Below the pieces are notes generated by a model. The model ran no database searches. It saw only the letters and a program-made list of their open reading frames with translations, and was not told the origin of the DNA. Below, piece by piece: positions 1 through 64,000 of a stretch of DNA of 64,000 nucleotides. How positions within the stretch are numbered: the stretch's first letter is position 1; each line of letters starts with the position of its first letter. Source of the stretch: Labia minor. Its lineage: Eukaryota > Arthropoda > Insecta > Dermaptera > Spongiphoridae. A program made the position numbers and the translations under genes. Location of the stretch: the NCBI GenBank assembly GCA_963082975.1, contig OY720344.1, positions 33,038,033 through 33,102,032 on the forward strand, in the 5' to 3' direction.

Positions 1-601
1 CAAAAGTAGTAAAGAAGACAGGGGATTTAACGATATAACTCGGTAAAAACTGTCTAATTGTCTTTTATAATAAATTGTATTTATATTTTATATATTCTTA
101 CATTAACTGATGGTTCTGAGGAATAGTTGGGGGGTTCAGATCATTTGTTTAGGTATTTATTAAAATTGATTCTTTCATTAATTTCATATCAAGGACTTCT
201 TATTTTATTTTAAAAAGAACAGTGATGATTATACCAAAATTGATTATTTATATACAAAGATTTGGATATATTTAATTAACTTAAAATTTAATATAGATAC
301 ATTTTGAAATCATTTTTAAAAATATTTAAATCAAAAATTGATGAGACGATTGGATAACCGTCCTTAAAACATTTGGTAAGAAGTGATGCTTTTAATTAAT
401 TAGTAATTATTGAAATTAACAAATTAATAGAATTCATCTGTTTACTAACATTTTCTTAACTATGAATAGAAAATTTATTTATTTTTTTATTTTAATAATA
501 ATTTAAATTCATATAATATGTATATTTATATGAATAAAAATTATTTAGATCTATCTACTACACTCCAAAGTATTTAGTTACAACTACCACATCCTTCATC
601 C
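1..601. other. AT-rich intergenic DNA
   Basis: I see no ORF, RNA gene or structured repeat. Short homopolymer and AT runs only. Confidence 0.6.
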
Positions 602-1027
602 CAGAGCCGTCCTAAGATTTTCGGCGCCCGTGGGCTTCTAAAATTTTGCGCCCCTTTTCATAAGAAATTTTCTAATAAATTCATGTAAAATAAAATCTTC
701 TTCAATAAAATTTGAAACAGTGTCATTTGTGTGGAAAATGTTATATGTCAACATTTTCAAACTACACAATTATCGCTGCTGTTAGGATTCTTATTAAAAT
801 TAATTATTCAATGCTTATACGGATATAATGAATAAGAAAAATAGATATGTATTTTGAATGTGCATGATTAAAATCTTTGAAGTGATGTCACTCCGGGTTG
901 GAGGTTACTATAAAACTACTATTTAACACAATAAGAAAAAATATATAAACCAATAAAAAATGCCGCCCCCAGAAGGATTGCGCCCTAGGGCTATAGCCCA
1001 ATTAGCCCTGTGCTTAGGGCGGCCCTG
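602..1027. mobile_element. hAT-like MITE (non-autonomous)
   Basis: The left end reads CAGAGCCGTCCTAAG and the right end, read inward on the other strand, CAGGGCCGCCCTAAG. These are imperfect terminal inverted repeats of the hAT type. The flanks are CTTCATCC (594-601) and ATTCATCC (1028-1035), an 8-bp target duplication matching at 7 of 8 bases, as expected for hAT. The ends are GC-rich and the interior AT-rich. There is no transposase ORF, so the element would depend on a transposase supplied from elsewhere. Confidence 0.8.
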
Positions 1028-2330
1028 ATTCATCCACTCCTAACCTGAACCACTTCTTTACAATGTTAATTCTGTTTTAATTTTTTTGGATGTAGTTTTA
1101 AAATTTTATTATTATTTTTCACATTGCAGTTTTGTCCTTAGCACTGAGCCTTTTCTAATTATTTTTTTTTATTTTATATATTAAATATAATTGCACAATA
1201 TTGGGTGGATTACAGTAACAAATATCTAATAAAGCGTAATAATTCATAACAATTTTTATTTTAGTAAAATAAAAATAATCGGATTATAGAATCATTTAAT
1301 ATATAAATAATATACGTATGAATTTACTATTTACAATTTTAAATATGTATAGTTAAATATATATATATATATACATTCTATTTATAAGAAACTTTAAATA
1401 ATATTTTATATATTTAATTCTTTAGTTTTATTCATTTTGAATTATTTTATGAATTTTTCGGATTCACCATTTTTTTATAAAAGCGAAATTATACGTATTT
1501 ACTTTTCCTGAATATTTTATAAAATTCATTAAAATAGATGAGAAAATACTTTTAAAATTTTGAGGAGAGATTTTTAAAATTTCTTTCTGAATATCAATTG
1601 AATAAACATATTTCTAATTAGAAGTTATAATCCCGAATGAGTAATTTATTTCTTCATTCAACTTTTCTAGGTATATAGGTATAAATATCCAAAGATTAAT
1701 TTAAAAAATGCTGAATTGGAATTAATAATTTTATATAACTTTCTTAGTAGTATTTTAAGAAGTGAGCTTTTTGAAATATTTAACAAACATAATAAAATAT
1801 TATTTTAAAAATTTAATAAGAATAAAGTCTATTCTGTGTTAAGTTTAGTGTAGACAATTGGAAAGTAGTTTAGATATATATTTTAATATAATTTTGGTGA
1901 TATTCAAATAGTTAGAGAGCCAAAATGAAAGTACAATTGTATAAATCTATATTTATCTAGCACAATAGATTAATGTGTTAATTTATCTAGTTTATATCAC
2001 TTGCATTTATTAAATCATTAATGAAAGAAAAAATATTTCTATAACATCCCCCATGAATTTGATGTATAGGATTATACATCAGATTCATGAGATGAATTTC
2101 ATTCAAGGGATTAAATTTCCCGACGACAATCGCATAAAACTTTTTTAAAATTGAATATTTTATATTCCATTTGACATTATTTTTATTTACTTTTCTTTCC
2201 ATTTTATAATTAAATTTATATAAATGTATATTAAAACTAGAAGATACTTTAATAGGTTATTTATTGTTTGTAATTGATGAGATATAAAATTAATTATGAT
2301 TAACTTAAGAAAAATTAACATAAGGTTGCG
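1028..2330. other. AT-rich intergenic DNA upstream of the candidate promoter
   Basis: No gene is supported. It holds one dispersed-repeat copy (about 1185-1275) and a short AT microsatellite near 1355. A pyrimidine tract with TTTCTAG|GTATAT occurs near 1670 but lies upstream of the candidate first exon. Confidence 0.5.
1185..1275. repeat. Dispersed repeat copy, pair of 17400-17495
   Basis: Both places share an AATATAATTGCA..ATATTG.GTGGATTAC core followed by a TAATAAA..GTAAT stretch with moderate divergence. The family is not recognised and no terminal structure is visible. Confidence 0.5.
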
Positions 2331-2339
2331 CGATTGGAA

Positions 2340-2417
2340 AGAGGTCATCGTGACGTGTTCGGGCGGCGACAGTGACGTCACGCACTACTGACGGCCATTT
2401 TGAAATCGGCCGAGCTC
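2340..2417 (+). promoter_or_regulatory. Candidate core promoter with CRE and YY1/PHO-like site
   Basis: A CG-rich patch stands out in AT-rich surroundings. It has a CRE half-site TGACGTG (2351-2357), the full palindromic CRE TGACGTCA (2373-2380), and GGCCATTTTG around 2393-2402, which resembles a YY1/Pleiohomeotic site. An arthropod initiator TCAGT (2416-2420) would put +1 at A2418. Bases at +28 to +33 (2445-2450) match the downstream promoter element consensus at 4 of the 5 core positions. There is no TATA box at the usual spacing. The promoter call is inferred from motifs only. Confidence 0.55.
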
Positions 2418-2546
2418 AGTCGCTTTGCAGCCGTGCTCCGGGAAACATCGAAGCAACATCAATCAGCTGCTGAGGCTCATTTCCTTCCATCAAGGGATTT
2501 GCGGATAAAACCGTCTAATCCATATTCAATGTGTATGGCTGAAGTG
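2418..2546 (+). other. PRL-1: Candidate non-coding first exon, probably of PRL-1
   Basis: This GC-richer 129-nt stretch follows a TCAGT initiator and ends at a strong donor, GTG|GTAAGT (donor at 2547). Its only ATGs are at 2529 and 2535, in the same frame and open to the donor. The earlier in-frame start at 2400 is a TTG. Joined to the acceptor at 53856, the ATG frame gives a 31-codon upstream ORF ending at TAA 53932-53934, before the PRL-1 start. The exon is therefore most simply 5' UTR. No other gene with a matching acceptor was found on this strand. The link to PRL-1 is inferred from position and splice signals; transcript data would settle it. Confidence 0.5.
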
Positions 2547-4724
2547 GTAAGTAAAAACACTAATCATATACAATATTCTATTAAAAAAAAAATTACACGA
2601 ATTTTTTCAAAATTATTTTAATTAACAAAAATGCATATATAGGAAATGTTGGTGAGTTATAGTTTAAATTAAATTAAGTGGGAAAATAAAAAATAAACGA
2701 ATTAAGAAAATAATTATAATCCAGAAAAAAGGATGTATTACATAACATGAAATTTCTTAGAACTGCACAGATACCTTTTATTTATGAATGTTTTTCAATG
2801 AAATCCATTAGCAACATTTTCTATTTTTAGTTAGTTTGTTAAATAGGCCTTGAACTGATTCTTCCTATATATAACAATAATATTTTTTTTCCAAATGCAA
2901 CAGTGTTCAAATTTCTTTCCTACCTTCATGTAAGCTCAAGGCCTTTTTTTCTGTTAGGAGTATTGTCAGACAAGAATCCGACAACGCCCTCCTTCAATTA
3001 GGTTTAATTAAAAAATTACTATATTTAGATATTATTTTAATTTATATTCTTAATTGAGCGCCTTTTTTTTATCTCATTTTTAAAAATTTATTATTATTTG
3101 CAATAGCTGATTAATAGTATATATTATAGTTATATTTTCTTATCTTTGTTCTACATTTATTTATTTCAATGTTATTTATTAGTGAATAGTAAAACAAAAA
3201 TATTAGTTAGTAGTTGTTATTTAAAAGAATATTAGATTAGTATACTAAAAATACAAAATAAATAAGTTAGGATTGAAGAGTGATATTTCCAATTCTATTT
3301 CTGACATTTGGAATGCCGTTAAGTTCGAGACACATTTTTAGCGTGGTTTTCACCCCTCGCATCTGTCTAGTCGACGCCCCTAAAAACCCACCCTCATCTC
3401 TACAACGGTCCAAATCACATTCAAAATCACATGGAGGTTATTTTATTTTTCTAAAATTTTTTTCAGACAATTCTGAATCCAATAAAAATACATCTGTTTT
3501 GTTTTATTTTTTATTTTGTTTTGTTTTTTTTTTAATTTCAATGCATTTCCTACCATCAATTCAAGATTCTTTTTAAACAAAAGATTTACTCGATTCAAAG
3601 CCGGGAGCGCTTCCCTGTCATGAGAGGAAATGTTTCAGAAATACAAACCACCTTCAAACAATTGAGACCACTCAGAAAGTTTCTCAATACACAATATATG
3701 TACATGTATTCTAAAATCTCATCAATTCTTTAATAAAACCTTAATATTGAATATTTAATTTTTTTTAATTTTCAATGAACATTACTGGTTTTAAATCCTC
3801 ATTTATTTATTTATTTTTGTTCGAGAAACTAAATTTTAGTCATTATTTTCGAATGAATGATTTCAAACTTTGTTTAGTATAATTTATTATCTATATAACT
3901 TAAACATACTAAAAATATTCAATATATACTTAAATAAAATTTAAAAAAAATGAAAAATATATAAGTTCATCCAAATTAGTAAACAATTCAAATAACAGTT
4001 TAAATTTGACTGATAATTTATCTTATTTACACATGTATATTAGTGCAATTATACTTTACTGTGAATTAAATACAAATATATTTTGTCATTTATTTAGTGA
4101 TGATGGTAACAAATTTCTTAAAAATAATTCTTTCTTTTTTTTTAATTCTTTTAACAATTTATTTAATTACCTAAATTTTCTTTCTTTCAATTTATTTTCA
4201 ATCACAAAATTAATCTATTTGATACTTTGTATTATATATCACATTATTTCATATATAATAAAGATAACTATTATTTAAATATGCATATATTTAATACTTA
4301 GACATTTTAAATTTTTTCTTATTTATATTAACCAATTGAAATAAATTAATTTTTTGAATGGTGAATTTCTATATTAATTCATTTTACATTTATCAATTCT
4401 TATTAAATTATACTTATTTCATGAATTCTTTATAAATTAAAAATAATAAATTTATAGTAGTTATTCAATGTTATTTTATAGAAATGAAATTATAAAAGGT
4501 TTACAAAAAAATTAAATTTAACAAAAATTAACGTTTCAAATTAGATTCTACCTAATTTTATTCTTGAATTTCAACTGAATAAGAATTTTAAGCTTAAAAT
4601 TATTTATTTCTCACCATAAAAACTTTATTATAAAGATGGTCCCCTACATAACTATATTTATTTTTAAATTATATAGTTTCTATATACCTAAATTTTTGAA
4701 GTTGCTGGATTTATTTTTAAGTTC

Positions 4725-5000
4725 CATTTGTCAGTTGTCCGTTACCTACGTCAATTTGTTTTCCCCTCTTTTTACCTGCCTCGCGCATTTCTTGAACCCA
4801 CCAACGCACTACACGTGGAGTCGTCTCCAGAAGACATTGACCCCAGTGAAGATCCCTTTTTCCTTTTTCAAAGCTTTACAACGGGTAGAGAGCCAACACG
4901 AAGGGTGATCGCGCCCTTCTCAGATGTTGCAGTTGGACTGAAATCCCAACCCTCGTTGCTGATTTCCTACCTAATGGCTCTTCTGACCTCAGCACGAAAG
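4725..5000. other. GC-richer island in intron, function unknown
   Basis: It is markedly richer in GC than its flanks and contains the E-box CACGTG near 4811. An ORF of about 140 codons crosses it on the + strand but resembles no family I know and does not continue as an exon. It could be an enhancer, an undetected exon or part of an unrecognised repeat. Confidence 0.3.
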
Positions 5001-6184
5001 GCCAACAGGCAAAAATATCACAATGCAATCCTCTTTTTAATACACGTACAATATAATTTCATTCAACATTTCCAATACAATAACCAACCTAGAAAAATAT
5101 CACCTTTCTTTTTGATATTAAATCACCTGGTTTTTTTTTTAAAGAGATAAACAACCTACATTATTCTCTTTTTTTAACTTTTTCAAATTTATCCTTTCAG
5201 TTTAATTCACACTCTCTAATCTTATCTTATATTGTATTCTTGTAACATTTTCGTTTCTTATATTAAAATAAATTTTAACGATATAAAAATTATATAATTT
5301 TTTATCACAAAAAAATTATTCTTTCAAATAAAAATAATAAGATTCATTTGAATATTAGGATAAGCATCTCCTTCACAGACATAAAGACATGAATATTACG
5401 TTTAAAACAAATCATGAATAAGAAATTCAATAAATAAACTCATTAACTAATTTTTTATTAATGAGTTAAATTATAATCAAGTGATAAGAAAATTGAAAAA
5501 ATGGAATGTAAAAATTTATAAAAATATTTTTATTTGAAACATGAATGAATGGATTATACTCATAACAAATTAAAAGAATATCTAAATATTCTTATTTAAA
5601 ATATACAAAATGTTTTTAATGATTATCTGAATAATTTAGAAACGCTTGAAATATATATTATTATTCGCGGGCGTGCATTTAGATATATATATATATATGT
5701 ATATTAATAAATTGCGCCATATTATATTCTATTCTATTTGTAATTGACCTGTCTGATATTACCCATTGGTGGGTTCAATGCTTTCACCATTTCAATTTCA
5801 TATTTAACATGTTCATTTCATATCGATTTGACAAAGGTGATTTTTAAGTGTTATACAATTTCTCACATAAATTAAATTCATGTTAAAGAATTTAATCAAC
5901 ATAAATGAATAAAATAAAATTCAATCCAATAAAAAATAAATATATATATTTATGGATTTTACTAATTTATATAAGAATTATGCTTCCTTCACCAATCTGC
6001 AAAAAATTATAATGTCGATTTAATTCTTTTATTAATGAAATCTATAAATATAGATTGGACATAGAAGAATCTTTTTATCACTTGTTGATCTCATCTATTC
6101 TTTTTGAACTAGTTTTATATAATACATTTAAATGTGAACTCCTCATTTCCAATCACACTTAAAAACTATAATAGATATGGCCTT

Positions 6185-6450
6185 GGCTTGCGTTTCAGTT
6201 AAAAGTTGCCCTACTATTTAATCCTTAGGCATTTTTGACCTGGAGAGACAAAGCTATGGCCCTCGTGAGAGGAAGTCCCGACCGTCTAGACGTCTCGCGC
6301 CCTTGCCGAGGCCTCTTACTTTCCGGATTTCTTGATTTCATCTAGACTGGCCCTGAACTCGAAATCTCCCCTAATACGATCATTCACATGCGCTTCAGTC
6401 CCAACTTTTTCTTTTTCGATAATCCTAAAATTGTATTTGGCCCCATTTTC
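6185..6450. other. GC-richer island in intron, function unknown
   Basis: CG-containing sequence (CTCGCGCCCTTGCCGAGG around 6293) interrupts the AT-rich intron. No long ORF or terminal repeats are seen. A regulatory element is possible. Confidence 0.3.
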
Positions 6451-6571
6451 CTATTTCAAAATAGAAAAAAATCAATATGATGAATAGTTTTTATTTTATA
6501 AGAAAATTATTTTTTTAGAAGAATAGAACAGAAGAAACACCTAATCTATTAAAAAAGAAATTGAGAAATGA

Positions 6572-6987
6572 TCTGTGGCCAGGCACAAAACCGACCGATG
6601 ATTTGAACTAAATTAATTTCAAAACAACATTATATAAAGTACCAAAAAAAAAATATTTTTAAAACTTGAATTAAATGACTAAATTTTAGGTTATTTTTAG
6701 TTTGATTACTACTATATTTTAAGTGAAAAATTTCCAACACAATGAATATAAAATTAATTAATTACTTTGGAAACTACCCTTACAGTTTCCAGATACACTA
6801 AAAGTTGATGAATTCATGCTACTGATGCATTAAGTAAATATATCAAGCCGTTCAAGCTATACACGTCTATACTAGAATACTTTTTTCAGTTAATAAAATG
6901 CATAATTCGTGGAGATATGTAAAAATCTCCACAAGTGAAATTTGGTGTGAAAACAATACCTTCCCTTCCTATCGTCGGTCGGTAAAA
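6572..6987 (+). repeat. Family B short element, diverged copy
   Basis: It starts with CTGTGGCCAGG and CCGACCGATG and ends with TATCGTCGGTCGGTAAA, as in the better-preserved copies at 18650-19277 and 51182-51815. The middle is shortened and more diverged. No coding capacity. Confidence 0.75.
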
Positions 6988-7555
6988 AATAAAATATATT
7001 CAAATTTTTAAATACATATATTTTATAATGATGATAAATATCTATTATATTTAATTTAAAATATTTATAGAATTTCTGTTTTTTTAAATAATTTAGTCGT
7101 TTTAAAAACTGAAAACAATATAATATTCAATAAATTCCATATAAAGATAAATATTCCAATATATATAATTGTATTCATTATTCTAAGTTATCAATGTGAG
7201 TTAAAATTTAAAAGATATATAAAATTTATAAATATTTCTTTAAGAACAAATGACTTTCTTATTGTCTCACAAAAGCTATCAAACTCTTTTTTTTGTTCGT
7301 TCGAATCATTGAAAATTAAAATTGTTTGTGCAAGGTAAAGTTACATTGATTTAAATTAATTGGAGATACAATTACATTGTTTAAACAGAGGACAATGGAG
7401 AAATAACTATTGTAGGTTAAACAATTCAGCGCAAGAGTTAGATAGGTGTGGACCCGATAAATAATTTAATAAATTGCAAACCGTAATCTCATTTCACAGA
7501 AATTTGTATTTTAACACGTTGACGTAAATGACGTCTATAGCCGTCCATCGCGCGA

Positions 7556-7917
7556 AGATGTAGATGCAAATGACGTCTATCGCCGTCTTATATTGCATTT
7601 ATTATAAATTGATGTATATGAATCAAATATTAATTTTAATTAATTTTTTTTTAATATATCATATGTCATAGAATTACTGACAAAGTATTCAAAATAAAAG
7701 AATAATTAATTAATTTTATTTCAATAATTATAAAAGTAGATGTAGATGCAAATGACGTCTATCGCCGTCTTATATTACATTTATTATAAATTGATTTATA
7801 TGAATCAAATATTAATTTTAATTAATTTTTTTTTAATATATCATATGTCATAGAATTACTGACAAAGTATTCAAAATAAAAGAATAATTAATTAATTTTA
7901 TTTCAATAATTATAAAA
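7556..7917. repeat. 182-bp tandem duplication inside the piggyBac left end
   Basis: Two nearly identical units start at 7556 and 7738. Each begins AGATGTAGATGCAAATGACG and ends in an ATAATTATAAAA-type stretch. Few mismatches separate them (for example TTGCATTT against TTACATTT), so the duplication is young. It repeats one TGACGTCTATCGCCGTC subterminal motif. Confidence 0.9.
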
Positions 7918-8080
7918 TAAATGTTAGTAGAATATATAGTGAACATTTTAATAATTTTATTTCATTCTCTCTTCAAATGCGGTTTGAGGATTGATAATTA
8001 TTTTCCACAGGTTTGATTATAATAGCAACAAATTTAAAATTTACAGTTTTTTTTCTGTGCCTGTTATTTTTGTTGCCCTA

Positions 8081-9784
8081 ATGAGTCATCGCGTATGGAA
8101 AAATTTGAAGATGGAAGATTTAAATAAATCTAGTTATCAATTATCTTCTTCGGATAGTGAATCAACTGAAGAAAGTGATATTTTTGTTCGTGCTCGTCGA
8201 AAAGCGATTCCTTTAGTTTCAGATAGTGATTCCGAAAACATTTTACCACATACCACAAATAACGAAACTGAGTGGTTCAAAAATTCAGCCAAGATTAGAG
8301 AATTCCACTTTGATAAAAATGAATCCGGTGTAAAAATTGAAGTTGATATTAACTCAAAACCTCGGGATATATTCAACCAACTCTGGACCCAAAATGTTAT
8401 CCAGACAATTGTTAATGCATCAAATAATTATGGCAAAAATTTATATGAAGGTAGCCATATTGCAACTAGAAAATCATCTACATCTAGATTCAACGAAATT
8501 AACGAAGAAGAATTGATGAAGTTTTTGGGACTATGTTTGCTGCAAGCTCAAAATAGAGCACCGTCTATACGGCATTTATTTAGTAATGATGTATTATATT
8601 TCTCACCTATATTTCAACATACCATGACAGGGCGTCGTTTTCAACAATTGATACGTTGTATCAATGGACACTATGGAAACAATGAAGTTGATTATTCCGA
8701 AAAGTTACATAAAATACTACCTATTCTTAACCCGATACTATACAATTTCCAGAGAGCATTTTCACCTAAAAAAGAAATTTCTCTCGATGAATCTCTTTTA
8801 TTGTTCCGAGGTCGACTAAGCTTTCGACAATATATAAAAGGAAAGAAAGCAAAATATGGAATAAAATTTTATGAATTAACCAGTAGCGATGGTTATGTTT
8901 TAAATATTGAAATTTATCAAGGAAAAACTGGTCAGTCAGGGAAATTTTCAAAAATAAATGATCTTGTTTTAAGATTATTGAAGCCCTATTTAGATAAAGG
9001 ACATCATTTGTTTATGGATAATTTTTATAACAACATTGAATTGTCTAAGGAACTATTGAAACATAAAACTCACACTACAGGAATGCTTCGACCTAACAGA
9101 AAAGGTAATCCGATTGAAGTTACGGCAAAAAAACTAAGAAAAGGAGAACATATATGGCGTAGAAAAGGAGAGGTTTATATTTCTAAATGGCGAGATAACC
9201 GCGAAGTATTGTCTATAAGTACAAGTCACCACCCACAAATCATCGAAGTAACAAATAAACATGGACAATTGAAAATGAAGCCAAATGATATAGCTGATTA
9301 TAATCGATACATGTCAGGTATAGATAGAAGTGATCAAATGATTTCATATTATTCATCACCAAGAAAAACTATAAGATGGTATAAAAAAGTAATTTTCCAT
9401 ATTTTGGACCTATGTGTTTGGAATTCTTTTTACATATATCAACAATTTCATAAGAAAACAAAATTTCTACATTTCAGAGATTTGCTAATAAGATCTCTAA
9501 TTCAATTGCCTAATGATATTTCAACTGGTAAAAATTTAATGTTAGCAAAATCAATATGTGGTCGCCCAAAAACAATTGCAAGTGCTTCACCTTCGTTTGA
9601 TCGTATTCAACATTTTATAGAAAAAATCCCTAATCTAGAAAATTCAAAGCGCAAAAAAGTGTATCGCCGTTGTCGGAAATGTGCATCTAATAATATTCGA
9701 AAGGAAACTTGCTATAGATGCAAAACATGCCCGGAAAAACCACCCATTTGTCCAGAATGCTTTGAGTCTTTTCATACAAGTTAA
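8081..9784 (+). CDS. piggyBac-type DDD transposase
   Basis: This is a cut-and-paste transposase of the piggyBac family (DDE_Tnp_1_7), acting on the TTAA-flanked ends of its own element. I start it at ATG 8081, giving 567 aa; the frame is open upstream to a TTG at 7991, and a second ATG lies at 8111. The N-terminus is acidic and serine-rich (SSSDSEST). Catalytic aspartates are visible in the contexts LDES (about D236), FMDNFYN (D313) and SGIDRSDQ (D415/D418). The C-terminus is a cysteine-rich zinc-binding domain (CRKC, CYRCKTC, CPEC) typical of the family. Length fits known active members and no stop or frameshift is present. An acceptor-like TTTTCCACAG ends at 8010, so a 5'-UTR intron is possible. 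Confidence 0.93.
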   Translation: MSHRVWKNLKMEDLNKSSYQLSSSDSESTEESDIFVRARRKAIPLVSDSDSENILPHTTNNETEWFKNSAKIREFHFDKNESGVKIEVDINSKPRDIFNQLWTQNVIQTIVNASNNYGKNLYEGSHIATRKSSTSRFNEINEEELMKFLGLCLLQAQNRAPSIRHLFSNDVLYFSPIFQHTMTGRRFQQLIRCINGHYGNNEVDYSEKLHKILPILNPILYNFQRAFSPKKEISLDESLLLFRGRLSFRQYIKGKKAKYGIKFYELTSSDGYVLNIEIYQGKTGQSGKFSKINDLVLRLLKPYLDKGHHLFMDNFYNNIELSKELLKHKTHTTGMLRPNRKGNPIEVTAKKLRKGEHIWRRKGEVYISKWRDNREVLSISTSHHPQIIEVTNKHGQLKMKPNDIADYNRYMSGIDRSDQMISYYSSPRKTIRWYKKVIFHILDLCVWNSFYIYQQFHKKTKFLHFRDLLIRSLIQLPNDISTGKNLMLAKSICGRPKTIASASPSFDRIQHFIEKIPNLENSKRKKVYRRCRKCASNNIRKETCYRCKTCPEKPPICPECFESFHTS

Positions 9785-11629
9785 ATTGTCTAATTATATT
9801 ATATTCCAAATAAAATTTTATGTTAATTAAAATATATGTTGTTTTTTGTTGAAAATTATTTAAGAAATTAGTTTTAAACCTATATAGATGAATTTCAAAT
9901 TTGGTGGACGTCAATGGAAGTCATTTGTTTTTCAGAGCTTCGTGTCTTTTGATGGACAAATGACGGCCATTGACGTCCATCATATTTTTTAGAATATTAG
10001 CTAAAAAATAATATAATCTGATTTTGTGAATGTGATATCTCAATAAAAATCGCCCAAACTAACGAATTATGAAATAAAACAAATTGTGCTTTTCACGATA
10101 CTTTCAAATATAAAAATGAGCGTCAACGTGTTAAAGGAGGTATTAAAATATTTAAACATTTATAAGTTTTTTTTTTTCAAAATTTAATTTAAATAAAGTT
10201 TAGGAGTTAGATTATAATCAATTATCTCTTACTTTAAAAAAATGAAAGCTATGTTTTGTCTTGAACACATTATTATGTAATAAACATTTTCCTATTAAAA
10301 CTTTTTTAATTTCTATAATGTACTTATATATATAGCAACAAAAATTATCCAGAGAATATAATATTGTTTAGAACTCCATTATTGTAAAATATTTAAAAGG
10401 GTAGTTATGAGCGAATTATATACAAACCAAAATAAAAGAGATTGGGCTAATATTGGAAAAAGACAATTTTAATATAACTTAATATATAATATTTATAAAT
10501 TATTTATTTATTTTTTTTTATTGGTTTCCGATTCAATGAATTTAGCAATTATTTTCTCATTGGTGATGAAGTCCTGTTAATCTAGTTTGATTTCTATGAA
10601 ACGTATTTGTTTTCTAATTTCTAGAAAAAAAAACTATTTCTATTCCATATTGTTCAAAGTTATCAGTTATTTTGTGAATAAATCTAAGACCAAATGACAC
10701 ATAGGACATTTCAGGTTAAATTTATTCGATCCAGGTTTTCTATATACATCCAATGATTCATCGCTTTAGTTTTCTAATATCTCAATATTTTATTTTATTT
10801 TTTAATAAAATTGAATATGTATATATAGAAATTAAAGTGATTATTTTTCTAAATATATTTTTTTTGACTTATTTCTTTTTAAAATAACTGAAAATCCTAT
10901 TTATCTTTAGAATAGCAAAATTTAGCTGAACTTTCTAATATATTTTACTTTTAGTTTTTTTGTTTAATTTTAAATTGTTACACTTTAATAGTTACTAATA
11001 ATAGAAATTCATTAAAATAATTTAGTTTAAATTTCAGTCATCATTAACTTAAAATTAAGCTAAAAATAAAGTTGCATTGCTCATAAAAATAAAAAAGTTG
11101 AACATAAGCCAACAGAAATGTGCATCCACTCTCTGCATAAATGGATTCTAACCCAGCCAACATTTTAATAGGACATGAATGTTAAAAGAAAATCAAAAAA
11201 AGAGGTTTAATTAGTCTTAGGATCGAAATGTTTTAATTTGAACTCAAAAAATCTTAATTATTTCTATTTTCATTCCAATCTCAAATTCCAAATTTTGAGC
11301 CGATCATGCTTTAACATTAATAAATGAATATTTTTCTTTGATTTGAGATTTTCTGGTTTTGGTAATTTTTGATTATGTCTAATTTTATTTTGTCCAGCTA
11401 GACAATTTGACTATTAGGTTCTTCAATCAAATTATATAAAATTCAATAAATTGTCTTATTTTGTATAATTTTTTTTAGTAAATTGGTAAGAACCGTTCTG
11501 AATAGTCGACACTATATTTTCCATTTATTTTGTACTAATTTATTATAGTTATTTTTAGTTTGTTCTATTTTTGTATCTAAAATTGTTCCAATCTTGGATT
11601 GAAGATGTCATAGAAGACTAACTGGTAGT

Positions 11630-11900
11630 TGGGTGTGTATGATGATGGATTTGTGTATGTGTGTGTCAGAGCCCGAGGGTGAATGGCTTGTTGTAGGACT
11701 GGTGGTTGGTTGGTTGATTGTCTGCCCTTCTGTCGGCTTTCGGCCATTCGGGTTGAGGGTCGGCCTAAGCCCCAAGGCCAGATGATCGTTGACCCGGCTG
11801 CTCCCAGACGCCTCTATCGCTCTCTTTCGCTGTGCTTTCCCGTCTCTTACAACAGCCCCCTTCGAATATACATCCTTTTACCCATCTATCCATCCTAGAT
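11630..11900. other. GC-richer island in intron, function unknown
   Basis: It holds GT-rich and then GC-rich unique-looking sequence with several CpGs, ending in a pyrimidine-rich stretch. A short ORF crosses it but resembles no known family. It may be regulatory. Confidence 0.3.
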
Positions 11901-13849
11901 CAATAACCATTATATTATTTTAATAACACTTGCCTTGCCATTGACTTAGGAACATTCCTTAGGTCGACACACTCCATTTTTTTTTCAAACTTATATTTGG
12001 CCTTCGCTTCCCTCCCACTCCCATCTTCCTTCTCAGTATCAAATGATTTCAAATTGATAAAATTAACTGTAAAAGATATTTTTAAAGGATTAAATTCCAT
12101 CATTGCATGAGTTGTATCACTATATAAATACATTTTAATAATTATCTAATTAGTATTTTTAATTTATCCATTGTGCTACTTCAGTTTTGATTCTGAATCA
12201 TTTTTGATATCAGAAGAACTACTTAAATTTTTTGTTATCATATCTTTAATAAATGTTTACCATAATATAGGAATACATAATATATTTTGAATCATTTTAT
12301 TTTATTAATATGTATAATATTTCCAATTATGGTAATCCATTAGATTATTAATTATATTATGAGATGATAATTTTTATAATATTTATCATTTTTATAAACT
12401 ATTTTATGATTTGAATTTTTACAAAAAATACTAATTTAATTTATTAATTGAATTAGTATTTAACTATAGCTAACACAAATACATTATCACCTTTTAAATT
12501 TATTCTCCTAATTTTTTATAAATTTTCAAAAAATAGTATTCTTTTTCAATTTCACCCTCTATTGTTTTGAATGATTTAAATTAAACAATAATTAAACTTT
12601 TTTTTGAAAATGTCAAATATATTTAAAAATAATTAATTTAGATTCTTTAATTTAATATAAGTATCTTATTTTGTCTAATTTAACTCGGTCAAGAGTCCTA
12701 AAATTATGAAATAATAAATGAATCCGTTATCATAAAATTACCGTAAGTAAAATATTTAAATTTTCCACTAGTCCAAAATATTATGAATATATTTTATATT
12801 CATTTCCAAACGGTACTTTCTTTTTTCTGAAAAATTGTTTGTTTTTTTTTAATTTTTCAATCACAAAGAAACTAATGAATTTATCTATTCTAATTTTATG
12901 AAAGCAAAGAAGTAAAATGCATGTAATTACTCTTCATATTTATTAAGTTTTCTCCTTAGAATTACTTTATGATTATATATATTTAAATTATCATTTCCCA
13001 AGGTTCTATTTATCTACTCAGGCTAGCTAGATAAATGAAAGGGTCCTTTGAATTTGAAACTTGAATCTTGTTTCAAATATGTAACTAGAGATTGAATTTT
13101 AATGACGTCATATTAAAAATAACTAACTTTTTAGTAAAATCTTGGATTATTTATTAAGATTATTGATCCACTTAGTCATAATTGAATAGCAATCTCATAT
13201 ATATTTAAAAAAAATTCTGGTTTTACAAGGGAAATGAAATCTTAAATATTTCATCGGAGCAATAATAATCGGTTAAATAATATTTTTTTATAAGTTATCT
13301 AATCAAGTATTTGCTAATCTTATTTTTTTCTTGGTAACCCTTTTTTGGATTTATAAATAAAATCGTAATACAAGCAAATTTCTGTTAGTATTAAAGAATT
13401 ATTTTGCACTTATTTCTAAAAAAAAATTGATTTGAAAGAATTATGTGATTGACTTCGTTCAGCTATCCTATAGCAAAAAAAAACAGCGTAATAAGTCTTA
13501 AATTGCGCCCGGTTATTGGAAAAGTAGCATAAATTTAAAAATCGTCTCTAATTTCAGTCTTCACTCATTTTTGGGTTTTTTAACAATTTTTTGAAAATAA
13601 ATTTGCTTCTAATTAATGATTAGATATAGATTAATATTTAGAATTCCTAGATCACTTTGGAAATTTAGAAAGTTCAATAATTTTTCATTTTATTTTACTT
13701 TTTCAGGTCTTCTTTAATTTTTACTTATTTAGATTCTTTAAAACACTCATACACATTTTTAATCAAATAGATTGAATTGGACCAAATTATCAATATTTTT
13801 TATTTGTCTTCTCATCAATAAAATTAATTCTACCAAGAGCAGACTTATC

Positions 13850-14110
13850 AATAACGAAGGGGAGGGGTTGCCTCTCCGAGATAGGAATGACTCTCAAAGA
13901 AAATGAGCCGTTGGTCTAATCACATGCGAATGAATGAGCTGTCCTACATGTGCCACGTCTCCATTTTCCTCTTCGTCAGCAGCCCCTCGGCTGTTTGATC
14001 GTCTTTGAGTAGTTGACTCAGCCTCGTGTCTGGGTTAGAGGCGCCTGATGCCTCGTGGCTTTGTTTTCGATAAGCCCTTCCCTTTCACTGCACTCCCTTC
14101 TTTTTTTCTT
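13850..14110. other. GC-richer island in intron, function unknown
   Basis: A CG-containing patch with sequences such as GACTCAGCCTCG stands out from the flanks. No ORF, splice-site pair or inverted repeat is convincing. Candidate intronic regulatory element. Confidence 0.3.
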
Positions 14111-17100
14111 TATCAATGTTGAAACAAAACTGTATATGAACACGTGTAGGAAGGTTCTTGTCTTTTGTTAAAAATTAATTCCATCTTATTCCAGCTGAAA
14201 TCACTTAAAAGTGATGATACAGATTTTTCTGGTTAAAATTAAATTAATTTTATTAGAAAACATAAATGTACATTTTATTAATTTGAATTTACTTCTGACC
14301 GGAAATTGTCAAAGCATCTGTTTCATACTCGGATTACATAGTTTACATCCTTCTTTATATGATTAGCTTAATCACTAAATAAATAATTGAAAATAGTATG
14401 AATACTAGGCGTTATTTGAACACATGTATATTATACCACTTATCAGAATCTATTTTTTTTTAATGATCACATTACATTATAAGTTTTGCTTTTATTTATT
14501 AATTGAAATAGAATAGGTTCTCAATAACTTCGATATACTTATAACGCTCAATAGTATTATTTATCATCATAGAATGAGATCATTATACTTGCTTTTATTT
14601 GATGCACTTTTTAAAAGTATTTATTAAGCTTCTTTCAGTCACACATTCTTTAAATGCGAAATTTGCCATTCTCTCCTGGTAATTCAATTTATATTATAAG
14701 GTATTAGCTAAATCCATCTATAAAAAAGAAATAAATTTACTTAAAGTATTTATGAAATATTATATACGTAAAGATATGTAATATAATATTTATTTATCAG
14801 CTAGTAATCTTAATCATACTATTAAGCGATTTTCTCTGAATATTTTACAAAAGAATGACTTGACAAATATCTTCATATTATTAAATTATTCATTTTTAAA
14901 CTAACCTTCAAAAGTTAAAACCTATCTATTATTTTATCTTAAAACTATGATAAACCATGTATTCCATTGAAGTTAAACTTGAACAATATTAAATCCCCAC
15001 TAAGCCTGAAATTTATGCAACCGGTTGCACTCAAACTTATATTTGAATAGCAAACAATGCATATTTTTAATACAAATGAATAACATATGTGAATATTTAA
15101 TAACAAACTAATACTATACAATAATTTTATTGATATATTTTTTTTTAATTGCATTGATAATATTATTCTATAATTATTTTTTTATTAAAGGATGAGGCTA
15201 GTTAGAGATGACAAAAACTTTCGAGTTCATTAGCCCCGTACAGATAGGTAAATATAATTACATTATGGATTATAATTTCATTCATTAATAATAATTTAAA
15301 TGGGTAAAATTTCATTTATATATTTTATATTATTTTCTAAAGTATTATTTATATTTTTATATTTTAAATGTTTCATTTAATGAAATTCTTATTTATAATA
15401 ATAATTATAATTTAATTATTCCTATGAATATTTTGCTCTTTAATTATATTACCATTTAAAATTTATCTTCGTTAAAATTTCTTATTCAAATATTAACTAA
15501 AATAACATAAATTTAAAACAATCATAGTAACAATAATACTATCTGAAGCGTTGTAATCTTGGTGGTAATTTATAATATTGTCCCTTATTCAATTTCTAAT
15601 TAATTGATTTGACTAATTTCTTCTAGTATTTCAAAGAATACAACCTCGGTTTACCATATATAATTTGGAAGTTGCATAACTAATTTATTATTAAATTCTT
15701 AAGTTTTAAAAAATATATTTTAAATATTGTTACACATTCAAGCATATATATTCTCTCATTAACGGGTACATGTTTATTTTGGTATTCAAACTCGTATTAC
15801 TCTATAATTTATAAAGTTTTAAATCAGAAACATTATATATATTTTTCATTAAAATCTTCAAATCGTTTTACGTCTTTAAAAACAAAGTTATAAATTTTCT
15901 TTACAAAACATAAATAAGGATGATTAACGTTGAATTTTAAGTCATTTAACTGTCAGCAAATTTTTAGTCTCTCCTTTGACAAATATTATGTTTAACTATT
16001 TATATAATTCATAAAGATCTAACAGACTGAAAAATTTAATGACTTTAAACAGAATGACGTATCTGCTGCAAATTTGCATAACCCTCTTATCTATTTTGTA
16101 AATCTTATTTGATATATCATCTTCGTCTTCTATTATTTTATTTTTACTTTTTTTTTAATTATATTATTTTATTTAACTAAATTGTCTAGGTATATATATA
16201 TAAATAATGAAAATCCTTATTTGGTATTTAAAATCATTATACAAATTAAATTTTATTTGTTATTGCTTTAACTTTCACTTTCTATAACAATATTTAATTT
16301 CTAGTTCATAAACAAAATTTGGGAAAAATTCCAATGATTTCATATGATTTAATTATTTATCGTCATTTAAATATTTTTCCTTGGTAAAAAAAAATATTTT
16401 TTTTCATTAAAACTTTGCTAAGTTTTACCGATGACACCTTAAAAGCTGACTAGGGCATTTTTTGAAAATTTAATAAACTGGTTTTTTCCTGATATATATA
16501 AATGAATTATTCACTATCGCCTTCAATAAATCCATATGCTAATTATTATGTTATGCGAGTCATCTTTTTCCTCTGTTTTTAATTATGCATTTAATCACAT
16601 GTCCCTGAAAAAAATACTTCTGCGAATTGACTATTTGCAAAACAGATTAGGTATTCCCAGTAATGCCGAGAACCGCTTGTATATAATTGAATCCCACCCT
16701 ACTTATTTAAAAATACAGAGTGAAAAATAATTAATGATAACAAGAAGCATATGCAAGTGCCATATGGCGGCAATTCCATTGCTAAATAGATGCCAATAAT
16801 ATCATCTTTTTTTTTTTATTGTCTTTTAATCAACTCAAATTCCATTTTTCATTCACTTTTGTTTAAGTATATATAAAAATTAAGTTAAAAATTAATTTAA
16901 TAAAGTATAATATATAAAAATATTTCCCCTATTAAACATATATTATATGGAATATATGGTCTATTTTGTATTTACTTTAATATTATAAGTGTAATTTTCT
17001 TCGCATTTTTATAATTGATTAATTAATTATATTTTCAAATGAAAATCTTTTATTAATAATAGAATATAAATCATTTTTTCTGTTATAATTTCTTATTTTC

Positions 17101-17399
17101 TTAACACATTCTCAAAAGATTATTTTAAAATGACCTATTTTAATTCCGAAAATTATATTAGTCACTTTTTAACGGTACTCATATTTGAAATATCTTCTCC
17201 ATGTCTCTATACTTCCACTTTTCATTCTCTCCTAATTCTTTCAAATCTGATTATATATTATCTTTCCATTTCTCGTTTTCTAATTAAACAATCAATATCA
17301 AATATATTAATTTTCCTCTTGCATTATAACTGGTATATACTAATTTGTATCTATTATAATCAATAATTCTAATATTATTTCTGTTTATTTTACTATTAT

Positions 17400-17495
17400 A
17401 TATAAAATATAATTGCAAAATATTGAGTGGATTACTGTAATAAATGATGTAATAAATCGTAATACATAACTTTTTTATTTTATTAAAGTAAACTA
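17400..17495. repeat. Dispersed repeat copy, pair of 1185-1275
   Basis: Shares the ATTGC.AAATATTGAGTGGATTAC core and the TAATAAATCGTAATACATAAC stretch with the other copy. Family unknown. Confidence 0.5.
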
Positions 17496-18270
17496 AAAAA
17501 ATTGTTTAATATAATTTTACCAAAATCAATTAATATATAAGTTTTCTTCTTCCAATTCTTTTTCTCTTCTCAATTTTTATCCCTTTAAATATTAAATTAT
17601 AGTTTTTGTGAATTTAGTGAGGTGTGAACCTTATCTTATCAAGTTTAATAGTTCAGCTCTTTACCATTGAAATACTTACTTGAAAACTTATAATCAAGGA
17701 ATTTGTTTTGACACCAATTCAATTAATTAATTATACTGACTATTCTCAATAAATAAATTTATTTTTTAAATATAATTTAAATTCTGATAATTAAATTTAA
17801 ATTCTTTCTCTTTTTGGTGATATTTTATTAATATTTAAATATAGAATAATATAATTTTTTATTTTTAATCATTCTCAGAGATAATCTTAAAATGATTTTG
17901 ATGTTGAAATTGTTTGCAACGTCCCTGACATTGACCTGGTCAATAATCAACTTGACTTGGTATTTGATTTCATTTTTTTTTTCTGCTGAGGAGACAACCA
18001 AGTGCTTTATAATTTCTTTCTCTGTTTGTTTAATGTCAACCACGTGGCTTATTCAGGATACATGATCCTGTCGGCAAATTTCTGCTTTATGCTGATATTT
18101 TTCAGTATATTACAAGGTTTGGGGAACTATTCTTTTCTTCTGGCCTTTCCCTGACACACGCGCGGATTCAATTTCACTTCAAACGTCAAGATTTCGATTC
18201 TTATTTGCCATTTCTTAAATTAAGTTCATAAAGCTAGAAAAGTAAAATATGACTTTGCCTTTTCTTTTGA

Positions 18271-18331
18271 TGATATTTAACAAATCTCTTTTTTTAAAAA
18301 AAAAGATTTTTTTTTTTTTTGTTAAATATCA
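18271..18331. repeat. 61-bp near-perfect hairpin
   Basis: Arms TGATATTTAACAAA and TTTGTTAAATATCA are perfectly complementary. The interior (AAATCT ... AGATTT with T and A runs) extends the pairing. It could be a tiny foldback element or a hairpin RNA; low complexity makes either uncertain. Confidence 0.5.
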
Positions 18332-18649
18332 CACAAAACAAAATTGTTTAATTATTCCTCTTTCCCAGCCATAATTTACCTATTATGCTAAGTGGAAAAT
18401 TTTTCAATTAAATTATACAATATATGAAGCTTATTTATTTATTCATTCATTTTATTATTTCACATTAATTAAGAATGAAATGAAAACCCAAATTCAATAA
18501 TAAAAGTAGTATTTTCACAAAATGATTGACGTAGGCTTAATTAACATTTACTGTAAGCCGCTTCAATAACACGAAGAAAGTATAATGGACTAAATATTCC
18601 TCCGGTAAAAATATATTCAATTTCATTATTAGCGCTTTAATAAGTTGAC

Positions 18650-19277
18650 CTGTGGCCAGGTCCGAACCGACCGATGGTTTGAAGTAAATTAATTTCCAGC
18701 TACAGAAACAATTTCAAATAATTTTAATATATCTATTAATGTAATAAAAAACAGATATGGATACATAAATAATAAATATAAACATTTTTAATTTTATTTT
18801 ATTTATAATATATATGCAAGACCAGGCTGTGACGTCATGAATGGCTGGATGACGTCATATAATTTTAAATCAAGAAAAAAATAATAAATATGATTTTCCC
18901 GATGATAAAACCAATACAAAGTGCATGATTTGTGGTGATATATAAAAAAATCTCCTCACATGTGAAATTTGGTGTGAACATAACCCTTCCCTTCCTATCG
19001 TCGATCGCTAATACTACCACTTTCGGTTTCCGGATTTGCACCAAAAGTTGATCAATTCATCCCACTGATGCATTAAGTAAATATACCAAATTTCATCAAA
19101 ATCGGTTGAGCCGTTCAGGCTGTACACATCTATACGAACGGACGGACGGACAGACATCATGCTAAAAATACTTTTTTCTGTTAAGAAAATGCATGATTCG
19201 TGGAGATATGTAAAAATCTTCACATGTGAAATTTGGTGTGAAAACAATACCTCCCTTACTATCGTCGGTCGGTAAAA
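18650..19277 (+). repeat. Family B short element, well-preserved copy
   Basis: About 630 bp, starting CTGTGGCCAGGTCCGAACCG and ending TATCGTCGGTCGGTAAA. The two ends share an inverted ACCGACCGA core. It contains two TGACGTCA palindromes, a GGACGGACGGACAGAC run, and the ATTTGGTGTGAA and AAACCGATTTTG-type stretches common in arthropod non-autonomous elements. A near-identical inverted copy lies at 51182-51815. No transposase is encoded. The class is uncertain (Helitron-like or TIR). Confidence 0.85.
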
Positions 19278-20622
19278 ATTACTAATCAAAATATCTAATG
19301 AACATTAGTAGCTCTTTATTAGAGATTAAATATATAATAAATAATATTCCTAAGAGTATAAGGTCATAGAATGCATTTCTTTGGTCCATTAATACGAAGA
19401 ATAGTAAGAAGTTTATTTTTTTGTTTGTGTGTGTGTATAAGAAATCTAAACAAAATCACTCTGTATTTCAGCAGTTCTCGATGAGTTCGAATCTCAGCCA
19501 AGAACGTTTGAGTTTCAAATCGCTACAGAGATAATAATAAATATATTTTTCAATTAATAAAATTGAATATTTGAATATTTGCTATTAAAAAAGAAAAATC
19601 ATAAAATGATTGATAATTTTATAAACCATACGAACCATATCACAACTTTTTTTACTTATCTTCTAATTTATTTATCCAATCAATATTATAATGACTCTTT
19701 GACAGACAATATAGATCTAATTTTTTTAATTAAAAATCACATTTTAAAAATTCACATTATTTTCGTTCAGTCAGAAAATAAGCGAAATTCATTTAAAATA
19801 GACATGGAATGTAATATCTATTTGGTAAATACCTATTATACATATATAATCTATTACATTTTTTGTTTCATTCTTTGTTTTTTTTTTGTTTTTTTTTTCT
19901 GTTCATTTATTTTATGAAAAAAAATGATATTTAATATTCTCTTCTATATATTCCCTTTTTATTCTCCCTTTGTTCATTTTTCATTAAGGTCCATTTGTAA
20001 GATATATAATATATGTATTCTCTTTCCAATGTTGGGATATAGATTGCATATGCAATTCTTCCTCGTTTCCTTGGTTTGGATTCAAAATGGCCTTCATTGC
20101 TCTTTTGCCCGCAAGCATAAAGTGTGCATTCCAACCTTTTGTATCTCTATGTCTAATTATCTATGATCGTCGTGAGTAGGGGCATGGAATGATACATACA
20201 AGATGCTGACCTATTTGTTAAACAACGATTCGCCACACTGGCCCACTTGTTTCATTTTTCATTACTATCTATTTTTATCTTTTGAAATTATACACAGCTC
20301 AATGCTTCCTTCTATCTTTGGTCTAAAATAAAATGAATATATCTCAAATCAAAAATAATACCATACTTTAGTGATCAGATTTTACTCTTTTTATTATTAT
20401 TTTAATAAAAATTAATATTAGAGCAATGATTCTTATTATTTTAAAAAAATAAATATTATAGTATTTGTGAAAGTATGCGAATATAACAAATCAAGGCATT
20501 GACTATTTTAATTGATTTTTGCATGATATATTTTTAATTTTTTAATTATAATTTAATAACCTTATTTAATGTAGTTTTTTCCTTATACTTTAAAAAAAAA
20601 AATCGGGAGTGTCCTCTCCTAG

Positions 20623-21206
20623 ACTTTCCCGCATATAAATAGGTAATTAGGTTATTATTATTGTTTTAACAACAATAAAAATAAACAAACTAATTAATTT
20701 AAATTATAAAGTAAAATGGTTTAACACTATTATATATATTTATAATTTACACCTAACGCTACTTGTATAGGTAAAATGTCACTTCCGGTAGTCGGATCAT
20801 GATGAAATTTGGTATCTGAATTTTTTTCATATTTTTAAATCTATATACAAAAGAAGCAAATATCTCGAAGCAAACTGGTACTTTACTTGAAAGGTAAACG
20901 CAACCAGTGTAGGTAAAGTTCCTTCCGGTTAACCGATTTTGACGAAATTTTGATAGAAATCTACAAACTGTGAATAATATCGGTGTACCAAATTTCGGAG
21001 TCCTAGATTGATTAGTTTCTGAGTAAATTTGCTCACAGACAAACATTACATACATCCATACATACACACACACAGACACACAGACAAATTCGAAAAATGG
21101 TATTTTCCGACTCAGGGAGGTCTAAAACGTCACGATCTATCGAAATCTCGAAGTCGAAATTTTTGACGATTCCAATACTTCCCTTATAAGAAGCATGCGG
21201 GAAAGT
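20623..21206. repeat. Family D inverted-repeat element
   Basis: About 584 bp bounded by perfect 12-bp inverted repeats ACTTTCCCGCAT and ATGCGGGAAAGT. The right part carries ACACACACAGACACACAGAC and a TCGAAGTCGAAATTTTTGACG stretch that resembles the matching part of family C (26403 and 38318). A minus-strand ORF inside it is a by-product. Non-autonomous. Confidence 0.75.
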
Positions 21207-23344
21207 AAAAAAAAAAACAATTTTACTATATTTTATTATAATTAAAAAAAAAGTATGACAATTTTTTTCTTATAATTTATTACATCTTTAGTAATGTATA
21301 ATTTAATTTATATGTCACAGGAGACAAATAGATATCATTATTTTTTACTTAAACAGATTCTCTTAAATTATTTTTATTTTTCAAAATCATATTTTTTATA
21401 GTATTTTAATTAAATTCTTAATAAATATTTCTGTTAAGTGAATAAATAAATTATAACGATAATAATTGGTTTAAATAAAATAGACTTGTTCCACATTTCA
21501 TACATTTTAATGGAATAAGAAAGTTTGAAATTATTTTTGAGGAATTCCTTTTACTTTTCTACCAGACAATTTTATTTAGAAACGTTATTATATTCGTCTT
21601 CTTGGAGTTGAACTTTATATTTTTGGGTCTTAAAACTTCTAATTATAGTATCGAATGAATATGCAGTTGAAGAAAGAGTTCAACATGTGTTTTCCAAATG
21701 CTTGTTGTCTTCACAATTTTAAAACAAAATTGATGTTTATATTTTCTGTTAAAAATTCCAAATGATGATGAATTCTTCAATTAAAATTAAAATTAATTTC
21801 GTATATAATAACCTGGAAAATATTGCTATTTCCAATTTTTTGCTATTATTTAATTATTTTTAAATAAATTATCACCTTGGTCAAATAATACAATAATTGG
21901 ATCAACTAAGAAACTCGAACATCATTTCTTAAGGTTTCCTTCTGTTTCCTATTTCTTTTTTTTCCTATTTATATTAGAATCAACGTCATCTTTTTTACTG
22001 AATCGATTAAACATCTCCAGGTTCCCCCTCGATTCGATAGATTAGGGAAAAATTATAGAAAATTCTATATAAATAGAAGATTTATAAAAATAACATGAAT
22101 AACTTTTACAAATTCTTTATCATTTCTTAAACATAAAGAAAATTACTATATTTATTTAATTGGGAAATTACGTTGTTATTTAAGGTTGAAATTTATCGTT
22201 TATTTTTTTCTTAAATTTAATGACTAATAAATCTTTTAGATTCCAAATCATTCTTAAGTATATTTAATAAAATTTATAAAGAATTATAATATAAGTCCTA
22301 TTTATGAAGTTCTTTAAAATTATAGACATACGAACAAACAACAACAAATGACTTTTATTATTATTAATTTTTTATTAATAAATACAATTGTGCTTTAACG
22401 CAAAATTAATATAAAATCAATTTTAAATAATTATTTATTACTTTAAATAATACTATCCTAGTATAGTATATTAAATACTTCTGGTTATGTTTTAGAAAAA
22501 AAAAATATATATTTGTCTTATCATTAAATTTCTCTAAGTTCTTACACTTATATTAAAAATAATAAAAATATTTTCTTTGATAAACCAAGTAATAAATTTC
22601 CCAAGATTCATTTGAATGAATTTCCCTGATTTCAATATAAATATTTTCTACGCTAAGAGTGGTTATCGAATCAGTTAGACATTTCCTTTTTTTATTAATA
22701 ATGTCCTTTTTTATTTATAAATTGAATTTATTTAATAAAACATTATAAATAATATAAATAAATTATTCATAAAAAAATAGTTATATTATTTCTCGTGAAA
22801 TTCTATCATTACAGCATCCATATCCATAATTATTAATATATAGCTTAAATTTAAAATCTTTTTTTTACATATCCTGGAGTAATTATAAATTCACATAAAA
22901 AAAGAACCTAAGATTAAATTAGATTTTCTTAACATAAATAGCGTTATCTATAGAATGACATGCTAATATACTAAGCTCATGAATAATACAATTTTAATTG
23001 ATTTCTATACTTAGATAATGAAAATCTTTAATATAAAAATTTCTTTATCTATTACAAAAATGAGCCAATATTTTATCAATTTTTTTTAATAGCTCAATAT
23101 TGAGATTCTATTCTATTAGAGAAAATCAAACTATTTTTATATTTTAAATTTATTCAAATATCATTGATAATAGATACGTAGAAATTTTTATTTGTAAGTC
23201 AAATATAATTAACGAATTTAAATTTTTAAAAATACCAACATTTTATATATATGTATATATCTACTTTAATTACTTAATTGATTTATTTATTATCATATCT
23301 TGATATTTATTTATTAGATTTTTACCATAAATATAATTGAATTT

Positions 23345-23386
23345 TTATCTTAATTAATATTTTTTTCTTGTTTGTTTCAGGTAAGT
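23345..23386 (+). promoter_or_regulatory. Recursive splice site (ratchet point) RS1
   Basis: A branch-like TCTTAAT (about 23348), a pyrimidine tract from 23361 and TTTCAG (ending 23380) are followed directly by GTAAGT (23381-23386). This is the juxtaposed acceptor-donor (Y)nNCAG|GTAAGT of zero-length ratchet points described in Drosophila long introns. Splicing exon 1 here would rebuild GTG|GTAAGT for the next step. A second GTAAGT at 23418-23423 could define a transient 37-nt recursive exon (23381-23417). The motif is seen; its use is inferred. Confidence 0.72.
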
Positions 23387-23544
23387 TAAACGTATTTTTA
23401 ATGCATCGTTTTCATTCGTAAGTGTAAATCAAACTATATCGACTTAATATTTCCCTAGAAAATTATAAAAGTATTTATAATCGAAATTCGGTACAAATCA
23501 GCTTTTAGATATTTTTAGTTATTCAGACTGTTTAAAGTTTTCTC

Positions 23545-23645
23545 ACGGCCATTTTGGCGCCCGTAGGTAGTACGATCGAAGGCGCCACGGAGTAGAAGGA
23601 AGCGTAGTTCCCGGGTTCAAGTCCGGCCTGGCAAGGGAATTTTTC
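23545..23645 (+). repeat. Possible tRNA-derived SINE fragment
   Basis: GGGTTCAAGTCC near 23616 matches a Pol III B box inside a GC-rich patch (CGGCCATTTTGGCGCCC upstream, CGGCCTGGC downstream). I could not place a clear A box or fold a cloverleaf, so this is not called as a tRNA gene. Confidence 0.3.
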
Positions 23646-24157
23646 TAGCTGGGGGGTCTACTTGATAAAAAGTTGCGCCTCCGATCAAGAAAATCAATGT
23701 AAATGTTGATAGGACCCGTTCTACTGATCATAAGACACTTAATTCATATAACCTACTTGATAGGCGTTGTCCTTCCGTAGGACGTACAAAAGTCTGAGGT
23801 TTTTTTAGATATTACGATTATATTTTTACAATTTACCAGGTGCGACTGGTATATTTTAGATTATAATATCGAGAAAATGAAGAAGGTACAGGATATTTAA
23901 ACTCAAATGAGAGAAGAATGATTACTCAGAAGCTTATTTATGGGAAAACTAATTAATATATTGTGAGAAAGCGTATGTTAAATAATATAAAATAGGAATT
24001 GGATGAAGATGGCTTAGATGAGAGAGATTCTTAGATGAATTGTGGGTTATTTTGGATTTAGTACCGTCCAAGAGATAAATTGTTCGAGGACTAGCGTCTA
24101 TTAAATAATTTATTTTAATTTTATAAAATATTAAAAGATATAACGATTATTATATAC

Positions 24158-24376
24158 TAGTTGTTCCCAACGTAGGACATACGCCTCACAGAGCAGCAAT
24201 TTGACTGTTAAGGGGGTAATATAAATTGATGAGTGTTCAGAAGTCTATCATTTAGCCTACGTAACAAACAATTAAAACTTTGTAGTATTAAAAATATTGC
24301 ATATGTAATGTAAGGTGACATTTTAAATTTTGAGAAGCTCTGGGGGGACATGACTTAAAAAAGTTGTGAAACACGT
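24158..24376. repeat. Degenerate hAT-like MITE
   Basis: The left end (AGTTGTTCCCAACGTAGG) and right end (AAAAAAGTTGTGAAACAC) resemble the common hAT terminal repeat CAGTGGTTCTCAACCT in inverted orientation. No target duplication could be confirmed and nothing is encoded. Confidence 0.4.
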
Positions 24377-24414
24377 TTATTGTTAATTCTGATTTTCATA
24401 TATATTTAATTAAT

Positions 24415-24523
24415 TTTTATTACATTAATAGATATATTAAAATTATTTGAAATTGTTTCTGTAGCTGGAAATTAATTTACTTCAAACCGTCGGTCGGTTC
24501 GGACCTGGCCACAGGTCAACTTA
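24415..24523 (-). repeat. Family B fragment (one end only)
   Basis: This 109-bp piece matches the end of the inverted family B copy: TGAAATTGTTTCTGTAGCTGG through CCGTCGGTCGG and CTGGCCACAGGTCAACTT. The rest of the element is missing. Confidence 0.8.
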
Positions 24524-26402
24524 TTTTATATTAATCTTAAATTAACAGACCTTAACCCTTTTATATATTTGTCAATTTCAAGCCAATGTTATTTTAATTA
24601 TATTGATTATTATTGGTTAAAGAAAAATCTTAGAAAAATATTTAAAATATTATTTATTTCATTATATCTGTAGTTTTTTATTTTTTCGAATAATCCACAT
24701 TCAATTGTTTTAAATAGAAGAACAGGAAAACGAATTGTTTATTTTCTCTTTGAACTTTGGAAAGATTTAAAGTTCAACACAGAAATAAACAAATCCGTCC
24801 TAGACAATATTTTTAGAATTCTAGTAAACCTTGATAAATAGGGAAGTATCGAATGATTAAAACAAATATCTGTAATTTTTTTTTAATTTTCTAAAATAAA
24901 AAATTTTGAATAATATATTAACAGAAATGATTAATTTGTTTTATCATTTTCAAGTCATTGTTAAATCTAATATAACTGAAATATAATATGTTTTGTAATT
25001 GTAACACCACATTTCTTCTTGTTCAGACAAACTCTTTTAGAATTTAAATTTAAACAAAATTAAATTAATCTGATTAATTGAATGAATTTGAGTTTGAATT
25101 TTAACTTTTTAATCAAAAAATAGTTTTCAAGTTTTTTCGAAAAAATTTTCTATGTAATTTTAAGGAAAATTAATATAAATATAAATAATTTAAATTAATT
25201 TATAGGTAAATTAGATTTATAGTATTTTTTGAAATTATATAATTTATAACTATTCCAGATGATGATTAGGGATCAAGGAGAGTGATAATCTCTATTTATG
25301 AATGTAACTAAGCTTAATTTATTTTGTTTAATAAATAAAGAGAATATCCACAAGCAGTAGTAGGAAGAAATTTAAAATTGATAACTTTTATAAATGAAAT
25401 TGAAAATTTCATTTATTTATTAAATAAAATTTAACTTTTATGACAAAAATCACTACTATTATTAATGTTTATTACCAAGATGAGTCTATAGTTCAGAGTA
25501 ATTATCTATTATATATATTTAACATTAATAAAGACTTACCAACCTATGAACCATGTTGTTTTATCAAAGAAATATATCTTATTAAAAAAATATATTAAAC
25601 ATTGATAGAATTAATGAGCTTAACTAGAATATAAATGTTTGCTATTGAACAATATCCTTTTCTTCCCCCCTCCTGTGATTGTAGAGGGGGGGGGGTTAAA
25701 TTTCTTCGAAAAAATTGATTTTTATATTTTTTTAAAAGTTACAGGAACAAATAGGATGATACTGATAAAATTACCATATTTTTATATTTAAAAGAGGGCG
25801 CACAAAATTTTTTTTACTTATATAAACGTAAATTTTAATAATATAATGAATTATTTTATAAATTAATATAATTTTAAATTTTCCTATTTAAGGGGGATAG
25901 TTGCTCAAATATCCTGGAACTCCTCCCCCAAGCCCTTATTCATAGAGCTCACACAACCGAGTTCTCATTTTTGTACGATCAATGAAGCATATTATCCATC
26001 CCTCTTTTTTTTTTTGAATTAATTCTACTTGGCAAATATCTACCCCAAGTTTTGTCCTACATCCCTTTTGTCTCATTTCTGGATTTTTTTTCTCCCGCTA
26101 CCACATTTATAATATTACTATTAGCATCATTAAAACAAGAATTCCAAAACATTCTTCAAATTACCTTATTATTGTGACGTTAAAAATATTTAAGAAAAGA
26201 ATATTACGCCTCTATTAGATAATGAAATTTTAATAACTTCCTTACTCTAATACTTAATTAATAAGTATTATTTTCCAATTGATATAAATACAAAATGTTT
26301 AAATAACGATTGGGATCTAGAGTTTATTTGTTTAATCTTACTAAACTAATTAAATTTAATTCTTTTAATAAATTTATTTTTTAATTTTTCAATTCATTTT
26401 TT

Positions 26403-26901
26403 ACTATCTCCCCAGAGATAGTATTGCGATCACTAAAATTGTGTGGGTGTGGGTGTAGGTGTGACAAGATTACGCAAAAACAGTTTGAGCTAGAATCATG
26501 AAATTTGGCATTATTCAAAATTCGTAGTTTTCTATCAACATTTTAGAAATGTAGCTCAACCTGAAGAGGGTCATTACCTACAAACGTTTTGATTTTTTTT
26601 CCTCTAAAGTGACCGATAAAATAAAGAAATATGTTTGATAGTTTTTCACATGATTAAAAATTGTATAAAACTGCTATAGATAGAATTTCAGCTTGATTGA
26701 ATCGCTGGAAGTACCAGAATTAATTTTTTAACACCAACACTTGACGTGGTGCCACCAACAAAGAGCCAAAAATGCGCTTGTTTAATAAATATTATTTATT
26801 AATTTTAATTTATAATTTATAATTAATTAAATTTAATTTAAATATAATATATGTTATTTAATTCAATTCAAATTGCGAGATAGTCGAGTGGAGACACTCC
26901 A
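26403..26901 (+). repeat. Family C inverted-repeat element, copy 1
   Basis: The left end has ACTATCTC / GAGATAGTATTGCGATCAC and the right end AATTGCGAGATAGTCGAG followed by a small perfect hairpin TGGAGACACTCCA. It contains the TGACCCTC / GAGGGTCA and GAAATTTGG stretches seen in the inverted copy at 38318-38893. Non-autonomous, class unclear. Confidence 0.75.
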
Positions 26902-28081
26902 GATTTGTTTCATTTTCTTTCTGTCCTATACATCCTATAAGTATAATAATTATATTTTATGTTTACAAAGTTCAAAATCTAATTGAACTTATAGATACGA
27001 ATAGCTAATCATTTTGTTAAATTAAAAAAACATTAAGTAATATATATTTTTTATATAAATATTTTCCTAATGGATCTTTAAAAGCAAACGATTGATAAAA
27101 AAAAATTACCTAATTCTTTAATGATAAATAATATTAAATTGTTCTCTACATAATTTTTTTATCTAATATTTAGTCTCATATTAACTCGTATATATCATGT
27201 ATATTTTATATTTAAAACAAAGTTGTATTATTATATATTATAATATGATTATAAATTATTTCTGTTGCAGTTTGCTGGAAATTAAGTACAAATAGATTAG
27301 ACATATGAATATAAAAAAATATTAATTAAATAACACTTCTATAAATTGATGTGGAAGGAAGTTTGTTCATTTATATGCTTATCTGGCATTAACAAAGATC
27401 ACGTAAAGAATTTTATCTAATCTTTAAAAAAAAAAGAATTTTCTAGAACAATCTGTTACATATATGCTTATTTCAATTGATCACTAATAGATTCAATTAA
27501 GTAAATGAATATACCCATTTCAAACATCTCTTTTTTTTAAATATATAAGCTTAAAATTTCATTTTATTTTGTCTGAAAATATATTCCATGCTATCTGTAT
27601 CTATTGATATTTATGATCGTATGAATGGAACCTTGACAAATCAATCTAGGCATTATATTTGTGTTATAATATTTGTATACATTTGACTTCTCTAGTAAGA
27701 ATGAGATAGGCCCATTTAGTACTAAATCCTGAATGCCAAGAGCAAATAAAGCAATTTATGAGTTTGTATTCAATAAAACTTCCGTTTTGACGTGCATGAA
27801 CATTTGCTTTTTATACTTTTTTCATTTACACATTCAATGTTAACATTTAAATAGGTATTTTGATGAATATTATTTGAATAGAGAATGGAGGGATATTACA
27901 AAAAAAGAACTTTTTTGATTCAAACATTTCGTGATTGAGATAGATTTATTTAATACTAATATTGAAACAGTTTTTAGTTCAGGCCTGGTCAACCCTAATA
28001 ATCTTATGAACCACTGAAAATGCATTATATACCCATGAATCATATACTACTCTTGCTATCTATCTATCTATATATATATAT

Positions 28082-28819
28082 TGTCGTATATGAAATATAA
28101 GGGGGTAGGTATTTTGTAAGAAAATTTGGGTTTAAAAAAATAAGTTTAATTAATTGGTAGCACTCTGGATTGAATTTAGAATAATTAAAAAGGGTTATTG
28201 AATCCGCGTAGGTTGATATGGGAAATAATAAGATTGAATAGGTTCAATTTGAAATGCTTATATAAAATTATAACAAATTATTTATTTAATAAAACTAGGA
28301 GACTTAAATTTACAAAATAGATAATAATGAAATTAATATAAAATAGAACATATTGAAAGGTACCGTAAAATAGAAATATAAATTAAAAGAAATTTAATTT
28401 ATATTTTAGCAATTGCAATTATAATTAATTATTAATTATGAAAGTGTTATCACTTAGCATGAAAGAAAGGAATGGAGAGTTCATTGGAGACTTGAGTCCT
28501 GATTGTCTTCCTGCGGATTTAACTGGAACATCTATTGTGCAGCAACATTTCTCAAAAAGGGGTTGTGTATGATGTCCTTCCTGCAGGGATATGTATGTCT
28601 CCCTCCAATGCCTGATCAAGACTAACTCAAATATCATTTTCACCAATAATGAAACCTTTCCCCCACTTTGAACACATGGATGGGTCCCTGTACATGTGCA
28701 GACAACATGTCCCATGACCAATCGTCTTTTTCTTAAATTTAGCACGTGTTCAAAAATGAAAGTTCTAGCTTTCTCACCCTTATATACATAAAAACTATTT
28801 TTTAGGATTATATATTACA
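28082..28819 (-). repeat. Intact LTR of element A (3' LTR in element orientation)
   Basis: Near-identical to 30571-30836 joined with 35707-36182; the outer 90 bp differ most. On the minus strand a TATA-like TATATAAGG (about 28777-28785) sits near the LTR start, which suits an LTR promoter. A 106-codon minus-strand frame (28425-28745, GTG start; first ATG about 10 codons in) is open in both LTR copies with one residue changed. It resembles nothing I know. Confidence 0.8.
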
Positions 28820-29264
28820 TCCTTTAGTTTATGGAAAAAAAAAAAATTTAAATGAAATGCATAATATTTTTTTTTTTATATATAATTATTAAACACAATG
28901 TTTTTCACTTAAGTATCTTGCACAAAAATTATTATTTAATATCACTGCACTGAACACAAACACTTAAATTTTCACATAACAATAACAGTAATTTATATAT
29001 TTTTTTTTTTTTTTTTATATTACATCAAATGGTTTAATTTTCTTATTTAATTTTTCGAAATTCTATTTCTTATAAATTCAAGCAAATTGTTTTTATTTTT
29101 ATTATTATTTTTTTTTTTATTAATTATCAAATCGAATTTATTTGGATTACCTTTGTGGTCGGTGGATATCGAAAAGGAATTTATAACAATTAATACAATT
29201 TTGCACTCTTTCTAACTATTAAGGTACCTCCTAAAACTAATAGAGAAGAAAAAAAAAAATAAAC

Positions 29265-30224
29265 TTATATTATAATATGCCGAAATAAAACAAATTTATA
29301 CAATTTAAATTTAAATTTTGTCCACGCCCGTCTTAAATGATATTTCCATTTCTTTGATATCTTTCTCCTTATCTTATTAATGTGTGGAGAAAGTGACGGG
29401 GCTATTTGCCATGATCTAATATAATTTACTAACACAATATGATATTTAATTTTGAATACCAATACGAATTGATTTATATAAAAAAATTTGGGAGGTTTGC
29501 ATTGCTTCGAACGCCTCGAACCGTGCGACGTCATGTTTCCATTATATATTTTTATTAAAAATTTCGTTGATTTTACGCCCGTGAATTTTTTAGAGGAGAT
29601 TCTTAAGGAATTATAGTTGTTATTTACCCTAATATAAATGGGCCTAAGGGGGGTGTGGGTTTTCACTTTATCAATTGCCTTATTTGCACTTTTTATTTTT
29701 AGTTTCTTTTGTATTTCTTTGCTGGACACTACTCCTACAATAACAATAGGCATATCCTTCCAATGGCTTACCTGTGCTGGCTCAATGGAAATTATCTTTA
29801 ATGGGTCAACTTGCATCTTTTTCTTTGTCATTTCTTTATTGTTATTCCTATTTGGACTTTTTGCAATTTGAATATTGTTAATAGACATTGCCTCCGGGGC
29901 CTGGTCAATGCTTTCTTTTAAATTCAATATTCCTGGTACCTGCACTATTATTTCACTTTCTCTATTTTCCAATTCATTATTTATTTCTTTAATTTTGTCT
30001 GACTTGGGTATATTGGATATTAACGATACATTTACATTTTGACCCTCTATTTTTTCGATTTGATGATGGTTATTTTCTTTTAAATTTTGCCTATTTGTGC
30101 TTGCCTCCCCCGTTCTGTTTAAATTAGTATACATTAGGTCCAGAATTTGTTGGAGCATTTCCTTTACACTAGGTTCCTTAGCCGTTTGCATTTTATTATT
30201 ATTATTATTATTACTTTTATTCAT
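29265..30224 (-). CDS. ORF of LTR element A, gag-like by position
   Basis: A 319-aa ORF fills the internal region of element A. It opens with an asparagine run (SNNNNNNK), then a glutamate/asparagine-rich part, and ends in a very basic tail (KIRRKISKKWKYHLRR and on). No zinc knuckle, protease or polymerase motif is visible. By position it may be a degenerate gag, but no family is recognised. The first 190 residues look like real coding sequence; the AT-driven C-terminal part may be read-through after a frameshift. Confidence 0.45.
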   Translation of the reverse strand: MNKSNNNNNNKMQTAKEPSVKEMLQQILDLMYTNLNRTGEASTNRQNLKENNHHQIEKIEGQNVNVSLISNIPKSDKIKEINNELENRESEIIVQVPGILNLKESIDQAPEAMSINNIQIAKSPNRNNNKEMTKKKMQVDPLKIISIEPAQVSHWKDMPIVIVGVVSSKEIQKKLKIKSANKAIDKVKTHTPLRPIYIRVNNNYNSLRISSKKFTGVKSTKFLIKIYNGNMTSHGSRRSKQCKPPKFFYINQFVLVFKIKYHIVLVNYIRSWQIAPSLSPHINKIRRKISKKWKYHLRRAWTKFKFKLYKFVLFRHIII

Positions 30225-30570
30225 TAATAATCAGAAAGGCATGAAAAACTATATCAATTTTTTACCGCGACAAAAATTGAATATTATAAACAATAGGCAA
30301 TTTGCTTTTAATTTTCCAGAAATAGAATCCCGCAAAATCAACTAATATAAGAAGTCAAAATCAAATAAATCCGACAAAAATTCAATAAAACAGAAAAAAA
30401 AAAATTTTTTTTTTTTTTTTTAAATAAAAAAAAATTAAATTGAATTTTTCACAAAAAGAAAAAAAATATTTCAAACTATTAATATTAATATATAAACTGA
30501 ACGTATCCAATTTCACTTTGCCAAATCAACCATTTCCAGTTTTAATTCAATTCGAGGTGGAAGACCTCCA

Positions 30571-30836
30571 TGTCGTATATAAAATATAAAGTGGGTGAGG
30601 TATTTTATAAGAAATAATGTGTTAAAAAAAATTAGTTTAATTAATAAGTAGCACTCTGGATTGAATTTAGAATAATTAAAAAGGGTTATTGAATCCGCGT
30701 AGGTTGATATGGGAAATAATAAGATTGAATAGGTTCAATTTGAAATGCTTATATAAAATTATAACAAATTATTTATTTAATAAAACTAGGAGACTTAAAT
30801 TTACAAAATAGATAATAATGAAATTAATATAAAATA
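30571..30836 (-). repeat. Left part of the interrupted LTR of element A
   Basis: It matches 28082-28347 and stops exactly at the element B insertion point. It resumes at 35707. The intact copy shows that AAATA at the junction was the target. Confidence 0.85.
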
Positions 30837-31656
30837 TGTCAAAGCATATATCGTGACAATTCCAGTCCTAACCTCGATTGATTAAAATCAGATCTTATTA
30901 GTCCTGTCCTTGGCACAGCAATTACCTCTTCGATAAAAGCTGAAATAATCAGGGGCCGTTAACTTCCGATGAGGGTGCAATTCAAGATATCAATGAATAA
31001 AGAAACTTAGACTTCTCCTTAACAATATTTTAATAAATGAATATCGACAAAATAATAGATATTATGAAATAATACAAGTGAAATGTTTAGATGTAAAAAT
31101 AAATATAAATATAAAGAATGAATAGTGTAACCAAATCCTGGGTATTGTAGAAATGGCATCCAATGATACTTAAGCGAAGCAGATGACTCCAAGCCAGTGA
31201 AATTCTCTCCCATATGGTGTGACTCGTGGATGTGGGTCGCCTTGGTTTGTAGTTTGGTAGTGGATGGCGTCTTCCCAATCCGTTTGTATTGTGGATGTGT
31301 TTCTTGTTGAGTTTAATAGAATAAAGGAGAACTAGATTCACTGGAAATGGGTTCTGCTACTGGAATAAGATTTGGATCTACTGGATAAATTGATAGATGG
31401 AAGGACTTGGTTACTTATATTAGGTTATGAGAGGTTGAACATGTTTGAGCCTAGCTGTGGTTGGAGTATAATGGAAGAAGTAGGCTGTTGGATGGTTGTG
31501 GCTAGACTGGCGATATGTGAAATGTGAGGGAAGTGGGAAGATCTCAGAGGTGTTAATTAAGATCACAAACTCCTTTGAGCTACCGGTCTCCCTCTAGAGT
31601 CAGAGAAGGGAAGTAATATTTAAAGCAATCATTTATTCCAATCATTGGCCTAAACA
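30837..31656 (-). repeat. 3' LTR of element B
   Basis: An 820-bp copy with TG...CA ends, matching 34882-35701 at a constant offset of 4045 without any difference I could spot. Two short minus-strand frames inside are not considered genes. Confidence 0.9.
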
Positions 31657-31671
31657 CACTCCCCCCCAAAA
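31657..31671 (-). other. Polypurine tract of element B
   Basis: On the minus strand TTTTTGGGGGGGAGTG directly precedes the 3' LTR, the expected place for the plus-strand DNA primer of an LTR element. Confidence 0.75.
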
Positions 31672-31817
31672 ATTCCCTAAAGCGGAATTTTTCAAATGAG
31701 ATTAACTAAATGTGAACCAATGGTTGTTACCGAATTTAACAATTAACTAATGTACCATTTAGAAATATATATTATATGTCTGAGGTTTCTCTTTGATCAA
31801 TTTGAAAAGAGTAGTTG

Positions 31818-33929
31818 CTAAGGAGGATATTTGGTATAAGCAGGATAAATTAATAACTTCTTGTCTTGTAGGAAGATTCTTATCCTTCTTTTGTACATCA
31901 AATATCCACCTAGGAGTTTTAAAATTGGATTATTGTGTGAAAGCTCAAGAGTGGATGTTCCTAAATGCCTTAGAATAAAATGGTCTTGATTTTTTACATA
32001 TAATAATTTTAGATCTTTCGAATATGTAAATACTGGGGTTGAGGTCAGACTATGAGTCGAAATTTTATATATGTGAGTTGTTCGTGAGAGTTTGTTGATA
32101 TAGATGAACTTAGGCCGTGTGTATGATGATAACAAAATAATTCTAAAATTGGGATATGGTAAACCTAAAGGTATAGATGAATAGGATTTTTCGTGAGCTG
32201 TTAGGGTATTTTGAGTGCCGTATGATAAAATTGATATTGTTGGTTGTAGATTGACTCCAAAATTCCTAAACTTATTTGCAACCTCATTGTACCAATGCCT
32301 ATTCAAATGCAATACTTGGTTCAATCTGAATGTGAATGGAATATGATGCTTTATTGTTTCTGTCAAATATTGATTAGTTCGATTAGCAAAAAGAAGTGGA
32401 GTTGTGATTTTAGAGAAGAGTTGATAAAAGGTATATACGTTGATGGGGGGTATTGGAGTATCGCAGAATAACATTTTTAAATATGCCCTTTTGGTAGGTG
32501 CATATGCGATTGGGAGAAACATTTTCTTGATGTCTGCTGTGACTGTAGAACAATGCATTTGATATCTCATTGAGTTTAATTTGTTTAAAATGTTATTTTG
32601 CAAAATATCTCCAGTTTTGTGAGAACTGTTTATAGAAAAATGGGATGTCAATTTAGTTGTATGATTTACAACCCTTTGAACATGACTTAAACACCTTTTA
32701 TAACTTTCTCGAAGATGTGTGTTAGATTCGCTAATCGAACTTGATTGCCTATTTTGAATTGGATTTGAATGTTCACTAAATTTAAAATCTACTAATTGTC
32801 TAAAAGAAAATGAATATAAATTTTTTGTAAATGATGTTCTAATTAAATCTATAATATGTTTTCTAAATAATATAAGGAATTTTGATTCATGTTGAAGTGC
32901 GATGTCGTGGTATTCGAAATTTTGGAAATAATTGAATTGAATATTGCATAATTTTGATGGTTTCCTAATGAAAGATAAATTATGTTGAAAGTGCCCTGAT
33001 TTAATAATTTTGATCGATGGTTTTAATTCTCGCTCTTTTGGGAGAGGAGGTTTGTGTCGCATGCAATGTGAAAGAGGACATTCGCTTATCTTAGGTGCCT
33101 CCTTACACTTGGGACAGGATATTTGAGGAGTATGAGTTAAGGAGATTCTGAAATTAGTTACAGGTCTGGGGGTCCGGTTGAAGACACCAGAACGTGGAAG
33201 TCGTGTTGTCTGGAGGGTGGAGATTCGGGAATCGGTCCCATGTCTTGGGATTCGGTTGGATACCTCGCGATTCCTTATAGGCATCTCCGAACGTCCAGTA
33301 TATGGTTTTGTTATAGATGATTTATTCAACTGGATGAATGAAAGGACCGATTGATATTCGGGAATAATGTCTTCATTCCCGATGGAGAGAATCCACTTTT
33401 CTTTGAGCTCCGGAGTCATTTTCTGCATGATGATCCGAACTAGAATTGGATTCCATTCCTTTACATTACATTCCAGGATTATTAGTTGCTCAATTATCTC
33501 CTTAAACACAGAATAAAAATAATTAGAGTCTGATATATTGTGCTTTTGTATGGCCTTACATTCTAATAATTTATTTAGCAAGGGAATAATTGTTCTTTTC
33601 CCTTTTACAAAATTATCTTTTAATATGGGAAATGTTGAATTATAATCTTTTGGGCTCAATGAAACAATCAAATCATCAACTACATCAATATATGTGGAGG
33701 CTGATTGCATTAAAATTTTGAAATTGGGATGGTCTTGTAAATGATTTAAAAATATTTCTGCTCGAAATATAAAAGAATCTTTTATTAATTTATTGGCCAT
33801 CTTAATAAACCGTGGTAAATGGATCGAATAAATAGAATTTTTTGTTTTACTGACCATTCCGGTAAAATCATTTTGAGCTGCCTCGAGAACATACCATTGA
33901 TTAGTTAACGATTCTATTGATGGAGCCAT
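31818..33929 (-). CDS. BEL/Pao-like gag plus truncated reverse transcriptase
   Basis: The 703-aa ORF begins at ATG 33927-33929. Residues about 1-205 resemble the DUF1759 gag-like region of BEL/Pao polyproteins. A proline/arginine linker is followed by a cysteine-rich CPKCKEAPKISECPLSHC segment (272-289). Residues about 435-520 resemble the BEL/Pao reverse transcriptase start, with TADIKKMF (464-471) matching its motif A. The catalytic YxDD box, RNase H and integrase are missing, and the tail after about 550 matches nothing I recognise. It is best read as a gag-bearing, pol-deleted protein. A complete BEL polyprotein is several times longer in its pol part. Family assignment is from motif memory, not a search. 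Confidence 0.7.
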   Translation of the reverse strand: MAPSIESLTNQWYVLEAAQNDFTGMVSKTKNSIYSIHLPRFIKMANKLIKDSFIFRAEIFLNHLQDHPNFKILMQSASTYIDVVDDLIVSLSPKDYNSTFPILKDNFVKGKRTIIPLLNKLLECKAIQKHNISDSNYFYSVFKEIIEQLIILECNVKEWNPILVRIIMQKMTPELKEKWILSIGNEDIIPEYQSVLSFIQLNKSSITKPYTGRSEMPIRNREVSNRIPRHGTDSRISTLQTTRLPRSGVFNRTPRPVTNFRISLTHTPQISCPKCKEAPKISECPLSHCMRHKPPLPKERELKPSIKIIKSGHFQHNLSFIRKPSKLCNIQFNYFQNFEYHDIALQHESKFLILFRKHIIDLIRTSFTKNLYSFSFRQLVDFKFSEHSNPIQNRQSSSISESNTHLRESYKRCLSHVQRVVNHTTKLTSHFSINSSHKTGDILQNNILNKLNSMRYQMHCSTVTADIKKMFLPIAYAPTKRAYLKMLFCDTPIPPINVYTFYQLFSKITTPLLFANRTNQYLTETIKHHIPFTFRLNQVLHLNRHWYNEVANKFRNFGVNLQPTISILSYGTQNTLTAHEKSYSSIPLGLPYPNFRIILLSSYTRPKFIYINKLSRTTHIYKISTHSLTSTPVFTYSKDLKLLYVKNQDHFILRHLGTSTLELSHNNPILKLLGGYLMYKRRIRIFLQDKKLLIYPAYTKYPP

Positions 33930-34449
33930 TTTAGATTTTAAATTTTAAATTAACAAAATATAAACAATAATATGAAAAGTGAGATGTATAAATAAATGAA
34001 ATTGGATTGGAAATAGATGGCGTTGATTTAGCTTCCAAATTTTAAATATTCAAACATAAATTTGTGAAATTAAATAAGAATTAACCAAAAACAAATGTTT
34101 AAAATAATTCAATAACAAACTATTTAGTTAATTCAACCATAAAATATTTTGTAATACAAATTTAAAACAATTGAAAACAATATTTTGTATTTATGTAGAA
34201 GATGTGGATTTTTCTATTTTATTTCAAAATATTCAAAAGTTAACTAAACAATTAAATGTGCACGAGAATTAATTTCAAACAGAAATGTATAGACCAAAAA
34301 TATTTTAAAATATAGCTTAATTAATTTTAAATTCACAAACAAATTGAAATTAATTAAGTAGATGAAATAATAAAATGAAGTTAATTTAAAAACTAGTTGA
34401 AACAATTTAATATAATTTAAATTAGATGATATTTTAATCTTAATGGAAA

Positions 34450-34792
34450 CAATATGGCGGAGACCACGTGCTATGCAATTTTTCGAAAGCCAAAATAGTA
34501 TTTAGACTGCACGTGTTTAAAATAAACTTAAACTAATACAGCAAAATGAATTTTAAATTCACAAACAAAATTGAAATTGATTAATTATATGAAATAATAA
34601 AAATAGACTTAATTTTAAAAAATTTGAAACAATTTAATAGTTGAAATTAGATGATAATTTAATTTTAATTTTAATGAAAATTGTATTTTGTCTAAACCAA
34701 TATGGCGGAGACCACGTGATATGCAATCTTTCGAGAACCAAGATGGCGGACACCACGTGACATGCAGGTGTTGAAATGATGCTACCACGTGG
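34450..34792 (-). repeat. ATGGCGGA..CCACGTG repeats in the leader of element B
   Basis: The untranslated leader carries three versions of ATGGCGGAGACCACGTG (about 34454, 34702, 34743). CACGTG palindromes sit at 34465, 34510, 34713, 34754 and 34786. Repeated E-box-like sites here may act in transcription or RNA packaging. Confidence 0.6.
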
Positions 34793-34860
34793 AGGATTAA
34801 CGAAAATCTTATCCTCTCTAATCAAAATAAATCAAACCACACCACAAATCGAACCAAACC

Positions 34861-34878
34861 GTCCCTGTTCGGGCGCCA
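34861..34878 (-). other. tRNA-Lys primer-binding site of element B
   Basis: The + strand reads GTCCCTGTTCGGGCGCCA, the 3' end of a tRNA-Lys including CCA. Three bases separate it from the LTR at 34882. It fixes the element orientation as minus. Confidence 0.88.
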
Positions 34879-34881
34879 TTA

Positions 34882-35701
34882 TGTCAAAGCATATATCGTG
34901 ACAATTCCAGTCCTAACCTCGATTGATTAAAATCAGATCTTATTAGTCCTGTCCTTGGCACAGCAATTACCTCTTCGATAAAAGCTGAAATAATCAGGGG
35001 CCGTTAACTTCCGATGAGGGTGCAATTCAAGATATCAATGAATAAAGAAACTTAGACTTCTCCTTAACAATATTTTAATAAATGAATATCGACAAAATAA
35101 TAGATATTATGAAATAATACAAGTGAAATGTTTAGATGTAAAAATAAATATAAATATAAAGAATGAATAGTGTAACCAAATCCTGGGTATTGTAGAAATG
35201 GCATCCAATGATACTTAAGCGAAGCAGATGACTCCAAGCCAGTGAAATTCTCTCCCATATGGTGTGACTCGTGGATGTGGGTCGCCTTGGTTTGTAGTTT
35301 GGTAGTGGATGGCGTCTTCCCAATCCGTTTGTATTGTGGATGTGTTTCTTGTTGAGTTTAATAGAATAAAGGAGAACTAGATTCACTGGAAATGGGTTCT
35401 GCTACTGGAATAAGATTTGGATCTACTGGATAAATTGATAGATGGAAGGACTTGGTTACTTATATTAGGTTATGAGAGGTTGAACATGTTTGAGCCTAGC
35501 TGTGGTTGGAGTATAATGGAAGAAGTAGGCTGTTGGATGGTTGTGGCTAGACTGGCGATATGTGAAATGTGAGGGAAGTGGGAAGATCTCAGAGGTGTTA
35601 ATTAAGATCACAAACTCCTTTGAGCTACCGGTCTCCCTCTAGAGTCAGAGAAGGGAAGTAATATTTAAAGCAATCATTTATTCCAATCATTGGCCTAAAC
35701 A
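34882..35701 (-). repeat. 5' LTR of element B
   Basis: Twin of 30837-31656; it lies next to the primer-binding site and would hold the promoter. No TATA box is obvious. Confidence 0.9.
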
Positions 35702-35706
35702 AAATA

Positions 35707-36182
35707 GAACATATTGAAAGGTACCGTAAAATAGAAATATAAATTAAAAGAAATTTAATTTATATTTTAGCAATTGCAATTATAATTAATTATTAATTAT
35801 GAAAGTGTTATCACTTAGCATGAAAGAAAGGAATGGAGAGTTCATTGGAGACTTGAGTCCTAATTGTCTTCCTGCGGATTTAACTGGAACATCTATTGTG
35901 CAGCAACATTTCTCAAAAAGGGGTTGTGTATGATGTCCTTCCTGCAGGGATATGTATGTCTCCCTCCAATGCCTGATCAAGACTAACTCAAATATCATTT
36001 TCACCAATAATGAAACCTTTCCCCCACTTTGAACACATGGATGGGTCCCTGTACATGTGCAGACAACATGTCCCATGACCAATCGTCTTTTTCTTAAATT
36101 TAGCACGTGTTCAAAAATGAAAGTTCTAGCTTTCTCACCCTTATATACATAAAAACTGTATTTTTTAGGATTATATATTACA
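35707..36182 (-). repeat. Right part of the interrupted LTR of element A
   Basis: Continues the LTR cut at 30836 and matches the corresponding end of the intact copy to 28819, including the open 106-codon frame (35786-36106). Confidence 0.85.
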
Positions 36183-36244
36183 ATATATATGTTCGTTCCA
36201 TGAAAATTTTGTTTAGAAGTTTTTATTATTAGAGAGTATAGTTA

Positions 36245-36479
36245 ATTGTCGTGTTACTTTAATTTTAACTTTATTTCAAATTGTCGTATCACTTTATTTA
36301 TGAGTTTAAATAAGACGTGTATAAAAGATGTGAAGCGAATGTCAGTGGTTACTAACAACATAACCTTAAAATATTCACTTCTTAGATCACTGTCAAAATA
36401 AAGTAAGAAACTAAAGTTAAATTGGTCACACGACTATAGTGCCAAATTAAAGTTTTTCGACAATCGACCATACGACAAT
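36245..36479. repeat. Possible small inverted-repeat element
   Basis: ATTGTCGT at the left and ACGACAAT at the right form an 8-bp inverted repeat. Further imperfect pairing follows (GTTACTTTAATTTTAACTTTA against TAAAGTTAAA). No clear target duplication. Confidence 0.4.
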
Positions 36480-36824
36480 AATATACGGGATTATGCGCAG
36501 TAGGCTTGACCTTACAAAGACGTATTACGTTATTTCAGATTCATGACATAAACTCTCTTAAGGGAAGTTATTTCCGGCTTATTTTTTACGTTTTATTGTA
36601 AGATTTGAGATTCAACGTTTTTTTAAATATTTAGGAGGGAAGAGAATTTCGGGATTCTGGATCTTAGTTTGAGTGAGCAAGTTCTGGAGGATTTTTGAGT
36701 TTGTTAGACATGTGTGTGAAATTGAAATTTTACTTACGAAAGGCTCTGATATCCTGGACGTTCAGACACTCAACATCACAATGAACTGAAGTCCGGCTCG
36801 TTCGAGAGCTACTAGGTTCTAGAT

Positions 36825-37055
36825 TAGGGGTCGGCACACTTGGTGATACTTAGAACCTGGAAAATCGTGACCGCAAAATCATTTTACCTTTTTTTTAGAA
36901 CCATATTGAAAAAATTTAAAAAAGTCTGATCGCAAAATCATTTTACCTTTTTATACATTTACATTGAAAAAAAGTCGAGAATATTTAAAAGTCTGATCGC
37001 AGTCCAGCGAGGGCGCATTAAAAATCGTTCGGGGGCACCGCGTTGCCTACCTCTG
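36825..37055. mobile_element. hAT-like MITE with perfect 8-bp target duplication
   Basis: The 231-bp element is flanked by TTCTAGAT on both sides (36817-36824, 37056-37063). Its ends, TAGGGGTCGGCACACTTGG and inward from the right CAGAGGTAGGCAACGCGG, are imperfect hAT-type inverted repeats. An internal AAAATCATTTTACCTTTTT unit is repeated. No coding capacity. Confidence 0.85.
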
Positions 37056-37224
37056 TTCTAGATTATATATTCTAAGTTAATTAATTTATAATTAACTTGA
37101 TAAAATTAATAACTTAATAAAAGAAAATATAGAAAAAAAACAATATAATTTATATTTATGGAAACAATTAACTCATCCAAACTTAATCGTAGCAACACAA
37201 TAAATTCAAAATGTATTGTTTATA

Positions 37225-37718
37225 CAGTAGTCTCGATAACTCAAACCTCTATAACTTGAAAAAATTATATGTTCTCTTCCCATCAGAGCCCACAAAACCT
37301 TAATAACTTAAAATTCGCAACTTCTATAACTTAAATAAGTAATCTCTATATTGGCCCTTAGGAGCTGAAATCTTGAAGAAACAAGAATCAGGAGAAAGTC
37401 TTCAATGTAAAAGACGAAAAATTGCCGAATTCCCTAATTTAGAACAATGTTTACGTGGTTCAAACAGTGTCTAAACAAAAACACCATTGTTGGTGGACCC
37501 TTACTGAAAGAAAAAGCTGAAGAGTTCGCTAATTCGCTGAAAATCAAAAATTTTAAAGCCAGCAATGGTTGGTTAGAGAATTTTAAGAAACGCGACATGA
37601 TTTAGCCTTTAAAAAGATGTTATTAACTTATCCCTAACATAGACCCTTGATAACTTATAACCTCTATAACTTAAAATATTTTGTTTCCCTTGGAATTTAA
37701 CTTATCGAGGTTCTACTG
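37225..37718 (+). pseudogene. Tigger/pogo-family deletion derivative with CENP-B-like HTH remnant
   Basis: The ends CAGTAGTCTCGATAAC and, inward from the right, CAGTAGAACCTCGATAAG are Tigger-like inverted repeats. The 494-bp interior retains part of the transposase DNA-binding region. On the + strand about 37540-37600 translates to KIKNFKASNGWLENFKKRD, a CENP-B / Tc5-type helix-turn-helix signature. Upstream parts are out of frame or stopped, and the DDE domain is gone. A relic with intact-looking ends. Confidence 0.8.
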
Positions 37719-38317
37719 TTTTACATTATCTTAAATGTCAAATAGATGTCCAAAGATATTTTAGATACAAAATAAATGCTTAAAATAATCATATTTTTAA
37801 AATTGATCGTATTATTACACAACATTTGAGCTGCACGTTGTTCATGCCTGGTCTAATTTTAAGATTAAGACCTCATTCAAAATGAATAATGATATAAAAT
37901 GATTCATATTCCAATCCAGCAGATAGTCCTCCATGCAAACTGACAACGAGTTAAATCCGAATACATGAAAATAAATTAAAATATAAAAAGAGGTCAGGTA
38001 ACCAAATGTAAAAGATTAACCAATAAATTAATCAATAATAAAAAAATATCTAACTCATCAAAATAAATGATTATCACCTTTTCATTCATAGATATTTGTG
38101 TTTTACCATGATATATGAATTTGTATATCTTTTAACAAATAAATCAAATAATTTTAAATATCATGGTTTAGTATTATGATTTTAATTTTAATTATTTAAA
38201 ATTTATTATTATTATTATTATTATCTATATATCATATATATAGGCATTTTTCAACAAATACTAAAAAATATTAATTTTAAAAGATAAAATTAAATTACAT
38301 TAAAAGGAAAAATTAGC

Positions 38318-38893
38318 TGGAGTGTCTCCACTCGACTATCTCGCAATTTGTATTGGATTAAATAACATAATATATTATATTTAAATTAAATTTAATTAAT
38401 TATAAATTATAAATAATAAATATTAAACCAGCGCATGTTTGGCTTTTTGTTGATGGCACCTCGTCACGTGTTGGCGCGTGAGATTTGCAGTGTTAAAAAA
38501 TTAATTCTGGTACTTTCAGCGAATCAATAAAGCTGAAATTATATATATAGCAGTTTTATACAATTATTAATCATGTGAAAAATTATCAAACATATATCTT
38601 TATCTTTACGGTCACTTTCGAGGAAAAAAAATCAAAACGTTGTAGGTAATGACCCTCTTCCGGTTGAGCTAAAAAAGTTGATAGAAAACTACGAATTTTG
38701 AATAATGCTCATGTACCAAATTTCATCATTCTAGCTCAAACCGTTTTTCCGTAATCTTGGTTACATACACACACACAGACATTTTTCTCAACCTTAGTGA
38801 AAATGATTCAGGAACCTTCAAAACGTATAAAAACATCAAAATCTCAACATCGAAAATTTTTGTGATCGCAATACTATCTCTTACGAGATAGTA
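38318..38893 (-). repeat. Family C inverted-repeat element, copy 2
   Basis: It starts with the hairpin CTGGAGTGTCTCCACTCG and ACTATCTCGCAA and ends GCAATACTATCTC / GAGATAGTA. It is an inverted relative of 26403-26901, slightly longer because it keeps a CACACACACAGAC segment and the ACATCGAAAATTTTTGTGATCG stretch. Confidence 0.78.
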
Positions 38894-40568
38894 ATAAATA
38901 AATTAATCATTTCAATAAAAAAAAGTAGGCAACATAATTTTTTATTTTTAAAAAATCTATAGAAATTTAAATGTATTTAAAAATGTATTTAAATTTAAAT
39001 TATTTATATATCTTTTGGACCAGGGTCTCCACGTGGTATAGACCTTAATGTCGAGGGATTAATAATTAATTTTAATTAAAACTAATAAAAAAATTTAAAA
39101 AATAATTATGTATATTTACAACTCATTCCATCAAATAGGATATAGTCCTTATGAATTATTGTTTTGTTTTTCGAGGAAATATTTAATTTTATATTCATTT
39201 GTAATATTCGACCGTTACTAATATAAATATTAATAAATTCTTTGCTTTATTAATTAATATAATAATAAGTTTTTCTTCTTAATAAGAATTTGTACTATAT
39301 GTGTACCATTTCTCGGATCCTTCTCTCATCATTTCAAACGTTTAACTGCATATTAAATTTATTAGCATGTGATATTAATAGTAATTGAATTTGGAGATAA
39401 GCCAAATTGCCGTTCCTCTATTCTCTTCATTTTATATGAAGGTCCGATTAGATAGACAATTAACACCAACGTCTAGACTCATTTTAAAATTTTCATTTTA
39501 TTTATAATTAATTCATGATTTTTTCATCTTAATTTTAAAAACTTTTTATTTGATTATATTCATAGTTGAATTCATTTCTTATTTACAAAATCCTTGGTCA
39601 ATCTAGATAAATTCAGTTTCATAGTAGATAAATAAAGAATACTAATAAGATAAATCAATTCTTTCTAAGGTGGAAATATCGATTTCTCAAATAAGATGTA
39701 TATTCTGAAAATTCTATTATTATTCCCATTGTTCAATTAAAATAGTTTCTTGGTGAATTTAAAGCATCATTAAGATATTTCTTTTTTCATTCAAATTCAT
39801 TAATCAATGAATGAATTTAATTTAAGATTCAACAAATCAATTTCTAAACTGCCTGTTTTAAATTTATATGTTCTCGATTTACTTTTTAAAAGTTATTTTT
39901 TCACACAAACAATACTTTAATTACATATCAATTTCGCTTAATCTTTCCTATGTCTGTCTCTTTATTGATTATTTATGTAAAATTGATAAGTCTTCCCTTT
40001 TATCTAAACAATCCAATTAACAGTTTATATTCATATCATTCTTTCTTAAATTGTATAGTCTATTTTTGTTTATTATTTATATAGAATGAGATTTCAAAAA
40101 TACATTCATGAGCAATTTTTTTTTATTTCGTAATTAAATTGTATTTTGAATTAGGAATATATATATATATATATATATATACCAATCTCTTCCTAATAAT
40201 TTATATTTTCAATAATTGAATATATATTATAAATTACAGAGTACTTTTAAATAATTGCCATAGTGAATAGGCTAATGATAACCAATGATTTTTATTAAAG
40301 AAACTCAGATAATAACTAAAATCTAATATTTATGTATGTATATTCAAAAGCCTCTAGAAATAATTATTATTAGTTACAAAATAAATAATAATAATAATAA
40401 TATGATACTGTTGCTTTATATGACCTGTTTTTTTTACATTCTATGAAAAGAGAGCGACTATTAAGTTACTATCTAAGTGAAGTAGAGGTGTTGTATGATC
40501 AGTATAACTAACTCCCTTCAACCTTTATCTTGAAATTATTTTATATATCAATTTTTTTTTTTTTTTGC

Positions 40569-40602
40569 CTAATTGATTTTTTTCTTTTTTTTACAGGTAA
40601 GT
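40569..40602 (+). promoter_or_regulatory. Recursive splice site (ratchet point) RS2
   Basis: The branch-point-like CTAAT (40569-40573), a pyrimidine tract (TTTTTTTCTTTTTTTT) and TTACAG (ending 40596) are followed directly by GTAAGT (40597-40602). The layout matches RS1 and the (Y)nNCAG|GTAAGT ratchet consensus. Nearby downstream donors are weak (GTATAA 40653, GTAAAA 40660). Use in splicing is inferred. Confidence 0.75.
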
Positions 40603-41214
40603 TGGATTTATTGGAAATTCCTCTTCAAATTAATTTCAAGTCATCATGGTCTGTATAATGTAAAAATCACTTTAGGTGATCCTTAATAAAACATGCAGAT
40701 GTTTTCTTTGATTAATTTTATTTGTTATAATTCTTAAATTTAAATTAAATTCAATGACATGTGTATGTGGTATGTGTATAAAATTAAAATTTGTTTACAC
40801 CATGAAATAATTACATATTCTAAATGTTAATCAAATTGGATTGGTATATTAAGAAAATGGAATTCCACTCAAATCAAATGAGCTAAATGATCCACCCAAG
40901 CCAGAGAAAAGCTTTCGACTAAATGGGACAGATGGAAGGGCCAACACCCTTTATTCAGAATCTAAATTTCTGTTGTTATGGGGATGCAAGTCAAATAATT
41001 CCCTTCATTTTTCTCTTGCTAAGGATCACATTCAAATTAAAAACAAAAGAAAAATATCACTGACTATATTTTATTTTCAAGTTTATGGAATATAAATTAT
41101 TTAAATACTTGCTCACTTAATACTATATTAAAATTCTATTATCCATGTAACAAACTTGTATTGTCATTAATAGGATGCTTTTATGGTAGATAAATCACGA
41201 CTCCCCCGCTTTTA

Positions 41215-41480
41215 AATGTTATATTTTAGTAGTTAAAGGGGCCTGTACCGCCTGTTGGATTGGGGGTTTGTGGGCCCACGCGTTTTCAGTCGGCGGGGCT
41301 GAGTTTCGAACCGTTGGCGTGCGCAAGTACAGATGACGTCATACCCATCTAGTTTGGCATCGATTTGCCTTGCCATTTTCCAATTGTATCTCTTCCCACA
41401 TGGAGCCGCCTACTTAGCCCTTCTATTGATGACGCATAGCCGTGAGCGTGACGTCACACAATTGATGACGTCTTGAAACA
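41215..41480. promoter_or_regulatory. CRE-rich intronic island, possible enhancer or promoter
   Basis: This CG-rich island has TGACGTCA at 41334-41341 and 41449-41456, TGACGTC at 41466-41472 and a TGACGCA variant at 41430-41436. A TCAGT initiator-like site is at 41286-41290. The same CRE palindrome sits in the exon-1 promoter, which may mean shared CREB/ATF control. No clear donor follows, so an enhancer is as likely as an alternative promoter. Confidence 0.45.
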
Positions 41481-43675
41481 AGTTTTCAACTCTTTCATTG
41501 AATTAGTTTATACTATAAATTATGTTGTACGTAGCGTAAAAATTACAAGCGTAAATGTAAAATTTGAGATAAACAATTTATTAATTAAATTTTATTGGAG
41601 ATAAATGGGTCTTTGATTTTTATTGAGAATTCTAGATAATTTATTCGTTTGCTTTGGGAGTTTATACAAAAACCAACTCTTAAAAAGAATTTAAACTACT
41701 TTAATGATATCTATAAAACATACACTAGTAGTTTCACTGAATTAAATATTTATTCCTGAAATTCTGAATTCTAATAAAACAGAAAACAAGAAAAACTTAA
41801 AATACAAGAATAAATATTTCCGGGAAGTTTCAGATTAGGAATTAGAAAGGGTAATGCATTTTCGAAGAAAAGGAGAATGTTGTTAAATCAACCCACGATT
41901 TTCGATTCCATTTAAATATCGACTTTTAACTGAAATTCCCACGCAAATGTCTCTCCATCTCCCCGACATTTAAAATTCATTCATTCATTTTCATAAATGA
42001 ATGATTATTTTCTCCATTTTTATCAAATTTTTTCATTTGTAAATAAATTTCATTGTTTTGTAAACACTTTCAAGGTGGGAGTTTATTTTCAGCGCCAAAG
42101 GCACCCTCATATTGCAATGTCATTGCTTATATTTAAGGGAGCAAATATTTTTGTCCGGGACCATGTGATGTGAAAGCTCTGATATTATTTTTAAACTTAG
42201 CTTTTATTCAGGAGAAGTCTTCATTACGTAAAAATATCCTGCTGATAATGTCACTTCATGATGAAAGATGCTTTAGGTTTGTTATTTTTTTAGATTTCTA
42301 ATAATAAATTCATAGAAATCAACAGCAGATATCATACATAAAAATATTTACATATATAAATATATTATTAAAAAAAAGATTTAATTTTGACTTTTATTTC
42401 TTAAAAACAAATTCGGGATTGTAATAAATAAATTAAAAATTACCAAAAAAATAATTAATCTAATTTCTCATTAAATTATTTTAGTATATTGTTCTAAATT
42501 TTTTAAAAGATTATATTATTTTGTAATCATCTTATACCTATATTATTTTTTGTTTTTGTTTTTTGTTAATAGATAACATACGCATTTACTTATTATTTAT
42601 GTAAATTTTGTTGAAAACAAAATTAAGCAATCATCTTCGTAGTATTTGTTTCACAAGTGATTATAGAAATAGAATAATAATTATAATTGAATCAAAGATA
42701 ATATACTTATTAATTATTTAAGCAAAAAATTAATTAATTTAGATTGTCTATTTCATATAATTTGATCAATTAAAAAGCAAAGGCAAGGTGAAAAATAATT
42801 CTCTCCAATTTTTAGCCTAAAAACAAATAAAAAAGTTAATTTGAAGACAAAGTTTACTCCATGGTTAGAAAAATTAAAAAAGAAATGATAGTTTTGACCC
42901 TCTACCTTTGTTATTAAATAAACCTAAACGTTCCTTCATCTTGCTGATATAATAAAAGCCAAATGAGTCATAGATACGAATCTGAAACTTTTAATGGTGT
43001 AGATTCATTTGGACTGGTAGTAAATATGCTAAGCTTGGTTTTTTTTCAATGTCTCATCTTTTATAAATTCGTTATCAATTTGGATTAGGAATGAACAACG
43101 AGAAAAGAATAACTATAACTTATTTCGAAACTTGATCTAATATATAAAATATATCTCTCTTCTTATCGGAAGTTATACGTTTCAATTTTGGTTTCAGGAA
43201 AAATTAATTATAATAATAAGAAACAGTAATATCTTGATTGTTTGTTTTTCGTGAAAATTCATTCATTAATCGTTCCATCAATTTAAAGTATTTATATTTA
43301 GTGAGGAATCTTATAAAAGTACTTTCACTTACTATAAATGCCTATACATTTAGGTAAGGGAAAGTACCTACATAAAACCAGGTAATGATTTAAAAAGGAA
43401 AAATATTCTATTAACTGAATATCTTGTTTAAAAACGAAGATGACCTCAATAGCTTTAATTGAAAAAGTAGATTGATTTCACCTTCTGGGGAAATTAAACA
43501 TAACTTAGCATGAGGAATTAGAAATATAAAAAGAATGTATGAATATAAGTATATTTTTCATGTAACACTGCTTTAAATTCCCAACTTAATTTTTTGAAAT
43601 AGTTTAATATTAGTAATTTTAATTTATAAATGTAAAAAGGTGAAATTTTTAAACTTTCTATTGATATATATTCAA

Positions 43676-43725
43676 TTTGTTTCAAAAATTGCAAATTTTA
43701 AATTTTTGAAACACCCTGTATATCT
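43676..43725. repeat. Palindrome with transposon-like end sequence
   Basis: GTTTCAAAAATT pairs with AATTTTTGAAAC around a short centre, followed by ACACCCTGTATA. The ACAGGGTGTTTCAAAAA pattern is common at ends of Tc1/mariner-type elements. Only one end is seen. Confidence 0.4.
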
Positions 43726-46149
43726 ATATTTGGATATTCACTCTCTTATACAAGGACATGTCGTTATTAATTTTTGAATCATTAATTAATTAATTAATTA
43801 ATTGAACTATATATACACTATTTGGATGGTTACAGGGAAGAAGTAGGTAAATCGATTTATCTATAACATGAAATACATTATTTATTAGATGAGACAAAAT
43901 CTGGAAGTAATAGGAAACTCAGTTTGTAATGACTTTAAATGAATTTAAAATGAATCCTCCCAAATTTTTTTTTTTAAATTCTTTCAAATATTTTCATTCG
44001 TTTATAAACATGTATCTATGAATAATATTATATAGAAACACCTTAAATTTCGAATTTATGGTCACAATGTAAAATTACATATTTTAATGGATTAAATTAA
44101 GCATATAAAAATTTAATTAATAATTTTACAAGTTTACAATGTTAAAAAAAATTAAAAATAAATAGATCATTCAAATTGTAATATAAAAAAATTTCTCTTT
44201 AAAATATGATGTTTAATATGGTTAAGCTTAAAATGGAATCTATATCACAGTAAGCTTTTTATTCTTCTTGGAAACTGGGAGATTGAATCCCTTCTTCATT
44301 ATCTAAAACCATCACGACGCGTTTACCTTACATAGTAAAGGTAAATTTCCTTAATTAATTTGTATTGTTCCAGTCTAAAGCTAATTAATTTTTGTCCTCA
44401 TCTAATCTTGTATGTATGATAAATTCTCAACATCATTAACTGAAACTGAGAAAATAAATATTATTTTTCGAAAGATGAATGAATCATTATTTCAATACGA
44501 GTGATAATTTGCGTTGAAAAGATTTGCTTACATTTTCGTTTTAGTCAATAGTTTGGCATCTTTTTAACTTGTTGACGCTGTCCAAATAAAATAACAGGTC
44601 TTATTTTTAAAAACAACGCATATGACTTCTGTCAAACTGTCACATTTTGAAAACACTTGAGCCCTTCCTCGCCTTACCTCCACTATCATCTCTGTCAACC
44701 CAAACAACCATCTTGAATTTGAAAATGAAAATCGTTATCACATTTAGATAAAGAAAACAAAAAAAAAGTCATAGATTTTTCATTCTTATCTGACAAATAT
44801 ATTCATACTATTTACTGGAATACAGGAAACAGGAAAAAGGTTTCAACCGGCGATGAGCCTCGTTGAAGTCCGCAAATGGAATTAGTGCCCGGCCTTCAGG
44901 AGTCTTATTTTGTTTTATTTTTTTTCTTTTAATTTCATTTATTCTCTATTTCTTATCTATTTTATTTAAAAAAAAAGAAAAAAATTTATTGAAAATTCAA
45001 GTATCAAAATTTTGATCTTCATTTGCTTTAATTTCATTTACATTTTTATGAGATTTTCTTGGAAGTAATTTTCTAAAGGAGCGGTTGTCAGCATTTTATA
45101 GACTACATGGGCCTCTAAATTAATATTAAATATCTGACTATCCTCTAAATTTACAATTTTAAATCCTTTGTATTTTTACATAATAATATTAAACTTTATT
45201 GATATTAAATGCATGAATTTATCATTATATATACATATTTCATAAATTTAGCAATAATTTTATAAATAATTTATCATATAAAACTTTTTGGTTTCCTTTT
45301 TGCAAATATTCAATTTATGTATTAATTACGGTTTTATTATTAAAATATAAATAAATAAAAGTATTTAGCAATGTGCGTTCATGTAGTTGATTAGATTTTG
45401 CTTCTTTCTAAATCTTGTTACCATTCAAATTCTATAAATAATATTAAATTTATGAAATTTAAAATGACGATAGTATTAAATTAATCTTTTTCAATTATTA
45501 CATTTTACTAAATTGTAGAATAAATTATAATACAATGCATTTTATATGAAATTTATAAATTAAATGTTTTATATATATATTACAAATAAATATATTATTT
45601 AAGTAATCTGAATTCTGATCTATCATTTGAAATGAAATATTTATGTATAATATTCATTCATTTCCTTAACGGATGACGTCTTGAAAGAATTATCTCGAAT
45701 ATTTATAATCTAAAATTAACAATTTTTTATCTCTATTTGTTCTATGATTTGAACTGATTTCAAAATTTTCATATTAATTATATTAATAATATATTTATAT
45801 ATTATATTATATATATAGGAATATACTCTATGAATTCATTAAGTAAAAATAAATAAATATATATTGTACTTTATATTTACTATATTATATATATTCCTTT
45901 TTTTAAATTTATTTAATTAAAACTAAATCAATGTAATCGATTTAATATTTAATCTATTCCTGAACATACCTATGTATTATTAAAAATTATCTATGTTAAA
46001 AAATTAAATATAGATTTGATATATATATATATATATATATATATTGTAATTTATTTTTCGAAAATGCCAAGACAAATTAATGATTTAATTAATTGGCTCT
46101 TCTTTACATAAAATCTATTGCTTTATGTCGAAAAGAAATTTCTACTAAG

Positions 46150-46607
46150 AATCGACCGGTGTATTTTTTTTTTCTTTTTCTACCCTCTTGACAAAGGGAA
46201 AAAATGTTTTTTTGGCCCAGAGCAGTGTGTTGATGACTTGGAGGTGTATATTGGCGGGGGCCTTCTCCCTATTCTTTCCCCGCCTTCGTCATCCTCTCCG
46301 TCTCCCACTCTTCGTCGCTCAAAAGCCCCAACCTCCGTCTGATCTTTCAGTTCATCTTTAACTCTCGAATCGTTCGTTTGATTGCAATTGGTTTTCCATC
46401 GTGCGCGCCAAACATTACTGTCCTCATTTCACCTGAGTGCTTTCTGACAGTGTCCCTAATAAATAAACATCCCCCTCCCTCCTATCTTGAAACTTTATAG
46501 TGTTTCGTGTGTGTTTTATATATTTTCTCAAAATTCCACTATCAACGGTGCAGCATCATTTTGACAGTCGTGAGGGTTTTATTTGGGTCTCTTCAGCGAC
46601 CAAATCG
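46150..46607 (+). other. CG-rich island, possible alternative 5' UTR exon or promoter
   Basis: A long pyrimidine tract (46163-46190) leads to GGCCCAG (ending 46220), then about 390 bp of CG-rich sequence ending at a possible donor TCG|GTAATT (46608). A TCAGT initiator at 46347-46351 offers a promoter reading instead. No long conserved ORF is present. It could be an internal 5' UTR exon, an alternative first exon of PRL-1, or a non-exonic regulatory island. Confidence 0.35.
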
Positions 46608-49600
46608 GTAATTTATACATTGAATTATTGAAGAATTTTTTTTTTTTTTCAGAATCGTCACATCTATTTAGCAAATCTATTTACTATAAAGAATTAAATT
46701 TGTAACATCCATTTCCACTTAATTATTATTTTCAATTTCCTCACTCACATAAATTATCTATTAGAATAGTTCATTGATATTTTTTCAACATCAATCGACA
46801 AATATTCCAAGTCAAATTTATATAAAATTATCATAACTAAATATTATCGATATAGCAATATATTTTATCTCAAACGAGATAATTTTTTTTTTTCTTTTAT
46901 TTAATTTTAGAGTAAAATTATTTTATCTCTTTTTTTACATATTCATCTGTTCATAATTTCAAAATTTTTATGTATTTTTATAGCATCTAGCAAATAACGA
47001 ATAATCATCAGGTATATATATCCCATCCATCTTCTTTTGTTGAAATTGCAATAAGAAAGAAAAAAAACTTTCGAAATACAAACGAAAAACCTTGGTCCAG
47101 GTCAAATTCCTCTCTCTTTGCTTTTTCATAGTTAGAAAAGAAAAAGGACCTATCTATCTTATTTCAGAATAGATCTTGACAATGGAAACCTTTTTTCTGT
47201 CCTTGGGGCTAGATTAAGACTTTTCGAATCCTAAAAGCCATTTCCGGATTATTTATTCTACTAATAAGCCTCTTAATCAAATTTTTAAAGAATATTTGAA
47301 GAAAAAAAACAACACACTTATCTTATCATATTTTATTTTAAAATTAAAAACTAATCATACTTAAATATTAAATATTTCATATATAACGATATATGTAATA
47401 TTAAATTTATTTCGTAATCAAATGGAAAAATTTTTATCCTATTGGTTTGTATACTTCAAATACATTTTGCGTGATAGCTAAAACTAAACATATAATAAGC
47501 AACAACGTCTCTCAATGTCATCATCGTTAAACTTGAAAAGCAATTATTATTTTAATCCATTTGATAAAATTTCCATTTAATCATCTTGTTAAAAAGAATA
47601 TTTCGAATTTATCATTCATGATTCGAATAAAAAGGCAGGAGAAAAATGGAACAAGCAACAAATCAATGGGCACATTTTTATTTATTGTTAAATGAGAAAA
47701 TAAGGAAAATAGGTATCAAATAAAAATGAATACAATATTAAGTATATTTGTAATGAATTTTTGATTTTATCGGATGATATTATTTGTTTATATAAATTTT
47801 CCTAAATGAAGAGTTAATTATTTCACTCAAAATCAGAAGTACGTTGTCTTCTCTGTTTGTAATTAAATGAGGTGAGAATTCTTTTTTTTGAAAATCCCCC
47901 AATTCATGTTTCAAACTTGTTCTCATTAATCTCCCTCTTATGAAATCAATACATGAATCTTTTTGTAAATGAGATTGGATGGCTCTGAAGAAATTTGTAC
48001 CTCCTTTATGTTGTCTCATATTTTAATTGCTTCTTAAATTTGGTTGAGTCAAATGAATCGTTTGCTACTACAATTCAACGTAAAACAGTGTTTGTAATTA
48101 ATTTACCGTGTCTTTGTAGAATGATCTCTGCCTCTATTTTTATAATATTCGCGAACCTTGCTTGATTGTTTACGGACACCGCCTTTACTAAATTAACTCG
48201 GCGCTCCTCTATTCTTAGGAGCTCTCTCTCCCCCCCAGTTTTAAATAAATACTAAAATTCATTCTCAATCAGATCCTTGGAACGAGTTGATTTTATCGAA
48301 ATATAAATTAATCCATAAATCTTTTATTAACAAAACTTAAACAAAAAAAAATCAACTAAGAACACTTTTTGAATTATTAAATCAATCTTTTTGTAGATGT
48401 TATTTCATAATTATTTTTTAGGAATTGCATAATTGCAATTCATAACTCATAATAACGCTCAAAACAATCATTAGCAAACGTTTGCAAAATAAGTTACATA
48501 TATCTACAAAAAACACCACAAATTATATTAAATTATTTGACATAAAGTTAGCAACAATATAATTCAATTCAAATTTTTAATATTATGATAATATAAATGT
48601 ATCCAAATTTTATCAATTATTTAAATAGAAATTGTTATAAAATTTATATAAATATTAAATATAAAATTTTACCATTAGTAACTTTTAAAATAAAATTTTA
48701 ATCATTTTCTATGAATAAAAGAAAGATCTATTAATAATTGAAACACTTTTTTTGCCATTAAGTGTCATATTTTGAAAGCAAACAAATTTTTTCTTAAAAT
48801 CTATTCAGATTTAGGTCGAACAATATAAACAAGACATTCGACGTGCAATTTTCTACGTCACACTGAAACAAAATCCGATTTGAAAGAGTAGCTAAAAAAC
48901 TAACTATAAATCTATCCTCTGATGTTTAATGATTCAATTATTTTTGTTTATGTTTTTTCCAATTTTGTTATTAATTATGCATCAATTTAAACAATTTTCA
49001 TCAGATACTTTACTAAACATATTTATAATTCAATAGATAAACCCGTTGCAAGATATAAATATTTAACGTATATTATTCTGTTAAATAAAATAATAATAAT
49101 TTATAGGAAATTTTGTTTCAAATACTTACAAAACAACACAATGTTTAAATATAAAATTATTAACTTTATTCAAATCGTCGTAATAATTTTTTTTTATTTA
49201 ACACTTATTTAATTTGACAAAACAATATTTGAAAAAAATGAAGTTAGTTATATATTAATTGACAATCTGTAACTAACTTCATAATGTTACAGACATCACA
49301 TACATACATACGACGGAAATTATTATAGATATCATAAGAAAGTTTTGGGTTAATTTGTCAAACAAATAACTATTATCTACCAATCTTTATCCAATATTTT
49401 TAATTAAATTTTAAGTGTCATTTCAAAGTTCGTATTCATATTTTATCTTGGAAATTTTAAAAATTAATCAAATATTTATTTATTATAAATATGTATTTTT
49501 GATAATTAATATAAATATAGAAATATAGAATCGTTTACAAAATGGAAAATTTAATTTTAAAATTAACTTTACTGATAGATGTTAAAATATATTTAATATT

Positions 49601-49934
49601 ATTTAATTTATAAACTTGAACTTTATTTTATTTTTTTTTATTTTTACAATTATCAGATTTTTTAAAATTAATTATGATATAATATCAATATAATATAATG
49701 ATATATATTTTTGACAGTATTTCAATAAAATAGTATCTAAATAAATTCGATGTTCTTAGATATAAAAAATAATTAAAATTAAATAATAATTACATTATTA
49801 GAAATGTATAGCTCCTATCAATCTGAGCTAAAATGGAAGAGGAGGATAATTTACTCATTGGAAAAACCGCTCACAATCACTCTGTTTCATTTCTGGATAG
49901 AACTGCGTGGGTGGGGCATTTAAAAGTTATTCTT

Positions 49935-49935
<1 letters not shown>

Positions 49936-49975
<40 letters not shown>
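49936..49975. repeat. Uninterrupted run of 40 T
   Basis: A homopolymer of 40 T follows unique, GC-richer sequence. It may be the reverse complement of a retroposon poly(A) tail, or partly a sequencing artefact. Confidence 0.7.
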
Positions 49976-49979
<4 letters not shown>

Positions 49980-50769
49980 AGAGACAAATCTACGAACTGA
50001 TGCTGCGTAATGTTTTTTGGCAACTAAATTTATAAACAAATTTTCATCTGTTCAAGAGACATCCTGCACTATATTTGTAAACTAAGAAGCCAATGTACTT
50101 AAAAAAACCTCTCCCCTGCATCCCTGTTTATTTCACCGAATTAAAAGCTTATTATTCATAACCATAATACTCCCACTAGTCATGTTTTTGTTTTCCAACA
50201 AAACTAACAGACAAATATTTTTTTATACGAATGAATCAAAAAATGATGTTTACAATTAATTTAATTCTACAAAGCCTTAAAAAATATTAAGGGCTCAATA
50301 AACAATATTATTGTATAAAATTAGATTTATTAAAAGATCTTTCAACTTTTTAATTAAATTCATATATCCTATTCATTAATACAAAATAAGAATAAGAAAA
50401 AAATAATAAAAAGTTTAATTAATTAAATAAAAAAAATTTATACAATTAAAAATTAATAAATTGTTCATTTCATTTTTATTTTAGAACTCTTATAAGACAG
50501 GCGTAAGCACACTGTCCTCCTTTAAAAATATATAATTTTGTCATTAATCACTTGAAAATATAATTTTTTTACTAAGTATATTGTTTAAATAAAAATCAAA
50601 CGATGAATAATTAATATTATTTAAAATATAATTAAAAAATTTGCAAAATTGCATTTAAAATAATATACAAATTTTGAGTTGTCAATTTAATATATATATA
50701 TATATATATATTATTCCTGGTTTTATAAGAATATTGGAATAAAAAACACTTAATATTATCAATAGACTA

Positions 50770-50990
50770 CTGTTTAAGTTTTGAGAAGCTGCGCCATTTA
50801 GTTGGTGTTTGACAGTCATTGAAAGCACCCACCTCTTGAATTTTAACGAAATTGGACAAAGTGAATTTCGTGTGGTGATTATGTATTATGTTTTCCTATA
50901 AATAACCATCAACGAATCCAAGGCAACTCTTGAATACTATAAGGACCCTGCACGATCAATTTCATTGGTTAAATAAAGAAGTTCCCACAC
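50770..50990 (+). pseudogene. mariner transposase N-terminal remnant
   Basis: Around 50850 the + strand encodes GQSEFRVVIMYYV, recalling the SEFRVLIKHYFLR start of the mariner relic at 52612. Preceding sequence (GCGCCATTTAGTTGGTG) may be an eroded end. Too short to work. Confidence 0.5.
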
Positions 50991-51181
50991 ATATACAGAA
51001 GTGAAATGTTTATTTAATAATTGGAATACAAAATTAATTAATTAATATTAAAACCTAATAATTATTTCAAAATATATATTTATCTCATTATCTTATTTTA
51101 TTTATTAATAAAATTTAAATTATTTTTATCTTTATTACAAGAATTTTCAACATAGAAAATGAGCCCCATTAGGTTACCTCT

Positions 51182-51815
51182 TTACCGACCGACGATAGTA
51201 AGGGAGGTATTGTTTTCACACCAAATTTCACATGTGGAGATTTTTACATATCTCCACGAATCATGCATTTTCTAAACAGAAAAAAGTATTTTTAGCATGA
51301 TGTCTGTCCGTCCGTCTGTCCGTCTGTCCGTCCGTATAGATGTGTACAGCCTGAACGGCTCAACCGATTTTGATGAAATTTGGTATATTTACTTAATGCA
51401 TCAGTGGGATGAATTGATCAACTTTTGGTGCAAATCCGTGAACCGGAAGTGGTAGTATTAGCGATCGACGATAGGAAGGGAAGGGTTATTTTCACACCAA
51501 ATTTCACATGAGGAGATTTTTTTATATATCACCACGAATCATGCACTTTGTATTGGTTTTATCCTCGGGAAAATCATATTTATTAGTTTTTTCTTGATTT
51601 AAAATTATATGACGTCATCCAGCCATTCATGACGTCACAGCCTGGTCTTACATATATATTATAAATAAAATAAAATTAAAAATATTTATGTTATATGCCT
51701 ATATGTTTTTTATTACATTAATAGATATATTAAAATTATTTGAAATTGTTTCTGTAACTGGAAATTAATTTACTTCAAACCGTCGGTCGGTTCGGAACTG
51801 GCCACAGGTCAACTT
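51182..51815 (-). repeat. Family B short element, inverted copy
   Basis: Near-identical inverted copy of 18650-19277, starting TTACCGACCGACGATAGTAA and ending CTGGCCACAGGTCAACTT. It contains a longer GTCCGTCTGTCC microsatellite and both TGACGTCA palindromes. Confidence 0.88.
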
Positions 51816-52479
51816 ATTTTATTTTGATTTCATGTTGAATGGATAGAGAATGAATGATATCCGTTTGCTGGGTGAAAGTGGGTGTAGTTTAATAAGAATA
51901 TGAGGATGGTCTGGGACGGTAAATGGGAACAGACTGTCTCGGTTTGCTAATTACTTATTCATCGTTCCATTCACAATTCAGAATTATGTTTATTAATTAA
52001 AAATAATTATAATGATATTGATAGAAAGGATTATAAATAAAAATCATTTCTCTTTTGTCAATTTTTTTTTATTGATAAATGATCGTAAGGCCCTTCAAAT
52101 CATAAAAAAGTTTCCAAACAAATTCACTTGTCAAAACATTCTTATCCATCTAGAATCCAAGTATATTTTCTCGATTCGTGAATAATAATTGAATTCCTTT
52201 TTTTTTGGTTAATGAACTTTGGCTATAAGGAAAATTGCTTAAGAAAATATATTCCCTCTCTTTCTCTCACTCTCTCGCTCTCTTCCTTCAGTCTAGTCTT
52301 ATGTTATTCTTTTGTTGTTTTAAAACATGAAAGAATTATACCTTTCTTATTATATTTATTTAAATAGAATTATTACTTTTTTCTCTGTCCCCTTAAAAGT
52401 AGAATATTTATAACATTCTAATTAAGAATAAATAAATAATTTTTTTGTTATATTATACGGGGAATTTTCCGTCTCTTAA

Positions 52480-52930
52480 ATGAAGTGGCAACAATGTTCA
52501 GCAGGCAACGATCAGCTGACTCCTGTTGAAATTTGAACCAGCTGAGTCTGAGTCCTTTAGTTTTTGTTTGGCATCCATTAATAGCAGACTACCTTGTGAT
52601 TTGAAAAGAAAATGGAAAAAAGTGAATTTCGTGTGCTCATTAAGCATTATTTTTTGAGGAAAAAAACATTAAAACCGAGTTTTTGAGCCGTTTGGTGAAA
52701 CGTGGATCCACCACAAGACCACAACACACCAGAGACCAAACAGCAGTCATAACAGTGGGTTTTTCGGGGTGAATCGCCACCAAAGACATATTTTATTTTT
52801 TGAAAGAGATAAAACAAAATTTGGAGAAAAGTTGTACGAAGTGTATAGAGCTAAACGGAGACTATATTGAAAAATAATTTTTTATCTAAATACCCGTATT
52901 TCATTCAAAAAGTCACGGATTTATTGACCT
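52480..52930 (+). pseudogene. mariner element relic
   Basis: ATG 52612 opens MEKSEFRVLIKHYFLRKKT, the N-terminus of a mariner-type transposase, then stops appear within 25 codons. A C-terminal-like stretch about 52800-52870 ends VYRAKRRLY and a stop. Most of the catalytic region is deleted. Confidence 0.65.
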
Positions 52931-53856
52931 GCCCTCGTTTTTCTTGAATTTAAAAAAAAAAAATTATATCCAATAATATCTTATAATTAATTGTATTTTT
53001 ATTTATCATTTAAAATTATAATTCATTTCACATTCGATTAATTCAATATAACATTTAACGGATATAAAAATTTTATTGAATTAAAATATTATCAAATTGT
53101 ATTAAACATCTTGTTATTGAATATTTCAATTTAAAAAAGTATAAATGTTTGAAAATCTCAATTAGAATTTACATCAACTATTCAGTTAATATTATACACA
53201 TGTTAAATAATTAAAAACAACCCAATCATGGGTTTCACTTATCACCTCACAATGAGTATATTTCTTTAAAAAAATTTTTTCTTTAAATTATAAATATATT
53301 CTTGAGGGGATAACTTTTAAAGATATTTAATTTTATTACAGGAATTAATATGAAATAAAAATTATTAATATTTCTATTTATTAAACTGTGATTAATTTTT
53401 CTTATACATTTGTAAATTAAATATTTTGTCTAAATTCAAACTAAAGAATGATTTAGGATGCGAATATTAACACCTAAGCCACTATGATTAATTTTTAAAT
53501 ATATTTAATAATAAATTGCACTGATCGATAGTTTATAGTTTATTTATATATTATTATAATGATATTTAATTTTCAAATAAAAAAAAAATTTATGAATGAA
53601 AAATATAATTTTTATTTTTAACTTTAATAGTTGATAAAATATTATTTTTTTCTCTAAAGATAAAATTAAATAGGGACAAATCTATTGTTTGTTTGTTTTT
53701 TCGGAATTTTTTTTTTTAAATACAAATTGTCATTAATGTATTATTTATATAATATTAGGTGAATATTTATTTATTAAAAAATAATTAGTATTTACTTTAA
53801 GATATTGTATTCCATTTTTCTTTCTTACAAATTTTTTCTTTTCTTTGTTTTTCTAG

Positions 53857-54493
53857 TCACTAAACAAGAGGCTCCGGTACCACATGGAGTTTAGATTGGA
53901 TAGCGCAGAGTACTGCCAAGCACAACACAAATAAAGTGGCAAAAAGGGTTCGAAACGCAAAGTAGAAAAGGGGGCATTGGAAAAATTAGCGGCGCGAGGC
54001 AGCCTGGCCGATCGGAAGTCAGAAAGAAGCCGGAAGTGAGTACCCTGAAAAGCAATACAAGGCTGCCGACCTCGTCCGCGCCCTCGATGGGTTGAATTGT
54101 GCCTGTCATCGAACCACTGGACTTGTGCCACCTTTTCAATTGATAATAAACTTTTTTCAAATCATTCATTTTTAACTAGTTAAAGATTATTCGTTTTCAT
54201 TCGGCCTCTTCCATATTTCTATATATACATATAAAAAATATTTAATAAAAACTAAACTAAAAAACAAAAAAAAAATAATCGATAAACGATAAAAGATCTA
54301 TATTTTTGTGTTTTATATATCTATATATCTATATATATTATATACATCAAATACGTAAAATACCAAACGGCTGCATATCAAACTAGTGGTAAGAAAACAA
54401 GCAGTGAGGAGGGGATTTTTTTTAAAAATTTCCTGTCCTACGAGATCAACCACGGCAGCGCAAGTGGTGTTCCCAAGTCCTTCTGGGCATAGA
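53857..54493 (+). other. PRL-1: PRL-1 5' UTR (exon boundaries partly uncertain)
   Basis: A pyrimidine-rich acceptor TTTTCTTTGTTTTTCTAG ends at 53856. The sequence beyond is GC-richer to about 54170, AT-rich from 54180 to 54380, then GC-richer again into the coding start. It may be one exon running to 54622, or two exons: GTGAGT at 54036 is a good donor and GGGCATAG (ending 54492) or TATCAAACTAG (ending 54386) possible acceptors. A 31-codon upstream ORF from exon 1 would end at 53932-53934. Transcript evidence is needed to choose. Confidence 0.5.
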
Positions 54494-54622
54494 ATGTCGC
54501 TCGCGGCAAGCAACATGAGACTCAAGGACATCAGACCCGCGCCCTGCGAGATCGAATTCAAGAATATGAAGTTCCTCATCACCGATCGGCCCACCGACCA
54601 CAATATCTCTAATTATATTCAG
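54494..54622 (+). CDS. PRL-1: PRL-1 coding exon 1 (residues 1-43)
   Basis: Encodes [17 protein letters not shown] through HNISNYIQ. It ends CAG|GTAACT in phase 0. Upstream the frame is open to a GTG at 54386, so the start is chosen on ATG and on the double-Met pattern like that of the fly protein. Confidence 0.93.
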
Positions 54623-57600
54623 GTAACTTCATTTTACTTATAGTTCATTTACGGTATTTACCTAAATTATCCAGAAAACTAATACCTTTTCATTGAAATC
54701 ATCAACTTTTGTTTCCCTTTGTCACTTTATCTTAAACTTTCATGACAAAGTTTCCTACAATACAGAAAGTTGTAACTCGTTGCTGTAGATCTTTGATAAC
54801 AAGAAATTACATGACCTCTATGCATCTCCAAACAAAGCTAGACTTATAAAATTGAAAAGTTTACTAAGGACTGGACATTTTTCCCGGATGGCGAAGAAAG
54901 GTTAGCGAGAAGTTTGTTATAAAGAAACCATTTGGGAAACGAGACTGGTGGACGAGATAAACTAACAATATAATAAAGTAGGTAATGGGAATTAGGAGAA
55001 GAATGTATTTGGATGGGTAGGAGTTTAGGATGCGACATCGGAAAGCATATAGTTACTAGGTCCAAGATTACCTAACTATTCAATAACACCACAAAGATAG
55101 ATAGATTAACTTAATATTATAAGAAATAACTATAGGGATGTATTTGAATATAAATTCTTAAAAAAATCACTCATTATCATTCAGATCAGCTTGATTCCAT
55201 GTCCATCATACCTAAATCAATTAATTAGAATTTATGTCTCGTTTTTATAGTCGAATTTCTTTAAATTTATTCCCTTTAGAACATTACAATTAATTAATTG
55301 TAAAATAATTTCACGTTAGCTTATGTGTGACCTATCATTATGCTTATAGGTTAAATATAAAATAGATTTTTTGGTATAAAATTAAAATTACTTTTTAGTT
55401 ACAGACATATAACAAATATTTAATTTCTCAATTGTAATAAATGATTGAATGGACAAACTGTTTAAAATTGTATTTGTATTGATCGAATTATATTTTGTTG
55501 TTGGATGTTTAACCAGATAAAAAAAATGTTATGATTCCAGATTGAATATTAGATGCTGGAAAAAGGAATATCTGAAACATCTCATTCTTTATGAATTAAA
55601 TTTTACAAGTCTGTTAATTAAAAAATTGTTTTAATTTTAATATATAACTCTAAAAAAACTGGACATTTAGAAATATCAAACTAAAATAAATTGAAATTTA
55701 GACTATATCTCATATATATAAGTATAAAATATATGTATATATCCGCTTAAAGAATTTTTATAGTTATAAATGTTTTTGGTAATTGTTACAAAATGGGAAG
55801 CTTTAGTGATTTGGATGAAACTTTGCAAAAGGAATCATTTTTTTTATTCCAAATGAACTTTCCTTATACAATATTTCTCAGTTTCTTCTAGTTTACGAGA
55901 TAAAAATTATTAAAATTTGCATATAAATCCATTTACATACTATTTAGCTACCATGTTTTATTCATTTGTCCAGCAGAGGGCTCAACTCTTTTTTTTGTTC
56001 GGTTTGGATATATGAAAATTAAAAAAATTAATTAATTAAATAATTTTTTTTTATCCAAACCGAACTGAAAAAACTCGAAAATTAGTGAATAAGTAAATAA
56101 TTAGCGAATTAGTCGATAAAACATTATTAAATGGCTGCTCATTCATATCTAGTTTATCTGTCAGTTTTTTCATCCAAATCCCTGAAGCTTCCCGTTTTGT
56201 AAACAATTGCCAAATTCTTTACTCTATAAAATCATATTTCTAAAAACAAATAAGGGAATCTGAAGAAATTGTCTCACATGAGATGTTAATTTTTTGTTCT
56301 CTATAGAAATTATGACTTTTTCTTTTCAAAACTTTTACTACTTATTATTTTTAACTTTATATTCTAATTTACTATGGTTTAATGAATAAGACAATAATTT
56401 AATAAATAACAAATACATTTTCTCTGATTTCTTTGAGAATGCAAAAATAAGTCTAAAACCTGGAGTTAGGGGAAATTTGAACCCTCATCGTCTTCCTCGA
56501 ATGATAATTTCATTACAAGCTTATCTAGGTTTCATTTCCTAAAAGAATGGTGTATATAGTATAAAGATATAAATAAAATATTTCATTTAAAATTTGTGAA
56601 TAAATTCTTAATTTCTTAATTATTTTATATTTTTATTTCATGACTAGAGTATCATTTTATAATGCAAATTCTTTATACTCGTACTCATATATTTTGTCTT
56701 AAAAAAATAAATAAATAAAATAAAATAAAAATATTTTTTTTATATCTATAAAGATGTATTTTTTCATGAATTTGGAAATAGGATGGATTCGAATGGAAAT
56801 TAGAATCATGTTCAACTTGTGAGTTGTTCACATGTTAAATAGGGGAACTACTGACATTTAGATTCCTCTCTCGTTTATTTGAATATTTACATAAATTCCT
56901 GAGACCAAATCCCTTCTTAAATCTCCCTTTTGCAGTAAATTATTTTTTATTAAAACATGAAAAATTGAATTTTATATTAAGTTTCTCTCCTACTTGTTAG
57001 ACCAAACTATCACATCCTTATGTTAACTGTTATGATAACCACACCCTTTTTTCATCATTTTTTTTTTAACTAAATCTAAACTGGCACCTTGTATTTTTCT
57101 ATACTAAACCTACTTTTTATATATTTAAACATTGCATTTATAGATAGAAAAATAAAAAATTGCCATCTTTAAATATTGATTAATTTCTTTACTATTATTC
57201 GATTATAATATTATTCAATCAAGTTCGAAAGATATCTTAATATTATAATATTATTATTATCTTAATATTATAATCATAATATATTATTTCAATGAATATT
57301 TTCCATAAAGTGTCATCTATCTCTTATTATGAAATCTTAATAATAATGAAAATATGAATTTTCATCATTTTAACAAACCTCATATGCTCTGTAATCTTCA
57401 CATATCTTTCTTTACTTATCCAATGACTTGCAAATTCAATTGAATGCTATCTATACCATATACGTAGATTTATTATCAATCGATCAAAATTATCTTTCTT
57501 TATTAGGCACTATTTTAAGTATTTAGTATTTGATTCACTCAGCCGCTGGTTGTTACTTGAAAAAATTATTCTTTACAATTTGAGAATTTTGGGGAACTTA

Positions 57601-60600
57601 TCAGGGGATAATTGTAAATTGACTGAGCCAATTAATATGAATATCGGTAAACGGTAAAGTCTAACGATAGGAAGGGAAGGTATTGTTTTCACACCATTAC
57701 ATATCTTCACAAATCATGCAATTTGTTAACAGAAAAAAGTATTTTTAGCATGTCTGTCCGTCTGTTCATTAGTCCGTCCGTCTGTCTGTCCATTGTGTAT
57801 TCGTATAGATGTGTACAACGAATTTTGATAAAATTTGGCATATTTACATAATGCATCAGTACCATAAATTCATCAACTTTTGAAGTATTTGCGGAAACGG
57901 GAAGTGGTAGTAACTATTAGTTTTATATTCATTGTCAGAAAATATTTCACTTAAAATATAGTAGTAATTAAACTAAAAATAAAAATAAAAAAGATATTAT
58001 AATTTAGACATTTTAATTCAAGTTTTAAAAATATTTAATAAACAACATTATATGTATATATATATACTAGCTGCTTCGAGCGCCTTCGGCGCTCTCCACA
58101 CCTAGACGGGGGCTCCGCCCCCTGTACCCCCCCCGAGTGTCCCTATTCTGAGATATAGCCATCTAACTCCTACCCTGTCCCATCTCTCTCACGTTCCTTC
58201 CTACATTGTCCGCCCTGTTCACAATTGGTCTTCCAAACGGACGTTTTCCAATTGAACTCCCCACCAATATATTTTTCCTCTCCCATTCTAGCCATGTGCC
58301 CTGCCGATCCCAGCCTTCTCGCTTTTATAACCCTAACTATATCTAGAGATGCATAGAGGTCATGCAATTCCTTGTTATGCAGTCTCCGCCATTCCCCGGT
58401 GTCCTCATCTTTCTTTGGCCCATAAATGCTGGGAAGAATCCTATTCTCAAATACTCTGAATCTACTCTCATCTCCCAGGGTTATAGACCATGCCTCCCAC
58501 CCATATAATACAATTAATAATTTAATAATTTTGATCCCCTTTGATAATAATTTCCAGATTGCAACCTCGATTTAAATTCTTTGCAAATATTATTCTCTCT
58601 GATACTAATTATTTTGTCTTATCACTATTAATTTCAAACCCCATCAATTTTCCTGCCTCGATTAATTTATTTATGCTACTTTAAATGTTATTAATTTATT
58701 TAAAAAAAATCAGAGTAAACAAAATAAAAAAATATAAAATTAGCATAACACTAAACTACTATAAAAATAATATTAAAAAATATATTATATATTAAAATCT
58801 TACGTGAAAATCCAATTATGAGATCAAATTTTCTTAATTAAAATAATTTACTCACATAATCTTAAAAATTAATAGTATTAAATTATAGCCGTAAAGTGAA
58901 TGTTTTCAAAGTTTAAAAGGCCAATAAGATCAATTGAGATATTGTAAATATCAATAGATATATAAAAAGATTTTTATCTGCACATTGCTCAGAATTTAAA
59001 TTACCGCCAAATTATCGCCACCAGCGCCTCTATGATCTAGTATGGTAACTAAACTATTTTTAATTAATTGTTCTTTATAATTTTTTTAAAATTTTTCTAA
59101 TTAAAAAATCGAAAATCGGGCTTCGAGGTCTGGTGGACGGCCCCTTTGTGCTTCCGTGTAAAAAATTCCATGTCCCTGCGTGCGATAGATTTGCCTGGAG
59201 AGCTCGGTCAGACAGACAAACAGACACACACATTACACTTGCTTTTATTATTATAGATATATATATGTTTGGAAATTCATTTATTTCAAATTATCGGTCG
59301 GTTCTGTGACTGGACGCAGCTCATTTTTTAGATTCACACACATCAATCAATTTCTTTTTTTTTTAAATCCAGAAATGATAAGAATTTATGTATGTAAAGC
59401 CCCATAATATGTTAATTCAGTTTGGAGAACCTGTCCATACATGTTCAACAAGGATTAAGAAATATATTAATTCTATCAATTCCCATACAAAATTATTAAA
59501 ATAAAGTATACATTTTAGTTTTATTTCTAATTATTAAATATTGTACTTCATATTCTGTAATATTAAAATAAATGAATTTAAATTAAAAAAAGATGTTTTA
59601 ATAAAAATCATAAATGTAGAATATATTATATGTTAATAACAATAATATTTATATAAATGTTTTTTCTAAACCATCTAGAATCGTTTAATTCGATAACTGA
59701 TGTAAACAATTGTTTTACCTATACTATATATTCTTTATCTCATATACACCAAAAAGATTAGATTTTGAACTTTACATCCAATTCTCTTTATGATCTATTC
59801 AAATTTATCTATCAAACATATAAACAATTCACTGAGTTTTTTTTACACATTCAGATCATTTAAATATTCTTAATTAACACCTTCATGAAACGATCAACCT
59901 CCATGCACTAAAACCTTTTAAAATCTAAATGAATCCTGATTTATTAAAAATCATTTAGCTTAATTTTTATTAAACTAAATCATCAGGAATAATATAATTT
60001 CACCGCGAAATAATGTATTTATTAACTTATTACTTTTTCCTAGAACTATACTATTTTATTTATTAAAATATAAATTAAGTAGAGATGCTTGTATGGCATG
60101 TCTCCTACCATTCCGAGACAAGCACCACAATTTAATTCGCGTCTGATATTTCCATGACCTGATAAAATTATAAATAGAACTTTAAGAAATTCCTTTTATT
60201 GATTCAATCTTTAAATAACTTACAATCATTTACAACTATAAATTTTTTAATTTTCATTGGTAAAATATTCGTGTACAAAAATAATTTCTATTTTTATCTT
60301 TTTTTTTCTGTTTTCTAGGAGTTGAAGAAGCATAGAGTACGTGAGGTGGTACGCGTTTGTGAGCCTAGTTATAAAATTGAGGAATTAAAAGACGAAGGGA
60401 TCAATGTTACCGATTTAGAGTTTGAAGACGGTTCTCCTCCTCCAGTTGAGGTAAAAATATTTTTTTTCTCCATTAAAATTAAACTATACAAATATTTTTT
60501 CTTTTATTTACTTTGTTGAGAGTATAAAAATTTACTTAAAAAATTAGAAAAGATTCTACAATGAAAAAATATTCAATGGAGTTAAATATTAAAGATTACT

Positions 60601-63426
60601 AACCCTTTCAATGAAGGCTGTTTGATAAGTCTGCTGCATAAGCGCGCACATTTTTGCATAAAAAAAACCATCACTGAAACCAATGCAAAGCTTGATAAAT
60701 ACTATGGAGACTGCACCATCCATTTCATTAGTGAAGAAGTGGTTAAGTGAATTCCGTTGTGGTGGTACCAAGTTACATCGAAGGTTCAAGTCAGCTAAAA
60801 GAGATGGTCACGACAAAAATAGAATGAGCTGAGCGGGTACATCACATTTTACATGAATATATGGACATAAAAAAGCTATCCTTGGGATTGCTCATACTCG
60901 ACTAAAAGCACAGTTAAAATCTATAAATTGAACTTCGAACTGCTACTCCATGCAGCATATTCACCAGGACTATTTTCTGTTTCCAAACCTGAAGAAATGG
61001 ATGGGCGGAAAGAGATTTGGGTCCAATGAAGATGGCATCCCTGAAACAAACGCCTATTTTGAGGGCCTTCAGAAAACCTATTATTTGGAATGAACAAAAC
61101 AAATTTGAAAAACTGTGAACTGAATGTGTCAAGCTAAAAGAAGACTAAGTTGAGAAATAAACCCAAATTTGCCAAAAAAAAAAATATATTTTATACAAAA
61201 AATCACTGACTTATCAAACTACCATCGAAATATAATATAGTATGTTTTTTTTTAACCTACCTTAATTAATCATATTTTCTCAATTATTATCTGAAAAAAT
61301 TATAATTAGACATGAGTGAAACATTTATCAGTGAATAAATACTTTGACCTTTTCTTAGATAATCTCTCTTATATATAAAAATGGAAAAATTTTAGATTTT
61401 CATAGGAATAAATAGCTCACTGATAAAACCATCGTAAAAGTTGTAAATATAAAATTGAAATATACTTCTATAATTATTATTTTAGAATAGGAATTTGATC
61501 CATCCATTAAAAATGTGTTATATCTTACTCTTTTTCTAAAATTATAATTGCATAATAATAAAAACATTTCATATTTTGATTGGATGTTATCGTATACTAT
61601 TTTATAATTTTACATAAAGAATAAAAGGAAAAATTTAAATCTATAAACAATTTTTATTCATAAAAGGATTACATTCTTAAAATTCATTTATGATAATAAA
61701 CTGAATAAATATGTCGACTTATCAAGTCTTTTGAAATGACTTATTGATGGGCGAATCATATTTTTTTTTATAAAAAATATTCATTTGCAAGTTAATAAAT
61801 GTTAAAAAAGATAGATAGATATAATATTTATCGATTTTTTTTATTTATTTATCGCTTAACAATAAACCGAATGTGTTTTCAAGTTTTTAATCATATAAAT
61901 TTTAATTATTAAATAAAATAATTGGACATTGTTGGTTAATTAGGTTGTCGAAGAATGGTTCGAGCTACTTAAAAGAAGATTTCGCGAGAGCCCCGATTCG
62001 TGCGTAGCCGTGCATTGTGTCTCCGGTTTAGGCAGAGCCCCTGTGATGGTGGCCCTCGCCCTCATCGAGCTGGGCATGAAATACGAGGACGCCGTAGACT
62101 ATATTCGACAGTAAGTAACACTGGATTAACTCCAGACATTATACTAATCGTTAATAATTCCAAAGGTTATTTGACTGAATGTCAACTTTTTAAGAATAAA
62201 AAAATCAATTTCAAACTTTTCTACATCTGAAAATATAAAATGAAAAAAAAAAGTGAAAAATGATATTATTAATTTATTATTTATTATTTTGATGTGCAGG
62301 GAAAATTGCTTAATTTTTATTTTTTTTTTACTTAAATAAAAAGCAATGCATATTAATTTTTGTATTTGAAATAAAAACCTATTATTTATTTTTTTTTCTA
62401 TATTTTTTAGAATTAAAAAAAAATCGTAAAACTCGTTAAATTTTTTTTTGCCTTTTTCATTAAATCCTTTAAATCATTTCCTTAAGGACCCTTGAACTAA
62501 AATTTATAATTAAATAGTGGAAATTGATTGATAGTGAATTTGGGGATCTCTAGTTTAAAGTAAGTTTATAACAATTCGTATTAATTCAATTTTTTAATAT
62601 TTACAAATTTCTTTTAGATCAAAAGTATCTATAAGTAGGGAGATATCTTTGAATTATAATTTCAGATTAATTTATATAAATATTAGTTTTTGAAATTACC
62701 TGGATCTTCCTATTTAAGGTAAATTTCTCAATTTAATTTATGCTCCTTTCAACTCTTCAACACATACCCATTTAGTAAAAAGTTTTTTTTAATTTTTATT
62801 TGAATTTTATAATTATTCATTTTGATTTATACCACGGATGAGTTTTAAATACTTTTTTCACACTTCTTTTTATAAACATATATATATAAAAATGTAGGAG
62901 GGTTTTTAATTTTCTTCATAAACCATCATAATTATTGTAGTTTGCAAGCATAAATAATACCACTAATAGTAACTACTGATTTCATATCAGGGGTCGACTT
63001 TTTGGTCTTAAAAACTATGTAGATTTTTTTTACAAATTTCGACAAAAGACAATAAATATTTTACGTATTTTTTTTTAATTCAAAAATTATGGAAATATTT
63101 AATATTTTAAGCAAGATTTCTTCATAAGCCACCACCACTTTGTCACTAAAAATAGATTTTTGTTGTCTGACATTATCTATTCATATCTTTTACGAATAAT
63201 TAATCAACATTACTTGTTCCCTATCAATTAATAAAATATTAATCAATTCATAGATTATATTATCCTAACATGAAATGAAAATAATTAAAATAACTTATTT
63301 TTTACCTTTTTTAGAAAACGGCGTGGGGCTATCAACGCCAGACAGCTGGCCTACCTTGAGAAATACCGTCCCAAATCTCGACTCAAGATTAAAAATGGCC
63401 ACAAGGGTGTATGCTGCGTGCAATAA
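54494..63426 (+). CDS. PRL-1: PRL / PTP4A protein tyrosine phosphatase (four coding exons)
   Basis: Joining 54494-54622, 60319-60450, 61944-62110 and 63315-63426 gives 540 nt, a 179-aa protein ending TAA. PRL phosphatases are small prenylated dual-specificity-type phosphatases at the plasma and endosomal membranes; known relatives bind CNNM magnesium transporters. Visible features: N-terminal IRPAP and FLITDRPTD, redox-partner cysteine C57 in RVCEPSY, general acid D80 in FEDG, P-loop HCVSGLGRA with catalytic C112 and R118 (A119 replaces the usual Ser/Thr, a PRL hallmark), basic RLKIKNGHK, and prenylation box CCVQ (176-179). Human PRL-1 is 173 aa and Drosophila 176. Start ATG 54494 has A at -3; ATG 54515 would give 172 aa. 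All key residues are intact. Confidence 0.96.
54780..54990 (+). pseudogene. LINE C-terminal fragment
   Basis: The + strand translates in patches to [19 protein letters not shown] and [14 protein letters not shown]. This resembles [22 protein letters not shown]...GHMARMGEE of the larger LINE fragment at 58160-58700. Both belong to the region after the reverse transcriptase of non-LTR elements. Frames are broken. Confidence 0.6.
55775..56214. mobile_element. MITE with ~46-bp terminal inverted repeats
   Basis: The left arm (55775-55820) TTTGGTAATTGTTACAAAAT.. and right arm (56168-56214) pair over about 46 bp with few mismatches, including GGGAAGCTT and GATTTGGATGAAA. Inside is a second, perfect 14-bp stem GTTCGGTTTGGATA (55997-56010 with 56052-56065). 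No ORF. Target duplication unclear. Confidence 0.8.
57648..59325 (-). repeat. Family B element split by a LINE-like insertion
   Basis: The left part (57648-57915: CGATAGGAAGGGAAGGTATTG, GTCCGTCTGTC run) and the right end (59275-59325: ATCGGTCGGTTCTGTGACTGG) are the two ends of a family B copy in minus orientation. The centre (about 58070-59262) is foreign, with LINE sequence. Confidence 0.65.
58076..59262 (-). pseudogene. Non-LTR retrotransposon (LINE) 3' fragment
   Basis: On the minus strand, 58700-58160 translates in pieces to the LINE post-RT region: [60 protein letters not shown] and [10 protein letters not shown]. The + side start has two perfect hairpins, GAGCGCCTTCGGCGCTC (58078 on) and GGGGGCTCCGCCCCC (58108 on). 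The other end has CAGACAGACAAACAGACACAC and TTTATTATTATAGAT. The element is truncated and frameshifted. The parts might come from more than one insertion. Confidence 0.65.
60319..60450 (+). CDS. PRL-1: PRL-1 coding exon 2 (residues 44-87)
   Basis: Encodes [18 protein letters not shown] through [10 protein letters not shown], including the redox cysteine C57 and general acid D80. Acceptor TTTTCTAG, donor GAG|GTAAAA, phase 0 at both ends. Confidence 0.95.
60451..61943 (+). other. PRL-1 intron 2 of the coding region (1.5 kb)
   Basis: GT-AG intron; a mariner relic occupies 60616-61223 and the rest is AT-rich. Confidence 0.9.
60616..61223 (+). pseudogene. mariner transposon deletion derivative in PRL-1 intron
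   Basis: Ends GGCTGTTTGATAAGTC and, inward from the right, GGTAGTTTGATAAGTC are mariner-type inverted repeats. The + strand retains N-terminal ([12 protein letters not shown]) and C-terminal pieces ([20 protein letters not shown] region; [20 protein letters not shown]) of a mariner transposase. At about 608 bp it is roughly half the usual size, with stops and frameshifts. Confidence 0.8.
61944..62110 (+). CDS. PRL-1: PRL-1 coding exon 3 (residues 88-143), active site
   Basis: Encodes [33 protein letters not shown] and DAVDYIR. It carries the catalytic P-loop (C112, R118). Donor CA|GTAAGT splits the codon for Q143 after two bases. Codons here are much richer in GC than the introns. Confidence 0.96.
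62111..63314 (+). other. PRL-1 intron 3 of the coding region (1.2 kb)
   Basis: GT-AG intron ending TTACCTTTTTTAG. AT-rich; I see no element in it. Confidence 0.9.
63315..63426 (+). CDS. PRL-1: PRL-1 coding exon 4 (residues 143-179), prenylation box
   Basis: The first base completes Q143; then [20 protein letters not shown], a basic stretch and GVCCVQ before TAA (63424-63426). The CCVQ box predicts farnesylation. Confidence 0.95.
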
Positions 63427-63664
63427 GCTCTCCCAGAGGACATTTTTGGATCGTTTTAAAGAAGAGGATCATTTCATTATCATCATCAACATTAATCATC
63501 ATCAATGTTTAAGAATAGCTAGGTGACCCGTGATTTTGAAGGGCCTGTGGGCAGGAGGGCGCGGTCGGCTCCTCCGTGGGCACGAGTCACGTCTTGGATC
63601 AATTGCCTTGAACGACGGATTTATATATATTTCTATAATTATATATATCTATGAATAAATAAAA
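63427..63664 (+). terminator. PRL-1: PRL-1 3' UTR with polyadenylation signals
   Basis: AATAAA occurs at 63654-63659 and again overlapping at 63658-63663, about 230 nt after the stop. A further AATAAA lies near 63694. The cleavage site is inferred. Confidence 0.7.
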
Positions 63665-64000
63665 ATAGGATCAATTTATTTGGGTACATATTAAATAAAA
63701 TGAAAGTTTAATATAAATACATTTTCATTTTGATTCATATTCTTCCGTGGTTCGGTCCCATTTTTTCAAGCCGATCGCTTCCTTATTTTAATTTCCTAAG
63801 TTCTCATGTTCTAATGCAAAAAAAAATTGTATTTGATCATTTAAGTTTTCTTTTTACTAACCATTTTATTTTAAAAATATATTTTTAAGTTGACCAAATT
63901 TAAGATTAAGAGAACTTATTCATAATAATTAAACTAAAAGTCACAATATAATAGAAAATACATAAATATATGTAAATATATTTTGAATTCAAGCACTGCC
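63665..64000. other. Downstream AT-rich DNA
   Basis: No gene or repeat recognised. Confidence 0.5.

Follow-up and report, generated by a model that had tools for sequence, protein, structure and literature searches.

A predicted case of recursive splicing in a probable 51.3-kb PRL-1 intron of Labia minor

Zero-nucleotide ratchet points within introns were reportedly described in Drosophila by Hatton (1998), Burnette (2005), and Duff (2015). Recursive splicing has been shown experimentally in flies and mammals, according to passages of PMC8605326. In fly, mosquito, bee, beetle, and sea urchin, introns above 50 kb show an enrichment of RP sites on their sense strand, according to parts of PMC2773006. 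Genome-wide, the same parts give 0.48–1.03 RP sites per 100 kb in mosquito, bee, beetle, and sea urchin, and 2.2 in fly. For insects other than flies, these motif counts are the evidence of recursive splicing that we found in the literature. Sections of PMC6110457 describe a high-confidence recursive site in 63% of fly introns above 40 kb, with first introns enriched; fly segments have a mean length of 9.1 kb and are typically 9–15 kb, and in two-site introns the first site lies ~33% of the way in. Recursive splicing of PRL-1 was not found in the literature that we searched.

We analyzed a 64-kb stretch of DNA (the window) from Labia minor, an insect with AT-rich DNA. The interval 2547–53856 is, very probably, the first intron of PRL-1, lying in the 5'UTR and removed by zero-nucleotide recursive splicing at two sites (Table 1). 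At the level of sequence, this reading is supported by a pair of zero-length ratchet-type sites that lie on the correct strand of a long interval, with a promoter-like exon before it and what appears to be a 5'UTR exon of PRL-1 after it. Like the Drosophila ratchet points, these sites have the form (Y)n-NCAG/GTAAGT, would rebuild the donor, and are on the sense strand of a long and probably first intron: it would span 51.3 kb and be the first if exon 1 is PRL-1's. Unlike them, they are in another insect order and are predicted from sequence; the segments (20.8, 17.2, and 13.3 kb) also differ from the fly lengths, and the first site lies 41% of the way into the intron. The motif and the sense-strand excess are shared with the computed RP sites of mosquito, bee, beetle, and sea urchin, as far as those parts of PMC2773006 describe them, but those counts are genome-wide, whereas ours are from one gene, with 2 sites in 51.3 kb.

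Table 1. Features of the PRL-1 locus, by position in the window. A slash marks a splice cut.
Feature	Position	Strand	Details
Palindrome TGACGTCA, presumably CRE-like	2373..2380	+	within CpG-rich promoter-like block 2251-2576
Putative first exon (5'UTR)	2417..2546	+	start placed at C of TCAGT (2416-2420), whose A is 2418
Exon 1 5' splice site	2547..2552	+	gtg/GTAAGT (gaagtg before the cut after 2546)
Ratchet point 1 (predicted)	23359..23386	+	atttttttcttgtttgtttcag/GTAAGT, cut after 23380
Candidate cryptic RS-exon, ratchet point 1	23381..23417	+	37 nt; weaker donor ttc/GTAAGT; weak basis
Ratchet point 2 (predicted)	40575..40602	+	gatttttttcttttttttacag/GTAAGT, cut after 40596
Candidate cryptic RS-exon, ratchet point 2	40597..40769	+	173 nt; weaker donor gtg/GTATGT; weak basis
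Final 3' splice site	53835..53856	+	tttcttttctttgtttttctag; tttctag/TCACTA; score 9.7
PRL-1 exon 2	53857..54622	+	5'UTR 53857-54493, first coding part 54494-54622
Upstream ORF	53884..53934	+	MEFRLDSAEYCQAQHK-stop; starts 27 nt behind the 53856 acceptor
PRL-1 coding exon 3 (exon 1 counted as non-coding)	60319..60450	+	
PRL-1 coding exon 4	61944..62110	+	contains HCVSGLGR (C-x5-R)
PRL-1 last coding exon	63315..63426	+	terminates CCVQ-stop

Downstream of the interval is a complete and intact PRL-1 coding region of 179 amino acids. The translation contains HCVSGLGR and has CCVQ at its C terminus, which we take to be the C-x5-R active site and the CaaX motif of a PRL / PTP4A phosphatase. The best relative with a solved structure is named PRL-1 phosphatase (E = 1.8e-66). 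The protein is 86% identical to its termite counterpart, versus 73% for Daphnia, 72% for Artemia, and 71% for Darwinula and Armadillidium. In a tree it is placed beside cockroach and termite, with no fork that holds it reaching the program's star. A first-pass annotation of this DNA had taken it for that of a crustacean, which these comparisons do not bear out; they favor an insect close to cockroaches and termites.

The same annotation had noted exactly two sites in the interval where an acceptor runs straight into a donor, and this proved correct to the nucleotide. At 23380 (tttcag/GTAAGT) and at 40596 (ttacag/GTAAGT), a strong polypyrimidine-CAG 3' splice site directly adjoins GTAAGT, which is the (Y)nNCAG/GTAAGT juxtaposition of a zero-nucleotide ratchet point. 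In the whole window, AGGTAAGT occurs twice on the + strand (the strand of PRL-1) and 0 times on the − strand, and YAGGTRAGT gives the same counts. Branch-like motifs lie upstream of both sites: TTAAT at 24 and 28 nt before ratchet point 1, and CTAAT at 25 nt and TTGAT at 21 nt before ratchet point 2. On paper, joining exon 1 to either site regenerates gtg/GTAAGT. Neither site falls inside any repeat of at least 60 bp within the window, so we ruled out that they are parts of such repeats.

We scored splice sites with approximate matrices. Among the 1,993 GT dinucleotides of the interval, the donors of the two ratchet points rank first and second, and the donor of exon 1, whose reported position was also exact, ranks third. 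The acceptors at 23380 and 40596 rank fourth and first of 1,935 AG with the +1 base scored, and eighth and seventh of 1,933 if just the intron side is considered.

The spacing of the sites had also been described as even. The segment sizes stand, but the evenness is marginal (P = 0.05 for two random points), and segment 2 contains a retroelement flanked by direct repeats that are 99–100% identical. We therefore rejected even spacing as a strong argument. We compared 18 open + strand frames of the interval to Pfam, including all 9 of at least 90 amino acids and some of the shorter ones. Only a piggyBac transposase had a convincing domain; the next-best matches (E = 0.0076 at 3277–3573 and 0.079 at 30067–30342) fell under the curated cut-offs of their families. 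With no other convincing frame among the 18, we rejected the idea that exon 1 truly belongs with a nested + strand coding gene. The highest-scoring match to the transposase is 61% identical, and none of the best 120 of 287 matches is near-identical. Searches for Rfam families (at the gathering score) and for tRNAs gave 0 matches.

Promoter-like sequence and splice signals lead us to assign exon 1 to PRL-1, provisionally. The promoter-like block (2251–2576) has a GC content of up to 0.53 and a CpG observed/expected ratio of up to 1.79, the top value among the 24 GC-rich blocks listed. TCAGT, where we placed the start of the exon, is presumably an arthropod initiator-like motif. (A scan of 2300–2560 for bacterial-type promoters and terminators gave 0 matches, which is uninformative for an animal promoter.) At the other end of the interval, the first-pass annotation had seen no convincing partner for the exon 1 donor before 53856. 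This was too strong, because the 53856 acceptor ranks just 29th of 1,935 and the interval holds 15 acceptor-donor pairs of fair strength, 20–400 nt apart, in sense orientation (and 16 in antisense orientation). The 70 nt that precede 53856 contain no YTRAY branch-like motif, and neither does the sequence before the PRL-1 acceptor at 60318. The 5'UTR part of exon 2 contains 2 ATG, versus ~9.3 expected, and 0.25% of 2,000 simulations were as low. With its inner donors (54035 and 54388), exon 2 has space for another UTR intron.

The main promoter of PRL-1 might instead be near 53.8 kb, with exon 1 starting a minor or separate non-coding transcript that the ratchet points serve. The exon 2 block is also GC-rich, with CpG observed/expected up to 1.09, and 28 intervening acceptors outscore 53856. 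On the other hand, a T-rich acceptor lies right at the start of this block, its position is matched in an ORF from another organism (P0121, discussed below), and the frames that we scanned offer the transposase as the sole convincing alternative product. We consider this arrangement unlikely. Independently of the strength of 53856, the upstream ORF shared with P0121 supports it as the acceptor and would anchor exon 2.

Another possibility is that each of the two sites marks the 5' end of an RS-exon that the mRNA sometimes retains, as happens in fly Ubx, so that the sites would serve both as ratchets and as alternative UTR exons. Downstream donors are present at both sites: 37 and 182 nt from site 1, and 52, 79, and 173 nt from site 2. 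Yet donors of this type lie near 10–35% of random points, depending on the cut-off and the distance: 10.4% have a donor as good as that of site 1 within 20–60 nt, and 12.9% have a donor of at least 7.5 within 20–200 nt. Also, the ratchet donor (14.4) beats the downstream donors (4.3–8.6) at both sites, and in flies a ratchet donor that is stronger than the downstream donor favors skipping of the RS-exon, as passages of PMC8605326 state. Retention seems improbable to us.

It is extremely unlikely that the two sites are chance matches or pseudo-sites of a T-rich intron: polypyrimidine tracts are common in such sequence, the matrices are approximate, the threshold was post hoc, and single sites of up to 21.0 arose among 60 simulated introns, but 2 sites were found where an intron would be expected to have 0.002 that reach the observed score, with 0 on the antisense strand. 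Both sites score 21.7, and the next best of the 110 AG/GT in the interval scores 12.05; on the antisense strand, the best of 115 scores 15.6. We simulated 60 introns at each of three Markov orders (1, 3, and 5); none had a site that equaled the score of the lower observed site, and the best single sites were close to it (19.4, 21.0, and 20.8, respectively). With the cut-off placed post hoc, at the observed value, 52 Mb of order-3 sequence contained 2 sites of at least 21.6, which corresponds to the 0.002 per 51.3 kb and to a Poisson probability of ~2e-6 for two or more. The expectation for AGGTAAGT by itself is 0.26 to 0.62 occurrences per intron, depending on the Markov order.

If the intron is removed recursively, we infer that it is removed stepwise, from 5' to 3'. 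Once RNA polymerase II has passed 23380, exon 1 would be spliced to the acceptor there, which would immediately rebuild the donor gtg/GTAAGT. This donor would be spliced to 40596, where the donor would be rebuilt again, and the second rebuilt donor would be spliced to 53856, so that the mRNA would keep no intron sequence.

A magnesium-sensitive uORF of vertebrate PRL-1/2 was reportedly described by Hardy (2019). Like that one, the uORF in exon 2 encodes a short peptide and precedes the coding region of a PRL gene, in its 5'UTR; the two are compared by description rather than by peptide, and the magnesium response is a feature of the vertebrate one (parts of PMC11855589 and PMC7530721). All 16 residues of the uORF, and its stop, are identical in P0121, a 31-amino-acid ORF that is the single relative found (phmmer E = 0.3). 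The preceding 15 residues of P0121 are unlike those before the uORF here, so in this one relative the peptide is kept while the flank has diverged. The upstream residues of P0121 resemble a translated acceptor, and the uORF is at the same distance of 9 codons from the likely acceptor. The exact back-translation of the uORF gave 0 matches in viral contigs, the peptide was not found as text in the literature searched, and the main text of PMC2276209, on conserved uORFs of Diptera, does not contain "PRL", "CG4993", or "phosphatase".

If 2546 joins 53857, the uORF extends in frame into exon 1 (MCMAEV/SLNKRLRYH-). A transcript that is halted at ratchet point 1, or that keeps its RS-exon, would read MCMAEVVS-stop. 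Recursive splicing might conceivably be coupled to the shared uORF, with start codons of exon 1 in frame into MEFRLDSAEYCQAQHK across the final junction, but this is a long shot. If it were true, the choice of ratchet point could switch the access of ribosomes to the conserved peptide and so tune the translation of PRL-1, perhaps in response to magnesium.

Recursive splicing itself is already known. Our observations strongly suggest a new case, in the PRL-1 intron of an insect outside the flies, and a clean two-site intron of this kind would be a precise test of the age of recursive splicing. The uORF suggests that the control of PRL genes by short upstream peptides may extend to insects.

Inspection of the sequence confirmed the exact positions of all four splice sites in the first-pass annotation, as well as its claim that the interval holds just two zero-length acceptor-donor sites. 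A scan of the complete 64-kb window located AGGTAAGT at just two positions, 23380 and 40596, both on the forward strand; the reverse strand has none. At both of these putative ratchet points, the junction is preceded by a T-rich tract and then NCAG, and branch-like YTRAY motifs lie 21–28 nt upstream; no YTRAY motif was found in the 70 nt before the final acceptor at 53856. In the proposed mechanism, exon 1 would be spliced to 23380, which would rebuild the donor gtg/GTAAGT; the rebuilt donor would be spliced to 40596, restoring gtg/GTAAGT once more; and the donor at 40596 would be spliced to 53856. In flies, recursive segments are described as being removed mostly in 5′ to 3′ order (PMC6110457).

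All of our site scores rest on approximate splice matrices. The two ratchet sites score 21.7 each, while the third-best AG/GT of the interval scores 12.05 (n = 110) and the best antisense site scores 15.6 (n = 115). Along with the exon-1 donor, they are the top three donors among the 1993 GTs of the interval. None of the simulated introns (three sets of 60, of Markov order 1, 3, and 5) had a site that reached the lower ratchet site's score; the best sites scored 19.4, 21.0, and 20.8, respectively. With a cut-off taken from the observed data, on which these probabilities depend, we found two sites of at least 21.6 in 52 Mb of order-3 sequence (0.002 per intron), or P ~ 2e-6 for two sites; we also estimated the chance of two or more of the eight strongest acceptors adjoining GTAAGT by accident, at P = 2.7e-7. 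Without the pyrimidine tract, the expected number of AGGTAAGT per intron is 0.48 at order 1, 0.27 at order 3 (0.26 in a larger order-3 run), and 0.62 at order 5. Only the zero-length juxtaposition stands out, because ordinary acceptor-donor pairs are about equally frequent on both strands (15 sense, 16 antisense; neither enriched), and the best antisense pair (23.8) outscores the best sense pair (22.2).

Fly ratchet points reportedly act via a cryptic exon, and the ratchet donor is stronger than the donor downstream of that exon (PMC8605326). Our two sites also have candidate weaker downstream donors (37 and 182 nt past the first; 52, 79, and 173 nt past the second), but compared with random points, their frequency is within the chance level. 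More broadly, PMC6110457 describes high-confidence recursive sites in 63% of fly introns above 40 kb, with first introns enriched, and PMC2773006 describes sense-strand enrichment of ratchet-point sites within introns above 50 kb in fly, mosquito, bee, beetle, and sea urchin.

The segments are 20.8, 17.2, and 13.3 kb, as annotated, but their evenness is marginal (P = 0.05). Segment 1 contains a piggyBac frame. Segment 2 contains a DUF1759 frame, which we take to be linked to retroelements, and, between 28340 and 36182, direct repeats of 99.4% and 100% identity. Insertions therefore account in part for the spacing seen today. A 182-bp tandem duplication precedes the piggyBac frame. The retroelement remains span 28082–36182 on the reverse strand, with direct repeats (95–100% identical) in irregular order; the sequence suggests nested or partly deleted copies.

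At the 5′ end, block 2251–2576 ranks first in CpG o/e (1.79) among the 24 GC-rich blocks in the window and contains TCAGT at 2416–2420. According to a 2026 preprint, CG-rich sequence surrounds the 5′ splice site of recursive first introns in human cells (PMC13105047), and exon 1 is similarly CG-rich near its 5′ splice site. A second good donor (ttg/GTGAGT at 2651, 105 nt past the exon-1 donor) may serve as an alternative 5′ splice site. With 2546 spliced to 53857, the ATGs of exon 1 would be in frame with the shared upstream ORF (uORF) peptide discussed below. Among 18 open forward-strand frames between exon 1 and PRL-1 that were scanned against Pfam, including all nine of at least 90 amino acids, only the piggyBac transposase had a convincing domain. 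We infer that exon 1 belongs to PRL-1.

The window contains eight TGACGTCA palindromes (0.32 expected): four in two copies of one repeat (18639–19276 and 51181–51818), one in the promoter-like block (at 2373), and two in a GC-rich island 0.7–0.9 kb 3′ of the second ratchet point. This island is possibly an enhancer or alternative promoter.

Features of the window
Feature	Position	Strand	Remarks
piggyBac transposase frame	7556–9784	+	stop-free, 598 aa; segment 1; 61% identical to one from Anthophora retusa
DUF1759-domain frame	31821–33944	-	retroelement remains; Pfam scan; segment 2
GC-rich island (intronic)	41126–41501		GC up to 0.54, CpG o/e up to 1.21
TGACGTCA palindromes	2373, 13103, 18830, 18850, 41334, 41449, 51610, 51630		
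uORF	53884–53934	+	16 codons, MEFRLDSAEYCQAQHK-stop; first ATG of the 637-nt leader
Fair donors in 5′ UTR exon	54035, 54388	+	weak acceptors 54458, 54492
PRL-1 coding piece	54494–54622	+	GT-AG borders
PRL-1 coding piece	60319–60450	+	GT-AG borders
PRL-1 coding piece	61944–62110	+	GT-AG borders
PRL-1 coding piece	63315–63426	+	GT-AG borders

The final acceptor scores 9.7 (rank 29 of 1935), and the remaining PRL-1 acceptors score 12.7, 3.0, and 8.2. The 637 nt 5′ of the start codon contain two ATGs versus ~9.3 expected (0.25% of 2000 simulations were as low), while the neighboring stretches have 10 versus 8.7 (upstream) and 11 versus 9.1 (downstream). This depletion convincingly resembles a real 5′ UTR. 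The fair donors within this exon allow a possible extra UTR intron.

The last 16 residues and stop of a 31-aa ORF, P0121, are identical to the uORF; its first half (MFLYFQLEIPSVETL) differs from the window. P0121 was the sole candidate. In a search of 5.8 billion sequences it reached an E-value of only 0.3, so the argument relies on the match being exact and co-terminal. FLYFQ of P0121 reads like a translated pyrimidine tract plus CAG, nine codons 5′ of the ATG; the acceptor TAG in the window is likewise nine codons 5′ of the uORF's ATG. This match to one protein supports exon 2 and its border at 53856. This insect uORF may correspond to the PRL uORF of vertebrates, which is described as magnesium-sensitive (PMC11855589) and serves as a positive control in PMC7530721.

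The joined coding pieces encode a 179-aa PRL-1 with HCVSGLGR and a C-terminal CCVQ. Among the 120 listed of 1618 proteins found, the closest is from a termite (86% identity), versus 73% for Daphnia and 72% for Artemia. In a tree of 31 sequences (30 named proteins chosen from those 120), it joins cockroach and termite (support 86/81), nested with cricket and phasmids (94/82), with both supports narrowly below the tree program's star; six crustacean proteins are placed elsewhere. The crustacean origin proposed in the first-pass annotation is thus not supported, and given these identities and the tree, the gene most likely comes from a polyneopteran insect.

Our literature search, which covered neither supplementary tables nor most subscription papers, found no recursive splicing of PRL-1; the fly gene may nevertheless appear somewhere in a published list of recursive introns. 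For recursive splicing with crustacean, cockroach, or Tribolium, only PMC2773006 was on topic, judging the others by title or the opening of the abstract. Zero-nucleotide recursive splicing of PRL-1 is a well-supported prediction for a new gene and a new insect lineage, and the shared uORF is the more unexpected neighbor of this predicted recursive intron.
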